From the NCBI RefSeq assembly GCF_014202695.1, contig NZ_JACHHH010000004.1:1-64000 (forward strand): a stretch of DNA of 64,000 nucleotides. Reading direction: 5' to 3'. Position 1 is the first letter of the stretch; every line of letters starts with the position of its first letter. The DNA is from Oribacterium sinus. Its GTDB lineage: Bacteria; Bacillota; Clostridia; Lachnospirales; Lachnospiraceae. Shown here piece by piece: positions 1 through 64,000 of this stretch. The position numbers and the translations under genes were made by a program. Below the pieces are notes generated by a model. That model was not told where the DNA came from. It searched no databases and was given only the letters and a program-made list of their open reading frames with translations.

Positions 1-175
<175 letters not shown>

Positions 176-504
176 GTGCTTTTCTTACAAAAAGCATTAT
201 CCGCTCTTCCGAGCGGTTTAAGTTCAGTCCAAGTCAAAACGCGCTTAGCTTGTTTTTCCTTTTTACTGTTAAAGTTTGTTTTCGCTGCACATTTCTGTGC
301 TTCTGAATTTTCTCTGCCGGAACTCCGGCTTTTCGTTCTTCTTAGAAGAACTTCTTTTCAAGAATCTTCAGGGTCTGTGTATTATTCGATCTTTGATTTT
401 CAAGGTTCAGTTTTTCTGTCGAGTCAATAAAACTTTAATCGTTTCCTCTTAATTTTTTTATTTTCTCTTCAGACTTTACTGTTCTCTTTCGAGACAGCCA
501 TGCT
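176..504 (-). other. 16S rRNA operon leader region
   Basis: About 330 nt separate the rRNA promoter from the 16S gene and no supported gene lies here. On the minus strand the leader holds a GC hairpin (GCCGGAGTTCCGGC, about 316-331), an imperfect AAGTTCTTCT/AGAAGAAC stem, and a CCTTGAAAATCAAAG stretch near 400. That last stretch resembles the antitermination or processing leader of clostridial rRNA operons. A processing role is inferred from position only. Confidence 0.6.
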
Positions 505-532
505 ATTATAACAAAGTGATTAACTTTGTCAA
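505..532 (-). promoter_or_regulatory. rRNA operon promoter
   Basis: On the minus strand there is a perfect -35 TTGACA (527-532), a 16-nt spacer and a perfect -10 TATAAT (505-510), just upstream of the 16S leader and downstream of the tRNA-Ser gene. Both hexamers match the housekeeping sigma consensus, as expected for a stable RNA promoter. Confidence 0.85.
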
Positions 533-559
533 GCACTTTCCGAAAAAATATTCAGAAAA

Positions 560-647
560 CGGAGTAAGAGGGATTTGAACCCTCGCGCCGGTTGCCCGAC
601 CTACACCCTTAGCAGGGGCGCCTCTTCGGCCTCTTGAGTATTACTCC
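560..647 (-). tRNA. tRNA-Ser (anticodon GCU)
   Basis: The minus strand folds into a tRNA with acceptor arms GGAGTAA (641-647) and TTACTCC (561-567). The anticodon loop CTGCTAA is closed by a CGCCC/GGGTG stem. There is a long class II variable arm and a T arm with GGTTCAAATCC. The anticodon GCU reads AGC/AGU serine codons. The long variable arm and discriminator G (base 560) fit serine. The 3' CCA is not encoded and must be added by tRNA nucleotidyltransferase. Confidence 0.93.
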
Positions 648-731
648 TCGTTTATCCCTGCCAAAAGGGATTCACCTATACTTTTGAATTTCTTCTTTCG
701 TACCGAACATTTGGTTCTTAGGTGCCTAATT

Positions 732-760
732 AGAGTAGCAAATTCCCCATTTACTGTCAA
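732..760 (-). promoter_or_regulatory. Promoter of tRNA-Ser
   Basis: On the minus strand there is a perfect -35 TTGACA (755-760), a 17-nt spacer and a -10 TACTCT (732-737), about 85 nt upstream of the tRNA. The position suits a separate transcript for the tRNA, which may read on into the rRNA leader. Confidence 0.7.
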
Positions 761-865
761 GAAAAATTTATATTTTTTTTAGCCCTACCGGACGTATAGT
801 TTTATTTCTTATTTCCATATTTTCTTATCACTTTCCGATTATGTTCTTTATTATTTGCTCTTTTT

Positions 866-904
866 AAAAAATCCACTCCGGTGATTTTTTTCCGGAATGG
901 ATTT
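866..904 (-). terminator. Rho-independent terminator after gyrA
   Basis: Arms at 871-881 and 892-902 form an 11-bp stem with one G-U pair (ATCCATTCCGG with CCGGAGTGGAT). A run of T follows on the minus strand. The A run on the other side makes it potentially bidirectional. It lies about 130 nt past the gyrA stop and ends the dnaN-recF-gyrB-gyrA block. Confidence 0.8.
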
Positions 905-972
905 TTTTAGCTAATGAATAATATTCAGGAATCAGCTTTTTTATTCCTTATTTTCTTCATTTCGCTCTTTTT

Positions 973-1056
973 AATTCTATTCTTTTTGCTTCTATTTTTT
1001 TATTCTATTCTTCTTGATTCTGTTTTTTTATTCTATTCTTCTTGATTCTCTTTGGT
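973..1056. repeat. 28-bp tandem repeat spanning the gyrA stop codon (3 units)
   Basis: Three head-to-tail units of 28 bp start near 973, 1001 and 1029. The two units nearest gyrA are almost identical and the far unit is degenerate. The unit includes the last codons and TAG stop of gyrA (1033-1035). Because 28 is not a multiple of three, the copies sit in different frames relative to gyrA. Confidence 0.75.
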
Positions 1057-3579
1057 ATCCTCTCCATTTATTTCTGCGATTTCTGTATCCGCATCTTCTC
1101 CCGGATCCGCTTCTGAATCTTCTTCTCCATCGTTTTCACTTTCTCTTACCTTGGCAACGGAAGCAATGGTGGTATCTCCATCCTTATCGATATTCATCAG
1201 TTTTACCCCTGAGGCATTTCTTCCGATGATACTGATATTTTCCAGACTCATCCGAATCATAATACCCTCTGTGGTAATCAGAAGAATTTCTCTATCCTGG
1301 TCACAAAGCTTAAAGCCTACCAGATCTCCGGTTTTCTCCGTAATCTTGTAGCAACGCATACCCTTTCCGCCACGGTTTTGTGCCTTAAAGGCGGATTTCT
1401 CCGTAAGCTTGCCGTAACCCTTTTCAGAAACTACCAGCATATTTTCTCCCTGAGAAGATTCCTGCATACCGATTACTTCATCTCCATCATTCAGTCGGAT
1501 ACCGATTACACCCATGGAGGAACGTCCAGTTCTACGCACATCCTTCTCATTGAACTGAATAGCCATTCCCTTCTTGGTCACCAGAATAATATTTTCATCC
1601 TTGGAAAGAAGCTTGGCTTCTATTAACTGGTCGTCTTCCTTCAAGCTAATGGCAATTAAGCCGTTTCTTCGTACATTGGCATATTCGGAAAGGGCGGTCT
1701 TTTTCACCATTCCGGACTTGGTGGTGAGGATTAAGTCCTGCTCATCCTTCGGATCTCTCAGGCAGAGGCTGGCATTGACCTTTTCTCCCTCCTGCAAGGG
1801 AAGAAGATTCACTAAAGCCGTACCTCTTGCGGTTCTGCTGGCTTCCGGAATCTCATAGCCCTTAATACGGAAAACTCTTCCCATATTGGTAAAGAACATA
1901 ATGTAATGATGGTTTGTGGTCATAAAGAGGTCTTCAATATAGTCCTTCTCTATGGTCTGCATTCCCTTAATACCCTTTCCGCCACGGTTTTGTTGACGGA
2001 AATTTTCCGGAGACATCCTCTTGATATAACCAAGGCTGGTGGAAGTAATCACCACATCATCGTCGGCAATTAAATCCTCCGCATCCAGGATATCATCATA
2101 GCTAAAGGACGTTTTTCTATCCTCTCCGTACTTATCTGCAATAACATCCAACTCTTCCTTAATTACCGCAAGAAGCCTTCTCTCATCTCCCAGAATTTCC
2201 TTATAGTAGGCAATCTTTGCCAGTAAATCCTGGTACTCGTTTTCCAGACGTTCTCTTTCCAAACCGGTAAGAGCACGCAAACGCATATCTACGATAGCCT
2301 GGGCCTGCACTTCGGTAAATGCAAAGCGGGTAATCAAGTTTTGCTTAGCCTCTTCTACATTTTTCGCGGCACGGATAATGGCAACAATCTCATCAATATG
2401 GTCAAGAGCCTTTAATAATCCTTCTAAGATATGGGCTCTGTCCTCACATTTTTGTAAATCGTACTGCGTTCTTCTGGTGACCACCTGAATCTGATGTGCC
2501 AAAAATTCTTCCAAAATTTCCAGAAGATTTAAAATCTTCGGCTCCCCTCGAACGATACAAAGCATAATCACACCGAAGGTTTCCTGTAACTGGGTGTGCT
2601 TATACAGCTGGTTCAGAATTACATGGGGATTCACGTCTTTTCTGCACTCAATGGCAATCTTTGCTTTGGAATTCTTTCCTGCCGCATCGTGGATATAGGT
2701 GATACCGTCAATTCTTTTATCTTTTACAAGCTCTGCAATCTTTTCAATGACGCGGGAACGGTATACAAGATAGGGAAGCTCCTTTACCAAAATGCGATTT
2801 TTGCCGTTGTGCATGGGCTCAATCTCGCAAATCGCCCGCATCTTAATCTTTCCTCTTCCGGTTCTGTAAGCTTCTTCAATTCCTCTTTTTCCTAAAATCG
2901 TCGCCCCTGTAGGAAAATCCGGTCCCTGAATAATGGGAAGAAGTTCTTCTATTTCCGTCTTTCTTCCCGCAATTTTATTGTCAATAATGCAATCCACACC
3001 CTTAATCACTTCTCTCAGATTATGGGGAGGGATATTGGTGGACATACCTACTGCAATACCTGTGGCACCGTTTACCAAAAGATTGGGAAAACGGGAAGGA
3101 AGAACCACCGGCTCCTCATATTCGTTGGAGAAGTTCGGCATGAAATCCACGGTGTTCTTATTGATGCCTGCCAGCATTTCTCCGGCTAATCTGGACATCT
3201 TAGCCTCGGTATAACGCATTGCCGCCGGGCTGTCTCCGTCCTCGGAACCAAAGTTTCCCTGCTTATCAATCAGGACGTGCCGCATAGACCAGGGCTGTCC
3301 CATATAAACCAAAGAGCCGTAAATGGAGGAGTCACCGTGGGGGTGATATTTACCCATGGTTTCTCCAACAATTGTGGCACATTTTTTGGTTTTTTTATCC
3401 GGAGTAACGCCCAGACTTTGCAAAGCATAAAGCACTCTTCTTTGTACAGGCTTAAGACCATCCCGAACATCGGGAATCGCTCTGGACACAATGACACTCA
3501 TGGCGTAGTCGATATACGCATTTTCCATGGTCTTTTTTAAGTCCACATCCTGCACTTTATCAAAAATATTTGGCTCCAA
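1033..3579 (-). CDS. gyrA: DNA gyrase subunit A
   Basis: This is the breakage-reunion subunit of gyrase, which with GyrB introduces negative supercoils using ATP. The 848-residue length is typical. The N-terminal topoisomerase IIA core contains the catalytic tyrosine in AAMRYTE (Tyr123). The C-terminal beta-pinwheel contains a GyrA box (QNRGGKG) near residue 535 and a second copy near 740, which marks GyrA rather than ParC. It ends in a long acidic tail. The quinolone region reads HPHGDSSIYGS, with Ser84 and Gly88 at the usual resistance positions. The start is TTG with AAAGGAGG about 7 nt upstream. It lies 41 nt after gyrB and is probably co-transcribed with it. Confidence 0.97.
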   Translation of the reverse strand: MEPNIFDKVQDVDLKKTMENAYIDYAMSVIVSRAIPDVRDGLKPVQRRVLYALQSLGVTPDKKTKKCATIVGETMGKYHPHGDSSIYGSLVYMGQPWSMRHVLIDKQGNFGSEDGDSPAAMRYTEAKMSRLAGEMLAGINKNTVDFMPNFSNEYEEPVVLPSRFPNLLVNGATGIAVGMSTNIPPHNLREVIKGVDCIIDNKIAGRKTEIEELLPIIQGPDFPTGATILGKRGIEEAYRTGRGKIKMRAICEIEPMHNGKNRILVKELPYLVYRSRVIEKIAELVKDKRIDGITYIHDAAGKNSKAKIAIECRKDVNPHVILNQLYKHTQLQETFGVIMLCIVRGEPKILNLLEILEEFLAHQIQVVTRRTQYDLQKCEDRAHILEGLLKALDHIDEIVAIIRAAKNVEEAKQNLITRFAFTEVQAQAIVDMRLRALTGLERERLENEYQDLLAKIAYYKEILGDERRLLAVIKEELDVIADKYGEDRKTSFSYDDILDAEDLIADDDVVITSTSLGYIKRMSPENFRQQNRGGKGIKGMQTIEKDYIEDLFMTTNHHYIMFFTNMGRVFRIKGYEIPEASRTARGTALVNLLPLQEGEKVNASLCLRDPKDEQDLILTTKSGMVKKTALSEYANVRRNGLIAISLKEDDQLIEAKLLSKDENIILVTKKGMAIQFNEKDVRRTGRSSMGVIGIRLNDGDEVIGMQESSQGENMLVVSEKGYGKLTEKSAFKAQNRGGKGMRCYKITEKTGDLVGFKLCDQDREILLITTEGIMIRMSLENISIIGRNASGVKLMNIDKDGDTTIASVAKVRESENDGEEDSEADPGEDADTEIAEINGEDTKENQEE

Positions 3580-3620
3580 AATTGGCCTCCTTTAACTTGC
3601 AATTCTTTTTGGAAAAGTCT

Positions 3621-5597
<1,977 letters not shown>

Positions 5598-6680
5598 TTA
5601 CTGACACTGCACCTGTCCATTTTCCACATAAAACACATGGTCTATGGGGAATCGATGCTTTACCAATTCTTCCAATCCTGTACATGTAATCAGGCTTTGT
5701 AAATTCCCTAACTGCTCTAATAAAAAATTCTGTCTTTTTTGATCCAGCTCTGAAAACACATCATCCAACAATAAGATGGGGTTATCCTGAATTCTTTCTC
5801 TCACCAAATCAATTTCCGCTAATTTTAGGGACAAGGCGGCGGTTCTTTGCTGTCCCTGAGAACCGAAATGCCGGATATCCTGACCGTTAATCTGAAAGGA
5901 CAGGTCATCTCGGTGGGGACCGGAGAGGGTGGTCTGTTGTTTTTTCTCCGCCTCCCTGTTTTTTTCCAGCTGCAAGGAGAAATTTTCCTCGGAAACATTT
6001 TCCTCGTAGCTTAGAAGAAGCTCTTCCCGCTTTCCGCTGATTTCCCCATGGATGTTTTCCACCTTTTTCCGTAAATTTTCCACAAAATCTCTACGGAGGG
6101 AAATCACCATCTTCCCATGCTTTACCAGTTCCTCATCCCAGGCAAAAAGAGTTTCCTCCAGTTTTGGCCGAAAATACAGTTCCTTTAAAAGCTTATTTCT
6201 TTGCTGCAACACTTTATTATACATGGATAAGTGGTAGAGATAAATCTTATCCAGCTGACAAAGCTCCAAATCAATAAATCTTCTTCTTTCCTTTGGCCCG
6301 TTTTTAATCAAGGACAGATCCTCCGGAGAAAAAATAATAATATTTCCCAGACCGAAAAGGTCAGAGCTTTTCTTCACCGGAAATCCATCTATAGCCACTC
6401 CCTTACTTTTATTTTTCTTTAGGTGAATGTCTATCCGGTGGGAAATTCCCTTTTTCTTCAGGATCATTTTTAAATGGGCTTCCTCCGCCCCGAAATGAAT
6501 CAATTCTTTGTCCTTACAAAAGCGAAAGGACTTTCCGGTGCTGCCAAAGAAAATGGCCTCCAGAAGATTGGTCTTCCCCTGGGCATTGTCTCCGTAAAGG
6601 ATGTTATTCTTCTCTCCCAGAGGAAGCTTCAATTTTTCTATATTTCTATAATTTTGTAATTCTATGGATTCGATAATCAT
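5598..6680 (-). CDS. recF: DNA replication and repair protein RecF
   Basis: This SMC-like ABC ATPase loads or stabilises RecA at single-strand gaps (RecFOR pathway). Walker A GDNAQGKT is at residues 30-37. There is a signature-type SGPHRDDL segment and a C-terminal Walker B (ILLLDDVFSELD). At 360 residues the length is normal. Its start overlaps the dnaN stop by 4 nt (ATGA), so translation is probably coupled. The S4-domain gene (yaaA/rlbA) often found between dnaN and recF in Firmicutes is absent. Confidence 0.95.
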   Translation of the reverse strand: MIIESIELQNYRNIEKLKLPLGEKNNILYGDNAQGKTNLLEAIFFGSTGKSFRFCKDKELIHFGAEEAHLKMILKKKGISHRIDIHLKKNKSKGVAIDGFPVKKSSDLFGLGNIIIFSPEDLSLIKNGPKERRRFIDLELCQLDKIYLYHLSMYNKVLQQRNKLLKELYFRPKLEETLFAWDEELVKHGKMVISLRRDFVENLRKKVENIHGEISGKREELLLSYEENVSEENFSLQLEKNREAEKKQQTTLSGPHRDDLSFQINGQDIRHFGSQGQQRTAALSLKLAEIDLVRERIQDNPILLLDDVFSELDQKRQNFLLEQLGNLQSLITCTGLEELVKHRFPIDHVFYVENGQVQCQ

Positions 6681-7801
6681 CCTACGGCTTCCGCATTAAA
6701 GTTAACCGGTAAAATCATGTAGTTGTAGCTTTCCTCCTGATCCCGAATAAAGACGGGAGAGCGGGAAATAGTAAAGTACAAATCCACCTCTTCCTCTTCA
6801 ATATTCTGAAGAGCATCCATCAGGTAAGTAGGATTAAAGCCGATGAGTAGATCCTTTCCTTCCTGCTGTACCGGCATTTCCGCATCCATTCTTCCGATGT
6901 CGGAAACAATTTTCAAAGATAGGCTCTGGTCTTCAATTTTTAAAATCAAAGGCTGCTTATCATTGTCTCTGGCCAGGATTCTGGCTCTGTCGATATTTTC
7001 CAAAAATTGCTTACGATTTAAGCGAATCTTGGTTTCGTAATCGGAGGACAACATCTGGCGAACATGGAAATATTCTCCCTCCACCAGCTGGGTTACCACG
7101 ATGGTGTCTTCAAAGGAAAATTGCAGATACTGCTTGGAAAAGCAAATCTCCACCTTATCCTCCAGCCCTCCGCTGATAATCTTGGAAAGCTCAGACAGAA
7201 CTTCCTTGGGAACAATGGCGGAGCAGTTGTCATAGGACTCGGAAAGCTCGGTCTTTCGAATGGCAATTCTATGTCCGTCCAAAGCGGTAATGGAGAATTG
7301 ATTGTCGATAATTTCGAAATATTCTCCTGTCATCTTCTTATTATTCTCCCCCGAAGCGGTGGAAAAAATAGTCTGATTAATCATGTTTCTTAAACTCAGT
7401 TGAGAAATCTCTACAATTTCCTGTTTCTCTACGGAAGGAAGGGAGGTAAATTCCTCAGGATTTCTGCCCATGATTTTAAAGACGGACTTTTCACACTGAA
7501 TGGTACAATTTCCGTTTTCCTCTGTACTGAGAAGAATATTTTTTCCCTCTGTCTGGGGTAAACGTTTGATAATCTCTTGGAAAAGTCTTGCCTCCAAGGC
7601 AATCTTTCCCGGCTCCAATATGTCTCCCGGACAAATGCTTTCTATTCCAAAATCATTTTTGTTTCCTGTTAAACGAATCTGCCCCTCAGTGGCGTCCACC
7701 AGGATGCACTCCATAATGCTTAGAGTGGTTTTGGAAGCAACAGCCTTCCCTACCACTTGCAGGGTGGAAAGCAAATCATTTTTTTGAAAAGATAATTTCA
7801 T
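6677..7801 (-). CDS. dnaN: DNA polymerase III sliding clamp (beta subunit)
   Basis: This ring-shaped processivity clamp encircles DNA and tethers the replicase and repair enzymes. The 374-residue protein starts MKLSFQKNDLLSTLQVV and has the typical three-fold clamp layout, ending in a hydrophobic YNYMILPV segment in place of the usual YLIMP. It lies between dnaA and recF, and the ATG is preceded by GAAAGGA. The 223-nt gap to dnaA suggests its own promoter or read-through from dnaA. Confidence 0.96.
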   Translation of the reverse strand: MKLSFQKNDLLSTLQVVGKAVASKTTLSIMECILVDATEGQIRLTGNKNDFGIESICPGDILEPGKIALEARLFQEIIKRLPQTEGKNILLSTEENGNCTIQCEKSVFKIMGRNPEEFTSLPSVEKQEIVEISQLSLRNMINQTIFSTASGENNKKMTGEYFEIIDNQFSITALDGHRIAIRKTELSESYDNCSAIVPKEVLSELSKIISGGLEDKVEICFSKQYLQFSFEDTIVVTQLVEGEYFHVRQMLSSDYETKIRLNRKQFLENIDRARILARDNDKQPLILKIEDQSLSLKIVSDIGRMDAEMPVQQEGKDLLIGFNPTYLMDALQNIEEEEVDLYFTISRSPVFIRDQEESYNYMILPVNFNAEAVG

Positions 7802-7920
7802 AGGAGTCCTTTCTTTTTATTCTATAGGAGCTTTATGAAAAGCCGCTAATTTTTATTCTTAACAAGTATCGCTCGTGAGCCTCGTGATATTTTGTTTTTG
7901 TTCTTTCTTTTTCTTTAGTA

Positions 7921-7963
7921 GTGTTATTAGGGGATGTGGAAATGTATAATCCCTAAAACACCT
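7921..7963 (-). other. Inverted repeat in the dnaA-dnaN spacer
   Basis: GTGTTATTAGGG (7921-7932) is nearly complementary to CCCTAAAACAC (7951-7961, one bulged base). The 18-20 nt loop contains TGTGGAAAT, which resembles a DnaA box with two mismatches. There is no T run, so it is not a standard terminator. It could be an operator or a minor part of a bipartite origin, but nothing visible decides this. Confidence 0.4.
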
Positions 7964-8024
7964 TGATTTTTCAATACTTTATTCTTGCTTTTTTTCTGTG
8001 GAAAGGGGAAGGAATAAATGGGGA

Positions 8025-9386
8025 TTAGGGAGAGATTTTTTTCCGTAAAACCTCTATTGTGGATTGCAATTGTTCATTTGTGGACAATTCCTTGGATATC
8101 TTGTCGCAACCGTGAATGATGGTGGAATGGTCTCTTCCTCCCAAAAGTTCTCCCACAGTATTTAAGGGAATACTGGTCATTTCTCGGCAAAGGTACATGG
8201 CAATCTGTCTGGGAATCACGATTTCCTTATTCTTTCTTTTGGAAACAAGGTCGGAAAGACTCAGACCGTGATGCTCCGCCACTACCTCAATAATCCATTT
8301 TGGGGTAAGCTCCTTTTTCTCTGCCGGAGTGATATTGTCCTTTAAAAGCTCCTCTGCAAGACTTAAGGTAACGGGCTGTTTAATCAGGCGGGACTTTGCC
8401 ACCACCTTGGTTAAGGCTCCTTCCAACTCCCGGACATTGGACTTAATGTTGTCTGCAATATATTTGATAACTTCGTTGTCAATGTTATAGCCTTCCAGCT
8501 CTTCCTTTTTCCGAAGAATCGCCATCCTGGTTTCCACATCCGGAAGCTGGATATCCACGGTGAGTCCCACCTCAAAGCGGGAGAGGAGTCGTTCTTCAAT
8601 ATTGTCAATCTTCTTCGGCGGCTTATCGGAGGCGATAATAATCTGTTTTCTATTATCATAAAGGGCATTGAAGGTGTGGAAGAATTCTTCCTGGGTTCCT
8701 TCCTTTCCGATTAAGAACTGAATATCGTCTATGAGCAGAACATCCAGTTCTCTATACTTTCTTCTGAATTCCGCCGGGGAAATGTTATTTTTATTACGGA
8801 TACTGTCGACAAATTCGTTAATAAAGGTTTCGGAGGTAACATAGCGAATCTTGGCATTTTTGTTTTGTTGTAATATGTAATGGGCCACAGACTGCATCAG
8901 GTGGGTTTTCCCCAGGCCTGCTCCTCCGTAAATATAGAGAGGGTTATACTGTTCTCCGGGCATTTCCGCCGCCGCCACACAGGCAGCATGGGCTAAGGCG
9001 TTGGAGGAACCTACTACAAAGCTGTCGAAGGTATAGCGAGAATTCAGGTTGGCATTTTTTAAGGCCTCCTCCAGTCCAGGCTTTTCTTCCTGATTTTTCT
9101 TGGGATAGAGTTCTTTCAAACCTTCTTCATCGGTGATGAGAATCTCAGTATAGATGCCGGTGATTTCCATAATGGAAATCTTCAAGGTTTCGGCATAGCG
9201 TTTCCGAATCATACTGATGAATTGCTTCATCTCTACCAGTATAATCAGTTGATCCCCTATAGAATCGTATAATTTTAAAGGGGCAATCCAAATATTATAG
9301 GCTACATCCGGCATTTCATTTATTTCTCTGGTATGTAGGAGGATTTCTTCCCATTTTTCTTTTATGAGGTTAAAGTCTTTTGCCAT
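8025..9386 (-). CDS. dnaA: Chromosomal replication initiator DnaA
   Basis: This AAA+ ATPase binds DnaA boxes at oriC and melts the origin. Counting 453 residues from this start: domain I is at about 1-90, AAA+ Walker A GGAGLGKT at about 154-161, Walker B VLLIDDIQFL at about 216-225, and the DNA-binding signature GRDHSTIIH at about 417-425. A longer reading frame begins at 9509. The ATG at 9386 is preferred because AAGGAG lies at 9394-9399, the protein then starts MAKDFNLIKEKWEEIL like other DnaA proteins, and the likely promoter lies inside the extension. It is divergent from rpmH across oriC. Confidence 0.96.
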   Translation of the reverse strand: MAKDFNLIKEKWEEILLHTREINEMPDVAYNIWIAPLKLYDSIGDQLIILVEMKQFISMIRKRYAETLKISIMEITGIYTEILITDEEGLKELYPKKNQEEKPGLEEALKNANLNSRYTFDSFVVGSSNALAHAACVAAAEMPGEQYNPLYIYGGAGLGKTHLMQSVAHYILQQNKNAKIRYVTSETFINEFVDSIRNKNNISPAEFRRKYRELDVLLIDDIQFLIGKEGTQEEFFHTFNALYDNRKQIIIASDKPPKKIDNIEERLLSRFEVGLTVDIQLPDVETRMAILRKKEELEGYNIDNEVIKYIADNIKSNVRELEGALTKVVAKSRLIKQPVTLSLAEELLKDNITPAEKKELTPKWIIEVVAEHHGLSLSDLVSKRKNKEIVIPRQIAMYLCREMTSIPLNTVGELLGGRDHSTIIHGCDKISKELSTNEQLQSTIEVLRKKISP

Positions 9387-9474
9387 TCCCAGACTCCTTA
9401 AAATCAACGACAAGGGGTTTCTCGCTATTTTTTCAAAAAAAAAGTAGCTTTTTTCTGAAAAGACAGTTCTTTTT

Positions 9475-9503
9475 ATTTTACAGCAAGAGAGCCTCTTTCG
9501 CAA
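9475..9503 (-). promoter_or_regulatory. dnaA: dnaA promoter
   Basis: On the minus strand: -35 TTGCGA (9498-9503), a 17-nt spacer and -10 TAAAAT (9475-9480), about 90 nt upstream of the RBS-supported dnaA start. The nearest DnaA boxes begin about 190 bp further upstream, so autoregulation is possible but not shown. Confidence 0.65.
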
Positions 9504-9874
9504 GTTCACATCCCTAAGGAAAGAAGAATAATTCTTTTCAGAAAATATAGAAAAAAGACAGAAGAATTATTGGATTAAAGATTAAAAAAATAGCGAAAAA
9601 GAGTATAAATGGAGTATAAAAATAAAAGCTGTCCACAGAAGAAAGCTAAAAGAAGCCTTTTACCATAGGAAAAAAGAAAAATTATACACTTATCCACAGT
9701 TTATAAACAGTTTGTGGATAAGGTGAACAGATGTTTTTGTGGATAGAATTTGTGGATAAGTGCATAATTTTGTGGATAAACCATGTTTTTACAGGATTTT
9801 CCGGCTTTATTTAGGAGATAAAGAGGATAAGATATACACATTCCTTTCGAAAAATAAGTTTTTTTCAAAGGGTA
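9504..9874. other. oriC: Chromosomal replication origin oriC with DnaA-box cluster
   Basis: The gap between divergent dnaA and rpmH contains five DnaA boxes. One is TTATCCACA on plus (9690-9698). Four face the other way as TGTGGATAA or a one-mismatch form: 9713-9721, 9738-9746 (TGTGGATAG), 9751-9759 and 9771-9779. A very AT-rich, purine-biased stretch (about 9540-9650) flanks the cluster on the dnaA side and is the best candidate unwinding element. Genes on both sides mostly point away from this point, consistent with bidirectional replication starting here. The exact unwinding site is inferred. Confidence 0.9.
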
Positions 9875-9903
9875 TTGACGATTTATAGCCCTTTCTATAT
9901 AAT
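9875..9903 (+). promoter_or_regulatory. rpmH: rpmH promoter
   Basis: -35 TTGACG (9875-9880), a 17-nt spacer and a perfect -10 TATAAT (9898-9903), about 120 nt upstream of the L34 start. It probably drives rpmH and, at reduced level, rnpA-yidD-yidC-khpB. Confidence 0.8.
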
Positions 9904-10023
9904 AATCTGCGATGTTTACCCAAAATTAGGAGTTTATTCGGGACCTTTCGTATAAGGACGAATAATTCCCGGAGAAACGATCGGTGGCTTCAGGCCATAC
10001 ACTAAAAAAAGGGAGGTGTCCGT

Positions 10024-10167
10024 ATGCATAAGGGAAAAATGACTTATCAGCCAAAGACAAGACAGAGAGCAAAAGTGCATGGATTTAGAAAGAGAATGTC
10101 CACAGCCAACGGTAGAAAGGTTTTGTCTGCTAGAAGAGCTAAAGGTAGAGCAAGATTATCTGCATAA
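10024..10167 (+). CDS. rpmH: 50S ribosomal protein L34
   Basis: This 47-residue basic protein of the large ribosomal subunit has the diagnostic [20 protein letters not shown] and a C-terminal [24 protein letters not shown] at 10011-10016 lies 7 nt before the ATG at 10024. That gives five extra residues (MHKGK) before the MTYQPK start seen in most L34 proteins. The ATG at 10039 is the alternative but has no RBS of its own. It is divergent from dnaA across oriC, the standard position. Confidence 0.96.
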
Positions 10168-10241
10168 TGCAGAAACATAAAGGAAGCTTTCTTGAAAAGC
10201 TTTACGGGTAATAAAAACTACCCTGTAGAATACAGAAATGA

Positions 10242-10265
10242 GGCCGCTGGAAAGCGGTCTTTCTT
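10242..10265 (+). terminator. Weak intercistronic hairpin between rpmH and rnpA
   Basis: GGCCGCT and AGCGGTC form a 7-bp stem with one G-U pair around a GGAA tetraloop, followed by TTTCTT. A second small hairpin (GGGTA/TACCC) lies at about 10205-10226. Together they probably reduce read-through, giving more L34 mRNA than rnpA mRNA. The attenuation role is inferred. Confidence 0.5.
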
Positions 10266-10283
10266 CAACCTTGGAGATATTTT

Positions 10284-10631
10284 ATGAAGCGTTTTCCTTC
10301 CATGAAGTCAAATGAAGAGTTTCAGCATTGTTATAAAAAAGGAAAATCCTATGCCAATGCTTATTTTGTGATGTTGATCGTGGAAAACGGTTTAGACTAT
10401 TCCCGGCTGGGAATATCCTGTTCCAAGAAGGTGGGAAATTCTGTAGTTCGTCATGGAATCAGTAGAAAGCTTCGAGAGATATTTCGATTACACAAAGAAA
10501 TCAAAGAGGGGTTAGACATCGTTTTAGTCGTAAGACAGAAGGTAGCTTTTGCAAGCTATTCGGAATTGGAGATTGCTTATCTCGATTTATGTAGCAGGCA
10601 TCATATACTTAGTAATGGAGAGAAGTTCTGA
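10284..10631 (+). CDS. rnpA: Ribonuclease P protein component
   Basis: This is the small basic protein subunit of RNase P, which helps the catalytic RNA cut the 5' leader from pre-tRNAs. It has 115 residues, a normal length. The usual RNR segment (GNxVxRNRxKRxxRE) appears here as GNSVVRHGISRKLREIFR. Histidine and glycine replace the Asn-Arg pair, so the motif is partly degenerate. It lies 116 nt after rpmH, as in nearly all bacteria. Confidence 0.93.
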   Translation: MKRFPSMKSNEEFQHCYKKGKSYANAYFVMLIVENGLDYSRLGISCSKKVGNSVVRHGISRKLREIFRLHKEIKEGLDIVLVVRQKVAFASYSELEIAYLDLCSRHHILSNGEKF

Positions 10632-10759
10632 AATTCTGATTTTTTCAAAGGGAAAATAAATCCCTATTATAATAGGAAGAAACTCGGATAGAAAATACGT
10701 TTTATCAGGAAATAAGTTGATAGAAATTGCGAAGCAGCTTATTCCGAAGGAGAGCTTTG

Positions 10760-10972
10760 ATGAAAAAACTGATGTTAAAGATGATTCGTTTTTATCAAAA
10801 ATTTTTATCTCCTATGAAGGGACATTCTCATTGTAAATACACACCCACATGTTCTCAATACGCCTATGAGGCCATACAAAAGCACGGGTGTGTGAAAGGA
10901 CTATTGTTGGCAATATGGAGATTACTGCGTTGTAATCCCTTTGCTAAAGGCGGATATGATCCTGTTCCCTAG
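10760..10972 (+). CDS. yidD: Membrane protein insertion efficiency factor YidD
   Basis: This 70-residue protein of the YidD/alpha-hemolysin-like family assists YidC-dependent membrane insertion. It carries the family hallmarks [24 protein letters not shown], and [13 protein letters not shown] near the C-terminus. A TTG 33 nt upstream is in frame, but the ATG at 10760 has AAGGAG 7 nt before it and gives the standard start [15 protein letters not shown]. It lies between rnpA and yidC, the conserved order. Confidence 0.94.
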
Positions 10973-10990
10973 AGATGAAGGGAGAAAAAC

Positions 10991-12319
10991 TTGATTCAAA
11001 ATCTGATTATTTTAACCAAAAACACATCCAATCTACCCTTGTTCGGGCCTATCTGGAACTTGATCGTAAGTGCTTTAGGTTGGATTATGAACTGGATTTA
11101 CCTTTTCTTAGACGGAATTGGTATTCCAAACATTGGACTAGCCATCATTCTGTTTACCTTGGTAACTCGTATTTTGCTGTTCCCAACTTCTTTAAAACAG
11201 CAAAAATCCTCCAGAATGATGCAGATTATGCAACCGGAAATTCGTGCTGTACAGGAAAAGTATAAGAATAAGACGGATAATGCTTCCATGATGGCGCAGC
11301 AAACCGAGATGAAAGCCATTTATGAAAAGTACGGCACTTCTATGACTGCAGGGTGTTTGCCTTTGTTTTTACAAATGCCGATTATTTTCGCCCTGTATCG
11401 TATTATTATGAACATTCCTGCTTATGTTCCTTCCGTAAAGGCAGTTTATGAAAGCGTTTCCACTGCTATCGGAGGCTCTTCTGCGGCACAAAGTCTTCTG
11501 GACTTCGGAAAAGCTAATGGCATGGAATCTATTTTAAAGACCTTACACAACTTAGGTCTGGATGACCCCAGTAAGTATAATGCAGATGCAGTTCATAACT
11601 TCGTAATTGACTTTTTGTATAAGTTAAATCCTGCGCAGTGGGCCAAGCTTCCGGAAATTTTCCCCTCTGCTACCCAGGTAATTCAGCAGGCTGCAGCAAA
11701 GTCTACAGAGATTAACAGCTTTTTAGGCTTAAACCTTTCCACTGCCCCCTCTGCCTATGGATTTACCCCCAATATTTACTGGTTAATTCCTATTTTGGCA
11801 GGCTTAAGCCAGTGGGCTTCTACCCTGCTGATGCAGAAGCAGAGTATGCCTGTGGCAACAGAGGAGGGAGATCAGTCCCAGCAGATGATGAAGAGCATGA
11901 ACGTTATGATGCCTTTGATGTCTGTGTGGTTCTGCTTCAGCTTCGCTTCCGGAATCGGTTTATACTGGATTGCTTCTTCCGTATTTATGCTCTTACAGCA
12001 GTTGATTTTAAACTGGTACTTCGGAAAGAAGAGCAATGAAGAGCTTTTACAGGATGCTATGGCTAAGGCCAATGAAAAAAGAGCAAAAAAAGGCTTACCT
12101 CCCATTGATGAAAAGACCGTGGAAAACAGATTAAAGCTTATGCAGGCCAAGGAAGATTCTGAAGAAAAGAATCGTATGGAAAAGATTGCAAAGCAAAATC
12201 TGAAGACAAAAGAATCTACAGACTATTACAATCAAAATGCGAAAGAGGGATCATTAGCCAGCAAGGCAAACATGGTACAGCTTTACAATGAAAAGCATGA
12301 GAAAAAAGAGAAAAAGTAA
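10991..12319 (+). CDS. yidC: Membrane protein insertase YidC/Oxa1 family
   Basis: This insertase integrates proteins into the cytoplasmic membrane alone or with SecYEG. It has 442 residues. The N-terminal transmembrane segment is followed by the conserved Oxa1 core (LFTLVTRILLFPTSLKQQKSS, where the arginine is functionally important). A coiled cytoplasmic segment follows (PEIRAVQEKYKNK), then GCLPLFLQMPIIFALYRII, and further membrane helices around residues 250-345. The Lys/Glu-rich tail is probably ribosome-facing. No lipobox is seen, unlike B. subtilis SpoIIIJ. The start is TTG with AAGGGAG upstream. Confidence 0.95.
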   Translation: MIQNLIILTKNTSNLPLFGPIWNLIVSALGWIMNWIYLFLDGIGIPNIGLAIILFTLVTRILLFPTSLKQQKSSRMMQIMQPEIRAVQEKYKNKTDNASMMAQQTEMKAIYEKYGTSMTAGCLPLFLQMPIIFALYRIIMNIPAYVPSVKAVYESVSTAIGGSSAAQSLLDFGKANGMESILKTLHNLGLDDPSKYNADAVHNFVIDFLYKLNPAQWAKLPEIFPSATQVIQQAAAKSTEINSFLGLNLSTAPSAYGFTPNIYWLIPILAGLSQWASTLLMQKQSMPVATEEGDQSQQMMKSMNVMMPLMSVWFCFSFASGIGLYWIASSVFMLLQQLILNWYFGKKSNEELLQDAMAKANEKRAKKGLPPIDEKTVENRLKLMQAKEDSEEKNRMEKIAKQNLKTKESTDYYNQNAKEGSLASKANMVQLYNEKHEKKEKK

Positions 12320-12339
12320 AAAGCTTAGGGAGAAAAGCT

Positions 12340-13425
12340 ATGGACAAGTTTAGAGTTTCTGCAAAGACGGTAGAAGAAGCGATTACGAAGGCAACCATCT
12401 CTTTAGGTTGTACATCAGACAGAATTTCCTACAATGTAATCGTACAGGGAAGCAACGGCTTATTTGGTATCGGGGCAAAGCCCTGGATTATTGAAGCCTG
12501 GGAAAAAGATGAAGCGGAAATCGCAAAAGACAAAGCTGCAGCGGAAAAGCCGGTGGCAGTAGAGAAAGCGACATTTGAAAAGAAGGAAGCGGAAGGAAAG
12601 AGGGAAAGCTCTTCTGTAGATGAAAAAATGCAGTCTTCCGAGAAAAAAGAAGAAAAAGCTTACGAGGAAAATAAAACATTTTCCCATAATTCTTCTCAGG
12701 AAAAAAGAGAGAAGAAGTTTGAAAAGAGGGAAGGTTTTAAGGGCTTTAGCAGAGGAGGCTACGATCCTATCCCTGCGCCTATGTCTTCCGCTCCCGTAAA
12801 GAGAGAGGAAAAGTCCTTTGAAGGAAGAAGTTCTGAGAAGAGAGAACTTACGCCTCTTTCCGAAGAGGAGATTGCAGCGGTGACTAAGGCTGCTTTAGAT
12901 TTCTTAAACTCTGTATTTCAGGGTATGGAAATGGAAGTGGAGCTTCAGACAGAATTTAGAAACAGCAGCAATGAGCTTTACATCAACCTTATAGGACCGG
13001 ATATGGGCATCCTTATCGGAAAAAGAGGACAAACCCTGGATTCCTTACAGTATCTTTGTTCTTTAGTGGTGAATAAAAACCACGGAGATGAGTATCTTCG
13101 GGTAAAGCTGGATACGGAGGATTACCGTAAGAGAAGAGAGCAGACTTTGAGAAGTCTGGCTAAAAATATTGCCTACAAGGTAAAGAAAAATAGGAAATCT
13201 GTTCATTTGGAGCCAATGAATCCTTACGAGAGAAGAATTATCCATGCCGCACTGCAAAGTGACAGTCAGGTTTCCACAAAATCCGAGGGAGAAGATCCCT
13301 TCCGTCATGTGGTGATTTTCTGTAAAAATGGAGGAAAGTTCCAAAAGGATTTTCGTCATAAGGGAAACCGGATGAGAAGAGACGAAAGAAAAGAAGAAAA
13401 GAGAGAAGAGAAGGGTGAAGCATAA
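12340..13425 (+). CDS. khpB: RNA-binding protein KhpB/Jag (EloR)
   Basis: This RNA-binding protein partners with KhpA and is linked to cell elongation control in Gram-positive bacteria. Domain order in 361 residues: Jag_N (about 1-52, ending GLFGIGAKPWIIE), a long low-complexity Lys/Glu linker (about 55-170), a KH domain with IGKRGQTLDSLQYL (about 225-245), and a C-terminal R3H domain around RREQTLRSLAKNIAYKV through PYERRIIHAAL. It directly follows yidC, the conserved spoIIIJ-jag arrangement. The linker is unusually long and charged. Confidence 0.93.
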   Translation: MDKFRVSAKTVEEAITKATISLGCTSDRISYNVIVQGSNGLFGIGAKPWIIEAWEKDEAEIAKDKAAAEKPVAVEKATFEKKEAEGKRESSSVDEKMQSSEKKEEKAYEENKTFSHNSSQEKREKKFEKREGFKGFSRGGYDPIPAPMSSAPVKREEKSFEGRSSEKRELTPLSEEEIAAVTKAALDFLNSVFQGMEMEVELQTEFRNSSNELYINLIGPDMGILIGKRGQTLDSLQYLCSLVVNKNHGDEYLRVKLDTEDYRKRREQTLRSLAKNIAYKVKKNRKSVHLEPMNPYERRIIHAALQSDSQVSTKSEGEDPFRHVVIFCKNGGKFQKDFRHKGNRMRRDERKEEKREEKGEA

Positions 13426-13567
13426 GGCTTTCTTGCACCCCATGGAAGAAATAAGAAGAATAATTAGTAAGAAAATTCATTCGGTAAGAGGAACATATTC
13501 AGTAAGAAGAAGTCGTCAAAAAAAGTCATAAAACCTAAGTTAAAAAATTGTGTGATGTTGATCAGTA

Positions 13568-13617
13568 GAGGTCTGAAATAGGGAGAGTTAGTTCTACCCT
13601 GATTTCGGACCTTTATT
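13568..13617 (+). terminator. Terminator after khpB
   Basis: The arms AGGTCTGAAATAGGG and CCCTGATTTCGGACCT, separated by about 13 nt, form a long stem with few mismatches, followed by TTATTGTTT. It lies about 145 nt after the khpB stop and ends the rpmH-khpB transcript. The rest of the 305-nt gap contains the mnmE promoter and no gene. Confidence 0.75.
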
Positions 13618-13676
13618 GTTTATCGAGTATATAAAGCTATTTAGCCTTATTTATCATTTCCTTCCTAGGCTTTTCA

Positions 13677-13705
13677 TTGCATTGTAGTGCAAATCTTAGT
13701 AAAAT
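13677..13705 (+). promoter_or_regulatory. mnmE: mnmE promoter
   Basis: -35 TTGCAT (13677-13682), a 17-nt spacer and -10 TAAAAT (13700-13705), about 26 nt before the mnmE start. The -35 region forms a short inverted repeat (TTGCA, 6 nt, TGCAA). This may be chance or an operator. Confidence 0.6.
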
Positions 13706-13730
13706 ACAGAATTGCTGAGGAGGTGAGGAT

Positions 13731-15101
13731 TTGGAAAATACCATTAGCGGCATTGCCACCGCATTAGTAGAAAGCGGAATCGGCATTATCCGGATTAGCG
13801 GAAATCAGGCTGTGGAAATTGCCGGAAAAATTTTAAGAACTAAGGGTGGAAGACCTTTAGATATCAGGGAAAGCCACCGGATTCGCTATGGCTTTGTTTT
13901 TGACGGCGAAAAGGAAATTGATGAGGTTTTGGTTTCCACCTTTTTAGCACCCAAATCCTTTACCGGAGAAGATACGGTGGAAATTAACTGTCACGGCGGA
14001 ATCCTTTTGATGCAAAAGGTTTTTCAGGCCACTCTTAAGGCCGGAGCAAGACCGGCGGAACCGGGAGAGTTCAGTAAACGTGCCTTTTTAAACGGACGAA
14101 TCGATCTTTCTCAGGCGGAGGCAGTGGCGGATTTAATTGCTGCCAAAAGTGAGGACAGTATTCGTTCCTCTCTTTCTCTCCTACAGGGTTCATTGAAAGA
14201 GAAAATCAAGAGAATGCGGAGCAGAATCTTGGAGGATACCGCCTTTATTGAGGCGGCATTGGATGATCCGGAGCATATTTCTTTGGAGGGATTTTCGGAG
14301 CAGTGTCAAGGACATGTGGAAGAGATTCTTTCCGACATTCAAGAACTTCTAAAGCATCAAAGGGAAGGAAGACTTTTAAAGGAGGGAATTCAAACCGTTA
14401 TTGTGGGGAAGCCCAATGCGGGAAAGTCTTCTCTTTTAAACTGTTTGGTAAAGGCGGATAAGGCCATTGTGAGCAATATTCCGGGAACTACCAGAGATAC
14501 GGTGGAGGAGGATATTCGCATCGGTTCCCTTTCCCTTCATTTGATAGATACCGCAGGAATTCGGGAAACGGAAGATATTGTGGAAGAAATCGGTGTGAAT
14601 CGGGCAAAGGAAGGAATTGAAAAGGCAGACTGCGTTCTTCTGGTTTTGGACGGAAGTCTTCCTTTAGAGGAGGAGGACCGAAAGATTTTAGCTCTTTTAG
14701 AGGGAAAAAAGGCTGTGGTGCTTCTCAATAAAATGGATAAGGAAAGCATTTTACAAAAAGAAGAGCTGGAAAAGCTTAGCGGTTTTCCCGTGCTTCCTAT
14801 TTCCGCCAAGGAGGGAAGGGGCATGGAGGAGCTTGGCCAGAAGCTGGAAGAGCTTTTCTATACCGGAAGTCTTTCCTTTTCCACGGAAACTTATATCCAT
14901 AGTGAACGGCAGATTGCTGCATTGGAAGAAGCAAAGTCTGCTTTGGAATTGGTCTTGGAGGGAATCCGTCTGGAGTTGTCCGAGGATTTCTTAAGCATAG
15001 ATTTAATGGGGGCATACAGTGCCTTAGGAAGAATTCTGGGAGAGGATGTTTCCGAGGATTTGATTAATGAGATTTTTGCAAAGTTTTGCATGGGAAAATA
15101 G
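13731..15101 (+). CDS. mnmE: tRNA modification GTPase MnmE
   Basis: With MnmG this GTPase adds the (carboxymethyl)aminomethyl group at C5 of wobble uridine. It has 456 residues. The N-terminal tetrahydrofolate-binding domain ends near 118. A helical domain surrounds the inserted G domain: G1 GKPNAGKS (226-233), IPGTTRD switch, DTAG and NKMD. The C-terminal FCMGK carries the catalytic cysteine. The start is TTG with GAGGTGAG upstream. It is followed 12 nt later by mnmG. Confidence 0.96.
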   Translation: MENTISGIATALVESGIGIIRISGNQAVEIAGKILRTKGGRPLDIRESHRIRYGFVFDGEKEIDEVLVSTFLAPKSFTGEDTVEINCHGGILLMQKVFQATLKAGARPAEPGEFSKRAFLNGRIDLSQAEAVADLIAAKSEDSIRSSLSLLQGSLKEKIKRMRSRILEDTAFIEAALDDPEHISLEGFSEQCQGHVEEILSDIQELLKHQREGRLLKEGIQTVIVGKPNAGKSSLLNCLVKADKAIVSNIPGTTRDTVEEDIRIGSLSLHLIDTAGIRETEDIVEEIGVNRAKEGIEKADCVLLVLDGSLPLEEEDRKILALLEGKKAVVLLNKMDKESILQKEELEKLSGFPVLPISAKEGRGMEELGQKLEELFYTGSLSFSTETYIHSERQIAALEEAKSALELVLEGIRLELSEDFLSIDLMGAYSALGRILGEDVSEDLINEIFAKFCMGK

Positions 15102-15113
15102 TAAAGAGGGAAT

Positions 15114-17015
15114 ATGGCATTTTTAGAAGAACAGGTGGATATTGTAGTGGTGGGAGCAGGGCATGCAGGAGTGGAAGCGGCCCTGGTTTCCGCTAAGCGG
15201 GGGCATAAAACCCTTCTTTTTACTCTGAGCCCGGACAGCATTTCCATGATGGCCTGTAACCCCAATATCGGCGGAAGCTCCAAGGGGCATCTGGTCAGAG
15301 AATTGGATGCCCTGGGGGGAATGATGGGAAAGGTATGCGACCAATCCTTTCTTCAGTCCAGGATGTTAAATCAATCCAAGGGTCCGGCGGTACATTCCTT
15401 AAGAGCCCAGGCAGATAAGCAGGTCTATTCCCAGAATATGCGTCATCTTGTGGAAAATCAGGAGAATCTTCATATTCGTCAGGGAGAAATTGTTTCTCTA
15501 CTGTGCAATGAGGAAAAGACGGAAATCCGCGGAGTTGTGAGCAGTACCGGAGCCAGATATTATGCCAAGGCAGTGCTGATTTGTACCGGAGTGTACTTGA
15601 ACGCCCGTTGTATTTACGGGGAAGTTTCCGAGGAAACCGGGCCAAACGGTCTTCGCAGAGCTACAAAGCTGAGTCAGGCCCTTTTGGATTTAGGCTTTCG
15701 TTTGCAGCGTTTTAAAACCGGAACCCCTGCCAGAGTGGACAGAAGGTCTCTGGATTTCAGTAAGATGGAGGTACAGAAGGGAGATGTACCTGTGGTGCCC
15801 TTCTCTTTTTCCACGGATCCTGATACGGTGCAGATTCCTCAAGAGGATTGCTACCTGACCTATACCTGTGAAGAAGGTCACGAGATGATTCGGGAAAATA
15901 TTGACCGCTCCCCCATGTACAACGGGGTGATTCAGGGAACCGGCCCCAGATACTGCCCTTCCATCGAAGATAAGGTCATGAAGTTTCCGGAGAAAAATCG
16001 CCACCAGATTTTTGTGGAGCCGGAGGGAAGATACACCAACGAAATGTATCTTTCCGGTCTTTCCTCTTCTCTTCCGGAAGACGTGCAAATGAGAATTCTT
16101 CGTACCATGGCGGGCTTTGAAAAGGCGGAAATGGTGCGGTGCGGCTATGCCATCGAATACGACTGCCTAAATTCCCTGGAATTGGAAAATACCTTGGAGA
16201 CAAAGAAGATTTCCGGCCTGTATTTTGCAGGACAAATGAACGGCTCCTCCGGCTATGAGGAGGCGGCGGTACAGGGATTTATGGCGGGAATCAACGCGGT
16301 ACAAAAGATTGAGGAAAAAGAGCCCTTTGTATTGGATCGTTCCGAGGCCTATATCGGCGTTTTGATTGATGACCTGGTGACAAAGGAGAATAAGGAGCCC
16401 TACAGAATGATGACCAGCAGGGCGGAGTATCGTCTTCTGCTTCGACAGGACAATGCAGACCTTCGCCTTCGGGAAAAGGGCTATGCTCTGGGTATGGTTT
16501 CCGAGGAGGAAATCAAGGCCACCAGGGAAAAGCAGGAAGCCATCCTAAAAGAACTTCGCCGTATGGAAAATACTTATATCGGAGCAAATGCGGAGAATAA
16601 CAGAATTTTGGAAAATATTCCCTCTTCTCCTATCCAGTCTGGTATTTCTCTGAGAGAACTTTGTAAGAGACCGGAGTGTAATTATCAAAATATTGCTCCT
16701 TTGGATCCGGAAAGACCTTCCCTTTCTCCTTTTATACAGGAAGAAGTGGAAATCGAAATTAAATATGAGGGCTATATTAAGAGACAGATTCAACAGGTGG
16801 AAGCTTTTAAGAAGATGGAGCGGAAAAAGCTGCCAAAGGATATCTGCTATCATGATATTCATAATCTCCGTTTGGAAGCCAGACAGAAGTTGGATATGAT
16901 TCGTCCGGAAAATATGGGTATGGCTTCCCGTATCAGCGGTGTCAGCCCTGCGGATTTATCGGTGCTTTTGGTTTATCTGGAGAAGGAAAAGGAAAGAAGA
17001 AAGGAAGAGAAATGA
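15114..17015 (+). CDS. mnmG: tRNA uridine modification enzyme MnmG (GidA)
   Basis: This is the FAD-dependent partner of MnmE in wobble-uridine modification. It has 633 residues. The FAD-binding motif VVGAGHAGVEAALVSAKRG is near the N-terminus, followed by the family signature CNPNIGGSSKGHLVRELDALGG. A central GPRYCPSIEDK and a MTSRAEYRLLLRQDNADLR segment are also standard. It lies in an mnmE-mnmG-rsmG operon, with its stop overlapping the rsmG start by 4 nt. Confidence 0.97.
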   Translation: MAFLEEQVDIVVVGAGHAGVEAALVSAKRGHKTLLFTLSPDSISMMACNPNIGGSSKGHLVRELDALGGMMGKVCDQSFLQSRMLNQSKGPAVHSLRAQADKQVYSQNMRHLVENQENLHIRQGEIVSLLCNEEKTEIRGVVSSTGARYYAKAVLICTGVYLNARCIYGEVSEETGPNGLRRATKLSQALLDLGFRLQRFKTGTPARVDRRSLDFSKMEVQKGDVPVVPFSFSTDPDTVQIPQEDCYLTYTCEEGHEMIRENIDRSPMYNGVIQGTGPRYCPSIEDKVMKFPEKNRHQIFVEPEGRYTNEMYLSGLSSSLPEDVQMRILRTMAGFEKAEMVRCGYAIEYDCLNSLELENTLETKKISGLYFAGQMNGSSGYEEAAVQGFMAGINAVQKIEEKEPFVLDRSEAYIGVLIDDLVTKENKEPYRMMTSRAEYRLLLRQDNADLRLREKGYALGMVSEEEIKATREKQEAILKELRRMENTYIGANAENNRILENIPSSPIQSGISLRELCKRPECNYQNIAPLDPERPSLSPFIQEEVEIEIKYEGYIKRQIQQVEAFKKMERKKLPKDICYHDIHNLRLEARQKLDMIRPENMGMASRISGVSPADLSVLLVYLEKEKERRKEEK

Positions 17016-17758
17016 CCGAGTTTTTTCGAGAGAAGCTTTCCCATTTAGCAGAGAGCTTAGGACTTTCTTTAACAGAACAACAGCTTTTACAGTTTTATCA
17101 ATATTATCAGATTCTGGTAGAAAAAAATAAGGTGATGAATCTTACCGCCATTACGGAAGAAGAAGAGGTCATTGTGAAGCATTTTGTGGATTGCCTGGCA
17201 ATCTGTCAAATGAATGTTTCACGTGAAACATTTTCGGAATGGATAGAGGGAAAGGCGGTGATGGATGTGGGAACAGGGGCAGGATTTCCCGGGCTTGTTC
17301 TAAAAATTGCCTTTCCAAGTATTCAGCTTTCTTTAAGTGATTCCTTACAAAAGCGGATTCGCTTTTTGGAAGAGTTGGTGGAAAGCCTTGGCTTAGAAGG
17401 GGTAAAATTTTATCACGGTCGGGCTGAGGATCTGGGACACGATAAGAGCTTGCGGGAACAGTATGATTTGGTAGTTTCCCGGGCAGTGGCAAATCTTGCC
17501 ACTTTAAGTGAGTATGACCTTCCCTTTGTGAAGCCAGGAGGCTATTTTCTGGCTTTAAAGGGCAGAGAAGTGGAAGAAGAATTGGAGCAGGGTAAGAAGG
17601 CTATTTTCCTTTTAGGAGGAAAATGTGTGGAGAAGAAAATCTATACCCTGCCGGAAACCGATATGGGAAGAGCTATGCTTTTGATTCAGAAGATAGAGCC
17701 CTGCGGAAAAAAATATCCTAGAAAGGCGGGAACTCCGGCTAAGTCACCCCTTAGTTAG
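17012..17758 (+). CDS. rsmG: 16S rRNA (guanine-N7) methyltransferase RsmG (GidB)
   Basis: This SAM-dependent methyltransferase modifies G527 of 16S rRNA. It has 248 residues. It has the RsmG signature NLTAI near residue 50 and the SAM-binding loop DVGTGAGFPGLVLKIAFP. It overlaps mnmG by 4 nt (ATGA). A perfect parS site is embedded in the coding sequence (codons for NVSRETF), so the same bases encode protein and a centromere site. Confidence 0.96.
   Translation: MTEFFREKLSHLAESLGLSLTEQQLLQFYQYYQILVEKNKVMNLTAITEEEEVIVKHFVDCLAICQMNVSRETFSEWIEGKAVMDVGTGAGFPGLVLKIAFPSIQLSLSDSLQKRIRFLEELVESLGLEGVKFYHGRAEDLGHDKSLREQYDLVVSRAVANLATLSEYDLPFVKPGGYFLALKGREVEEELEQGKKAIFLLGGKCVEKKIYTLPETDMGRAMLLIQKIEPCGKKYPRKAGTPAKSPLS
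17215..17230. other. parS: parS centromere-like site 1 (inside rsmG)
   Basis: The 16-bp palindrome TGTTTCACGTGAAACA matches the universal bacterial parS consensus exactly. It lies within rsmG, about 2.8 kb before parB and 7.4 kb from the DnaA-box cluster. ParB is expected to bind here and spread. Confidence 0.95.
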
Positions 17759-17772
17759 AGAAATATTATCAA

Positions 17773-18729
17773 GTGGAAAAGTTAAATGAAATAGAGGAAG
17801 AAAGCATTTTCCCAAAAGAACAGGAAAGGCTTTTGACAGAAAAAGAGCATCCCTATAGGGAGAGAAATAAGGGAATCATTATTCTTTTGATTACGACTGT
17901 GATTTGGAGTTTGGCCTTTATTGCCCAAAGTACCGCAATGGATCAGATTGGTCCCTGCGCCTTTGTGTTTTATCGGCACTTTTTATCCGGACTTTGCTTA
18001 TTGCCCTTTGCCTTTTTAAAGCCATGCTCTAAGGAGGAAAAAAGAGCGGGAATCAAAGGGGGAGCCATTACCGGTATTGTACTGGGATTTGCCAGCGTGA
18101 TTCAGCAAATTGGCGTCAAAGAAACCACCGTGGGAAAGGCAGCCTTTTTAACGGTACTTTATATTATCCTGATTCCGATTTTTGGCTTAGTTATCGGAAA
18201 AAAACCGGAAAAGAAAGTCTGGTTTTGTGCAATTCTGGCTTTGGTCGGGGTTTATTTTATTGCGATTAAGGCAGGAACGAAATTTACTATCGGCATAGGA
18301 GATACTTATATCATTCTTTGCTCGGTGCTTTATGCCGTTCAGATTATGCAGGTAGGACACTATGTAAAGAAGGTCAATATCAGCTGGTATATGTCCATAC
18401 AGTTTTTAGCAGGCTCTTTGGTGGGATTACTGGGCTTTATTTTCTTTGAAAAGTTCTCTTTAATGAGTTTGAAAGCAGCTTTCCTTCCCATTGCTTATGC
18501 CGGTATTATGTCCGGGGCAGTGGCTTTTACCATGCAAAGCTATGCTCAAAAAAGATTGGAGGATACTCTTGCTTCCCTTCTCATGTCCACTACCGCCATT
18601 TATGCGGCGATTTGGGGATGGTTGTTTTTGGGAGAGTCTTTGGGGATTCGGGAAATCTTCGGCTGCATCATCATGACCATTGCGGTGGTTTATGCCCAGC
18701 TGCCGGAAAAGCAGAAAAAAAGAAGCTAG
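17773..18729 (+). CDS. DMT superfamily (EamA) transporter
   Basis: This polytopic membrane protein probably has ten helices arranged as two EamA repeats, a fold used for metabolite export or exchange; the substrate cannot be read. After a charged N-terminal tail of about 30 residues the first helix starts IIILLITTVIWSLAFIAQS. The second repeat starts near residue 178 (GDTYIILCSVLYAVQIMQ). The GTG start at 17773 has no convincing RBS. An in-frame TTG about 57 nt downstream has a GGAAAGG before it and is an alternative. It lies between the two parS sites. Confidence 0.85.
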   Translation: MEKLNEIEEESIFPKEQERLLTEKEHPYRERNKGIIILLITTVIWSLAFIAQSTAMDQIGPCAFVFYRHFLSGLCLLPFAFLKPCSKEEKRAGIKGGAITGIVLGFASVIQQIGVKETTVGKAAFLTVLYIILIPIFGLVIGKKPEKKVWFCAILALVGVYFIAIKAGTKFTIGIGDTYIILCSVLYAVQIMQVGHYVKKVNISWYMSIQFLAGSLVGLLGFIFFEKFSLMSLKAAFLPIAYAGIMSGAVAFTMQSYAQKRLEDTLASLLMSTTAIYAAIWGWLFLGESLGIREIFGCIIMTIAVVYAQLPEKQKKRS

Positions 18730-18853
18730 AATTTTTTGTTTTTGGAAGAAGGATAGCAATGGAATAGCTGCTAAAAGAGATAGCTTAGCAAGGAAATAGA
18801 TAGTAAAAAGTAGCGGGAAGATAAATTGACAGTAATATAGAGCTGGGCTAAAA

Positions 18854-18869
18854 TGTTTCACGTGAAACA
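18854..18869. other. parS: parS centromere-like site 2 (upstream of parA)
   Basis: A second exact TGTTTCACGTGAAACA palindrome, intergenic, lies 133 bp before the parA start. Its position could also let ParB influence parAB transcription. Near it the spacer holds several AAATATC/GATATTT-like short repeats of unknown meaning. Confidence 0.95.
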
Positions 18870-19001
18870 AAAGCGGAAATGGAATACAATTCATAGCAAG
18901 AATGGGTATAAATATCATATGCGAATATCGTATTTAAATATCGGTAACCAATAGCTTGTTAGGAAATAGTTACAGCACAAAAAGAAAGGCTAAGGGGACT
19001 T

Positions 19002-19766
19002 ATGGCGAAGATTATTACAATTGCAAACCAAAAGGGGGGTGTGGGGAAAACCACCACCGCTGTCAATTTGGCGGCTTCCTTAGCGGAGGCAAAACAGAGA
19101 GTTTTGCTTTTGGACTTTGATCCTCAGGGAAATGCGGGAAGCGGTATTGGCGTCCGGGAGGAAGATATCAGTATTTACCGGATTCTTAGCGGGGAATTTC
19201 CTATAGAAAAGGGCATTGTTCGGGAAGTTTTGGAAAATCTGGATTTTATTGCAGCAGACAGGAACCTTTCCGCCATGGATGCGGAGCTTGCAGAGGAAGA
19301 GAATAAAAATTTCTTATTAAAGGAAGTTTTGGAGAATATTCAAAAGGACTATGATTATATCTTTATTGATTGTCCTCCCAGCTTAGGTACCCTTACGGTA
19401 AATGCTTTAACGGCTTCTCATTCCGTACTGATTCCTATTCAGTGTGAATACTATGCATTGGAAGGACTTAGCCAAATGATGGAAACCATTTCCATGGTAA
19501 AGGATGCCCTAAATCCGGATTTAACAATCGAGGGCATTTTATTTACCATGTATGACAGTAGAAACCTCCTGTCTCAGGAGGTGGTTAAGGCGGTGCAGGA
19601 GCATTTTTCAGATCCTATCTTCAAGACGATTATTCCCAGAAATGTTCGTCTGGCAGAGGCCCCCAGCCACGGACTGCCTATTTCCCTGTATGACAACAGT
19701 TCTACAGGAGCGGAGGCCTATAGAAAGCTTGCAGCAGAGATTCTGGAAAAAGATATTGCGTATTAA
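19002..19766 (+). CDS. parA: Chromosome partitioning ATPase ParA (Soj)
   Basis: This deviant Walker-type ATPase works with ParB-parS to segregate origins and can modulate DnaA. It has 254 residues. Deviant Walker A KGGVGKTTTAVNLA is near residue 10-20, then LLLDFDPQGNAGSG and DYIFIDCPPSLG. There is no N-terminal HTH, so it is the short chromosomal Soj type. The C-terminus ends KLAAEILEKDIAY. That segment and its stop codon are repeated three more times downstream. Confidence 0.95.
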   Translation: MAKIITIANQKGGVGKTTTAVNLAASLAEAKQRVLLLDFDPQGNAGSGIGVREEDISIYRILSGEFPIEKGIVREVLENLDFIAADRNLSAMDAELAEEENKNFLLKEVLENIQKDYDYIFIDCPPSLGTLTVNALTASHSVLIPIQCEYYALEGLSQMMETISMVKDALNPDLTIEGILFTMYDSRNLLSQEVVKAVQEHFSDPIFKTIIPRNVRLAEAPSHGLPISLYDNSSTGAEAYRKLAAEILEKDIAY

Positions 19767-19892
19767 AAACTTGCAGTGGAGATTCTGGAAAAGGATATAG
19801 CATATTAAAAACTTGCAGCGGAGATTCTGGAGAAGGACAAAGCGTATTAAAAGCTTGTAGCAGAGATTTTTGCAAAGAATATTATTTACTAA
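19725..19892 (+). repeat. 42-bp tandem repeat of the parA 3' end (4 units)
   Basis: Four contiguous 42-bp units start at 19725, 19767, 19809 and 19851. Unit 1 is the last 13 codons plus TAA of parA. Each unit keeps the reading frame and its own TAA, and translates as KLAAEILEKDIAY, KLAVEILEKDIAY, KLAAEILEKDKAY and KLVAEIFAKNIIY. Many differences among units 1-3 are synonymous. The last unit is the most diverged. Confidence 0.95.
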
Positions 19893-19973
19893 AGTTTAGA
19901 AAAATCGGAAAATCAGGAAAGAACAGAAGCTTAAATATAGATTTCAGTCGGATAGAGAAAGGAAGGGAAGGAC

Positions 19974-20846
19974 ATGGCAAAGCATGGTTTGGGAAGAGGG
20001 GTGGATACCCTTTTTGCCGGAAAGAAGGATGGACGGGAGAAGAAAGAGGAGCAGGCAATGGTGAAGCTTTCCCTGATTCAGCCCAATCCAAAGCAGCCCA
20101 GAAAACAATTTTCCCAGGAAGAGTTAGAGGAACTTTCTCAGAGTATTAAACAATTTGGTGTATTACAGCCCTTACTGGTAAAAAAAGAAGGCCCTCTCTT
20201 TGAAATTATCGCCGGAGAAAGGAGATTCCGGGCGGCAAAGATGGCCGGTCTTACGGAAATTCCCGTATTGATTCGGGACTATGACGAAAAGCTCAGTAAG
20301 GAAGTCGCCATCATTGAAAATATCCAAAGAGAAGACTTAAATGCGGTGGAGGAAGCCATGGCTTACCAAAGTCTACTGACAGAATATCATTTGAGTCAGG
20401 AGGAATTGGCGGAAAGGGTGGCAAAAAAGCGTTCCACCATTGCCAACAGTCTTCGTCTTTTAAAGCTTGAGGAAGAGATTTTAGAATATCTCCGTCAGAA
20501 CCTTTTGTCCGAGGGACATGCCAGGGCCTTGCTATCTGTGGAAAATAAAGAGAAAAGAATTTCTCTTGCCAAGGAATGTGTAGAGAGAAAGTGGAGTGTC
20601 CGGGAAATGGAAAGACGGGCTAAAGAAGAAAAAACTCCGACGGAAAGGCAGGAAAAGCCCAAGAATTTAAGTTCTCAGTGGAAAACCATTGTTCACGGCT
20701 TGGAAGAGAAAATGAAGGAACATCTAGGGACCAAGGTAAAAATTACAGCAAAGAACGAGGATAAGGGCAAGGTAGAAATCGAATATTACTCGAAGGAAGA
20801 TTTGGATAGAATTACCCGGATTTTAGAGGGAAGGGGAGAAGAATAA
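19974..20846 (+). CDS. parB: Chromosome partitioning protein ParB (Spo0J)
   Basis: This CTP-dependent DNA clamp binds parS, spreads, and recruits SMC condensin. It has 290 residues. The N-terminal CTP-binding/ParB-Sulfiredoxin domain includes NPKQPRKQF, GERRFRAAKMAGL and ENIQREDLNAVEEA. The HTH segment LSQEELAERVAKKRSTIANSLRLLKL binds parS. The C-terminal dimerisation region is at about 235-290. It lies 82 bp after the last parA-derived repeat and its stop abuts the next start. Confidence 0.95.
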   Translation: MAKHGLGRGVDTLFAGKKDGREKKEEQAMVKLSLIQPNPKQPRKQFSQEELEELSQSIKQFGVLQPLLVKKEGPLFEIIAGERRFRAAKMAGLTEIPVLIRDYDEKLSKEVAIIENIQREDLNAVEEAMAYQSLLTEYHLSQEELAERVAKKRSTIANSLRLLKLEEEILEYLRQNLLSEGHARALLSVENKEKRISLAKECVERKWSVREMERRAKEEKTPTERQEKPKNLSSQWKTIVHGLEEKMKEHLGTKVKITAKNEDKGKVEIEYYSKEDLDRITRILEGRGEE

Positions 20847-21353
20847 ATGGAAGTATTGTTACAGCATGGTAAATTGGTCTTCGTACTGGTTTCCACATTG
20901 ATTTCGCTCGTTTCTCTCTTTATCGCCCTGAAGGCGGAGGCCAAGTATAAAAAGCTCTATCGCCAGTATGATTATTTCATGCGGGGGAAGGATGCGGAAA
21001 CTCTGGAGGATTATTTTATTGAGCTGCAGAGGCATGTGGAAAAGCTGGAAGACTTGGAAGAAGAACAGCGGGAAATGCTTAAGATTTTACATAAGAATAT
21101 CAGACGTTCCTTCCAAAAATGGGGTATCATTCGCTATAATGCTTATGGCGGCATGGGAGGAAACCTCTCCTTTGCCTTGGCAATTTTGAATTATGATAAC
21201 AGCGGCTTTATCTTTAACTCCGTTCATGCCAAAGAAGGAGGCTTCCTCTATATCAAAGAGGTGGAGGAAGGCAGCACTTCCGTTGAGCTTGGAGCCGAGG
21301 AAAAGCTGGCCTTGGAAGAGGCCTTAGGCTATAGGAAGAAGCCCCAGACTTAG
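20847..21353 (+). CDS. DUF4446 family membrane-anchored protein
   Basis: The 168-residue protein has an N-terminal transmembrane helix (about residues 8-28), a short coiled segment (ELQRHVEKLEDLEEEQREML) and a C-terminal soluble domain with WGIIRYNAYGGMGGNLSFALAILNYDNSGF. These features match DUF4446, whose function is unknown. It starts on the base after the parB stop, so it is translationally coupled. The parB-DUF4446 neighbourhood is recurrent in Clostridia and suggests a role tied to segregation or the envelope. Confidence 0.85.
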   Translation: MEVLLQHGKLVFVLVSTLISLVSLFIALKAEAKYKKLYRQYDYFMRGKDAETLEDYFIELQRHVEKLEDLEEEQREMLKILHKNIRRSFQKWGIIRYNAYGGMGGNLSFALAILNYDNSGFIFNSVHAKEGGFLYIKEVEEGSTSVELGAEEKLALEEALGYRKKPQT

Positions 21354-21386
21354 GAAAAGAGCTAAATCAGGAAGAAGGTTTAAACT

Positions 21387-23879
21387 TTGTTAAATAGACT
21401 AGGAGAAAGTAAGCAGAAGTTTTGGAATAAAAGAAGAAGTAGGGCTTTGGTATTGGGCGGCATTTTTTTTGTCGCTCTGCTTTTTTATTTTTTCCATTCT
21501 TATCGTTCCATGGACCAAAACAATAGAATTTATGCCAATATGGGGAAAAGCAAATTGCCGGTGCTTCATGTATTTTCCTCCGGAAAAGAAATCAATCCCC
21601 TCTACGGCTATTTGCAGGAAATGGATGATGCCTTTGTGCGGGACAGCTTAACCTTGCTTCCGGAAAATCGCCGGTGTGAATTGATTTTGGAAGAGGGAAA
21701 GTCCGCCCCAAAATCTGTGCATTATGATATTCGCTCCCTGGATGGAGCAGAACTTTTGGAAAAGGACCAGGAGGGAAGCTTACAGGAGGAAGGGGGAAGG
21801 GTTCACATTATCCTTCCTATCCAAAACCTGATGAAGGAGGGAAAGGAGTATCTTCTTCGTCTTCAACTGGATCTGGGAGAAAGCAGCGTTTATTACTATA
21901 CCCGTGTTTTACTGGGGAAGGAGGACATGGGACAGGAAGTTCTGAGCCTTGCGGAGGATTTTACCAGAAAGAGCTTTTCCAAGTCGGAGGCAAAGAGCCT
22001 TAGCACTTATCTGGAAAGTGACGATACTATGGATAACAGTTCTCTTGCCCATGTGAATCTGCACTCCTCCTTCCAGCAGATAACCTGGGGAGACAGCGGC
22101 ATGGAAATGGACGGGGAGCCGGAGATTCGTTTGAAGGAGCTGGACGGTACCATGGCATTGGTACAAATTCAGTACGCCTCAAGAGCTACGGATCAGGACG
22201 GAAATGTGCACCGTTTCTTTAATGAAGATAACTATGTGATGCGATATGATCCTCAAAGAATTTTCCTGATGGACTTTGACCGAAGAACCAAGGAACTTTT
22301 TGACGGACAGAATTATCGTTACAAGGATAAGAAGATTTTACTGGGTGTGGGGGAAAAGAGTGATATTGAGGCCCTGCAATCCGCTACCAAGAATTTCTAT
22401 GCCTTTACCGACAAGAATACCCTTTACCGTGCCGACGGAGAAGGAAAGGGCAATATGAATCGAATTTTCTCCTATTCAGAGGGGGAGAAGTCGGTGGAGA
22501 AGGAGAGTTTTACCCACGGCATTCATATTTTGAGTGTGGACACCAACGGGGATGTGGATTTTCTGGTATATGGCTATATTCGAAGGGGTCGACACGAGGG
22601 TTATACCGGCATTGTCTTTTATACCTATGACAATTCGGAAAATACGGTGGTGGAGAATTTCTTCCTGCCCTTAAAGGCCAGCAAGGAAAAACTGGAGGAA
22701 AACATTCAAAATCTTTCCTACTATGCGGACAACCGGATGTTCTACATTTTCTTTGCCGGCAGTATCTATGGGGTGGATACCAACAGTTTCGAGGTTATTA
22801 CGCTGTCTACCGGTCTTTCGGAAAATGATTTTGCTTCCAGTAGCAGTAAGCAATTTATTGCTTACGGAGAAAAGAACAATGACGGAGAACTGCACAGGGA
22901 AATTTCTTTTAGAAATCTCCACGGAGATAAGAATTTGAGCATTTCCGAAGATGGAAAACGACTGAAGGTAATCGGCTTTCTGGGGGAGGATTTCCTCTAT
23001 GGCTTACAGGATAGTGACAAGGATCAGATTTGGAATCCCCAGGGAGAAGTACCGGTATCGGAGATTCGCATAGTTGGGGAAGACATGAAAACCAAGCTTT
23101 CCTATAAAAAGGATGGCCTGTATTTTGCAAATTTCAGTCTGGAAGGAAATCAGCTTCGATTTGATGAATACCAGTTGCAGGACGGGGAATATCAGTATGT
23201 GGGGAAGGATAGCCTGCTTTCCAACAAAGAAATCAAAGATGAAAGAAAGATTGTCCTGGAATCCAAGGTTCTGGGAAATATTGGAAAACTGCAGTATCTT
23301 CCCATGGTAGGAAAGTCGGTTAGCCAGTTTAGCCTGCATTACCCGGAAAAGTTCTCTATTGAAAAGGCAGGCTCTATCGAGCTTCCGGGAGATACCAAGG
23401 AAGAGAATATCCTTTTTTCCGCCTATAGTCTTGGGCATTATCAGGGAGAGTTTTCCACTATGGAGGCGGCCTATAAGAAGATTTATGACCAGTTCGGTTA
23501 TGTGGTGGATCAGAAGGAGCGGATTGTTTGGAACAGAACGGATCGCCCCAATACTGCTAACCTGAAAATTCAGGAAGAAGACATCAGCAATTTCGTTTCT
23601 CAGATTCCGGAGCTTCGAAGGGCTATGGACTATGACAATGGCGTGCTTCTGAACCTTTATGGTATGGATCTTCACGCCGCCCTCTACTATGTGGGGAAGG
23701 GATATCCATTGATGATTCGCATGGAGGATCAGTGGGAGTTAATCAGCGGCTACAACAATAGCTTTATCACCGTATACACCCTTGGGGGAAGCAGCATACC
23801 CAGAAATATCAGTAGAGAAGAAGCCATCGCCAGATACGAAAAGGTGCATAATGCCTTTTACGGCTATTTAAAGAAGTAA
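21387..23879 (+). CDS. Large membrane-anchored extracytoplasmic protein, function unknown
   Basis: This 830-residue protein is not recognised with certainty. A basic N-terminus is followed by one transmembrane helix (about residues 22-40), so most of it should lie outside the membrane. The middle (about 200-640) has repeated Tyr/Asp/Gly-rich beta segments that read like a propeller or similar beta fold. The last about 90 residues (LHAALYYVGKGYPLMIRM, then QWELISGYNN) resemble the end of papain/C39-like peptidase domains, but the usual histidine is not evident. The start is TTG. It lies 33 nt after DUF4446 and may share its operon. Confidence 0.75.
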   Translation: MLNRLGESKQKFWNKRRSRALVLGGIFFVALLFYFFHSYRSMDQNNRIYANMGKSKLPVLHVFSSGKEINPLYGYLQEMDDAFVRDSLTLLPENRRCELILEEGKSAPKSVHYDIRSLDGAELLEKDQEGSLQEEGGRVHIILPIQNLMKEGKEYLLRLQLDLGESSVYYYTRVLLGKEDMGQEVLSLAEDFTRKSFSKSEAKSLSTYLESDDTMDNSSLAHVNLHSSFQQITWGDSGMEMDGEPEIRLKELDGTMALVQIQYASRATDQDGNVHRFFNEDNYVMRYDPQRIFLMDFDRRTKELFDGQNYRYKDKKILLGVGEKSDIEALQSATKNFYAFTDKNTLYRADGEGKGNMNRIFSYSEGEKSVEKESFTHGIHILSVDTNGDVDFLVYGYIRRGRHEGYTGIVFYTYDNSENTVVENFFLPLKASKEKLEENIQNLSYYADNRMFYIFFAGSIYGVDTNSFEVITLSTGLSENDFASSSSKQFIAYGEKNNDGELHREISFRNLHGDKNLSISEDGKRLKVIGFLGEDFLYGLQDSDKDQIWNPQGEVPVSEIRIVGEDMKTKLSYKKDGLYFANFSLEGNQLRFDEYQLQDGEYQYVGKDSLLSNKEIKDERKIVLESKVLGNIGKLQYLPMVGKSVSQFSLHYPEKFSIEKAGSIELPGDTKEENILFSAYSLGHYQGEFSTMEAAYKKIYDQFGYVVDQKERIVWNRTDRPNTANLKIQEEDISNFVSQIPELRRAMDYDNGVLLNLYGMDLHAALYYVGKGYPLMIRMEDQWELISGYNNSFITVYTLGGSSIPRNISREEAIARYEKVHNAFYGYLKK

Positions 23880-23904
23880 ATTTAAAGCAATAAAATTTCC
23901 TAAG

Positions 23905-24395
23905 CAATATAGGTCTGAATGGGGGTATGCTCTCGCTAGCCTTGCTCTGCGTAGAGAAGGACTGCACTCGCTATAAGAAGACGCTCTGATACAGTGTGGG
24001 CTATAATTAGGGCACGCTCTCGCTAACCTCGCCTTGACTGAGCAGTGGTTTATGTTAACCACTGCTCACTTTGCTTTGCAAAGCAACTTCCTTCGGAAGT
24101 TGGTCTGCATCAGGACGACTTTTCTAATGAAAAGTCTGTCCTTACAGCACTAACTTTAAGCTTCGCTTTAGCTCGCTTTCAGTAAGAACCGGCGGGCTCA
24201 GATTGCCCTTATTATAGCCCCACACTGCATCATTCGCTTCAATTATTGATTTTACAGTCCTCCACATCGCTGGCCTTTCACAAGTATTAGGCTCAGACTA
24301 TCCCATATTCAGACCTATATTGCCGAAAATGTCTTTACTCTTAACAAGTGGCGCAGGCGAAGTTAGCGAGAGCGTGCCCCGGGTTTAGACCTATT
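23905..24395. repeat. Nested hairpin repeat element, copy A
   Basis: This lies between convergent genes. The outer arms CAATATAGGTCTGAAT (23905-23920) and their complement (24307-24322) are perfect over 16 bp. Inner arms lie at about 23987-24008 and 24210-24231, and smaller hairpins sit between them (for example GAGCAGTGGTT/AACCACTGCTC at about 24040-24067). It carries the two family core boxes, CGCTAACCTCGCC and GGCGGGCTCAGATTGCCC. A further inverted arm with GGCGAAGTTAGCGAGAG follows at 24346-24395. No ORF of substance is present in this gap. Confidence 0.85.
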
Positions 24396-24439
24396 AATGC
24401 ATATACAAAAGCTTGATTATTTTACAACTCCTTTTTTAC

Positions 24440-25339
24440 TTACTCACAAAACCTGCAGAACACGGACTTTTGCTGTTCTTTCCACTCCGGATCCAGGTTA
24501 TCGCTAATCTCTGCAAATTCATCCAAACTAAGAGTCTCTCCCCGCACATTTTCCGGAAAGGAAAGGGCGGAAAGTACGCTTTTAATCACTTCCTTATCTA
24601 TGCCTAAACCGGCGGAAAGGGCGTTTACCAAGGTCTTCCGTCTTTGCATAAAGGAAGCTTTAATGGTCTTAAAGAGATATTCCGGATTCTCACATTCCAC
24701 AGGGGATTCCTTATAAACAGAGAGGTGAATCACCATGGAACTTACCTTGGGGCGGGGAATAAAGCAGTGGGGAGGAACCTCCTGTACAATCTCCGGCTTA
24801 CTGTAGTACTGCACCGCAAGAGATAAAGCGCCGTAATCCTTGCTACCGGGACCGGCCTGCATTCTCTCCGCCACCTCCTTTTGTACCATGACGGTGATGG
24901 AGCTAAGAGGAAGCTTCTTTTCCAGTAAGGAGAGTAAAATGGGGGTGGTAATATAGTAGGGAAGATTCGCTACTACCTTTACGGAATGAAAGTCAGGGTA
25001 TTCCTTTAAAAGCTCCGTAAAGTCCACCTTTAAAACATCCTGATGCAGGAGGTGAAAATTTTCTTTACCGGCAAGGTTCTCCTCTAAAATAGGAATCAGC
25101 TTATCATCAATTTCAATGGCAATCACCTGCCCTGCATGCTCGCAAAGGGCTTCTGTTAAGGTTCCGATTCCGGGACCAATCTCAATCACCAGATCCTCTT
25201 TCTGAATCTTGGCGTGAGAAATGATATGATCCAAGACAGATGCATCAATTAAAAAATTTTGACCGAATTGCTTCTTAAACTGGAAGTTTGTCCTTTGCAA
25301 TACGGCAATGGTCTCTTTGGAATCCACAAGCTTTGCCAT
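24440..25339 (-). CDS. rsmA: 16S rRNA dimethyladenosine transferase RsmA (KsgA)
   Basis: This enzyme dimethylates two adjacent adenosines in helix 45 of 16S rRNA; its loss gives kasugamycin resistance. It has 299 residues. It has FGQNFLID, the SAM loop EIGPGIGTLTEALC, the catalytic NLPYYITTP motif and a C-terminal SFMQRRKTLVNAL segment. The ATG has GGGGGG upstream. It is transcribed against replication and faces the 830-residue gene across repeat copy A. Confidence 0.96.
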   Translation of the reverse strand: MAKLVDSKETIAVLQRTNFQFKKQFGQNFLIDASVLDHIISHAKIQKEDLVIEIGPGIGTLTEALCEHAGQVIAIEIDDKLIPILEENLAGKENFHLLHQDVLKVDFTELLKEYPDFHSVKVVANLPYYITTPILLSLLEKKLPLSSITVMVQKEVAERMQAGPGSKDYGALSLAVQYYSKPEIVQEVPPHCFIPRPKVSSMVIHLSVYKESPVECENPEYLFKTIKASFMQRRKTLVNALSAGLGIDKEVIKSVLSALSFPENVRGETLSLDEFAEISDNLDPEWKEQQKSVFCRFCE

Positions 25340-25431
25340 CTTAATCCCCCCTCAAATTTTCTTTGTAAAATCTTGCCATATTTTCCTTAAGAAAGCAAGA
25401 AGAGAGACCATTCCTTTTTTGCGGAGAGAAA

Positions 25432-25465
25432 TTGACGAAGAATAGCATATATAATACAATGTATT
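25432..25465 (+). promoter_or_regulatory. Promoter and palindromic operator of the RelBE-like operon
   Basis: -35 TTGACG (25432-25437), a 17-nt spacer and -10 TACAAT (25455-25460). The perfect palindrome AATACA-A-TGTATT (25453-25465) covers the -10. That is the usual place for autorepression by the antitoxin or the toxin-antitoxin complex. Repression is inferred. Confidence 0.6.
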
Positions 25466-25486
25466 ACAGATGAAAGGAGGGATGGA

Positions 25487-25708
25487 ATGACAATCTCTTT
25501 AAGACTAAATGAGGCAGACTCTATACTGTTTAAAAAATATGCGGAATTGCATGGGATTAGCGTATCGGAATTGCTTAGACGCTCAGTGATTGAACATATT
25601 GAAGAGGAGTATGATTTGCAGGCTTATGAGGAAGCCATAGCGGAATATCATGAAAATCCCATCACCTACTCCCTTGATGAGGTGGAGAAAGAGCTGGGCT
25701 TAGGATGA
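25487..25708 (+). CDS. RelB-like ribbon-helix-helix antitoxin
   Basis: The 73-residue acidic protein starts MTISLRLNEADSILFKKYAE. This is a ribbon-helix-helix pattern (short beta strand, then two helices with ISVSELLRRSVIEHI), followed by an acidic tail expected to wrap the toxin. AAAGGAGG lies upstream. Its stop overlaps the next gene by 4 nt, the classic antitoxin-toxin arrangement. It is assigned by pattern and context rather than by a close match. Confidence 0.85.
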   Translation: MTISLRLNEADSILFKKYAELHGISVSELLRRSVIEHIEEEYDLQAYEEAIAEYHENPITYSLDEVEKELGLG

Positions 25709-25989
25709 GTTTTAGGGTTGTATTTTCTGATAAAGCATTAAAGCAGATGAAAAAGCTGGACAAGTACACAGCTTCTCTTATCGTTGCTTGGCTTAGAAAG
25801 AACTTAGAAGGCTGTGAAAATCCCAGGAAACATGGAAAGGGCTTAACAGCTAATAGAAGCGGACAATGGAGATATAGGGTAGGAGATTATAGAATTATTG
25901 CGGAAATCCAAGAAGATAAAGTAATTGTTCTGGTATTGGGAATAGGGCATAGAAGGGAAATTTATCAAAATGATATCTATGGAAAATAA
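25705..25989 (+). CDS. RelE/ParE-family toxin
   Basis: The 94-residue basic protein is of the RelE superfamily, usually a ribosome-dependent mRNase. It begins FRVVFSDKALKQMKKLDKYTASLIVAWL, has the central strand pair GQWRYRVGDYRIIAEI and ends VIVLVLGIGHRREIYQ. The Arg/Tyr-rich strands and C-terminal His-Arg-Arg-Glu-Ile-Tyr are standard for active RelE. It is coupled to its antitoxin (4-nt overlap) and overlaps the next gene by about 20 nt. Confidence 0.88.
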   Translation: MSFRVVFSDKALKQMKKLDKYTASLIVAWLRKNLEGCENPRKHGKGLTANRSGQWRYRVGDYRIIAEIQEDKVIVLVLGIGHRREIYQNDIYGK

Positions 25990-26503
25990 ATTGAGCCTAA
26001 AGCTACAGGATAGGGAATTTCCCTTTGAATATACTGACCATGACAGAGAAATTGTCCGGGGTATTGTCTTTGATGAAGAGAGGAATTTCTATTTTGTGAG
26101 AATTCATAGGGATGATTCTTTCGGAAAAGCCACCTTGATCGAAACTTCCGGCGGCGGAGTGGAAAAGGGAGAAAGCTTGGAGATGGCTATAAAAAGAGAG
26201 CTAAAGGAAGAGTTGGGAGCTGAGGTGGAAATCCTCCGAGAAATAGGGATAGTCAGTGACTATTACAACCTTATTCATAGGCATAATATGAATCATTATT
26301 TTTTGTGCAAAGTCCGTTCCTTTGGGGAAAAGAACTTGATGCCCTACGAAATCCGAGATTTTCATATGGAAACCTTGAAGCTGTCCTATGAAGAAGCCAT
26401 AAAGGAATATGAAAAATGCAGTAATACAAAGTTGGGGAGGCTGATTGCCCAAAGGGAAGTTCCGGTTTTGGAAGAGGTAAAGAAGATGCTTTTAATGAAT
26501 TAG
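25970..26503 (+). CDS. NUDIX hydrolase
   Basis: The 177-residue protein belongs to the Nudix family, which cleaves nucleoside diphosphates linked to another moiety; the substrate is not readable. The Nudix box is complete: G62-x5-E68-x7-REL-x-EE-x-G83 (GVEKGESLEMAIKRELKEELG). The start is uncertain: ATG at 25970 or at 25979, both inside the 3' end of the RelE-like gene. Either way the frame overlaps the toxin, which implies coupled translation and makes it a possible third member of the module. Confidence 0.88.
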   Translation: MISMENKLSLKLQDREFPFEYTDHDREIVRGIVFDEERNFYFVRIHRDDSFGKATLIETSGGGVEKGESLEMAIKRELKEELGAEVEILREIGIVSDYYNLIHRHNMNHYFLCKVRSFGEKNLMPYEIRDFHMETLKLSYEEAIKEYEKCSNTKLGRLIAQREVPVLEEVKKMLLMN

Positions 26504-26545
26504 ACTTTTTAAAATTGTAAAACATTTGCCAAATAGAAAATAAGT

Positions 26546-26587
26546 AATATAATAGAAAGTAGGGATTTCCCTACTTTCTATTATATT
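26546..26587. repeat. 42-bp perfect palindrome
   Basis: Two 20-bp arms (26546-26565 and 26568-26587) are exactly complementary, with only TT between them. The arm begins AATATAATAGAAAGTAGGGA. It follows the NUDIX stop by 42 nt and ends 55 nt before the next gene. It could end transcription in both directions, although no T tract follows on plus beyond the arm itself. Confidence 0.9.
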
Positions 26588-26656
26588 GAAAGAAGAAGTA
26601 TAAAAAAGCATATTTAGATTTAGAACTATATTTATGAATTAATGGGGGTGCTTTGG

Positions 26657-26929
26657 ATGATGAATCAAACATTTATTGATAATGCAAAGGTTATGGCAAA
26701 AGGACAAGTAACAATTCCAAAGGATATTAGAGAAATTTTAGGGGTTTCTTGCGGTGATAGAATTACATTTGTTGTGGAAAATGGAAGTGTAAGACTTATT
26801 AATTCTGCAGTTTATGCTATGCAGATACTCCAGGCTCAAATGGAAGGAGAAGCTGAACAGAATGATTTATCTACAGATGAAGCTATTATGGATCTTGTAA
26901 AAGAAGTTCGTGCAGAAAGTGTAGAATAA
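26657..26929 (+). CDS. AbrB/SpoVT-type antitoxin (MazE/VapB-like)
   Basis: This swapped-hairpin DNA-binding antitoxin has about 90 residues. The AbrB core reads AKGQVTIPKDIREILGVSCGDRITFVVENGSVRLIN, and an acidic C-terminal tail follows for toxin binding. The frame extends to an ATG at 26642, but GGGGGTG (26644-26650) is the RBS for the ATG pair at 26657/26660. It overlaps the PIN gene by one base, supporting a co-translated toxin-antitoxin pair. Confidence 0.88.
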   Translation: MMNQTFIDNAKVMAKGQVTIPKDIREILGVSCGDRITFVVENGSVRLINSAVYAMQILQAQMEGEAEQNDLSTDEAIMDLVKEVRAESVE

Positions 26930-27333
26930 TGAAAATTCTTATTGATACAAATATATTAATATCTGCTGCATTAAGTAGCAAGGGCGTTCCCTATCAAGCA
27001 TTTGTAAAAGCGGTTAGTTATCCAAATCATGGATTACTCTGTGAACAAAACATTGACGAAATGCGTCGTATTTTTAATAGGAAATTTCCTCATAAAATTC
27101 AGGCGTTAGAGGGTTTTCTATCTCTAGCATTATTAACATTGGAGGTGGTATCCATTCCTATTGAGGAAAGTGAGGTGGAAGTCAAAATCCGGGATGTAAA
27201 TGACCGACCAATACTTAGAGCGGCTATTCATGCCGGAGTAGATATACTATTGACAGGTGATAAAGACTTTTTGGAGTCCGGGATTTTAAATCCTAAGATT
27301 ATAACGGCGGCAGAATTTGTAAAAGAATTTTAG
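26929..27333 (+). CDS. PIN-domain toxin (VapC-like ribonuclease)
   Basis: The 134-residue PIN protein is of the type annotated as the toxin component of toxin-antitoxin systems. The acidic metal-binding residues of the PIN fold are visible: Asp6 in ILIDTNIL, a Glu in the NIDEMRRIF helix, Asp in DVNDRPILRAA and Asp in LLTGDKDF. It probably cleaves tRNA or other RNA when free of the AbrB-type partner. It directly follows the antitoxin with a 1-nt overlap. Confidence 0.88.
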   Translation: MKILIDTNILISAALSSKGVPYQAFVKAVSYPNHGLLCEQNIDEMRRIFNRKFPHKIQALEGFLSLALLTLEVVSIPIEESEVEVKIRDVNDRPILRAAIHAGVDILLTGDKDFLESGILNPKIITAAEFVKEF

Positions 27334-27504
27334 TGTATAGAGAAGAAATGGGAAAAGTATAGCTTTGTTTGCCCAATAAAAAGAAAAATAGCGAGATGGA
27401 AACTTCAAAAATATTAAAAAAATATCTGTCTAAGACTACTTTCCCTTTCTTTTTCAATCCGTTATACTATAAAAGATATATTGTGGCTATTTATGGAGGA
27501 ATTT

Positions 27505-28506
27505 ATGTTTTCCTTGATTTCAAATGATATCGGAATCGACTTGGGAACATCCAGTATTCTGATTTATATAAAGGGTAGAGGGGTTGTACTGAAAGAGCCC
27601 TCTGTCATTGCGGTAAATAAAGAAAATGATGAAGTGGTAGCCTTTGGTGAGGATGCCCGTCTTATGCTGGGAAGAACCCCGGACAATATTTCCGCTGTTC
27701 GCCCTCTTCGCCAAGGTGTGATTTCCAATTACACCAGAACAGAGCAGATGCTGAAGTACTTTATCAATAAGGCGGTGGGCAGAAGAACTTTAAGAAAGCC
27801 CAGAATCTGCGTTTGTATTCCCAGCGGAGCAACGGAGGTGGAGAAGAAGGCAGTACAGGATGCAGCCAGCCATGCAGGAGCCAGAGAGGTAAGCATTATC
27901 GAGGAGCCGGTGGCAGCAGCAATCGGTGCAGGCATCGACATTTACAAGCCCCAGGGAAATATGATTATCGATATCGGCGGAGGAACCTCCGACATTGCAG
28001 TCATTGCCTTAGGAGGTCCGGTGGTTTCCGAATCCATCAAGGTGGCGGGAGATGATTTTGATGAAGCCATTCTTCGCTATATGAGAAAGAAGCATAATCT
28101 TCTAATTGGGGAAAGAACTGCTGAGGAAATGAAGATCAATATTGGTTGTGCCAGCAAGAGACCGGAGAATGTTACCATGGAGGTTCGGGGACGAAACTTG
28201 GTTACCGCCCTGCCAAAGACCGTAGTGGTAAGCTCTGATGAGCTTTTGGATGCTCTCTTAGAGCCGGCAAGCATGATTGTGAATGCGGTACATCACGTCC
28301 TGGAAAGAACTCCGCCGGAGCTTGCGGCGGATATCTATGAGCGGGGAATCGTTATGACCGGAGGAGGAGCCCTGCTTTACGGTTTAGACAAGCTGATGCA
28401 GGAAAAGACAGGAATCACCACCATGCTGGCAGAGGATCCTCTTACAGCGGTGGCTATCGGAACGGGAAAGTCCATTGATTTAAGTAACGATGATGATGAC
28501 TTCTAG
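27505..28506 (+). CDS. mreB: MreB/Mbl-family bacterial actin
   Basis: This actin-like ATPase organises lateral wall synthesis and rod shape. It has 333 residues from the preferred ATG, which has GGAGGA upstream; the frame extends 24 nt further to a TTG. Signatures are IGIDLGTSSILIYIKG (phosphate 1), DIGGGTSDIAVIALGG (phosphate 2) and GIVMTGGGALL (adenosine). No mreC or mreD follows, so it is more like an Mbl or stand-alone copy. Its 3' end overlaps recD2 by 17 nt. Confidence 0.94.
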   Translation: MFSLISNDIGIDLGTSSILIYIKGRGVVLKEPSVIAVNKENDEVVAFGEDARLMLGRTPDNISAVRPLRQGVISNYTRTEQMLKYFINKAVGRRTLRKPRICVCIPSGATEVEKKAVQDAASHAGAREVSIIEEPVAAAIGAGIDIYKPQGNMIIDIGGGTSDIAVIALGGPVVSESIKVAGDDFDEAILRYMRKKHNLLIGERTAEEMKINIGCASKRPENVTMEVRGRNLVTALPKTVVVSSDELLDALLEPASMIVNAVHHVLERTPPELAADIYERGIVMTGGGALLYGLDKLMQEKTGITTMLAEDPLTAVAIGTGKSIDLSNDDDDF

Positions 28507-30769
28507 TCTGGAAGAAATAGAAGGAAATGTATCCCATATCGTTTTTCGCAGCGAGGAAACGGGATACACCGTGTGTAGTATTACGGATAAGGGAGAAGAG
28601 TTCACTTTGGTGGGAAGCTTCTCCCATATTTCTGTGTCGGAAAAAATAAAGGCAAAGGGACGCTGGAAGGAACATCCGGTATACGGCAAGCAGTTCAGTG
28701 TAGAGGAATATCAGCTGGAGGTTCCGGACAGCCTTTTTGGCATTGAACAATATTTGGCTTCCGGGGCCATTAAGGGAATCGGTAAGGCCATTGCCGCCCG
28801 AATCGTAAAAAAATTCAAGGAAGATAGCCTACGGATTATGGAGGAGGAACCGGAGCGTCTTGCGGAAATTCACGGCATTTCCATGCAAAAGGCCATGGAT
28901 ATTGCTACGAACCTTTCAGGGCAACGGGAGCAGCAGGACATTTTCCTCCTCCTACAGGGCTATGGCATCAGCCTGAATCTATCCTATAAGATTTACCAGC
29001 ATTTTCAGGGAGAGACGCTACGGGTTTTACAGGAAAATCCTTATCGCATAGCAGAGGAGCTGGAGGGAGTCGGCTTTAAGAAATGTGATGAGCTGGCAAA
29101 AAAGGTGGGAGTGGAGAAAGAATCCCCCTTCCGTATGCGAGCCGGCATCAACTATACCCTCTTACAGGGAGAGTGGCATGGACATTGCTACCTTCCTTTT
29201 TCGATTTTAAAAAGAGAGGCGGAGCGGATTTTAGAGATGCCTCTGGAGGACTTGGAAGAGCAGCTTCTGGAGCTGCAGTTGCAGGGGAAGGTGAAGGTCA
29301 AGGGGGAAAATGTCTACCGGGCCAGTACCTATTATCGGGAAATGCGGGTGGCTTCCCGTCTTTTACAGTTAAATGTGGAAGAGGAAGAGGCTCATGTGGA
29401 TTCCTGGGAAAAGGCCATAGATAAGCTTTTGGACAGGGAAAAAATCACCCTGGACCCTCTCCAAAGAAAGGCAGTGAGCCTGGCCGCATCCTCCGGTGTT
29501 TTGGTCATTACCGGAGGGCCGGGAACGGGAAAGACAACTACCATCAAAACCATCTTACAGCTCTTTACCGGACAGGGAAAAAGCATTGCTTTGGCCGCCC
29601 CCACCGGAAGAGCGGCGAAACGAATGGGGGAAGCTACGAACTATCCGGCGAAAACTCTCCACCGGCTCTTGGAATACATGGGGCGGGAGGATCAGGAGCA
29701 GGAGGATCGGGATTTTTCCCTGTTCCAAAGAAATGAAGAAAATCCTCTGGAATATGATGTGCTGATTGTAGACGAAATGAGTATGGTGGATCTTTATCTG
29801 ATGGATGCCCTTCTTCGTGCCGTTCCCGTGGGCTGTCGTTTGATTTTGGTGGGGGACAGTGAGCAGCTTCCCTCTGTGGGAGCGGGAAATGTGTTAAAGG
29901 ACATTATTGCCTCTCAATGCATGAAAACCATTTCCCTAAAGAAGATTTTTAGGCAGGCCATGGAGTCGGATATTGTGGTAAACGCCCATAAAATAAACCA
30001 AGGGATAGAGCCGGATCTTGGGAAGAAATCCAAGGATTTTTTCTTTATCCGGGGGCAGGAGCCGAAGCAGATTCTGGAAAATATCGCCATTTTGATGAAG
30101 GAAAAGCTCCCCAAATATCTTTCCACCGACCCGCTTTCCATTCAGGTAATGTCCCCGCAGAAGAAGGGACTTTTGGGGGTGGAAAATCTGAACCGCTTTT
30201 TGCAGGAACGCTTGAACCCTCCCGGAAAGAACAAGCCGGAATATGAGGGAAGCGGCAACATTTTCCGGCTGGGAGATAAGGTTATGCAAATCAAAAATGA
30301 CTACCAGCTGGCCTGGGAAATTCCCGGAAACTTTAACCTGCCCATAGAAAGCGGAGAAGGAGTTTTTAACGGAGACATCGGAAAGATTACGGAAATCAAT
30401 GCCTATCAAAAGACGGTAACGGTGTTCTTCGAGGAAAAAAAGGTGGTTTATAGCTTTCAGGATTTAGAGAATCTGGAGCTGGCCTATGCCATTACCATTC
30501 ATAAGTCACAGGGATCGGAGTATCCGGCGGTGTTGCTTCCCATGTATCCCGGTCCGAAAATGCTGATGAGCAGAAATATTCTTTACACCGCCATTACCCG
30601 GGCCAAGTCCTGTGTCTGCCTTTTGGGGCATCCCAAGGTCTTTCTGGAAATGCTTCACAACGAGCAGGAGCTAAAACGCTACTCCGGTTTGGCTCAGCAA
30701 TTACAGACTATCGGAGAAAGCTTTTCCGCATCTTTTTCAATGGATAGCGGAAATCCATTTGCGGAATAG
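28490..30769 (+). CDS. recD2: ATP-dependent RecD2-type DNA helicase
   Basis: This is a SF1B 5'-3' helicase of the RecD2 type, acting without RecBC in repair and replication restart. It has 759 residues. The N-terminal OB/HhH region is about 1-200. Walker A is in GGPGTGKTTTIKTIL, then AAPTGRAAKRM, Walker B DEMSMVDLYLM, GDSEQLPSVGAG, and the C-terminal motif VI YTAITRAK. ITIHKSQGSEYP is also present. The start overlaps the MreB-type gene by 17 nt. Confidence 0.95.
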   Translation: MMMTSSLEEIEGNVSHIVFRSEETGYTVCSITDKGEEFTLVGSFSHISVSEKIKAKGRWKEHPVYGKQFSVEEYQLEVPDSLFGIEQYLASGAIKGIGKAIAARIVKKFKEDSLRIMEEEPERLAEIHGISMQKAMDIATNLSGQREQQDIFLLLQGYGISLNLSYKIYQHFQGETLRVLQENPYRIAEELEGVGFKKCDELAKKVGVEKESPFRMRAGINYTLLQGEWHGHCYLPFSILKREAERILEMPLEDLEEQLLELQLQGKVKVKGENVYRASTYYREMRVASRLLQLNVEEEEAHVDSWEKAIDKLLDREKITLDPLQRKAVSLAASSGVLVITGGPGTGKTTTIKTILQLFTGQGKSIALAAPTGRAAKRMGEATNYPAKTLHRLLEYMGREDQEQEDRDFSLFQRNEENPLEYDVLIVDEMSMVDLYLMDALLRAVPVGCRLILVGDSEQLPSVGAGNVLKDIIASQCMKTISLKKIFRQAMESDIVVNAHKINQGIEPDLGKKSKDFFFIRGQEPKQILENIAILMKEKLPKYLSTDPLSIQVMSPQKKGLLGVENLNRFLQERLNPPGKNKPEYEGSGNIFRLGDKVMQIKNDYQLAWEIPGNFNLPIESGEGVFNGDIGKITEINAYQKTVTVFFEEKKVVYSFQDLENLELAYAITIHKSQGSEYPAVLLPMYPGPKMLMSRNILYTAITRAKSCVCLLGHPKVFLEMLHNEQELKRYSGLAQQLQTIGESFSASFSMDSGNPFAE

Positions 30770-30859
30770 GATATCATTCTACTTTCGAGGGCTGTGATTT
30801 CTCTTTTCTATAGGTTATTATCCCATAAGCTATTATCACATCATAGGAAAGGGGACTGT

Positions 30860-31762
30860 ATGGATCTTGTTAAAATCGGAAAGTATATTTCGGAAAAAAG
30901 AAAGAATTTGGGGCTGACCCAAAAGCAGCTTGCCGAGAAAATAGGTATGAGTGATAAGTCTGTCTCTAAGTGGGAGAGAGGTATTTGCCTTCCGGATGTA
31001 TCGCTTTATTTTGACCTTTGTTCCATTTTAGGCATTAGTATTAACGAGTTTTTAGCCGGCGAAGATATTGTCCATGAGAATATCGAAAAGAAGTCGGAAG
31101 AAAATATCATCAGTGTTGTTACAGACAGTAAGCGCAAACAAAAAAGCTTGAAGTATATCATTTGTGCATTGCTGATTCTTTCCATACTTACAACTGCGGT
31201 AATTGCTACTTCCCTATATCGTGCCTATAGGCCGATGAACTATATTACACCGATGGCCGGGAATAGTGTGGAAATGCAGACGGTGAATCTGATTGCCGGG
31301 CCGGATGGAGTAAATGCTTATCAATTTACGACCACTGATAAGTTTGCTCGACTCAAGATTTATTATTCAGAATATCATAAGGGAAAACTGTTAAGTAAAG
31401 AACCTGTAGAGATTGGCTTTGAGGGTATGGATTCCCCGAAAAATGGAGGCATTATCATCGTTCCGGATTATGATCATGCAATAATAAAGCTTGTTGTTTG
31501 GACAGATGATGGATCCAAGTCTTCTGTAGATTTGCCTCTTATGGAAGGTGTTGCAGGAAGGGAATACTATATCAGATCACAAAGTCGAATCGAGGGAAAA
31601 CCAGAAATTATTTATGACTTTGAAGACGTATTGCTGGGATTGGCTTACGATAAGGATGAGATCACAGTTCCGAATCTTCTTGATTTACTTTTAGGAAAAA
31701 CCGATGCTTACTCTGAGAATGAGTATATCTATCTTTTCTCTTATGAGTTTTGCAAAAAATAA
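30860..31762 (+). CDS. XRE-family regulator with a membrane anchor
   Basis: The 300-residue protein has an N-terminal helix-turn-helix (IGKYISEKRKNLGLTQKQLA with MSDKSVSKWERG), then a charged linker and one transmembrane helix (about residues 97-120). The about 180-residue soluble C-terminal part is probably outside the membrane. This layout suits a sensor-regulator, but the ligand is unknown. A longer frame starts at 30794. The ATG at 30860 is preferred because of AGGAAAGGGG upstream and because the HTH usually starts at the N-terminus. Confidence 0.85.
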   Translation: MDLVKIGKYISEKRKNLGLTQKQLAEKIGMSDKSVSKWERGICLPDVSLYFDLCSILGISINEFLAGEDIVHENIEKKSEENIISVVTDSKRKQKSLKYIICALLILSILTTAVIATSLYRAYRPMNYITPMAGNSVEMQTVNLIAGPDGVNAYQFTTTDKFARLKIYYSEYHKGKLLSKEPVEIGFEGMDSPKNGGIIIVPDYDHAIIKLVVWTDDGSKSSVDLPLMEGVAGREYYIRSQSRIEGKPEIIYDFEDVLLGLAYDKDEITVPNLLDLLLGKTDAYSENEYIYLFSYEFCKK

Positions 31763-31909
31763 GGGATTTATATGCATCGAAGCGGAAAGTATTGGATTGA
31801 CCCGGAAATAAGGGTATTAGTCCGGGAGGATTGTTATTAGCTCGGAAGTATTGGAATACTTCGGTAAAAGAATATCATGAAATCGAAAGATAGAGGAATA
31901 GGAGGAGCT

Positions 31910-32635
31910 ATGGGAAAAAAGGAAGACTGGAAAGAAGCCATCATCAATGCCCTCTTTCCTCCTCGCTGCATCCTTTGTGATGAGCTTACGGAAAGCGGAA
32001 AAGAAGAAATCTGTCCTGCCTGCAAAGCTTACGAAAAAATCATGGAGGAGCCGGTCTGTAAAAAATGCGGACGAGGGATTCTTTTGGATACGGAGGAGTA
32101 CTGCGGAAACTGTAAAAGACACCGTTTTTCCTTTTCTACCGGTATGATGCTGTATGAATTAACAGAGGAAGTAGAGGATGCTTTAGTGCTTCTGAAGTAT
32201 AAAGGCAGAAAAGATAAAGGTGTCTTTTTCGGAAAGAAAGCCGGAGAAGTTTTTCGGGAAAAGATAGAAGAACTGGGGATTCAGGCCATTATTCCTGTGC
32301 CGGTTCATCCCATTAGAAGAAAGGAAAGGGGCTATAATCAGGCAGAGGTCATTGGAGAAAGTCTGGCAAAGGTCTGTGGCATCCCTCTGGTTTCAGAGTA
32401 TTTACAGAGAGTCAAGAAAACAAGAGCTTTAAAGGACTGTAGCCCGGAGGAAAGACTATTAAATCTCTTGGAAGCAATTCACTGTGAAGCATTACCCTCG
32501 GATGTAAAGCGTGTGCTTTTGGTGGATGACATTTTTACCACCGGAGCCACCATGGAGGCTTGCAGCAGAAAGCTCCTGGAAGCCGGAGCGGAGGAAGTGC
32601 ATATCCTTTCCATTGCCGGAAGAGTAGAGCGTTAA
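31910..32635 (+). CDS. comF: ComF-family phosphoribosyltransferase-like protein
   Basis: This has the double zinc-ribbon plus phosphoribosyltransferase fold of ComFC, needed for DNA uptake in competent Firmicutes. In 241 residues, eight cysteines occur as four CxxC pairs (C20/C23, C35/C38, C50/C53, C65/C68). The PRPP-binding loop VLLVDDIFTTGAT is near residue 205 and the YNQAEVI motif precedes it. The frame extends upstream to 31877, but GGAGGAG lies just before the ATG at 31910. No other competence genes are in the window, so a housekeeping role is possible. Confidence 0.9.
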   Translation: MGKKEDWKEAIINALFPPRCILCDELTESGKEEICPACKAYEKIMEEPVCKKCGRGILLDTEEYCGNCKRHRFSFSTGMMLYELTEEVEDALVLLKYKGRKDKGVFFGKKAGEVFREKIEELGIQAIIPVPVHPIRRKERGYNQAEVIGESLAKVCGIPLVSEYLQRVKKTRALKDCSPEERLLNLLEAIHCEALPSDVKRVLLVDDIFTTGATMEACSRKLLEAGAEEVHILSIAGRVER

Positions 32636-32675
32636 TAAAAGGAGCTGTAGAAATCAATAAGCTGAAGCGACAGAT

Positions 32676-32807
32676 GCAGTATAGGTATGAAAGAGAGCAA
32701 TCTGAGCCCGCCGGTACTTGCGAAAAACAAAGGTACTGTAGTTTTTCGCTTAGTACCGATGCAGGGCGAGGTTAGCGGGAGCGTGCTCGATTTCATACCT
32801 ATACTGC
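32676..32807. repeat. Nested hairpin repeat element, copy B
   Basis: The 17-bp perfect arms GCAGTATAGGTATGAAA (32676-32692) and complement (32791-32807) enclose the family boxes GCAATCTGAGCCCG and GGCGAGGTTAGCGGGAGC. At the centre is a GGTACTTGCGAAAAA / TTTTTCGCTTAGTACC hairpin. It lies between the convergent comF and LysR genes. Confidence 0.85.
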
Positions 32808-32842
32808 GTCTAAGCGTATCTTAGCAATGCATACAGCCCTTT

Positions 32843-33766
32843 TTAGAATGACTCTTCCTCAGAGAAGGAAGACCAATATTCCTCAGTTAAAGCAATTAAT
32901 TCCACCAATGCCTTAGTTAAAGGCTTATCTTTCCTATACACTGCCACCGCATTCATTTTTGGATGTGTCTTACAGGGAATCAGGCGGATGCTGTCCGGTA
33001 CATGGGCACGGTTATTGCTACCGATAAAGGAGCAGTAATCTGAAGATTCCACCAGAGCCATTTGATAATGGATTCCCTCCACATCCATAGGCACATAGGG
33101 GTCAATGCCTGCGTCTTCAAAGGCCATTTCCGCAACGGATCGTTCTGTAGAATCCTTGGGCGCCAGAACAAAGGGAAGTTCGGAAAGCTTAGCCAAATCA
33201 ATTTCAGTAATTTCGCCCTCTTCTTCCAAAACCTCTAACAAAGGATGATTTTTGGCAATAGCCAAAAGCAATTCTACCTTTCCCAGAAGCTTATATTCCA
33301 TACGATAGCTTTGCTTATCCCCCATTAAGACAATGCCTAAATCAATGGTGCCGTTTTTCACCAATTCCTGTGCCTTTAGCCCCTTCATGGAAGTAAATTG
33401 CAATTTTACATTGGGATGGCTTTCGTGGAATTTCTGGAAAATGTAGCACATCATATAGTCTCCCTGAAGTCCTGAGGCTCCGATGGCAATTTCCTCGTTA
33501 TGAAGCTGGCTAAGCTCTGCAATCTTGGCATAGCAGTCCTTCTTCATATTCATCATTTTCCGGGCTGTTTCCACATAGATTCTGCCGGCCTCCGTTACGC
33601 TACATTCATTTCCTTTGCGGGCAAAGAGCTTTGTGCCCAGCTCCCGCTCCAGATTTAAAAGCTGTAAATTCAAAGCAGGCTGGGAGATAAAAAGCCGTTC
33701 TGCCGCCCTGCTGATATTTTTTTCCTCTGCAATTCTTAGGATATGTTCTAATTTCTTTAAGTCCAT
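32843..33766 (-). CDS. LysR-type transcriptional regulator
   Basis: The 307-residue regulator has an N-terminal winged HTH (LEHILRIAEEKNISRAAERLFISQPALNLQLLNLERELG) and a periplasmic-binding-like effector domain (about 90-300). The ligand is unknown. It is divergent from malQ across a 344-nt gap. LysR proteins often control the divergent gene, so malQ is a possible but unproven target. It runs against the direction of replication. Confidence 0.92.
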   Translation of the reverse strand: MDLKKLEHILRIAEEKNISRAAERLFISQPALNLQLLNLERELGTKLFARKGNECSVTEAGRIYVETARKMMNMKKDCYAKIAELSQLHNEEIAIGASGLQGDYMMCYIFQKFHESHPNVKLQFTSMKGLKAQELVKNGTIDLGIVLMGDKQSYRMEYKLLGKVELLLAIAKNHPLLEVLEEEGEITEIDLAKLSELPFVLAPKDSTERSVAEMAFEDAGIDPYVPMDVEGIHYQMALVESSDYCSFIGSNNRAHVPDSIRLIPCKTHPKMNAVAVYRKDKPLTKALVELIALTEEYWSSFSEEESF

Positions 33767-33928
33767 GCTGTCTCTAATACTCCTTTATCTCAGAAGGATT
33801 TTTCTTAAAATTTATGTTCTCAAAAATTCTTTGAGAAGCTTTTTCTATGCTACAGTTTTTGAAAATCCCCTAAGCTGTCTTGTAAAGGTATATCGGCAAA
33901 AAAGAAAAGCCTATCAATCTCATTTTAT

Positions 33929-33957
33929 TTGACAGATTCCTTAGTTCCATGTAAAGT
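33929..33957 (+). promoter_or_regulatory. malQ: Candidate malQ promoter
   Basis: A perfect -35 TTGACA (33929-33934), a 17-nt spacer and -10 TAAAGT (33952-33957) leave a leader of about 145 nt before malQ. The leader has two AAATGCAA direct repeats (about 33969 and 33997) that could bind a regulator. Apart from these the gap between the LysR gene and malQ shows nothing. Confidence 0.55.
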
Positions 33958-34110
33958 GAAAAAAATTTAAATGCAATTTTATTTTGCCACAAGGGAAATG
34001 CAATGAGGACACAAACGCAGCCTTTTAGATATATATTGCATAATAACGCCGAAATAAAATAGAGCATTTATTACTGCAAAGCATTAATTCCTTTGAAAGG
34101 AGAAAAATAC

Positions 34111-35622
34111 ATGAAAAAAAGAGAAGCAGGAGTATTACTTCCTTTATTTTCCCTACCGGGAGAAGAGGGAATCGGAACTATGGGAAAGGAAGCCAGAGCG
34201 TTTATAGACTTTTTGGCGGAGACGGGAAACCGGGTTTGGCAGATTCTTCCCATGGGGCCAACAGGTTACGGAGATTCTCCCTATCAGTCCTTTTCCGCCT
34301 TTGCGGGAAATCCGTACTTTATTGATTTGGAAACCCTGAAAGAGGAAGGTCTTTTGGAAGAGGCGGATTTGGAAAAGGAACGCTTTAAGGAATCCAAAGA
34401 GAAGATTTCCTATGGACTTTTGTATGAGCTAAAGCACAAAATCCTCCGAAAGGCCTATGAAAACTGGCTTTCCAAGGGGGGGAATCTTTCTGTGCTTTTG
34501 GATGGAAGAAGCAAGGAAAATTTTGACTATTGCCTCTTTATGGCTTTGAAGGACTTTTTTAACGGAATTCCTTGGCTTTCCTTTGAGAAGCCCTACCGGG
34601 ATAAAGATCAGGCGACTATAGAGAAGTTTTTGGAGGAGCACAAGCAGGAAGTGGGCTATTATGCCTTTTTGCAAATGCAGTACGATAAGCAGTGGCAGGC
34701 TCTTTTAGCCTATGCCCATGAGAAGGATATCCTGATTTTTGGAGATATTCCCATTTACTGTGCCATGGACAGTGCGGATGCTTGGGGAAACAGAGCTCTG
34801 TTCCAGTTTGATGAAACAGGCTACCCCTCTTCTGTTGCAGGAGTACCGCCCGATGCCTTTTCCGAGACCGGACAGCTTTGGGGAAATCCCTTGTATGACT
34901 GGGAGAAGCACAAGGCGGAAGATTACGCTTGGTGGTGTAAGCGGATGGAATATTGCTTGAATCAATTTGACCTGCTGCGGGTGGATCATTTCCGTGGCTT
35001 TGAATCCTATTATGCGGTGGAGTATGGTGCGGAAACCGCTATGGTGGGAGAGTGGCGTGAGGGACCGGGATTCGGTCTATTTCAGGCGATTCAGAAACAT
35101 TTTCAGAAGGAAGAACTGCCGATTATTGCAGAAGATCTGGGGGTAATCACCAAGGAAGTGGAAGAGCTGATTGCGAAAACCGGCTTTCCCGGCATGAAGA
35201 TTTTGCAGTTCGCATTTTCCGACTTTGAAAATGTTTACCTACCCCACATGCTACAGGATAGTAATTCCGTGTATTATACCGGAACCCATGATAATGATAC
35301 TTTAAGAAACTGGTTTGAAACCCTGTCAGATTGGGAGAGAGGAAATGTGTACCATTATCTTTCCCGTTCTCAAAATGACTGGAATGCAATGACAGAGCTT
35401 TTGATTAAGACAGCCCTTTCCAGCATTTCCTCCCTATGCATTATTCCGGCAGGAGACTACCTGGAATGCGGAGCAGAGGGAAGAATCAATGCGCCGGGAA
35501 CTGCGGAAGGAAACTGGCAGTGGCGTCTTCCGGAAAAGGCCTTTAGCGAAGAAAAGAAGGCTCTAATTTCGGACTTGCTTAGGACTTATGGGCGTTTCCA
35601 TAGTCCCGCGCCCCAAAAATAA
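34111..35622 (+). CDS. malQ: 4-alpha-glucanotransferase (amylomaltase)
   Basis: This GH77 enzyme transfers alpha-1,4-glucan segments and releases glucose in maltodextrin and glycogen use. It has 503 residues. Family marks are GVLLPLFSLPGEEGIGTMG, WQILPMGPTGYGDSPYQSFSAFAGNPYFIDL, DLLRVDHFRGF (nucleophile region), IAEDLG and TGTHDNDT. The frame begins at a TTG at 34093. The ATG at 34111 is preferred because AAAGGAG precedes it. Its 3' end overlaps the convergent yggS by 44 nt. Confidence 0.95.
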   Translation: MKKREAGVLLPLFSLPGEEGIGTMGKEARAFIDFLAETGNRVWQILPMGPTGYGDSPYQSFSAFAGNPYFIDLETLKEEGLLEEADLEKERFKESKEKISYGLLYELKHKILRKAYENWLSKGGNLSVLLDGRSKENFDYCLFMALKDFFNGIPWLSFEKPYRDKDQATIEKFLEEHKQEVGYYAFLQMQYDKQWQALLAYAHEKDILIFGDIPIYCAMDSADAWGNRALFQFDETGYPSSVAGVPPDAFSETGQLWGNPLYDWEKHKAEDYAWWCKRMEYCLNQFDLLRVDHFRGFESYYAVEYGAETAMVGEWREGPGFGLFQAIQKHFQKEELPIIAEDLGVITKEVEELIAKTGFPGMKILQFAFSDFENVYLPHMLQDSNSVYYTGTHDNDTLRNWFETLSDWERGNVYHYLSRSQNDWNAMTELLIKTALSSISSLCIIPAGDYLECGAEGRINAPGTAEGNWQWRLPEKAFSEEKKALISDLLRTYGRFHSPAPQK

Positions 35623-36298
35623 AGGAGCCGATACGCACCATGGTAGCTCCTTCTTCGATGGCTACTTCATAATCTCCGCTCATCCCCATGGAAAGCTCCT
35701 TAAGGGGAAGAGCGGGGTATTTTTTTTGCAATTCCGTTAAGAGACTTTTTAATGCTCGAAAATGTACCCGGTTTTCCTCCGGATTCTCTGTAAAGGGAGC
35801 AACGGTCATCAAACCGCAGAGCTTGACATGGGGGAGGGATTTACATTCCTCCAAAGCTTGTTCCACCTCTTCTAAAAAGAAGCCGGACTTACTTTCCTCC
35901 CTGGCCACATTGACTTCCAATAAAACGGAGGCAATTTCCTCTTTCTTGGTGTATTCTTTTTCCACCTCTAAAGCCAAAGGAAGGGAGTCAATGGAATGAA
36001 TCATCTTTACCTTCCCGGGAAGATATTTTACCTTGTTCTTTTGGAGGGAACCAATCATATGAAAAGAAGGAGCTTCCTTTTGCAAATGGGCGTCCTCCTG
36101 CAAGAGAGCAAACTTATCCCGAATTTCCTGTACCTTGTTCTCTCCAAAGTCCCGAATACCATAGCTATAGGCTTCCTGCACAGCAGCGTAGGGTTTTGTT
36201 TTGGAAACCCCTATGAGCAGTACCTCCTCCGGCTTTCTTCCGGACCTTTCACATGCCTTACGAATATTTTCCCGAACAATCTGAATCTCTTTTTCCAT
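35579..36298 (-). CDS. yggS: PLP homeostasis protein YggS family
   Basis: The 239-residue PLP-binding protein is a single-domain alanine-racemase-like barrel without known catalysis that buffers pyridoxal phosphate. The PLP lysine lies in LLIGVSKTKPYAAVQEAY. FGENKVQEIRDK, WHxIG-like FHMIGSLQKNKVKYL and LSMGMSGDYEVAIEEGATMVRIG are diagnostic. It ends inside the malQ 3' end and has AAAGGAAG upstream. It is not in its common ylm/sepF setting here. Confidence 0.93.
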   Translation of the reverse strand: MEKEIQIVRENIRKACERSGRKPEEVLLIGVSKTKPYAAVQEAYSYGIRDFGENKVQEIRDKFALLQEDAHLQKEAPSFHMIGSLQKNKVKYLPGKVKMIHSIDSLPLALEVEKEYTKKEEIASVLLEVNVAREESKSGFFLEEVEQALEECKSLPHVKLCGLMTVAPFTENPEENRVHFRALKSLLTELQKKYPALPLKELSMGMSGDYEVAIEEGATMVRIGSFIFGARDYGNAHKS

Positions 36299-36380
36299 AG
36301 GAGCTTCCTTTCTATTAAAGACATATATACAGATAGCTCTATTATAAAAGCTTTTTAGAGAAAGGACTATAGAAAAAGAG

Positions 36381-36531
36381 AAGTTAAGCCGCGACTCATA
36401 ACTCTAATGCAAGCAAAGTTAAGTTGTGACTTATAACTTCAGTGCAAGCAAAGTTAAGTTGCGACTTATAACTCCAGTGCAAGCAAAGTTGAGTTGCAAT
36501 TCGTAACTCCAGCGCAAGCGAAGTGCAGCGC
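36381..36531. repeat. 35-bp tandem repeat (4 units plus part)
   Basis: Units start at 36381, 36416, 36451 and 36486, with a partial one at 36521. The period is exactly 35 bp. Each contains AAGTTAAGTT, GCGACTTATAACT and CCAGTGCAAGCA in slightly varied forms, with short internal inverted repeats (AAGT/ACTT). It lies between the nitroreductase-like gene 3' end and yggS on the minus strand. Confidence 0.9.
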
Positions 36532-36548
36532 TTTCAAGTCTGAGCGAT

Positions 36549-37418
36549 TTAGAACAAGCGGTATGTTCCCACTACGAAATATTCCTCCGGAACCTTCCAC
36601 TCAGGCTTCTTCTCTACGGTGCCTACGGTCCAGCTATCAGGCTTATGGAAGTGGGCGGTAAGAACGGTATGGAAGTAAAACATAACGATACCGTCATTTA
36701 AATACCGATCTTCCCTGGTGATATGCTTAACCTCCCGATCCAGAAGATAGAGCATATTGTCCTCTATTAAGAAACGATAGGTCTGGCGATTCAATGCAGC
36801 CGGTGCAAGACTTGAGGCATAAAAGGCCTTTTCCCAGTTCGGATCCATGGCATCCTCGGCAAAATCACAGCTCTGTCCGAAAACAGACTGGGAAACCAGT
36901 TCAACCATGGCTATCTTAGGTGCAATATGTCCTTTGATTTTCTCCATGCGTACATCGGATCTGGACTTAATATCGATACGATTGCTGTCCTTCTCCGGAT
37001 TACCGTGTCCAAAGCTGATGCAGGTGGTAACCGTAAGGGGAGAACTAATATTTAAAGCGGTTTTTACCGCCTTTGCTTCGTTAATCGATAAAAAGCAGGT
37101 ATTTAATTTCAGTTCTGTAAGCTTTAACTCTAACTGTGCTGCCAGATAACCTGCATGGATGTAGCCTTCTTCGCTATCCTCTCCCAAAAGCAGAATATAG
37201 TTGGGAGCAAAAAAAGCGTTGCCCATATAACCTACAATTCCTTCTAAACGGGGACCTGCTTCCTTTCCCAATAGAAGAATCTCTGTCTTCTGCTCCGGAA
37301 TGAGTGGGGACAGCTCCTTCATATACTGCCGTACCTGCTCCAGCAACTTTTCATCTACCTTCTTATCCTTATAGCTACGGATGGAACTCCGTTCCTTAAT
37401 GAGCTCTCTCCACTTCAT
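36549..37418 (-). CDS. Nitroreductase-like protein
   Basis: The 289-residue protein has the start KWRELIKERSSIRSYKDKKVDEKLLEQV. The RxxxRSY/F pattern that binds FMN phosphate in nitroreductases is present, and a C-terminal half contains FYASSLAPAALNRQTYRFLIED. It looks like the two-domain form often annotated as nitroreductase family protein in Clostridia. FMN binding is inferred and the substrate is unknown. GAGAGGAC lies upstream of the ATG. Confidence 0.82.
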   Translation of the reverse strand: MKWRELIKERSSIRSYKDKKVDEKLLEQVRQYMKELSPLIPEQKTEILLLGKEAGPRLEGIVGYMGNAFFAPNYILLLGEDSEEGYIHAGYLAAQLELKLTELKLNTCFLSINEAKAVKTALNISSPLTVTTCISFGHGNPEKDSNRIDIKSRSDVRMEKIKGHIAPKIAMVELVSQSVFGQSCDFAEDAMDPNWEKAFYASSLAPAALNRQTYRFLIEDNMLYLLDREVKHITREDRYLNDGIVMFYFHTVLTAHFHKPDSWTVGTVEKKPEWKVPEEYFVVGTYRLF

Positions 37419-37771
37419 AATCTGTCCTCTCTTTCTCCTGAATCAGTGATTTTTTCCAGACTCTTCCTATAAAAATAGGAGAGTTTTTCTAAATAGACCA
37501 AAGCTATTTTATCATAAGTACGGGAAAAGCTCTAAGAGAACTTTGTATTTCTATATTTTTCATTGTAGAAAGTCCTGATGGATATTTGTAGAAAATGGAG
37601 AGACGAAGAGAAGAATGATATTCTTTTTGTGGAAAGCGGAGCAAAGAGGGAAAGTCATTTATGATATTTGCAGAGAAGGGAGTAAGAAGAGAAGCCTTAT
37701 GCATCTCCGCTTCCGCGCCGAAATATGGGGTGTAGATTTCCTACTCTTTTTTTAAAATTCTCGAAAGAGTA

Positions 37772-37800
37772 TTGCAGTAGCACGGGGGAAAGAGTATAGT
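37772..37800 (+). promoter_or_regulatory. Candidate promoter of the HD-domain gene
   Basis: -35 TTGCAG (37772-37777), a 17-nt spacer and -10 TATAGT (37795-37800), 41 nt before the start. The rest of the 422-nt gap between the divergent nitroreductase-like and HD genes shows no gene or repeat that I can support. Confidence 0.5.
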
Positions 37801-37840
37801 AATAACGTTTCTTAATTTTAAATAGATAGAAAGGGAACAG

Positions 37841-38386
37841 ATGGATTTAAAGAAAGAACATCTTGAATTTATTCAGCAGTTTAAAGAAATTACGGAAAAT
37901 AAGGAATATTGTAAGTTAAAGGCGGTGCCTCGGCATGGAAGTACCAATACCTTCGACCATAGTGTTCGAGTAGCTTATATGGCGTATCATTTGGCAAAAA
38001 GCTGGGGCATGGATGCGGACAGCGCTGCCAGAATCGGTTTCCTTCATGATTTTTGTATGATTGACTATCATAAGGATGACGGTACCACCCATAACGGACG
38101 TTGGTACTGCTTTTATCATCCGGAGGATGCGGTGGAGAACTCCGAAGCACAGAATTTCGCTTTAACGGAGACAGAGAAGAGAGCGATTTTAACACATATG
38201 TTCCCTCTTTCTACCCGTATTCCCAACAGCAGGATAGCCTATTTATTGACCTTATCCGACAAGACCGTAGCCCTGCAGGAGTCCTGGCAAAATGCGGTGG
38301 ATGCCTTTGCCAGATTCAGAGAGATTTTGCATCTTTCTCCCAAGAAGGCACCGGTTTATGTACGGAACAGAGAAGATGAAGAATAA
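37841..38386 (+). CDS. HD-domain phosphohydrolase-like protein
   Basis: The 181-residue protein has an HD metal-binding pattern: His in TFDHSVRVAYMAYHLA, the HD pair in IGFLHDFCMIDYH, His/Asp in YHPEDAVENS, and Asp in LLTLSDKTVALQE. Such proteins hydrolyse phosphoester bonds, often in nucleotides. No second domain is present. The substrate is unknown. It is a single-gene transcript, with its own promoter and terminator candidates. Confidence 0.85.
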   Translation: MDLKKEHLEFIQQFKEITENKEYCKLKAVPRHGSTNTFDHSVRVAYMAYHLAKSWGMDADSAARIGFLHDFCMIDYHKDDGTTHNGRWYCFYHPEDAVENSEAQNFALTETEKRAILTHMFPLSTRIPNSRIAYLLTLSDKTVALQESWQNAVDAFARFREILHLSPKKAPVYVRNREDEE

Positions 38387-38419
38387 AATTTTTCGGAGAT
38401 TTTTCTCTTATATAAAAAT

Positions 38420-38458
38420 GGAGCGACTTTCGGTTTTCGAGGTCGTTCTATTTTTTAT
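38420..38458 (+). terminator. Terminator after the HD-domain gene
   Basis: GGAGCGAC and GTCGTTCT pair around a CTTTCGGTTTTCGAG loop, and the stem is followed by ATTTTTTATTTT. It lies about 35 nt after the stop. The rest of the 323-nt gap up to the LTA-synthase-like gene is AT-rich and shows no gene. Confidence 0.7.
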
Positions 38459-38709
38459 TTTCTCTAATGAATCCATATTTTCGACTCTTTATAGCTCCAT
38501 ATTCCAATTTTTCCCGATGACTCTCTTTTTGATTCGAGGCTTTATACTATACCCTTGTGCTAAATAGGGAAAAGTTGTATTTTTATTTCTGGACAAAAGC
38601 TTTTATATGCATAGAGAAATATTATATTGTCGGATAACAATTCTATCGTCAAAAGAATACTATACAGCAAGAAGATTATTTGCTTCCTGCGTGAGAAGGT
38701 GAATATTTC

Positions 38710-40335
38710 ATGGAACAAAATAAGGACAACAAAAAATCAATAGGGAAAATGCTCCTTCCCTATCTTTTATTTTTTATGCTGGGATTATGCTGCCTGTTTC
38801 GCTTGTCCTATCTTTTTCTGGTCAGCAACTGGGAAGAGCTTACGGTAGATGAGATTCTCTTTCATGTTTTCGCCCCTATGGGGGGAGCCAACGGGCATCT
38901 GGTACAGCTTTTTATTATCACAGCCTTGGCCCCTGCCATTCTTTTATGGCTATCCCTCTCTGTATTTTATTATTTTTTCTACCAAAAGCAAAAGATACGA
39001 ATTTTCCTTCCCAAAATCAAGAAGGCCTTCCTGCCTCTATGCGGATTTTTCAGCATTTTCCTTGTGGCAGTGACCATTGCAGAAGCTTGGGACGGGATAT
39101 CTCTTGGTTCCTTTTTAAGCTCTCAGTTTCAATCCTCCAAGTTTATTGAAGAGCATTATGTGGATCCGAAGAATGTGGACTTGAAATTTCCGGAGAAGAA
39201 AAGAAATCTTATCTATATTTATATGGAGTCCACAGAGCTTACCTTTATGGACAAGGAACACGGCGGAGACTTTCCGGAGAATCTTCTGCCCGAGCTGATG
39301 GCCTTGGGGGAAGAGGGAGAGGACTTTGCCGGAGAGGGTGAGAAAAGGAATGGGGGAATTGCCCTTCCCGGAGCCACCTGGACCATGGGAGCGATTTTTG
39401 GAGAGAGCACCGGTCTTCCTTTGAAAATCTCCATTGAGCAAAATTCTATGGATAGCCAGAAGCATTTTTTCCCTTCTGTTACCGCCCTGGGAGATATTTT
39501 GGAGGAGGAAGGTTATAATCAAAAATTCCTCTTAGGCTCTGTAGGCTATTTTGGCGGAAGAGAGCTTTTCATGGAGGATCACGGAAATGTAGCCGTGGAG
39601 GATTTTTCCTATTGGAAAAGAAAGGGAAAATTTCCCAGAAACTATTGGGTGAACTGGGGCTTTGAGGATGAGAAACTTTTTCTGTACGCGAAGGAGGAAT
39701 TGGAAAATCTGGGGAAGGCGGAACAACCCTTTAATTTAACTCTGCTTACAGTGGATACTCATTTTCCGGATGGTTATGTGTGCAGACTTTGTGAAAGAAA
39801 ACACCCGAAAAATCAGTATGCGGATGTGTACCAATGTACCTCCCGACAGGTATCCGACTTTGTTCATTGGATACAGCAGCAGCCTTTTTATGAAAATACG
39901 ACCATAGTTATTTCCGGGGATCACCCCACAATGGATCATGATTTTTGTAATGATGTGGAAAAAAGCTATCAAAGAAAGGTTTTCACCACTTATCTAAATG
40001 CCGTTCCCGGGGTGGAAGAAAAAAAATATCGGGAATACAGTACTTTTGATGATTTTCCCACCACTTTGGCAGCCATGGGCGTAGAAATTCCGGGGGATAA
40101 GTTGGGGCTGGGCAGAAATTTATTTTCCAAAACCCCAACTCTTATAGAAGAGTATGGTCTGAAGCACGTGAAAAAAGAACTGGAAAAACGTTCCGACTTT
40201 ATGATTTCTCTGGGACAGATTGATAAAGAATCCGCCTTTATTCAGAAAGAAGAAAAGAAGAAAGAAAAAGAGGAGAAGAAAAAGAAGGAGGTGGAGGAGC
40301 AAAGCAAAAAAATAAAAGAAACGCAGAGGAAGTGA
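38710..40335 (+). CDS. LTA synthase/phosphoglycerol transferase-like sulfatase-fold protein
   Basis: The 541-residue protein has three N-terminal transmembrane helices (about 13-35, 65-92 and 105-125) and an outer alkaline-phosphatase/sulfatase domain. LIYIYMESTEL gives the first metal residue, PGATWTMGAIFG should hold the nucleophile threonine, LLTVDTHFPDGY and VISGDHPTMDHDF the other metal ligands. The PGATWT form is closer to MdoB/OpgB-type enzymes than to LtaS. Substrate transfer of glycerol phosphate is inferred. A highly charged Lys/Glu tail ends KIKETQRK. Its stop lies inside repeat copy C. Confidence 0.85.
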   Translation: MEQNKDNKKSIGKMLLPYLLFFMLGLCCLFRLSYLFLVSNWEELTVDEILFHVFAPMGGANGHLVQLFIITALAPAILLWLSLSVFYYFFYQKQKIRIFLPKIKKAFLPLCGFFSIFLVAVTIAEAWDGISLGSFLSSQFQSSKFIEEHYVDPKNVDLKFPEKKRNLIYIYMESTELTFMDKEHGGDFPENLLPELMALGEEGEDFAGEGEKRNGGIALPGATWTMGAIFGESTGLPLKISIEQNSMDSQKHFFPSVTALGDILEEEGYNQKFLLGSVGYFGGRELFMEDHGNVAVEDFSYWKRKGKFPRNYWVNWGFEDEKLFLYAKEELENLGKAEQPFNLTLLTVDTHFPDGYVCRLCERKHPKNQYADVYQCTSRQVSDFVHWIQQQPFYENTTIVISGDHPTMDHDFCNDVEKSYQRKVFTTYLNAVPGVEEKKYREYSTFDDFPTTLAAMGVEIPGDKLGLGRNLFSKTPTLIEEYGLKHVKKELEKRSDFMISLGQIDKESAFIQKEEKKKEKEEKKKKEVEEQSKKIKETQRK

Positions 40336-40545
40336 TGAAGGGTAAGCATTATCCGAAATCGCTTTCGCGCAGTATAGCTTGTAGCAGGGGCACGCTCCCG
40401 CTAACCTCGCCTCGCAGGGGTTCTAAGCTTTTAAAAAACAAAAGCCAAGAACCCGCGGGCTCAGATTGCCCCTTATTACAAGCTATACTGCGCGAAAGCT
40501 GATGGATACTCGCCTTGCTAACATCACTTCCTCTGTGTTTCTTTT
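40314..40545. repeat. Nested hairpin repeat element, copy C
   Basis: The 23-bp perfect arms lie at 40361-40383 and 40477-40499 (core GCGCAGTATAGCTTGTA). Complementarity continues outward to 40314-40337 versus 40522-40545 (23 of 24 bases). The left arm therefore includes the 3' end and stop codon of the LTA-synthase-like gene. The family boxes GCACGCTCCCGCTAACCTC and CGGGCTCAGATTGCCCC lie inside. Confidence 0.9.
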
Positions 40546-40778
40546 AAAATTTATGCTTAGCGTGTAGGTGAGAGCTAAGAGTGTTCCTCTTAATACAAGC
40601 TATACTGTTCGAAAGCTGACGGATACTCGCCTTGCTATCATCACTTCTTTTGTGTTTCTTTTAAAATTTATGCTTAGCGTGTAGGTGAGAGCTAAGAGTG
40701 TTCCTCTTACTACGAGCTATACTGTTCGAAAGCTGACGGATAATCGTCTTGCTATCATCACTTCTTTTGTGTTTCGTT
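40479..40778. repeat. 117-bp tandem repeat (2 units plus partial third)
   Basis: Units begin at 40479, 40596 and 40713, each starting CAAGCTATACTG or CGAGCTATACTG and running through the right arm of copy C. The third unit breaks off in the 3' end of the HAD gene (stop at 40758-40760). It supplies the last codons (NETQKK) of that gene on the minus strand. Confidence 0.9.
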
Positions 40779-41672
40779 GTATTTTAAGATGTAGTCCACC
40801 GCCTGAGGCAAGCCGCCTTCCAGAATAGGGGCGGTGATGTAGTTTGCTACAGCCTTACATTCTTCTTTGGCGTTGCCCATGGCGATACCCATTCCCACAT
40901 GGGAGAGCATTTCCACATCATTCCAGCCGTCTCCGATGGCGGCACATTCTTCTCTTTGAATGCCTAAAGCCTTACAAATGGCTTCTATGCCGGAAACCTT
41001 GGAAATATTTCTTTTGGTCACGTCAAAGGATAGACCGTCGGACCAGCGAACCAAATGGCAGTCCGGAATTCTTCTTTCCAGCTCTTCCACTTGCGCTTCA
41101 TTGAGCACCGGTATCAGCATAAATAGAGGATTCTTCCTGGCTTCCGATAGGGGAAGGATGGGAGGAAGGCCGGATTTGATTTCCGAAAGACAACGTAGCA
41201 AAGCATCATTTACAAAGTTGGCATAGAGCCGTCTCTCTTCCAAAAACAGAATGGGAAAGGTGCTTTCTTCCGCCATAGCAAGGACATTTTCCACCATTTC
41301 TCCGGGGATGGCTTCTTGTAAAAGTACCTCTCCGTTTTTCGGATCAAAGTAAGGCAGGGGAAGCCCTGCCTCATCAATCAGGAAGTGGTAGTCCTTCGGC
41401 TTTTTGGCGCCCTGCTTTTGGAAAACAGGTCTTGCCTTTTCCGGATGCAGGATGTAGTCATAGCCTCCGTCCAAAGTGACAAAGGCATCGAAATACATAT
41501 CCTCCACCAAGCCTTCATTATAGATTTCCACCCAGTGTCTTCCGGTGGCAATGGCACAAAGCACTCCTGCCTCCCGGGCTCTTTGGACGGCAGCCTTGCT
41601 ATCCTCCGGAATGATTCCGGTTTCAAAGGGACGAAGAGTGCCGTCGATATCAAAGAAGATGATTTTTATCAT
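40758..41672 (-). CDS. Cof-type HAD-superfamily phosphatase
   Basis: This is a HAD-IIB (Cof) phosphatase acting on sugar phosphates or similar small molecules. It has 304 residues. Motif I is FFDIDGT (nucleophile Asp8, acid/base Asp10), motif II IATGR, motif III a Lys in KRNISK, and motif IV IGDGWNDVEML. It overlaps the stop of the upstream SPFH gene by 4 nt. The last residues (NETQKK) come from the 117-bp repeat and parallel the end of the convergent neighbour. Confidence 0.92.
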   Translation of the reverse strand: MIKIIFFDIDGTLRPFETGIIPEDSKAAVQRAREAGVLCAIATGRHWVEIYNEGLVEDMYFDAFVTLDGGYDYILHPEKARPVFQKQGAKKPKDYHFLIDEAGLPLPYFDPKNGEVLLQEAIPGEMVENVLAMAEESTFPILFLEERRLYANFVNDALLRCLSEIKSGLPPILPLSEARKNPLFMLIPVLNEAQVEELERRIPDCHLVRWSDGLSFDVTKRNISKVSGIEAICKALGIQREECAAIGDGWNDVEMLSHVGMGIAMGNAKEECKAVANYITAPILEGGLPQAVDYILKYNETQKK

Positions 41673-42688
41673 GCTTCCTCATTTCCATTTATCTCTTCAG
41701 GAGCATCAAAGGCAGAGCTTTTTTCAGCTGCCGGAGTAGAGCTGTTCCCCGAATCGGAGTCGGTCACCGGAGCGGAGGGAGAAACGAGGGTTTCCTTCAA
41801 ACTGCTTAACAAGCCTGCCATATTTTGGATATCGGAAGGAATAATGATCTTGGTAGCCTTTCCATTGGACACTTTGGCAAAGGTCTCTAAGCTGCGAATG
41901 CGAAGTACCGCATCATCCGCACCGGCTTCCTTTAGAAGGCGAATACCTTCCGCCTCCGCTCTTTGCACATTCAAAATCGCCTGGGCACGACCTTCCGCCT
42001 CACGGATTTCCTTTTCCTTCTGGGCTTCTGCGGCAAGGATGGCCTTCTGCTTGTCCGCTTGCGCGTTCAGGATTGCGGCCTCCTTGTTACCCTCTGCGGT
42101 AAGAATTGCGGACTCCTTGTTACCCTTTGCAAGAGTAATAGCCTCTCTCTTCTCACGCTCCGCCTTCATCTGCTTCTCCATGGCCTCACGGATAGCATCA
42201 GGAGGAAGAATGTTCTTTAACTCTACACGGTTCACCTTGATTCCCCAAGGATCGGTAGCCACATCCAAAAGAGAACGCATCTGGGTGTTGATTTCATCAC
42301 GGGAAGTCAAAGTGGTATCCAAGTCCATGGAACCGATGATGTTACGAAGAGTAGTAGCGGTTAAGTTTTCAATCGCTGCGATGGGGTTCTCCACACCGTA
42401 GGCATAAAGCTTAGGATCGGTGATGACGAAGAAGACAACGGAGTCGATTCGCATGGTAACATTATCCTTGGTAATAACCGGCTGGGGCGGGAAGTCCGCT
42501 ACCTGCTCCTTTAAGTTAATTCTCTTAGCGATACGATCTGCAAAGGGAATCAGGAAGTGAATACCCGGGCGCCATACGGTATGAAAGCGTCCAAGACGCT
42601 CCACAACCATGGCACAGGCTTCCGGTACGATACGAATCGTGGTGCTGATTAGAAAAATTACAATGACTAAAAAAACAATAAATGGCAT
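41669..42688 (-). CDS. SPFH/band 7 (stomatin-like) membrane protein
   Basis: The 339-residue protein has an N-terminal membrane anchor (about 2-20), a band 7 domain (VVERLGRFHTVWRPGIHFLIPFADRI, RIDSVVFFVITDPKLYAYGVENP) and a long Ala/Glu/Lys coiled region with imperfect repeats (GNKESAILTAEGNKEAAILNAQADKQ). It is close to QmcA/stomatin-type scaffolds of membrane microdomains. It lies 5 nt after a zinc-ribbon gene and is coupled to the HAD gene. An NfeD partner is not present. Confidence 0.92.
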   Translation of the reverse strand: MPFIVFLVIVIFLISTTIRIVPEACAMVVERLGRFHTVWRPGIHFLIPFADRIAKRINLKEQVADFPPQPVITKDNVTMRIDSVVFFVITDPKLYAYGVENPIAAIENLTATTLRNIIGSMDLDTTLTSRDEINTQMRSLLDVATDPWGIKVNRVELKNILPPDAIREAMEKQMKAEREKREAITLAKGNKESAILTAEGNKEAAILNAQADKQKAILAAEAQKEKEIREAEGRAQAILNVQRAEAEGIRLLKEAGADDAVLRIRSLETFAKVSNGKATKIIIPSDIQNMAGLLSSLKETLVSPSAPVTDSDSGNSSTPAAEKSSAFDAPEEINGNEEA

Positions 42689-42693
42689 AATTT

Positions 42694-43026
42694 CTATCCT
42701 TTCTTCTTATTGTAGGAAAATGTCGGTTTCGGCGGATTCGTTCCTTTCTTCATAACCGTATCCACCATTTGAGACTGACTGGGATTGTGTGCTTGTTTTA
42801 GGGGATTTACTTTGGGAGAAATCACCGAGGAGCCTTTGTGATCCACTTTATTTAATAAGGTGATTTTTCGCCCATTTCCATGATATTCACAGAAATCATC
42901 CGGAAGAGAATGGGAACGATTGATAAACACCCGGTCATCCAAAACCCAGGGATTTTTCACGATCTTTTTGCAAACCGGGCAAAAGCGATTCACTAAGGTA
43001 GAATCACATATCGGACAAATCAGCAT
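42694..43026 (-). CDS. Small zinc-ribbon protein
   Basis: The 110-residue protein starts MLICPICDSTLVNRFCPVCKK. Its C4/C7 and C16/C19 pairs make a zinc ribbon. The rest is polar and low in structure. The frame extends to 43158, but AAAGGAGG (43031-43038) marks the ATG at 43026. It is the first gene of an operon with the SPFH and HAD genes. The function is unknown, and recruitment or regulation of the SPFH protein is only a possibility from context. Confidence 0.75.
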   Translation of the reverse strand: MLICPICDSTLVNRFCPVCKKIVKNPWVLDDRVFINRSHSLPDDFCEYHGNGRKITLLNKVDHKGSSVISPKVNPLKQAHNPSQSQMVDTVMKKGTNPPKPTFSYNKKKG

Positions 43027-43119
43027 GAACCCTCCTTTCATTAGTCTTAAAAAATATAACAAATGCAACCTTTTAAATATATCATAAAGGAAGAAAAAAG
43101 AACAGGGAGAAGAGGAAAA

Positions 43120-43341
43120 GGAAGAAAGGGGCTGTAATAAAATCGGATTTTGCTGCAAGTTTTGGTGGCATAGGTCTAAAAGGGGGTAATCTGAGCCCCT
43201 CAGTACTTACTGAAAGCGAGCAAGGCGATGCTTGAAGTTAGTACTGCTAGGAGGCGAGGTTAGCGAGAGCGTGCCCCCAACTAGACCTATGCCACCAAAA
43301 CTTATTTATCCTTTTCCATTTTATTACAGCCCCTTTCTTCC
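43120..43341. repeat. Nested hairpin repeat element, copy D
   Basis: Two perfect inverted segments: 24 bp at 43120-43143 versus 43318-43341, and 22 bp (with GGTGGCATAGGTCTA) at 43156-43177 versus 43282-43303. The family boxes GTAATCTGAGCCCC and GGCGAGGTTAGCGAGAGC flank a central AGTACTTACTGAAAGCGAG / AGTTAGTACT hairpin. This copy lies between divergent genes, unlike the other four. Confidence 0.9.
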
Positions 43342-43504
43342 TTAGAAAAAATTATAAAAATCGTAAAAAGATAAGATGCTCTTTTCTTGTATCTCCTGCG
43401 GAAAGCATGATATTATGGGGGATATTGAAAATCCTGATAGGAGGTTTTCGTGAAGGTCGACATGAAGGCTTTCGGGAAGGCCGATAGAAAGCAAAAGGAG
43501 AAGG

Positions 43505-44428
43505 ATGGAAAGAAGAGAGTGGAAAAGGGAAGCCAGCAACGGGCTTGGGAAAATTTATAATGTTCTGTGGCAGGAGGAAAGCCTTGAAAAGAAAGGGATT
43601 CTTTTTGTTCTCCACGGGATGCAGGGGCATATCGGAAAATATCGTTACCTTTTTGAGTATATGGCGAAGCAGGGCTATGTGGTTTGCGGCATGGATATGC
43701 AGGGGCATGGAAAAAGTGCCAATATCCCCGGCTACTTTGGAGATAATTCCGGTTGGGAAAGTATGATTCATGATATTCACAGAAGCCTCTTGCAGATCAA
43801 GAAATGGTTTCCGAATCTGCCGGTTTTTCTCTTCGGCCATTCCATGGGTTCCTTCCTGGCAAGAGACTATGCGGCAAGCTATGGGGCGGACTTAAAGGGC
43901 TTACTGCTTTCCGGAACGGCAGGGGGAAGTCCTGTACTGCTTCCGGTGCAGGGCTACATTGCTGTTCAAAAGAAGCTTCGGGGAGCTAAGGATGATGCGC
44001 TAAAGGAAAGCATTCTCCTGGCGAAGTATTTCAACAGACATATTCCGAATCCCAAGAGTCTATCAGATTGGATTTGCACTAAGGAAGAGGTGAGTCAGGC
44101 AAATGGTCGGGATCCTTTGGCAGTGGGCTTTACTCTGGGAGCTTATGCCGACCTCTTGGCTGCTTTGGTAAGGGTTAATGAATATGCGGAAATCAAAAAG
44201 CTGAAGGATATTCCCTGCTTTATTTTTTCCGGCGGTGCGGATCCGGTGGGAGAATACGGCAAGGGTCCGGCAAGTCTTTATGCTATGCTAAAGCAACTGG
44301 GAAATCCCAAGCTTAAGCTTCATATTTTCCCCAAACTACGGCATGAAGTCTTGAATGAAGAGGTACGTCCGATTCTTTTACAGGAAATGACGGCGTTTAT
44401 GGAAGAGGTAAGACAAGAACGTAACTAG
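43505..44428 (+). CDS. Alpha/beta hydrolase (monoacylglycerol-lipase-like)
   Basis: The 307-residue serine hydrolase belongs to the Hydrolase_4/lysophospholipase group. VLHGMQGHIGKYRYL provides the oxyanion loop, GHSMGSF the nucleophile Ser113, FSGGADPVG the aspartate (about 247), and LRHEVLNE the histidine (about 280). The triad is complete. There is no signal peptide, so it acts in the cytoplasm, probably on lipid or ester substrates. AAAGGAG precedes the ATG. Confidence 0.9.
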   Translation: MERREWKREASNGLGKIYNVLWQEESLEKKGILFVLHGMQGHIGKYRYLFEYMAKQGYVVCGMDMQGHGKSANIPGYFGDNSGWESMIHDIHRSLLQIKKWFPNLPVFLFGHSMGSFLARDYAASYGADLKGLLLSGTAGGSPVLLPVQGYIAVQKKLRGAKDDALKESILLAKYFNRHIPNPKSLSDWICTKEEVSQANGRDPLAVGFTLGAYADLLAALVRVNEYAEIKKLKDIPCFIFSGGADPVGEYGKGPASLYAMLKQLGNPKLKLHIFPKLRHEVLNEEVRPILLQEMTAFMEEVRQERN

Positions 44429-44491
44429 GATAGAAGACAAGATTTTTACTAATTAAAATAAAGCGAATGAAAATACCGGGAAGGAGAGGAA

Positions 44492-44839
44492 ATGGAGAAA
44501 AAGATACTCTATATCCATCGAAAAGATGTCGATAAAGTAAATAAGGTCCGGGGGGTGGCCATCATCCGAAAGATTCGGCTGCTGTCTGCACCGGAAGAGG
44601 AAATACTGAGTCTGCCGGAGGATGCAGAGCTTTTGAAATTCATCGGATTTTCCCCCAAGGAGGTGGGAGACTTTTTGACGGATTTAAAGAAGCTGGGAAT
44701 CCGGGTGGATTTAAAATGTATGGAAACGGAACATAATAGGGATTGGAGTCTTTTGCAGCTGTATAAGGAGCTGGAGGAAGAGCACCGGTATATGATCGCA
44801 AGAAGACAAGAGCAGCAGAACGAGGAAAAGTCTTCTTAA
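44492..44839 (+). CDS. DUF3783-like protein
   Basis: The 115-residue protein has the segment LLKFIGFSPKEVGDFLTDLKKLGIRVDLKCMETEHNRDWSLLQLYKELEEEH. It resembles DUF3783, a family of unknown function common in Lachnospiraceae. No catalytic residues or membrane segments are seen. It follows the hydrolase by 63 nt and may be in its transcript. GGAGAGG lies upstream. Confidence 0.8.
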   Translation: MEKKILYIHRKDVDKVNKVRGVAIIRKIRLLSAPEEEILSLPEDAELLKFIGFSPKEVGDFLTDLKKLGIRVDLKCMETEHNRDWSLLQLYKELEEEHRYMIARRQEQQNEEKSS

Positions 44840-44997
44840 TAGAACGATTTTTAAATAAGAAAAAGTCTTCTTAAATACAATAGAACTATTTAGGAATTTA
44901 TAAAGAGGAGCATTCATTATAAACGGTTTATGGAAAACCATAGTAAAATCAATGTTCCTTAGCGGTTCATGAACTGAAATAAAAAAAGGGAGAAGCT

Positions 44998-45726
44998 ATG
45001 CAGGAAGAGCAGGATAAGAAAAAGAGCAGTCGGAAGAAGCCCCAAAGCTTTTTGGGAGAGCTTTTTGAGTGGGTGAAGATTCTTTTGGTGGCGGGAATTG
45101 CCGCATTTTTACTGAACAATTATGTGATTGCCAATTCCACCATTCCCACCGGATCTATGGAAAATACCATTATGGCGGGGAGCCGCGTTTTCGGCTCCCG
45201 GCTTCATTACCGTTTCGGCCAAGTGGAAAGAGGGGATGTAGCCATCTTTTTGTATGGCTACCAATGTCGAAACGACCATCAAATTTACCGGGAAAACGAT
45301 AAGGGAGTCTGCCCCTATGACGGCCGGGAGGATAAGAGAAACCAGGTCATTTACTATGTAAAGAGAGTCATCGGTATGCCGGGAGACCATGTGGAAGTAA
45401 AGAAGACCGGAGAGGTGGATGCCGGCATGATTAAGAAGCTTGCGGTACAGTCCTCTTCCGGAAAGGTGCCGGTGGGTACCGTATACATCAATGGAAAAGC
45501 CATTACGGAAAGTTATTTACCGGAGCCAATGATTGTGGATGGCAACCAATTTCCGGAGGTAGATGTGACCGTGCCGGAGGGCTGCTACTTTATGATGGGA
45601 GACAACCGAAACAATTCTGCGGATGCCCGTTTCTGGGGAGAAAACCAGTTTGTAAAGCGGGAGAAAATGTTGGCTAAGGTATACATTTGCTATTGGCCTT
45701 TAAACCGGGCAGGATTCATCCATTAA
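44998..45726 (+). CDS. lepB: Signal peptidase I
   Basis: This membrane-anchored serine protease removes signal peptides from exported proteins. It has 242 residues: a basic N-tail, one transmembrane helix (about 27-46), the nucleophile Ser53 in IPTGSMENT, the general base Lys122 in YYVKRVIGMPGD, and the box E GDNRNNSADARFWG. The one-helix form is typical of Gram-positive SipS-type enzymes. A strong terminator follows, and it is probably a single gene. Confidence 0.95.
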   Translation: MQEEQDKKKSSRKKPQSFLGELFEWVKILLVAGIAAFLLNNYVIANSTIPTGSMENTIMAGSRVFGSRLHYRFGQVERGDVAIFLYGYQCRNDHQIYRENDKGVCPYDGREDKRNQVIYYVKRVIGMPGDHVEVKKTGEVDAGMIKKLAVQSSSGKVPVGTVYINGKAITESYLPEPMIVDGNQFPEVDVTVPEGCYFMMGDNRNNSADARFWGENQFVKREKMLAKVYICYWPLNRAGFIH

Positions 45727-45745
45727 GTCGGAACAGACAGGAGAG

Positions 45746-45775
45746 TAAAAAAGCGGTGAAACTCCGCTTTTTTTC
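45746..45775 (+). terminator. Terminator after lepB
   Basis: AAAAAAGCGG pairs with CCGCTTTTTT around a TGAAACT loop, leaving a T tract. It lies 20 nt after the stop. The matching A tract makes it bidirectional in form. Confidence 0.88.
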
Positions 45776-45834
45776 ACATTTTCAACACAGGAACACAGTA
45801 GAATCTTAAAAAACGCATTGAAGGAGGTGTCTTT

Positions 45835-47229
45835 ATGGGAAAGACAGAGGGACAGAAGTTAGAAGAAAAGTTGTGTTTTAAGCCTCAGCATATCGCGAAG
45901 GAAAGACCGGAGGATTTGCAGAAGGCTATGGACTTTGCAGAGGGCTACAAGACCTTCTTAGACCGGTCCAAGATTGAGAGAGAATGCGTAAAGTACAGCG
46001 AGGAGCTGGCAAAGAAGGCAGGCTACAAGGAATTCACAAGAGGCGTGAAGTATAAAACCGGAGATAAGCTGTACTTTATCAACAGAGGCAAGAACATTTT
46101 CCTGGTAACCATGGGAAAGAAGCCCTTGGATCAGGGAATTCATTTTAATATTGCCCACATTGATTCTCCCAGAATCGACTTAAAGCCCAATCCGCTTTAT
46201 GAGCAGGAAGAGCTTTCTTATTTTAAGACTCACTATTATGGGGGAATCAAGAAGTACCAGTGGAGTACCATTCCTCTGGCTCTTCATGGAAGAGTAATGT
46301 TCCGGGATGGTAAATATGTGGATTTTGACCTTGGAGAGAAAGAAGGAGATCCCATCCTGGTGATTACCGACCTGCTTCCCCACCTTTCCAAGAAGCAGGA
46401 CGACCGTAAGTTAAGTGACGGTATCCGGGGAGAGGAGTTAAATATCCTTTTGGGCTCTACCCCCGTTGATGACAAGGAAGTAAAGGAAGCCTTTAAGCTG
46501 AAGATTCTTTCCATTCTTCATGAGCAGTACGGCATGGTAGAGCAGGACTTTATGCGGGCTGAGCTTACCTTAGTTCCTGCACAGAAGGCTTGCGATGTGG
46601 GACTGGATCGTTCCATGGTAGGCGCTTACGGACAGGATGATAAGGTTTGTGCTTATACTGCTTTGATGGCGGAGTTGGAGTGCAAGACTCCGGAATTTAC
46701 TTCCCTTACCGCATTGGTGGATAAGGAAGAAATCGGCTCCACCGGAAATACCGGAATGCAGTCCGATGCTCTTCTCCACTTTGTAGAGGATTTGGCGGAG
46801 TGTGAGGGAGAGAGAGTACGGGATATCCTGAGAAATTCCATCTGTCTTTCTTCCGATGTAAATGCAGCATACGACCCAACCTGGGCGGATGTATATGAGA
46901 AGCAGAACTCCTGTTTCTTTAACCATGGCCCGGTTCTCACTAAGTACACCGGCTCCAGAGGAAAGGGCTATTCCAATGATGCTTCCGCAGAGACTATGCA
47001 GAAGGTTATCGGATACATGGAAGATGCCAAGGTTTGCTGGCAGGTGGGAGAGCTTGGTAAGGTAGACGAAGGCGGTGGAGGAACCATTGCCATGTATATG
47101 GGTAATATGAATGTGGATACCGTAGACTTAGGAGTAGCAGTTCTTTCCATGCATGCGCCCTTTGAATTGACAGCAAAGCTGGATGTTTATTATACTTACA
47201 AGGCATTTTTAGCTTTCAATAGAGAGTAA
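45835..47229 (+). CDS. M18-family aminopeptidase
   Basis: This dinuclear zinc aminopeptidase removes N-terminal residues from peptides in the cytoplasm. It has 464 residues. Metal ligand segments are FNIAHIDSPRIDLKP (His), GQDDKVCAYTALM (Asp), DKEEIGSTGNTGMQS (Glu pair), SSDVNAAYDPT (Asp) and the C-terminal SMHAPFELTAK (His). AAGGAGG lies upstream. It begins a separate transcript after the lepB terminator. Confidence 0.93.
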   Translation: MGKTEGQKLEEKLCFKPQHIAKERPEDLQKAMDFAEGYKTFLDRSKIERECVKYSEELAKKAGYKEFTRGVKYKTGDKLYFINRGKNIFLVTMGKKPLDQGIHFNIAHIDSPRIDLKPNPLYEQEELSYFKTHYYGGIKKYQWSTIPLALHGRVMFRDGKYVDFDLGEKEGDPILVITDLLPHLSKKQDDRKLSDGIRGEELNILLGSTPVDDKEVKEAFKLKILSILHEQYGMVEQDFMRAELTLVPAQKACDVGLDRSMVGAYGQDDKVCAYTALMAELECKTPEFTSLTALVDKEEIGSTGNTGMQSDALLHFVEDLAECEGERVRDILRNSICLSSDVNAAYDPTWADVYEKQNSCFFNHGPVLTKYTGSRGKGYSNDASAETMQKVIGYMEDAKVCWQVGELGKVDEGGGGTIAMYMGNMNVDTVDLGVAVLSMHAPFELTAKLDVYYTYKAFLAFNRE

Positions 47230-47292
47230 ACTCATTGGCAGCAAAAATATCGAAAACAGGAAAAGAATTTTTCCAAGAAACTAAGGAGTATT

Positions 47293-48648
47293 ATGAGAAA
47301 AAGAAAATTATTTGCATCGGCAGCCATTCTGGCTATGGCGATTATGGCAGCAGCCTGCGGCAAGAAGACAGAGACTAAGGAGTCTGAGAAGGCTTCCGGA
47401 AGTGAAGTAAGTTCCTCCACCTTAACCGAGGACAGTCCTGAGATTAAAGAGCTGGAAGCTCTGAAGGTTCCCGCTGAGCCTAAGCTTTCCGAGATGGGAA
47501 GCATCACTCTCCCGGATTTAAAGAGCATTACCGTTACGGTAGCGCCATTGGAGAATGTAACCCAGGAAGAAGTGGACAATGCCATCCAGCAGACCTTGGA
47601 TCAGAATCCTACCGTGGTAGATGATGCGGCCAAGGAAGGGGATACCGTAAATATCGACTACAGCGGATCCATTGACGGAAAGAAGTTTGACGGCGGTACA
47701 GCGGAGAAGCAGGATCTGAAGCTTGGCTCCGGACAGTTCATCCCCGGATTTGAGGATCAGCTGATTGGCAAGAAGGCCGGAGAAGATGTTACCGTAAAGG
47801 TTACCTTCCCGGAGAGCTATGGCAATGAAGAGCTTGCCGGTAAGAATGCGGAATTTGCGGTAAAGATTCATGAAGTAAAGCGTCCTGCTACCTTAACGGA
47901 TGAATGGGTAAAGAACTATGACGGCACCACTGCGGAAACCGTAGAAAGCTATCGCGATCAGGTTCGTGAGCAGCTTCAGGCCAGAAAAGATTTTAACTAC
48001 CACTCCAACATTCAGGATCAGGCACTTCAGGCGATTAGTGAAAAAGCTACCGTTAAGCCCTCCGAGAAGCTTATGGAATATGCAAAGGCTTACCTTTTAG
48101 ATGCAACTCTTAAACAGATGAAGAGCTACGGCCTGTCCGTTGCGGATATCATCAACATGTCCGGAAAGACCGTGAAAGAGTATAAAGAGGATGCCTATGC
48201 CAAAGCGGAGGATTATGCAAAGCAGCTTTTCTTAATGCGAAAGCTGGCAGATGATCAGGGCATTAAGGTAACGGATGCTTTATTAGATGAGCTGGCTGAG
48301 GCGGAGTCTTCCTTAACCGGAGAAAAGACCAATCGTGTGAAGCTGATTGAGCAGTACGGTAAGGAGCTGGTAGAAGAGGCTGCAATCCGTAATAAAGTGA
48401 TGGAATACATTGAGTCTCAGATTACCGTTAAGAATGAAGAGCCTTCCGTAATCATGGAGCAGGACAGCGATAAGGGTAAGGAGAGCAAGGCAAGCGAAGC
48501 CGAGACAGAGGCTGCAAAGGAGCAGGAGTCTTCTGCAAGCAAAGAATCCTCCAAGGCTAAGGAGGATTCCAAGAAGAAGGAAGAGACTATCGCTTCTACA
48601 GAGGAAAGCTCTGTAATGGCTACCATCGAAACCAAGGCAAAAGAGTAA
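47293..48648 (+). CDS. Exported trigger-factor-like FKBP prolyl isomerase lipoprotein
   Basis: The 451-residue protein has a lipoprotein signal (basic n-region, hydrophobic stretch, lipobox AAACG with Cys22). A Ser-rich linker is followed by an FKBP domain (about 112-195: GDTVNIDYSGSIDGKKFDGG, FIPGFEDQLIGKKAGE) and a helical region like the trigger factor C-terminal domain (about 200-385). It ends in a long Ser/Glu/Lys tail. The ribosome-binding N-domain is absent. It is probably a foldase for secreted proteins at the membrane surface. AAGGAG precedes the ATG. Confidence 0.88.
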   Translation: MRKRKLFASAAILAMAIMAAACGKKTETKESEKASGSEVSSSTLTEDSPEIKELEALKVPAEPKLSEMGSITLPDLKSITVTVAPLENVTQEEVDNAIQQTLDQNPTVVDDAAKEGDTVNIDYSGSIDGKKFDGGTAEKQDLKLGSGQFIPGFEDQLIGKKAGEDVTVKVTFPESYGNEELAGKNAEFAVKIHEVKRPATLTDEWVKNYDGTTAETVESYRDQVREQLQARKDFNYHSNIQDQALQAISEKATVKPSEKLMEYAKAYLLDATLKQMKSYGLSVADIINMSGKTVKEYKEDAYAKAEDYAKQLFLMRKLADDQGIKVTDALLDELAEAESSLTGEKTNRVKLIEQYGKELVEEAAIRNKVMEYIESQITVKNEEPSVIMEQDSDKGKESKASEAETEAAKEQESSASKESSKAKEDSKKKEETIASTEESSVMATIETKAKE

Positions 48649-48681
48649 TAGACAGCGGCGGAAATTTATTTCGCTTTATGG

Positions 48682-48728
48682 AAAAAGGTCTGAAAAAGGG
48701 AAGTTTCCCGATTTCAGGCCTTTTTTAT
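48682..48728 (+). terminator. Terminator after the FKBP lipoprotein
   Basis: AAAAAGGTCTGAAAAAGGGAA pairs with TTCCCGATTTCAGGCCTTTTT with few mismatches and ends in a T run. It lies 34 nt after the stop. Confidence 0.85.
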
Positions 48729-48816
48729 GCGTAATGAGTACCACTTTCCCAGTGTGGGATATTTCGTTTGCCCCGGACGTATAGCCGGAAACTCTGTAAT
48801 ATCTTCTAAAAAAATC

Positions 48817-48860
48817 TTGACAAAAATACTTTAGCATAGTAACGTATTAGCATACTAATA
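48817..48860 (+). promoter_or_regulatory. Promoter/operator region of the amino acid ABC importer
   Basis: A perfect -35 TTGACA lies at 48817-48822. A clear -10 is not found (TAACGT at 48840-48845 has the right 17-nt spacing but is weak). Two related half-sites follow: TTAGCATAGTAA, then the palindrome TATTAG-CATA-CTAATA (48845-48860). A weak -10 overlapped by a palindrome suggests a regulated promoter; the regulator is unknown. Confidence 0.5.
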
Positions 48861-48896
48861 AATCAAAGTAGAAAAGAGAAAGAAAGGGAGAAGAGT

Positions 48897-49793
48897 ATGA
48901 AAAAGTTTGGAAGAAATCTTTTATGGATAGCAACTGCAGGAGTTTTGGCACTGGGAATGGTGGCTTGCGGAGGAAAGAATACTACCGGAAGTAGCTCCGG
49001 AAGCAAGGAAGAGGGCAGTACGCAGGCAGGCAGCGAGCAGGCCGGTACCGAGAAGGCAGGAGAAAAGGCAGAAGCCAAGGTGGAGGGAAGCAACGGAAGC
49101 TTCACCGTGGGCTTTGACCAGGAATTCCCTCCCATGGGCTTTGTAGGCGAGGATGGAAACTATACCGGCTATGACCTGGAGCTGGCAGAGGAAGTGGCAA
49201 AGAGATTGGATTTGACCTTTGTACCCAAGCCCATTAACTGGGATGCCAAGGATTTAGAATTAAATTCCGGAAACATTGATTGCATCTGGAACGGCTTCGG
49301 TATGGAAGGCCGTGAGGACAGCTATACCTTTGTGGGACCTTACTTAGCCAATAAGCAGGTTTTTGTGGTAAGAGAGGACAGCGATATCAGCAGTCTATCC
49401 GATTTAAAGGGGAAGGCGGTAGAGGTGCAGAAGGATTCCACCGGACTTACCGCATTAAATCGAGAGGAAAATAAGAGCTTAAAGGATAGCTTCGGCAGCC
49501 TCACCGAGGTGGGAGACTACCAGAATGCCATGATGGATTTGGAATCCGGTGCCTGTGACGCCATTTGTATGGATTCCGTAGTGGCGGAATATCAGATTAA
49601 GACTTTTAAAAAGAAGGCTAAGGTTCTTTCCGAAAGCCTGACTGAGGAGCAGTACGGTATTGGCTTCAAGAAGGGGAACACCGAACTTGCAGATAAAGTG
49701 AAGAAAACCCTTTTGGAAATGAAGGAAGAAGGTGTGATTGATAAAATCAATGAAAAATGGTTTGGCACAAGGGAAGGTTTTATTTTACAATAG
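48897..49793 (+). CDS. Polar amino acid ABC transporter substrate-binding lipoprotein
   Basis: The 298-residue family 3 binding protein has a lipobox VACGG (Cys24), then a Ser/Gly/Glu linker, then a PBPb domain (about 65-298: FTVGFDQEFPPMGFVGEDGNYTGYDLELAEEVAKRL). It delivers a polar amino acid to the permease encoded downstream. The exact ligand (for example glutamine, cystine or arginine) cannot be read. It is separated from the permease by 206 nt that contain a 19-bp tandem repeat. Confidence 0.92.
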   Translation: MKKFGRNLLWIATAGVLALGMVACGGKNTTGSSSGSKEEGSTQAGSEQAGTEKAGEKAEAKVEGSNGSFTVGFDQEFPPMGFVGEDGNYTGYDLELAEEVAKRLDLTFVPKPINWDAKDLELNSGNIDCIWNGFGMEGREDSYTFVGPYLANKQVFVVREDSDISSLSDLKGKAVEVQKDSTGLTALNREENKSLKDSFGSLTEVGDYQNAMMDLESGACDAICMDSVVAEYQIKTFKKKAKVLSESLTEEQYGIGFKKGNTELADKVKKTLLEMKEEGVIDKINEKWFGTREGFILQ

Positions 49794-49888
49794 GAAAGAC
49801 AAAATTTTAAAACGGTAAATAAAGGCGTTTTGCAGAGAGTAGTATGGAACATTCACAAACACAATAGAGTGAATGGATCAAGAGAGAA

Positions 49889-49964
49889 AGACGAAATCAA
49901 TAGAACAAGATGAAATCAATAGAGCGAGACTAAATCAGTAGAATAAGACTAAATCAATAGAGTA
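49889..49964. repeat. 19-bp tandem repeat (4 units)
   Basis: Units start at 49889, 49908, 49927 and 49946. The consensus is AGACTAAATCAATAGAGTA, with one to several changes per unit. It lies between the binding-protein gene and the permease gene within one operon. A weaker related stretch (ACAATAGAGTGAATGGATC) precedes it. Confidence 0.88.
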
Positions 49965-49999
49965 GTAGAGAAGAAATAAAGACGAAAAGGGGAGAAAAA

Positions 50000-50650
50000 A
50001 TGGAGTGGACTGTGGTGCTGTGGAAGCTGGGAGAAGGATTGCTGGTGAGTCTGGGAATCTTCGCCATAACCCTCCTTTTTTCTTTGCCCTTAGGTCTTTT
50101 GGTGGCCTTTGGGAGAATGCATAAAAACCCCTTGATATCGGGAATCATCAAAATCTACATTTCCTTTATGCGGGGAACGCCCTTAATGCTACAGCTTTTT
50201 ATGGTGTATTACGGCCCCTATTACATTTTCAAAGTAAGTCTCCATCCGGGTTACCGCATGACTGCGGTATATATCGGATTTATTCTGAATTATGCGGCAT
50301 ATTTTGCGGAAATCTATCGTTCCGGAATTCAATCCATGGACCGGGGGCAGTATGAGGCGGCGGAAATTCTCGGTTACAGCAAAATGCAGTGTTTCTTCCG
50401 TATTATCCTTCCCCAGGTTTGGAAGAAGATTCTTCCTTCCATTACCAACGAGGTGATTTCTTTGGTAAAGGATACTTCTTTAGCCTTTTCCATTTCCGTG
50501 ATGGAAATGTTTACCCAGGCCAAGGCATTGTCTTCTTCCCAGAGCTCCATGTTACCCTTGATTATGGCAGGAGTGCTATACTACATTTTCAATTTTGTGG
50601 TAGCCTTTATTATGGAACAGATGGAAAAGAAGATGGCGTATTATCAATAG
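50000..50650 (+). CDS. Polar amino acid ABC transporter permease
   Basis: The 216-residue HisM/GlnP-type permease has about five transmembrane helices. The EAA loop that contacts the ATPase is clear (QYEAAEILGYSKMQCFFRIILPQ), and YISFMRGTPLMLQLFMVYYG is typical of the family. It most likely acts as a homodimer because only one permease gene is present. GGGGAG precedes the ATG. Confidence 0.94.
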   Translation: MEWTVVLWKLGEGLLVSLGIFAITLLFSLPLGLLVAFGRMHKNPLISGIIKIYISFMRGTPLMLQLFMVYYGPYYIFKVSLHPGYRMTAVYIGFILNYAAYFAEIYRSGIQSMDRGQYEAAEILGYSKMQCFFRIILPQVWKKILPSITNEVISLVKDTSLAFSISVMEMFTQAKALSSSQSSMLPLIMAGVLYYIFNFVVAFIMEQMEKKMAYYQ

Positions 50651-50708
50651 AATTGGATGGAAAAGCAGATGTGGGAGTGTCCATCTGAGGAATCAATAGG
50701 AGAGCGGA

Positions 50709-51473
50709 ATGGCGATTTTAGAAATGAAAAATATCCGAAAGGCATTTTCAGGAGAGGAAATTCTGAAAGGAATTTCTCTGTCCTGTAAGGAGGGCGAGGT
50801 GCTCAGCATCATCGGCCCCTCCGGCTCAGGAAAGTCCACATTGCTTCGCATTGCCACCCTCCTGGAAAAGGCGGAGGGAGGAGAGCTTTTCTACGACGGA
50901 AAGGCGATTTTTTCGTTGACGGAAGGGCAGAAAAAGCAGGCAACGAAGGAAGAAAAGGAAGAGGCCAAAAAGCTTTTCGGCCTGGTGTTTCAGAACTTTA
51001 ATCTTTTTCCCCATTGGACGGTTGTGAAAAATGTGATGGATCCCCTGATTCACGTGCAGAGAAAAACAAAGGAAGAAGCGGAAGAAAAAGCCAAAGCAGT
51101 GCTTTCCCAAATGGGGCTTTTGGAAAAGGCGGAGCAGTATCCCTATTCCCTCTCCGGCGGACAAAAGCAAAGGGTGGCCATTGCCAGAGCCCTGGCATTA
51201 GAGCCGAAGATTTTATTTTTTGATGAGCCAACCTCTGCACTGGATCCGGAGCTTACGGGAGAAGTGCTTTCCGTGATTCGCTCCCTAAAGGGACAGAAGA
51301 TGGCCATGGTGATTGTTACCCATGAAATGACCTTTGCCAAAGATATTTCCGACCGCATCCTTTTTATGGCGGATGGAGAAGTAATCTGCGAGGGAAGTCC
51401 GGAGGAGGTCTTTTCTTCGGAGCAGGAAAGAATGAAAAGCTTTCTGGGAAATTATCAGAATCTTCTTTCCTAA
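50709..51473 (+). CDS. Polar amino acid ABC transporter ATP-binding protein
   Basis: The 254-residue GlnQ-type ATPase powers the importer. It has Walker A GPSGSGKST, Q-loop FQNFNLFPHWTV, signature LSGGQKQRVAIARAL, Walker B ILFFDEPTSALDPEL and the switch His in VTHEM. An insertion of about 20 charged residues (QKKQATKEEKEEAKKL) precedes the Q-loop, a feature seen in some Clostridia members. It is the last gene of the operon. Confidence 0.95.
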   Translation: MAILEMKNIRKAFSGEEILKGISLSCKEGEVLSIIGPSGSGKSTLLRIATLLEKAEGGELFYDGKAIFSLTEGQKKQATKEEKEEAKKLFGLVFQNFNLFPHWTVVKNVMDPLIHVQRKTKEEAEEKAKAVLSQMGLLEKAEQYPYSLSGGQKQRVAIARALALEPKILFFDEPTSALDPELTGEVLSVIRSLKGQKMAMVIVTHEMTFAKDISDRILFMADGEVICEGSPEEVFSSEQERMKSFLGNYQNLLS

Positions 51474-51599
51474 GAGCTGCTCTTAAAAGAAATGAAATGG
51501 GGAAAGTAAGAATATCGTAACTTTTTTTCCGGATTTTTTGAATTTATCGAAAGCATAAAGGCAGAAAAAGAGCTTGGCAATGTGTAAAAGTGTAATTTT

Positions 51600-51658
51600 T
51601 GTGGATAAGTCCTCTTAAAATCCCATTTTTGGGAAAATGTACAAAGGACTTATCCACA
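51600..51658. other. Inverted pair of perfect DnaA boxes (outside oriC)
   Basis: TGTGGATAAGTCC (51600-51612) and GGACTTATCCACA (51646-51658) are exact complements. Each contains a consensus DnaA box (TGTGGATAA / TTATCCACA). Between them is a small TCCCA/TGGGA hairpin. The 405-nt gap between the ABC ATPase and the next gene otherwise holds only AT-rich sequence and an unsupported 62-codon frame. Confidence 0.8.
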
Positions 51659-51878
51659 TTTTTGTCGAAATGGATGAATTGCTGTTACGAAAGCGAAAGG
51701 AATGAAAACTTGCTTCTTGATGTTCTATTCCCTATTCCTTTGGATGAAAAAATTGAGTCAAGGGAAGAATGGGAAATCCGGGATTAGGCGGAGGAAGCTC
51801 TTTCCAAGACAAAAGAACTAGGCTACAATATGGGGCAGAAAGTTTTGGGAAAAGAGCGGAAGAAGGGATTTTACTGTA

Positions 51879-52985
51879 ATGGGGAAGAAAAAAGGAGAAA
51901 AGCAGGAAGGAAAAACAGTTTTAGCTAAGCATGAAAAAAGCTTAGCAAAAAAAGCGGAAAAGAAGGCGGAGAAAAAGCGGCAAAGGCAGGAAAGAGAGCA
52001 GGCTCTGGAGGCAAGGATTGCGGCTTTAGAAATGGCTTTACAGGAAAAACAAGAGAGAACAAGAGAAACGAACTTCGAGGAACAGAGTGTGAAAGAAGCG
52101 GGAGAAACGCTGCCGGAAGCTTCGGAAGAATATACGGAACAAGAGCAGGAAGCTTTAGAACAGGAGAACCCGGGTAATGCAAAAGAGGAAGCCTTAGAAG
52201 AGGAGAATTTGAATGCTTTGGAAGCGGAAAAACCGATTCATTCAGAAGATTCGGAGGCCGTTGTTATTGAAGAAGCTTCTGAAAGGAAAGGGATACCGGT
52301 CTTTGTGGAGGCTCGCTCCTCCTTCTTTTCTCCGGCCCTTCCTTCCTCCGGAGCAATCAAGGAATTTTTGCAGGCACCGAAGCTTTTACGGGGAGAAATC
52401 CGGGAGTACTTGGCGGATCCGGAAGAGGCCATGCTGAAGGAGAAGGAAAAGACAGGACATAAAAGTACCTCTCTGCTTTTTACTATCAGCTTGCTTCTGA
52501 TGTTTTTCATCGGCTTATACCTTTCCAACGGAAATCCGGCAGCTTCTCTTCAATTTTCCCTGCTCTATGCCTTAAGCTTTTTGCTCTTTCCCTTCTTCCT
52601 GGTTCTGTTTTTTTCAGAGGGAAGAAGCTTTTCCTCCTTGTTTTATCTCTTTACCAGGGGAAGATTGGCGCTCTACCTTTTAGCAAGTCTATCCTTTTTT
52701 TCCTTGTTGCTAGGTTTTCCTCTGTTTTCCGTCTTTCTGTTTCTTTTGGGCATACCCTTGGGCATTGTGTTGGATTATACAGCCCTGAAAATAGAGTACG
52801 GTCAAAGCGGAAAGGTGCTGAAAATCTGCTTTTTATACAGCGTTTTCGCCCTAAGCTTATTCCTGTTTTTCGGATTCTGCTTCGTGGGCTTTAGTCTGCT
52901 AAATTATATTCTGGGGCGTTTATGGGAAGGAAATCTGAACCTGAAAGGATTTTTAGAGTTTTTGCTTTCTCATTTTCCAGAATAG
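51879..52985 (+). CDS. Membrane protein with charged coiled-coil N-terminus, function unknown
   Basis: The 368-residue protein is not recognised. Residues 1-60 are Lys/Glu/Arg/Ala-rich and probably a coiled coil. Residues 60-135 are very acidic. Residues 195-360 contain about five transmembrane helices (for example TSLLFTISLLLMFFIGLYL and LLFPFFLVLFFSE). It may be a membrane-anchored scaffold. GAAGAAGGGA lies some distance upstream. It is a single gene with no functional clue from its neighbours. Confidence 0.75.
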   Translation: MGKKKGEKQEGKTVLAKHEKSLAKKAEKKAEKKRQRQEREQALEARIAALEMALQEKQERTRETNFEEQSVKEAGETLPEASEEYTEQEQEALEQENPGNAKEEALEEENLNALEAEKPIHSEDSEAVVIEEASERKGIPVFVEARSSFFSPALPSSGAIKEFLQAPKLLRGEIREYLADPEEAMLKEKEKTGHKSTSLLFTISLLLMFFIGLYLSNGNPAASLQFSLLYALSFLLFPFFLVLFFSEGRSFSSLFYLFTRGRLALYLLASLSFFSLLLGFPLFSVFLFLLGIPLGIVLDYTALKIEYGQSGKVLKICFLYSVFALSLFLFFGFCFVGFSLLNYILGRLWEGNLNLKGFLEFLLSHFPE

Positions 52986-53034
52986 GATTTTGTTCATCTT
53001 CTCTATTTTTTCAAGCAAAATAAACAAAGGAACT

Positions 53035-53139
53035 GACTTGTCACCGTATTCTTTCTTCCCTATAATGGGAGAGTACATGTGACAAGTCTTTTATTATTTG
53101 CCAAGGGCTTCGGAGGAAAACGGCGGATAGAAAAGACTT
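53035..53139 (+). promoter_or_regulatory. Promoter and structured leader of the BMP nucleoside operon
   Basis: -35 TTGTCA (53038-53043), a 17-nt spacer and perfect -10 TATAAT (53061-53066). A perfect 10-bp inverted repeat flanks the promoter: GACTTGTCAC (53035-53044) and GTGACAAGTC (53079-53088). In the leader, AAGTCTTTT (53085-53093) pairs with AAAAGACTT (53131-53139), enclosing GCC/GGC-rich sequence. The two pairings share AAGTC and cannot form at once. No known riboswitch consensus is recognised. Confidence 0.6.
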
Positions 53140-53158
53140 CATCTAAGGAGGACGAGAA

Positions 53159-54289
53159 ATGAAGAAAAGAATCTTTGCGGCATTCCTGGCTTTGACCATG
53201 GCGTTCAGCTTAGCGGCTTGCGGTGCTTCCGGCGGAGAGAAGAAAGAAAGTGCAAAGACTACCGAGCAGGGTTCCGAGAAGGGTACAGAGGCAGGTTCCG
53301 AGAAGGCGGAGGAGAGCAAGGCGGAGAAGAAGGATGCTTCTTCCGGCAAGGGCCTGAAGGTTGGTATTGTTACCGACGTAGGAGGAGTAAATGACGGTTC
53401 CTTCAACCAGTCTGCTTGGGAAGGCTTACAGAGAGCACAGAAGGAGCTTGGTATCGAGGCAAAGTATCTGGAGTCTAAGACCGATGCGGACTATAAGCCC
53501 AATATCGAAACCTTTGTGGATGAGGACTATGATTTAATTATTTGTATCGGGTATGCTTTGGCAGATGCTTTAAAGGCAGAGTCCGCTTCCAACCCGGATG
53601 TAAAGTTTGCCATCGTGGATGATGCTTCCTTAGCGGATGTTTCCAATGTTACTTCCCTGATGTTCGAGCAGGCACAGGTTTCTTACCTTGCAGGATATGT
53701 TGCAGGAAAGACCACCAAGAAGAATACCGTAGGTATCGTTTTGGGTATGGCTACAGACATGATGAATCAGTTCGGATACGGCTACACAGCAGGTGTTTTG
53801 GATGCCAATGCAAGTGCTAAGGTTTTACAGGCCAATGCCAACTCCTTTGCAGATACTGCAGCAGGAAAGACTGCAGCAAACAACATGGTAACCAATGGAG
53901 CTGACGTTATTTTCCAGGTAGCAGGCGGAACCGGACTGGGTGTAATCGATGCTTGTAAGGAAGCGAAGATTTGGGCTATCGGTGTAGACAGTGATCAGAG
54001 CTCTATCGCTCCTGAGACCATTTTGACCTCTGCTATGAAGAGAGTGGACAATGCGGTATTTGATGTAAGCAAGGAATTGGTGGAAGGCAACATCAAGGGC
54101 GGTGTAAAGACCTATACTTTGGCTGATGAAGGTGTAGACCTTGCTCCCGGTACGGAGAACATTGATCCTGCAGTGGTTAAAGAAGTAGAAGAAATAAAGA
54201 AGAAGATTGTTTCCGGCGAGCTGAAGGTGCCAAACAACAAGGCAGACTTTGAAGCAAAGTACGGAGATGTTTACGAGTTAGACAACTAA
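53159..54289 (+). CDS. BMP-family (PnrA-like) nucleoside-binding lipoprotein
   Basis: The 376-residue binding protein has a lipobox LAACG (Cys21), a Ser/Lys/Glu linker, and a Bmp domain (KVGIVTDVGGVNDGSFNQSAWEGLQRAQKELGI, LIICIGYALADAL, VFQVAGGTGLGVIDACKEAKIWAIGVDSDQS). Members such as T. pallidum PnrA bind purine nucleosides. It begins a gene set that continues, after the yjjI/yjjW pair, with the matching ATPase and two permeases. Confidence 0.93.
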   Translation: MKKRIFAAFLALTMAFSLAACGASGGEKKESAKTTEQGSEKGTEAGSEKAEESKAEKKDASSGKGLKVGIVTDVGGVNDGSFNQSAWEGLQRAQKELGIEAKYLESKTDADYKPNIETFVDEDYDLIICIGYALADALKAESASNPDVKFAIVDDASLADVSNVTSLMFEQAQVSYLAGYVAGKTTKKNTVGIVLGMATDMMNQFGYGYTAGVLDANASAKVLQANANSFADTAAGKTAANNMVTNGADVIFQVAGGTGLGVIDACKEAKIWAIGVDSDQSSIAPETILTSAMKRVDNAVFDVSKELVEGNIKGGVKTYTLADEGVDLAPGTENIDPAVVKEVEEIKKKIVSGELKVPNNKADFEAKYGDVYELDN

Positions 54290-54359
54290 GTACAGAGAAA
54301 ATACTACAGGGATGTGAATTTTCTGAAAGAGTAAGACAGGGGAATAGAAAGGACAGAAA

Positions 54360-55907
54360 ATGAAAGAAATATCCATGGAAAAAGTTGAAGCGGCTCGGCA
54401 GGCTATGCTGGAAACAGTAAAGTCAAAGAGCTTGACCCACGAGCAGAAGGTAGCCACAATGGCCAATCATGCGGACTCCCTTCTCTCTGTTCTGAACCTT
54501 CCCGAAGGACTTTTGGAAGTTTTACGTTGTGAGCCGGAGAAGCAGTGCATTTGCGACCTTTTCGAAGGAAATGCTCCTATGCGTCCCCGCTATATCATCC
54601 CGGATTATGAGAAATTCTTTCGAGAGGGCTCCGCTTTCTTGCAGGTAGAGCCTCCCAAGGATTTGTATGAAGCCATTAACGCTCTGCAAATCTTTTATAA
54701 GCATGTTCCATCCGTAACCAATTATCCGGTTTATGTGGGACAGCTGGACACCCTGCTGGATCCCTTTGTGCAGGATATGGACGAAGAGCTTGCCTTTAAA
54801 ATGATTAAACTTTTCTGTATCCAGATGGACAGAACGATTCTGGACTCCTTCGCCCATGCCAACATTGGCCCCAAGGCTACCAAGGCCGGAAGACTTTTGC
54901 TTCGGGCTATGGCGGAAACCAAGGATGCAGTCCCGAACCTTACCTTGAAATATGATGAGGAGCTTACCGAGGATGACTTTGCCATTGAAGCCATTCGTTG
55001 TGCTATGGCCAGTGCCAAGCCAAGCTTTTGCAACCACCGGATGTATTCCAAGGATTTTTCCGGAAATTATGTGATTGCTTCTTGCTACAACGGCTTGGCA
55101 TACGGAGGGGGAGCCTATACCCTTGTTCGCCTGATCTTAAGTAATATTGCCAAGAGGGCCAAGGACAGAAAGGATTTTCTGGAGAAAGAGCTCCCCTATA
55201 TCATGGATCTTTGTGTGCGCTATATGGATGAGCGAATTCGTTTTATCGTGGAAGAGTCCGGCTTTTTCGAGAATAACTTCCTGGCGAAAGAAGGCTTTAT
55301 CCATAGAGACCGTTTTTCCGCTATGTTCGGCTTGGTGGGACTTGCCGAGGCGGTCAATATTCTTCTGGAAAAGGAAGGAAAGGGTGATTGTCGCTTTGGC
55401 CACAGCAAGGAGGCAACGGAGCTTGGGGTAGAGATTATGGATTGCATTTCTGCCTTTAACGAAGCCCACAAGAATCCTTATTGTGAGGTCAGCAACGGAC
55501 ATTTCCTCCTCCATGCCCAGGTAGGGATCTCCACAGATGTGGAAATCAGCCCGGGAACCAGAATCCCCATCGGAGAGGAACCGGAGAATCTGGCAGACCA
55601 AATGGAAGTTCTGTCTCATTTCCACCATTACTTCCCCTCCGGAACAGGAGACCTTTTCCCCATTGACAGAACCATTCACCAAAACCCGGAGTATGTTTTG
55701 GATATTATGAAGGGGGCTTTCCAAAAGAATCTTCGCTACCTTTCCTTCTATTCCAACGATTCCGACGTGATTCGTATTACCGGATATCTGGTGAAGAAAT
55801 CCGAGATGGACAAGCTGAAGCAAGGAAAGAGTGTTTTGCAGGACACCGTGGCTTTAGGTCTGGGTGCTGCCGAAAATGGAAAGATTTTGGAGCGTAAGGT
55901 TCGCTAA
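54360..55907 (+). CDS. yjjI: YjjI-family glycyl radical enzyme
   Basis: The 515-residue protein is close to the length of E. coli YjjI and matches its family, whose reaction is not established. The C-terminal glycyl radical loop reads DVIRITGY, with Gly475 as the radical site. Cys242 in VIASCYNGLAYGGG is the best candidate for the thiyl residue, with Cys224 as the alternative. The radical is oxygen sensitive, so the enzyme works under anaerobic conditions. It lies 70 nt after the BMP lipoprotein and 94 nt before its activase, inside a nucleoside importer gene set. AAAGGA precedes the ATG. Confidence 0.92.
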   Translation: MKEISMEKVEAARQAMLETVKSKSLTHEQKVATMANHADSLLSVLNLPEGLLEVLRCEPEKQCICDLFEGNAPMRPRYIIPDYEKFFREGSAFLQVEPPKDLYEAINALQIFYKHVPSVTNYPVYVGQLDTLLDPFVQDMDEELAFKMIKLFCIQMDRTILDSFAHANIGPKATKAGRLLLRAMAETKDAVPNLTLKYDEELTEDDFAIEAIRCAMASAKPSFCNHRMYSKDFSGNYVIASCYNGLAYGGGAYTLVRLILSNIAKRAKDRKDFLEKELPYIMDLCVRYMDERIRFIVEESGFFENNFLAKEGFIHRDRFSAMFGLVGLAEAVNILLEKEGKGDCRFGHSKEATELGVEIMDCISAFNEAHKNPYCEVSNGHFLLHAQVGISTDVEISPGTRIPIGEEPENLADQMEVLSHFHHYFPSGTGDLFPIDRTIHQNPEYVLDIMKGAFQKNLRYLSFYSNDSDVIRITGYLVKKSEMDKLKQGKSVLQDTVALGLGAAENGKILERKVR

Positions 55908-55933
55908 GCATTAAGGGATTGTATTATGTTTTT

Positions 55934-55971
55934 ACGAAAGAGGAGGCGTATTCAAGCTTCCTCTTTTTCGT
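55934..55971 (+). terminator. Hairpin between yjjI and yjjW
   Basis: ACGAAAGAGGAGGC and GCTTCCTCTTTTTCGT form a long stem with an 8-nt loop. The T run lies in the 3' arm rather than after it, so it may act as a partial terminator or an mRNA stabiliser. It would allow more enzyme than activase to be made; this role is inferred. Confidence 0.55.
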
Positions 55972-56001
55972 TATACTGGGAGAAGAGAGGAATTTCGTAC
56001 C

Positions 56002-56928
56002 ATGCAAGAATTAGCAGTAAAGAAAGAGAAGCAAGAAGATAGAGAAAAGCCGGAAAGTAGAGTCGGGGGGGGACAGGCAGAAATCAAAGTCCCGGTAAAC
56101 AAGATTATCCCCTTCAGCTCTGTGGACGGTCCGGGAAATCGAACCGCAATATTTTTACAGGCCTGCAATCTGGACTGTAAGTATTGCCATAATCCGGAAA
56201 CCAGAGCCCTGTGTATTCACTGCGGAGACTGCATTCCGGGCTGTCCCACCAAGGCCATTTATTGGGAAGAAGGAAGGGTAGCCTTTTCTCCGGAAAAATG
56301 TATCGGCTGTGACCAATGTATTCATGCTTGCTCACACAATGCCAGCCCCAGAATCCGCCGGATGAGTGCGAAGGAGGTGTTTCAGGAGGCTTCCAAGAAC
56401 CTTCCCTTTATCCGGGGAATCACCGTGTCCGGGGGAGAGTGTACCCTTTATCCGGAATTCTTACGAGAATTGGGAATGCTCTGTAAAAAGAGGGGCATAG
56501 GATTTTTACTGGATTCCAACGGCTATTATGATTTTTCCAAGGACGAAAAAGATTTATTGCCCTACATTGACGGGGTGATGTTGGATATTAAGGCCTATAA
56601 TGGGGAAGAGCATAAAAGGGTTACCGGTTTTTCCAATGAGGAAATTCTAAAAAATATGCGAATTTTGGCAGAATATGATAAACTCTTTGAGGTAAGGACG
56701 GTAGTGGTGCCGGGACTTTTTTCCGGAAAGGATACGGTGGAGAAGGTATCCAAGGAGTTGTCTCCTTATGTAAGGAAGGGACAGAAAATCCGCTACAAAA
56801 TCATTGCCTACCGGGAGTTTGGGGTACGGGAGCAATATAGGCAGTTTGAGAGTCCCGGTGAGGAAGAACTGAAGGCTTTGAAGGAGCTGGCCGAACAGGA
56901 AGGGATGCAGGACATACTCTTGATTTAA
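56002..56928 (+). CDS. yjjW: YjjW-family glycyl radical enzyme activase
   Basis: This radical SAM enzyme installs the glycyl radical on YjjI. It has 308 residues. The SAM cluster motif CNLDCKYC uses Cys55, Cys59 and Cys62. An inserted ferredoxin-like domain has two further 4Fe-4S sets: Cys71/74/77/81 and Cys100/103/106/110. GITVSGGECTLYPEF (the SAM-binding GGE) follows. The N-terminal about 28 residues are charged and not conserved in pattern. It is always found beside yjjI in known cases and here lies directly downstream of it. Confidence 0.94.
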   Translation: MQELAVKKEKQEDREKPESRVGGGQAEIKVPVNKIIPFSSVDGPGNRTAIFLQACNLDCKYCHNPETRALCIHCGDCIPGCPTKAIYWEEGRVAFSPEKCIGCDQCIHACSHNASPRIRRMSAKEVFQEASKNLPFIRGITVSGGECTLYPEFLRELGMLCKKRGIGFLLDSNGYYDFSKDEKDLLPYIDGVMLDIKAYNGEEHKRVTGFSNEEILKNMRILAEYDKLFEVRTVVVPGLFSGKDTVEKVSKELSPYVRKGQKIRYKIIAYREFGVREQYRQFESPGEEELKALKELAEQEGMQDILLI

Positions 56929-56970
56929 TTAGGAATTTAAGGGAAATCGAGGAAGGAGAGCATTTGGAAG

Positions 56971-58551
56971 ATGGGAAGAGATGAAGAGACAAAGGCATGG
57001 GAAGGGACTCCGAATGCTACAGCTGAAGACGGGAAAGAGCAGGAACCGGTTATTGAAATGCGGGACATTGTGAAGCGCTTTGGAGATTTCGTGGCCAATG
57101 ACCATGTGCAATTAAAGCTTCATAAGGGAGAAGTTCTTGCGATTTTAGGGGAAAATGGAGCAGGAAAGTCTACCCTTATGAATATTCTCTACGGCATGCT
57201 TCGCCCAAGCTCCGGAGAAATTCTGGTTCGTGGACAAAAGGTAGAGATGGACAGCCCGGAAAAGGCTATTTCCTTGGGAATCGGCATGGTGCATCAGCAC
57301 TTTATGCTGATTCCTCCCTTTACCGTTGCGGAAAATATTATTCTGGGGGCGGAGCCCATGCAGGGGCTTACCGTGGACTTAAACGGAGCGAAGAAAAGGA
57401 TTCGGGAGCTTTCCGAACAGTACCATTTGATGGTGGATGTGGATGCCAAGGTGGAAGACATCAGCGTAGGCATGCAGCAAAGAGTGGAGATTTTGAAGGT
57501 TCTGTATCGGGGTGCGGACATTTTGATTTTAGACGAGCCTACCGCCTCCCTTACTCCCCAGGAAATTGATGAGTTAATGGAAATTATTTCCCATTTGACC
57601 AAGGCCGGAAAGTCCATCCTGATTATTACCCACAAATTAAAGGAAATCAAATGCATTGCCCATAAATGTATGATTATCCGACAGGGAAAGTACATTGATA
57701 CCGTGGATGTATGTTCCTGCTCGGAGGACGATTTGGCAGCCATGATGGTGGGAAGAAAAGTGAATCGAGTAGTGGAAAAGAAGGCTCAGGAGCCGGGGGA
57801 AGTGGTACTTTCCGTGAAAAATCTCCATGCCAAGGACTATAGAGGGGTGGAAATCCTAAAGGGACTAAATCTGGAGGTTCGGGCGGGAGAAATCCTGGGA
57901 CTTGCCGGCATTGACGGAAACGGGCAGTCTGAGCTTGTGGAAATACTAACCGGACTGGCTCATGCTACAGAGGGAGAAATTCAGCTTTTAGGAAAGGATA
58001 TTTCCTGCAAAAGCCCAAGAGAAATCTTTGATGCAGGTCTTTCCAGCATTCCGGAGGATCGGCAGAAGCATGGACTGGTACTGGACTTCTCCGTAGCGGA
58101 AAACCTGATTTTACAAAATTACGGGGAAGCGCCCTACTCTAAGGGAGGAATTTTACAGAAGAAGGCTATAGAAGAGCATGCCTCCAGGATGATTGAGAAA
58201 TTTGACATTCGTCCGAAGGGCTGCGAAAGCCGTGCAGCAGGACAGCTTTCCGGCGGAAATCAGCAGAAGGTGATTATTGCCAGAGAGGTGGAAAATGACA
58301 AGTCGCTTCTCATTGCCTTTAACCCCACCAGAGGTTTGGATGTGGGAGCCATTGAGTTTGTGCATAAATATCTGGTGGAACAAAGAAATAAGGGCAGGGG
58401 AATTCTCTTGATTTCCTTTGAGCTGGAAGAGGTTATGGGCTTGTCCGATAGAATCGGCGTTATTTTCTCCGGAAATATTCAGAAAAGCTTCGCCGGAAAT
58501 GAGGCGGATGAGTATACCTTAGGACTATATATGGCAGGAGGAAAGGAGTAA
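56971..58551 (+). CDS. Nucleoside-type ABC importer, double ATP-binding protein
   Basis: The 526-residue protein has two ABC domains, like NupO/YufO/BmpB and sugar importers. Domain 1: Walker A GENGAGKST, HQHFMLIPPFTVAENI, signature ISVGMQQRVEI, Walker B LILDEPTASLTP. Domain 2: a degenerate Walker A GIDGNGQSE, signature LSGGNQQKVIIAREV and an altered Walker B (LLIAFNPTRGLD). Asymmetry of this kind is normal in the family. It follows yjjW by 42 nt and precedes two permease genes. Confidence 0.94.
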   Translation: MGRDEETKAWEGTPNATAEDGKEQEPVIEMRDIVKRFGDFVANDHVQLKLHKGEVLAILGENGAGKSTLMNILYGMLRPSSGEILVRGQKVEMDSPEKAISLGIGMVHQHFMLIPPFTVAENIILGAEPMQGLTVDLNGAKKRIRELSEQYHLMVDVDAKVEDISVGMQQRVEILKVLYRGADILILDEPTASLTPQEIDELMEIISHLTKAGKSILIITHKLKEIKCIAHKCMIIRQGKYIDTVDVCSCSEDDLAAMMVGRKVNRVVEKKAQEPGEVVLSVKNLHAKDYRGVEILKGLNLEVRAGEILGLAGIDGNGQSELVEILTGLAHATEGEIQLLGKDISCKSPREIFDAGLSSIPEDRQKHGLVLDFSVAENLILQNYGEAPYSKGGILQKKAIEEHASRMIEKFDIRPKGCESRAAGQLSGGNQQKVIIAREVENDKSLLIAFNPTRGLDVGAIEFVHKYLVEQRNKGRGILLISFELEEVMGLSDRIGVIFSGNIQKSFAGNEADEYTLGLYMAGGKE

Positions 58552-58553
58552 GT

Positions 58554-59627
58554 ATGAAAGAGAAAATATTAAAGAGTTCCTTGCTTTACACCCTTCTTTC
58601 CATCGCCATCGGCTTTTTGGTAGGGGCTGTTTTATTGCAGGCCATCGGGGTTTCCCCGGTGAAGGCCTACGGAAAATTGTATCAGGGTGTTTTTGGTAAG
58701 CCTAAGTTTATGTTTTACAGCATCATTTACGGAGCACCCCTGATTTTCACAGGTCTGTCCGTTGCTTTCTCCTTCCGTACCGGAATTTTTAATATCGGCG
58801 CAGAGGGTCAGTTTGTGATGGGCAGTTTGGCAGCTGTTGTGGTGGGCATTTTATTTCCTTTGCCTGCGCCCCTCCATGTGCTTCTCTGCCTTGTGGTAGC
58901 GGCTCTTGCCGGCGCTTTTTGGGGCTTTTTGGTAGGCCTTCTCAAGGTGAAAAAGGGTATCAATGAGGTGCTTTCCTATATTATGTTTAACTGGATTGCT
59001 TTCTATTTTTCCAACTATGTGGTGAATTTAAAGACGATTCATACCGACCAGGGAGCAGAGGCCAGTAAGAATATTTTAGCGACCGCCTCCATGAAGATTC
59101 CCCAGGCTTTGATTCCCTTTGCGGGGGGAGCGGAGCTTCATGCCGGAGTGCCTTTGGCTTTGCTCTTTGCCTTTCTGATCTGGTTCATTCTGAGCAAAAC
59201 CACTTTTGGCTATCAGCTTCGGGCGGTGGGCTATTCCCGCAGTGCTGCGGAGTATGGGGGAATCAATTCCAAGAGAGTTTTCCTTTTGTCTATGTCCTTA
59301 TCCGGTGTTCTGGCAGGTCTTGGGGGAGCAGTGCAAATCCTGGGTATGTCTGAACGTGTCTCCATGTTTGCCGCCCAGGAGGGCTATGGCTTCCAGGGCA
59401 TTACGGTGGCGTTGATTGGAGGAACCCATCCCCTTGGCTGCATTTTCTCCGGTCTTTTCTATGGCGCCATGAAGTATGGCGGAAACAAATTAACAACGGT
59501 GGATGTTCCTGCGGAAGTGGTAAGCATTATCATGGGAACCATCATCATTTTCATCGCCATCACGCCGGTGATTAAAAATCTGGTACAGAGAGGGTTCCAA
59601 AAGAAGGGAGAAAGCCATGCTGAATGA
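58554..59627 (+). CDS. Nucleoside-type ABC importer permease 1
   Basis: The 357-residue permease is of the branched-chain/BPD_transp_2 type, with about eight to nine helices. Marks are GAPLIFTGLSVAFSFRTGIFNIGAEGQFVMG and GYQLRAVGYSRSAAEYGGIN, which match NupP-like subunits of nucleoside importers. It starts 2 nt after the ATPase stop and overlaps the second permease by 11 nt. Confidence 0.93.
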   Translation: MKEKILKSSLLYTLLSIAIGFLVGAVLLQAIGVSPVKAYGKLYQGVFGKPKFMFYSIIYGAPLIFTGLSVAFSFRTGIFNIGAEGQFVMGSLAAVVVGILFPLPAPLHVLLCLVVAALAGAFWGFLVGLLKVKKGINEVLSYIMFNWIAFYFSNYVVNLKTIHTDQGAEASKNILATASMKIPQALIPFAGGAELHAGVPLALLFAFLIWFILSKTTFGYQLRAVGYSRSAAEYGGINSKRVFLLSMSLSGVLAGLGGAVQILGMSERVSMFAAQEGYGFQGITVALIGGTHPLGCIFSGLFYGAMKYGGNKLTTVDVPAEVVSIIMGTIIIFIAITPVIKNLVQRGFQKKGESHAE

Positions 59628-60543
59628 TCTGGGATTACTGTTAAATGCGGTTTTGATTTCTACGCCACCCCTCCTCTTGGCAGGGCTTGGTTCTTGTTGC
59701 TCCGAGCGTTCCGGTGTGGTAAATATCGGAATCGAAGGAATGATGACTCTGGGCGCCTTTGTAGGAGCCTGTGTAGCCTATTTTACCGGAAACGGATGGC
59801 TGGGATTTTTTGCGGGAGGCTGTGCCGGAGCTCTTCTTGGTTTGATTCATGCGGTGGTTTGTGTGTCCCTTCATGCGGATCAAACCATTGCGGGAACGGC
59901 CATTAACTTTGTCGGACCGGGCTTTGCAGTTTTCCTTTGTAAGGCGATTTTTGACAATTCTTCAGACACACCGGCTTTGGATTTATCCGCAAAGCTTCCG
60001 AAGATGTTTGAAGGGAAGTTTGCCTCAGGTTCCTTCCTGTACAATGTGGTAAGCACCTATTCCGTGGCTTATCTTAGCTTTCTTTTGGTGCTTTTGCTTT
60101 GGTTTATTTTCTTTAAAACCCGTTACGGTATGCGGCTCCGGGCAGCAGGAGAACACCCCTGGGCCTGTGAAACCTTGGGAATCAATGTCTATAAGGTTCG
60201 TTACATTGCGGTGATTCTTTCCGGCTTTTTGTCCGGCCTGGGAGGAGCCTTTGTGACCTTGGCTACCGTATCCCAGTTCCGCCCTTCCGTTATTGTGGGA
60301 CAGGGATTTATCGCCATTGCGGCGGTGATTTTCGGAAAATTTACGCCCCAGGGAACCTTCCTGGGCTGCCTGATTTTCGGACTGTGTAACGGTCTTCGTG
60401 CATTGCTTGGATCCGGAAATATGGTATCTCCTCACTTGCTCTCCATGATTCCCTATGTGGTAACCATTCTGACCTTGGTATTCTTTGTAGGAGCAGGACA
60501 TGTGCCAAAGGCAAACGGCAGAATCTTTGTTCGGACGAGATAA
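59617..60543 (+). CDS. Nucleoside-type ABC importer permease 2
   Basis: The 308-residue permease is the NupQ-like partner. It has about eight helices, with STPPLLLAGLGSCCSERSGVVNIGIEGMMTLGAF and TRYGMRLRAAGEHPWACETLGIN as the typical cytoplasmic motifs. It overlaps permease 1 by 11 nt, so they are translated together as a heterodimer. It ends the importer gene set. Confidence 0.93.
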   Translation: MLNDLGLLLNAVLISTPPLLLAGLGSCCSERSGVVNIGIEGMMTLGAFVGACVAYFTGNGWLGFFAGGCAGALLGLIHAVVCVSLHADQTIAGTAINFVGPGFAVFLCKAIFDNSSDTPALDLSAKLPKMFEGKFASGSFLYNVVSTYSVAYLSFLLVLLLWFIFFKTRYGMRLRAAGEHPWACETLGINVYKVRYIAVILSGFLSGLGGAFVTLATVSQFRPSVIVGQGFIAIAAVIFGKFTPQGTFLGCLIFGLCNGLRALLGSGNMVSPHLLSMIPYVVTILTLVFFVGAGHVPKANGRIFVRTR

Positions 60544-60645
60544 GGAAGAGTAGCGAGTATAAAGACAACGATGAAAGTAAAACAACCGGTCAGGGCAATA
60601 ACTGCGGTTAAAGCAAAGATAGTAGAAGAGTAGGGAAGTAAAGAA

Positions 60646-61821
60646 ATGAATTGGAAAGATTTATGGAATAAAAAATACCTGATGATTTCAGTATATGTAT
60701 TGCTGACGGCTCTCCTGTATCATCTGGGAAGCCGTTTGGTGGATCATCTGGAAAGGATTCCCTCATTATGGACAAGGCACTTTTCCTGGCTGTCCCAAGT
60801 GACTTCTCCTTTGCTCTTGGGATTTGCTTTGGCGTATTTGCTGAGTCCTCTCTGTACCATACTGGAGAGGGCCTTAGGGAAAATTCCTCTTTTTCAGAAG
60901 AAAGAGAAATTACGGAAAAATCTGGGCATTCTGCTTTGCTATCTCTTGATATTACTTTTTCTGGTACTGCTTGCCTCTCTTTTTGTATCCGTACTGACCA
61001 AAAATATTCAGCTGATTCAGGGAGAAGATTTTGCTAAGGGATTGGAGAGCGTACTGCTTCTTTTAAAAAGTTTTTATGAGGATTTGAACCAAAGAGTTTC
61101 AGAGATTCCTATTGCGGGAAATGATTTGCAGGAGGGAATACGGACTTTTTTAGCAAAGCTTTTAAGCTTTGTACAAAACCTGGGCAGTAATTTCATATCC
61201 TCCGTGGGAAATATGGGAAGCCTGATAGGCACTCTGCTCTTTGGTATTATTTTTTCTATTTATTTTCTGGCAGATGGGGTAAAGATTGCGCTATATTGGG
61301 AAAGAATTTTTCGCCTGATCTTGGGGGAAAAGAGAGTTTTAGCCTTTCGCGGATTTCTAAAGGATGCGGATAGAGCCTTTTCCGGTTATATCCGTGGACA
61401 GATGATTGACGGCATCATTATGGCTATTTTGGTTAGTTTTAGCCTAAGTCTTATAGGGGTACGCTATGCCGTAGCCATAGGAATTCTTACCGGAATCGGA
61501 AATCTAATACCCTATGTGGGTCCCTTTGTGGCCTATGGAACAACCATTTTAGTGTGTACTCTTTACGGGGATTTTTCTAAATTATTACCGGCTGTCTTAG
61601 CCCTGTTTGCGATTCAGACCGTTGATGGAAACGTGATTAACCCCAGACTGCTTTCCAACAGTATCGATATCCATCCTCTACTGGTAATGATCTCTTTAAT
61701 TATCGGCGGCGCAGTGGGGGGAGTTTTGGGAATCTTCCTGGCAGCCCCCATCGCCGGTTTGATTAAGTTACAGGTGGATCGGATGATAGAAAGAGGGGAA
61801 GCAAAGAAGGCGAATTCATAA
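60646..61821 (+). CDS. AI-2E (PerM) family transporter
   Basis: The 391-residue polytopic protein has seven to eight helices and a large soluble segment in the middle. Family marks are LGFALAYLLSPL, FSGYIRGQMIDGIIMAIL, GIGNLIPYVGPFVAYG and QTVDGNVINPRLLSNSIDIHPLLVMISLIIGG. Members export diverse small molecules or ions; autoinducer-2 export should not be assumed. It lies 102 nt after the nucleoside permease with no terminator seen between. Confidence 0.92.
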   Translation: MNWKDLWNKKYLMISVYVLLTALLYHLGSRLVDHLERIPSLWTRHFSWLSQVTSPLLLGFALAYLLSPLCTILERALGKIPLFQKKEKLRKNLGILLCYLLILLFLVLLASLFVSVLTKNIQLIQGEDFAKGLESVLLLLKSFYEDLNQRVSEIPIAGNDLQEGIRTFLAKLLSFVQNLGSNFISSVGNMGSLIGTLLFGIIFSIYFLADGVKIALYWERIFRLILGEKRVLAFRGFLKDADRAFSGYIRGQMIDGIIMAILVSFSLSLIGVRYAVAIGILTGIGNLIPYVGPFVAYGTTILVCTLYGDFSKLLPAVLALFAIQTVDGNVINPRLLSNSIDIHPLLVMISLIIGGAVGGVLGIFLAAPIAGLIKLQVDRMIERGEAKKANS

Positions 61822-61831
61822 ATTTACGGTT

Positions 61832-62162
61832 TTCTAATTAGGATAGGGATGAAATTCGTGGCACGCTTTCGCTAGCCTAATCCAATGTATTGAAGGACTG
61901 TACTTATCATAAGGATGCGCTCAAATGCAGTATGGGTCTATAATCGTGGCACGCTCCCGCTAACTTCGCCTTCGTAACAGTACTAACTTCAAGCTTCGCT
62001 TTGCTCGCTTTCAGTAAGTACTGACGGGCTCAGATTGCCCCTATTATAGACCCATACTGCATTATTCGCTTCACATATTGATTTTTACAGTTCTTCACTT
62101 CATCAGATTTTGCAAGTATCGGGCTCAGATTACCACTCGTTTCATCCCTATCCTATAGAAAA
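61832..62162. repeat. Nested hairpin repeat element, copy E
   Basis: The outer arms (AGGATAGGGATGAAA, about 61840-61854, against about 62141-62155) enclose perfect 20-bp inner arms with ATGCAGTATGGGTCTATAAT (61925-61944 and 62043-62062). At the centre is AGTACTAACTTCAAGC / GCTTTCAGTAAGTACT. It carries two sets of family boxes, one in each nested layer, and lies between the convergent AI-2E and DJ-1 genes. No gene is seen in this 393-nt gap. Confidence 0.88.
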
Positions 62163-62214
62163 CCTGGCTGAATTTATTGCTTCACCTCTTAATGATAATT
62201 GAAACAACATAGGT

Positions 62215-62790
62215 TTAAATGCATTCCGGGTGCTGTACCCCTTTCTTTAGCTGAGCTGCTTTTTCTGCACCTTCCAGTCTTTCCACCAGTGCCAAAGCGA
62301 AGTCTAAAGCGACGCCCATTCCTCTCCCTGTGATGATCTGTTTTCCGACTTCCACGGCTTTTCCGCTCCATTTTGCGCCGTCTACGTCGGAGATGCCTTC
62401 TTCAAAGCCCGGATAGCAGGTGAAGTGTTGCCCTTTCAAAAATCCCAGACGTCCGAAAATGCCGGGAGCGGCACAGATTGCGGCCAGATCCTTTCCTGCT
62501 TGGAACTGCTTTTGCAAAGCTTCCAGCAGGCTTTTATTTTCCTCTAAGTGGGGAACGCCCGGGATTCCACCGGGTAAGAAAAGTAAATCTGCGGTGGAAA
62601 AATCATTTTCCGTAAGCTCGGAAATATTCTTATCACAGAGGATGGTAATCTGGTGGGAACCCTTCACGAGCTTATCCGGAGCAACTGCAATAAGCTCCAC
62701 CGATACACCTGCTCTTCGTAAAATATCCACCACCATTAAACATTCAATTTCTTCCGTGCCTTCCGCAAAAAATGCCAGTACCTTTTTCAT
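62215..62790 (-). CDS. DJ-1/PfpI-family protein
   Basis: The 191-residue DJ-1-like protein has the reactive Cys106 in LAAICAAPG and the nearby Glu15 in GTEEIECLMVVDILRRAG. Such proteins are proposed as redox sensors or deglycases; the bacterial role is uncertain. The frame extends to 62922 through a low-complexity Asn/Ser/Gly stretch made by 18-bp repeats. AAAGGAG lies 6 nt before the ATG at 62790, which is preferred. Confidence 0.92.
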   Translation of the reverse strand: MKKVLAFFAEGTEEIECLMVVDILRRAGVSVELIAVAPDKLVKGSHQITILCDKNISELTENDFSTADLLFLPGGIPGVPHLEENKSLLEALQKQFQAGKDLAAICAAPGIFGRLGFLKGQHFTCYPGFEEGISDVDGAKWSGKAVEVGKQIITGRGMGVALDFALALVERLEGAEKAAQLKKGVQHPECI

Positions 62791-62832
62791 AGAAACTCCT
62801 TTCAACGCTTTTTGTATTTCATTACAGTCATC

Positions 62833-62895
62833 ACTTTCATTACAGCCCTTACTGCCATTACTTTCATTACCGCCATTACTTTCATTGCTGCCGGT
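62833..62895. repeat. 18-bp imperfect tandem repeat upstream of the DJ-1 gene
   Basis: About three and a half units of an ACTTTCATTACCGCCATT-like sequence with 9-bp sub-periodicity. It is in the leader or promoter region of the DJ-1 gene on the minus strand. Confidence 0.65.
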
Positions 62896-63015
62896 GCTTA
62901 GCTTTCTTACACTACAATACATATCTTACTCCATTTTTTGAAAAAGAAATAGAGTGAGAAGAACTGTGAGCAGAAGAGCAGGAAAATGTTTGAAAAAGCT
63001 TTGGAAAATTTTATC

Positions 63016-63043
63016 TTGCAAAAAAAAGCTTTTTGAATAAAAT
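63016..63043 (+). promoter_or_regulatory. Candidate promoter of the symporter gene
   Basis: -35 TTGCAA (63016-63021), a 16-nt spacer and -10 TAAAAT (63038-63043), about 120 nt before the start. A second TATAAA at about 63055 is an alternative -10. The rest of this 375-nt gap holds only the 18-bp repeats and AT-rich DNA. Confidence 0.45.
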
Positions 63044-63165
63044 ATTAAAAGTAGTATAAAATTGTAATAATTTCACTAATCATATCAGTAAAATACGGGA
63101 CTTCTTTGGCGGAAATGTAGTAAAAGTGGAGTGTAAGGGTGATTGGTTGAAAGAAGGGAGAGTCT

Positions 63166-64000
63166 ATGGGAGAAAAGAAAGAGATAGTAGAGGAAAGTGG
63201 AATGATGTCGCAGAACAGCGCAGATGTAGAGAGAGAAGGCGGCTCGAAACAGAACCCGCAAAATAAGGGAGGGCTTGAAGCCTATAAGGAACCGCTGCTT
63301 CTCCTGCTGTGTGTAACGATAGGTGCTGTTTTAGGATTGGTATTTCGGGAGAAGGTGGCATTTTTAAAGCCGGTGGGACAGATTTTTCTAAATCTTTTGT
63401 TTACCCTCCTGGTACCGCTGATTTTCTTCTCTATTTCCGCCTCCATTGCCAATGTATCGGATACCAATAAGGTCGGAAAATTGCTTTTTTACCTGATTCT
63501 GATTTTTGTGGGTACTGCAGCTATCGCAGCTATATTGATGTTTACCGTAGTGCATTTTGTGGGACTGGATACCAATTTGAATCTGGTATCGGAGGCGGTA
63601 GAGGAAATCAAGAAAACGGATATGGCTACGCAGGTTGTAGACATGTTCACGGTTTCCGACTTCCCCCTGGTCATCAGCCGGGCCCACATCCTTCCTTTAA
63701 TTATCTTTTCCATCTTTACCGGAATGGCAGTTTCTCTAATGGGAAAGGAAGGCGAATACGTTGCCAATTTCCTCAGTCAGTGGTCCAAGGTCTTTTATAA
63801 GATGGTTTCTCTTTTAATGAAGCTGGCCCCCATTGGAATCGGGGCCTATTTTGCGGATTTAACCGGTACCTATGGAATGGATTTGATTAAAACCTATGGA
63901 AGAGCCTTACTTACCTTTTATCCCACGGTTATCGTATATTTCTTCCTTTTCCTTGGCTTCTATGCCTTTCTGGCAGCAGGCCCCTGGGGAGTGAAAAATT
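63166..64000 (+). CDS. Dicarboxylate/amino acid:cation symporter (truncated at window edge)
   Basis: 278 codons are visible and the gene runs off the right edge. It is of the DAACS/SDF family (GltP/DctA-like). A charged N-tail of about 40 residues is followed by helices: LLLLLCVTIGAVLGLVF, FLNLLFTLLVPLIFFSISASIANV (the conserved loop after helix 2), and IIFSIFTGMAVSLMG. Substrate-binding hairpins lie beyond the window, so the substrate cannot be judged. AAGGGAG precedes the ATG at 63166. Confidence 0.9.
   Translation, partial: MGEKKEIVEESGMMSQNSADVEREGGSKQNPQNKGGLEAYKEPLLLLLCVTIGAVLGLVFREKVAFLKPVGQIFLNLLFTLLVPLIFFSISASIANVSDTNKVGKLLFYLILIFVGTAAIAAILMFTVVHFVGLDTNLNLVSEAVEEIKKTDMATQVVDMFTVSDFPLVISRAHILPLIIFSIFTGMAVSLMGKEGEYVANFLSQWSKVFYKMVSLLMKLAPIGIGAYFADLTGTYGMDLIKTYGRALLTFYPTVIVYFFLFLGFYAFLAAGPWGVKN

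Follow-up and report, generated by a model that had tools for sequence, protein, structure and literature searches.

Five palindromic elements in the window

The window analysed here is a stretch of 64,000 nucleotides on contig C4 of the Oribacterium sinus genome (G000; 2.73 Mb in 25 contigs). It contains five copies (A to E) of a palindromic element, at the positions given in a preliminary description of this DNA. Eight of the ten scanned proteins adjoining the copies have Pfam matches, which include an rRNA adenine dimethylase, a LysR regulator, a sulfatase, a HAD hydrolase, a band 7 protein, an AI-2E transporter and a DJ-1/PfpI protein. The 23-nt left box of the element, GGCACGCTCTCGCTAACCTCGCC, occurs six times in the window with up to three mismatches (shuffle mean 0.00), and the right box, with no or one mismatch, is present in all five copies.

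Copy A (23905–24327, forward strand) consists of two layers. Its outer boxes lie at 23924–23946 (left) and about 24289–24303 (right), its inner boxes at 24011–24033 and 24194–24208, and an optional multi-hairpin module is found 3' of the inner left box, at approximately 24034–24146, all on the forward strand. The copy is abutted by a half element on the reverse strand (24340–24400, limits by eye; left box 24356–24378). Copy B (32672–32811, reverse strand) has one layer, with the left box at 32765–32787 and the right box at 32695–32709. Copy C (40314–40545, forward strand; boxes 40389–40411 and 40457–40471) has inner arms of 23 bp (40361–40383 and 40477–40499) and outermost arms (40314–40337 and 40522–40545) that are complementary, by eye, at 23 of 24 positions; the stop codon of the ORF at 38710–40335 sits in the left outermost arm. 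Copy D (43118–43343, reverse strand; left box 43253–43275, right box 43184–43198) is closed by perfect outermost arms of 26 bp (43118–43143 and 43318–43343). Copy E (61832–62162, forward strand) again has two layers, with outer boxes at 61860–61882 and 62121–62135, inner boxes at 61948–61970 and 62026–62040 (forward strand), and inner arms at 61924–61951 and 62036–62063. As for the layering first described, A and E turn out to have an outer layer with boxes of its own.

The arms had been reported to differ between copies and to be perfectly complementary within each over 16–24 bp. The ungapped arms extend over 23 bp in C and 26 bp in D, and those of B and E carry three and two mismatches, respectively, over 28 columns. 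A central hairpin is indeed present in A, D and E, but it is not limited to them: all five copies carry one, in three sequence types. Of the two copies that were folded as single strands, E (forward strand) and D (reverse strand) reached z-scores of −10.5 and −13.4, respectively, against shuffled sequences.

Organization and nesting of the element

The apical hairpin occupies the centre of the element. The next structure outward is a stem like CGGTACT/AGTACCG, flanked by ACTAA and AAGT, which is surrounded by the left box CACGCTCYCGCTAACCTCGCC and the right box GGGCTCAGATTGCC. Farther out, the boxes are followed by a GGGG/CCCC clamp, then by inner arms at least about 16 bp long and finally by the outer arms; in some copies the optional multi-hairpin module is present after the left box. 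When 50 diverse copies were aligned, the boxes proved almost invariant and the arms variable, and 22 of the 28 paired positions of the RNAalifold consensus displayed two-sided changes. Left box, apical hairpin and right box form a nearly invariant core of about 90 nt. According to the preliminary description, the boxes of the two sides are not complementary and make the element asymmetric; in the consensus fold, however, they pair in part, columns 47–49 with 113–115, through their ends. Two copies (L085 and L123) change both box sides together.

Two sets of units were analysed, one of 99 units from G000 that excludes the window copies and one of 141 Oribacterium units in which copies A to D entered as L016–L019 where the filters were passed and E is excluded. 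A locus was dropped if no right box lay within 260 nt or if it duplicated another exactly. Also dropped were L036, L040, L041, L054 and L058, five of the 37 stretches of the left-box pattern scan described below, each being a single match in another organism, in one case a Clostridiales MAG.

The elements of Oribacterium are recursively nested. A single layer on each side is found in 70 of the 99 units, and the other 29 have additional layers on one side or both, with maxima of three layers on the left and six on the right; in nested copies the left boxes are spaced by about 88 nt and the right boxes by about 97 nt. At L142, L113 and L119+ the arms of each layer match their own partner, and at L161, L119−, L117 and the outermost layer of L148 the match of layer to partner is not one to one. 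Layers of the same locus are more alike than layers of other loci, both on the left (similarity 0.786 versus 0.670; five within-locus pairs) and on the right (0.817 versus 0.714; 25 within-locus pairs), which, with few pairs, points to local duplication.

Distribution and turnover

The genome is close to that of Oribacterium parvum ACB1 (G009), the aligning flanks being mostly 66–87% identical. A scan with the left-box pattern retrieved at least 37 stretches, and 32 among the matches listed were from O. parvum ACB1. With up to three mismatches, the left box was found 152 times in G000, 44 times in O. parvum and once in G024, and was absent from the other 38 genomes searched; the reversed control gave no match.

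The preliminary description had suggested building a covariance model, and the one built from the 50 diverse copies (R1; E≤0.001, at most 150 candidates scored per genome) did recover many further copies, in the same genome as well as in related ones. Under this limit on candidates it matched 139 times in G000, 76 times in O. parvum and 131 times in G048, a genome of another genus of the family; further matches were obtained in G024 and G043 (21 each), G042 (15), G007 (12), G005 and G001 (4 each). Altogether 14 of 61 genomes match, G000 included, and all of them are among the 37 genomes of the same family, with no match in the 24 genomes of other families. In a wider draw of 250 genomes of the family, analysed with strict filters and 13 candidates each, 90 genomes, or 89 of 249 genera, match (G000 and O. 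parvum included). The distant copies that were inspected keep motifs like CGCTCTCGCT, GTAGCGGTACTAAG and CTAAGTACCGACG together with copy-specific complementary arms. The elements therefore constitute a palindromic repeat family that is found across the Lachnospiraceae and is nested in Oribacterium.

Ten loci were compared by eye with O. parvum. The element is present in both species at five of them (L098, L119, L127, L128 and L138), often with other arms or as another type in O. parvum, and at the other five (L081, L082, L090, L154 and L163) the O. parvum stretch inspected has no element. The set of copies thus turns over between species. L154 is a degenerate copy. None of the ten loci offered a clean empty site, and target-site duplications were not seen by eye. 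Young copies are 80–91% identical between the two species, and one G000 copy matches many O. parvum loci.

Location relative to genes

In Oribacterium the elements lie mostly at the 3' ends of genes. Convergent ORFs flank four of the five window copies, as originally reported, but this preponderance does not extend to the genome as a whole, in which 40 of the 82 callable units (99 examined) have convergent, 39 codirectional and three divergent neighbours; these are raw counts from an ORF heuristic, uncorrected for a genome-wide baseline. The right neighbour of copy D is ambiguous, the ORFs at 43352–43840 (reverse strand) and 43505–44428 (forward strand) overlapping each other. In G048, 11 of 29 callable units (39 examined) have convergent, 13 codirectional and five divergent neighbours.

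At L090 the last codons of a gene are contained in the left arm and a 16-bp inverted copy lies on the right; the O. parvum orthologue of this gene has neither the element nor that gene end. Copy C of the window overlaps the end of the ORF at 38710–40335 in much the same manner. Gene ends with an inverted copy were found at 8 of 106 (score of at least 11) against 1.5 expected, and, this excess being modest, a broad coding origin of the arms was set aside. T-tracts following the outermost stems were seen by eye in young copies and in bare hairpins. A simple terminator scan, which allows loops of 3–8 only, called none over copy D.

Complementarity of the arms

The arms complement their own partner. 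Genome-wide, complementarity averages 25.5 between the arms of one copy and 11.3 between arms of different copies, so that an arm fits its own partner far better than the arms of other copies. The own partner was best or tied in 66 of the 99 units, the remaining 33 belonging mostly to subfamilies with shared arms, and in 33 of 37, 11 of 11 and 8 of 8 units of other genera. Within 0–30 nt of the box, 124 of 141 units score at least 14, where 15 are expected; at 240–320 nt none of 137 does. Together with the model searches and the alignment, these values support the initial view that the elements form a dispersed family, modular and built of nested hairpins, whose arms covary.

Under selection on an RNA, G.U pairs are tolerated on the functional strand and A.C pairs are not. 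Isolated mismatches in the arms of the 141 Oribacterium units comprise 36 G.U, 43 A.C and 63 others (in distinct contexts, 32 G.U versus 42 A.C; p 0.30), which means that there is no RNA-type bias in this best-sampled set; a cruder count over the 99 units gave 71 G.U and 115 A.C. In the control, 20 tRNAs, there were 35 G.U and no A.C, although the tRNA finder itself favours G.U. Other genomes lean in opposite directions, G048 with 5 G.U and no A.C, G024 with 6 and 14, and G043 with 1 and 12, the latter partly at one conserved A.C position; mismatch bias is therefore not uniform across the family. The arms are not GC-rich (0.37 versus 0.44 in the window), and thus display no sign of selection for stable stems.

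Arms and cores can also be compared. Among 31 pairs of Oribacterium units with identical cores, 26 have an arm similarity of half or more and five fall below half; the latter applies to one of five such pairs in G048. Arm similarity declines as core similarity declines, and, taken with the 26 pairs of similar arms, this suggests that the whole element usually travels together. The cores of L049, L050 and L065 are identical over about 87 nt, and that of L064 is 98.9% identical, but the four sit in dissimilar, self-complementary arm sets. It is hard to picture how arms could diverge by stepwise compensation while nothing changes in the core, not even in the variable apical loop, and such cases are better explained by insertion, by conversion of the core between loci or by copying of arms from local sequence.

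Origin and maintenance of the palindromes

The preliminary description left a choice between selection on structure and arm-to-arm conversion. Both have still to be weighed: the Oribacterium mismatches and the identical cores favour copying at the DNA level, but the three other genomes are mixed. We tentatively prefer DNA-level copying, and give somewhat less than an even chance to a reading in which the element is a palindromic repeat at the level of DNA, with a core that spreads or undergoes conversion and with local arms whose complementarity is preserved mainly by template switching from one arm to the other. The repeats would then be non-coding, dispersed elements of Lachnospiraceae that act at the level of DNA. 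From the identical cores inside dissimilar arms we infer that the core is the spreading unit, which either inserts or passes by gene conversion from one copy already in place to another. The arms would be local, and their complementarity would come mainly from template switches that occur at the hairpin while it is replicated, so that one arm is copied from the other. Homogenization of arms by template switching is an established process according to PMC8604942 (see also PMC1803023). Such copying might also extend the palindrome, occasionally as far as the end of a gene. A layer would form when sequence inside the hairpin is duplicated locally and then undergoes the same copying between arms. 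The outermost GGGGCTGTA...TACAGCCCC-TTTT stems may in addition terminate transcription in both directions, and the tolerance of the repeats at 3' ends would then be explained.

The main rival is selection on a transcribed RNA, namely a 3'-end or terminator element in which pairing is maintained, the arms drift by compensatory changes and the boxes represent a conserved internal-loop motif bound by protein or RNA. The two-sided changes at 22 of 28 consensus pairs, the conservation of the core across genera, the raw neighbour counts given above (40 convergent, 39 codirectional and three divergent among 82), the G.U mismatches of G048 and the T-tracts ending the outermost stems of young copies are all consistent with it. 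However, the best-sampled set has no G.U excess, G043 and G024 lean the opposite way, the GC content of the arms is low, dissimilar arms surround identical cores and no copy matches Rfam at the gathering score; we consider this explanation somewhat unlikely. RNA structure is usually proven by covariation, and the family provides hundreds of natural copies in which covariation may stem from DNA copying instead. It could therefore be used to test how far covariation misleads.

A further possibility, which we regard as unlikely, is a selfish DNA, present family-wide, whose replicating unit is the centre of a hairpin. The core of about 90 nt would jump or convert from palindrome to palindrome, template switching by the host would rebuild and extend the arms from local sequence so that the ends are made anew at each site, and re-entry would give rise to concentric layers.

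The core might also move as a cassette and enter the loops of hairpins that already existed, terminators for example, in which case the arms would simply be the target hairpins. Identical cores in dissimilar arms and nesting at the same internal place agree with this, as do coreless stand-alone hairpins resembling the outermost arms at 8 of the 19 tip sites shown. However, the coreless hairpins at L171, L175 and L184 are clearly deletion remnants, the arms of many copies are recognizably variants of one consensus, and no matching hairpin was seen at the five loci where O. parvum is without the element, all of which makes a cassette of this kind quite unlikely.

Comparison with described repeats

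Very unlikely is an ordinary REP/MITE, that is a non-autonomous element with fixed terminal repeats that is moved in trans by a transposase and whose arms diverge by drift: the similarity of young copies between species, the matches of a single G000 copy to many O. parvum loci, the recurrent ends GGGGCTGTAAAAAATC and a GTAG that 52 of the 141 units have ahead of the apical stem would fit, but drift alone does not produce covarying arms, target duplications were not seen by eye, the GTAG is internal and in 37% rather than terminal and in more than 90%, and the Y1 transposase loci carry no element motif. The preliminary description had stated that transposases and reverse transcriptases are absent; the search covered Y1 (IS200/RAYT-type) transposases, which number none on contig C4, two elsewhere in G000 and four in O. 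parvum, and the absence of the motif from the 3.4 kb inspected around the six genes led us to reject a Y1 parent. No long autonomous element ending in the same tips was seen at 19 sites inspected over 420 nt from the tip, L176 and L180 not being closed within the stretch. Ends are shared within the young subfamily, and several other copies have ends of their own.

In agreement with the preliminary description, the family could not be assigned a name. Rfam gave nothing at the gathering score over the copies, and a search of seven loci at E≤0.5 returned mir-308 (L018) and ctRNA_p42d (L155), both far below their gathering scores. No description of this widespread Lachnospiraceae repeat family, which forms natural nested palindromes of several hundred bases, was found in searches of the open-access literature. 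GTAG-REPs, as portrayed in the main text of PMC3733652, are similarly dispersed, palindromic, located 3' of genes and present in many copies per genome, and part of our copies have a GTAG-like tetranucleotide before the apical stem. However, an unpaired terminal GTAG characterizes more than 90% of the members of most GTAG-REP families in that text, whereas the Oribacterium GTAG is internal, inside the arms; the stems described there are short, mostly 6–9 bp, whereas arms here span 23–28 columns in B to E and are followed by further layers. A RAYT transposase gene flanked by the repeats, as in GTAG-REP/REPIN systems, was not found in G000 and O. parvum, and here the arms covary copy by copy and the layers nest. 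The main text of PMC3733652 makes no mention of Firmicutes, Clostridi, Roseburia, Eubacterium, Lachnospir or Butyrivibrio. GTAG is present in 31 of 40 G048 matches.

Bacterial MITEs such as ERIC/RU and BOX are short, non-coding, dispersed, palindromic and modular, and the elements described here resemble them in these respects. They differ in that the centre rather than the ends is conserved, that dissimilar arms surround identical centres and that modules are concentric rather than in tandem. Integron attC sites are imperfect hairpins with conserved ends and a variable middle that keeps pairing; by this description the likeness lies in a variable part that still pairs, while the layout is reversed here, with a conserved centre. 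Quasipalindromes corrected by template switching offer a parallel to the proposed copying of one arm from the other, which makes the arms alike, but PMC8604942 describes this as a mutational process that acts on inverted repeats of yeast genes rather than as the maintenance of a dispersed family. Carriage by phages was rejected: a 16-base core pattern matched seven viral stretches, and the six inspected lacked the other half and had one shared context, so that the matches were taken as chance. A blastn search of plasmids with one G048 core gave no match.

SbcCD and long hairpins

In Escherichia coli a 246-bp palindrome forms a hairpin that is cleaved by the SbcCD nuclease, and PMC3315005 states that such cleavage is detected only if the palindrome is artificial and exceeds natural ones in length. 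Of 17 genomes of the genus Oribacterium, 14 have an SbcD above the cut-off, together with strong SbcC matches (E 2.5e-38 or better); the curated SbcC cut-off was passed by none of these 14 and by one of 14 controls. SbcC and SbcD are both missing from G000, O. parvum and G001. Loss of SbcCD was rejected as a general cause, because SbcD is present in G048, with its 131 copies, and in G043 and G042, and because of a sampling of long hairpins of any family (score of at least 20): the genus has 15 in 407 kb without SbcCD versus seven in 440 kb with it, and other genera one in 220 kb and none in 80 kb, respectively. Within Oribacterium, absence of SbcCD may permit nesting, perhaps after a single loss. 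G004, in which SbcCD is present, has three such long hairpins in 20 kb. Nesting was seen in G000 and O. parvum, both without SbcCD.

Hairpin nuclease genes in the genus

The hairpin nuclease SbcCD (subunits SbcC and SbcD) was not detected in the whole genomes of three of the 17 members of the genus, namely Oribacterium sinus GCF_014202695.1, O. parvum ACB1 and a further genome, G001. In the remaining 14 genomes SbcD was found above the cut-off, accompanied by strong matches to SbcC.

Relatives of the element and other palindromes

A sister form of the element with different boxes is present in O. parvum (L064:6905-7340), at the locus corresponding to the element-bearing O. sinus locus L138; next to it, the multi-hairpin module also occurs on its own. 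Hairpins resembling the outermost arms of the element stand alone, flanked by A- and T-tracts, at eight sites (L172, L174, L177, L178, L181, L182, L187 and L189). Remnants of the next layer are retained at three other sites with arm tips (L171, L175 and L184).

The inverted repeats around TTATCCACA/TGTGGATAA at positions 9678-9771 and 51600-51658 of the window, a motif which we take to match the DnaA-box consensus, fall outside the nested-hairpin family.

G001 possesses its own hairpins of 26-46 bp with short loops (L195, L197, L229, L233 and L235), the arms of which seemingly covary; their consensus, judged by eye, is close to GCAGAAGTGATCCGGCCGATGGCATT. Other palindromes, such as CACCGGGGACGGTTCTCGCC/GGCGAGAACCGTCCCCGGTG, are found in SbcCD-positive relatives (L222, L217 and L218).
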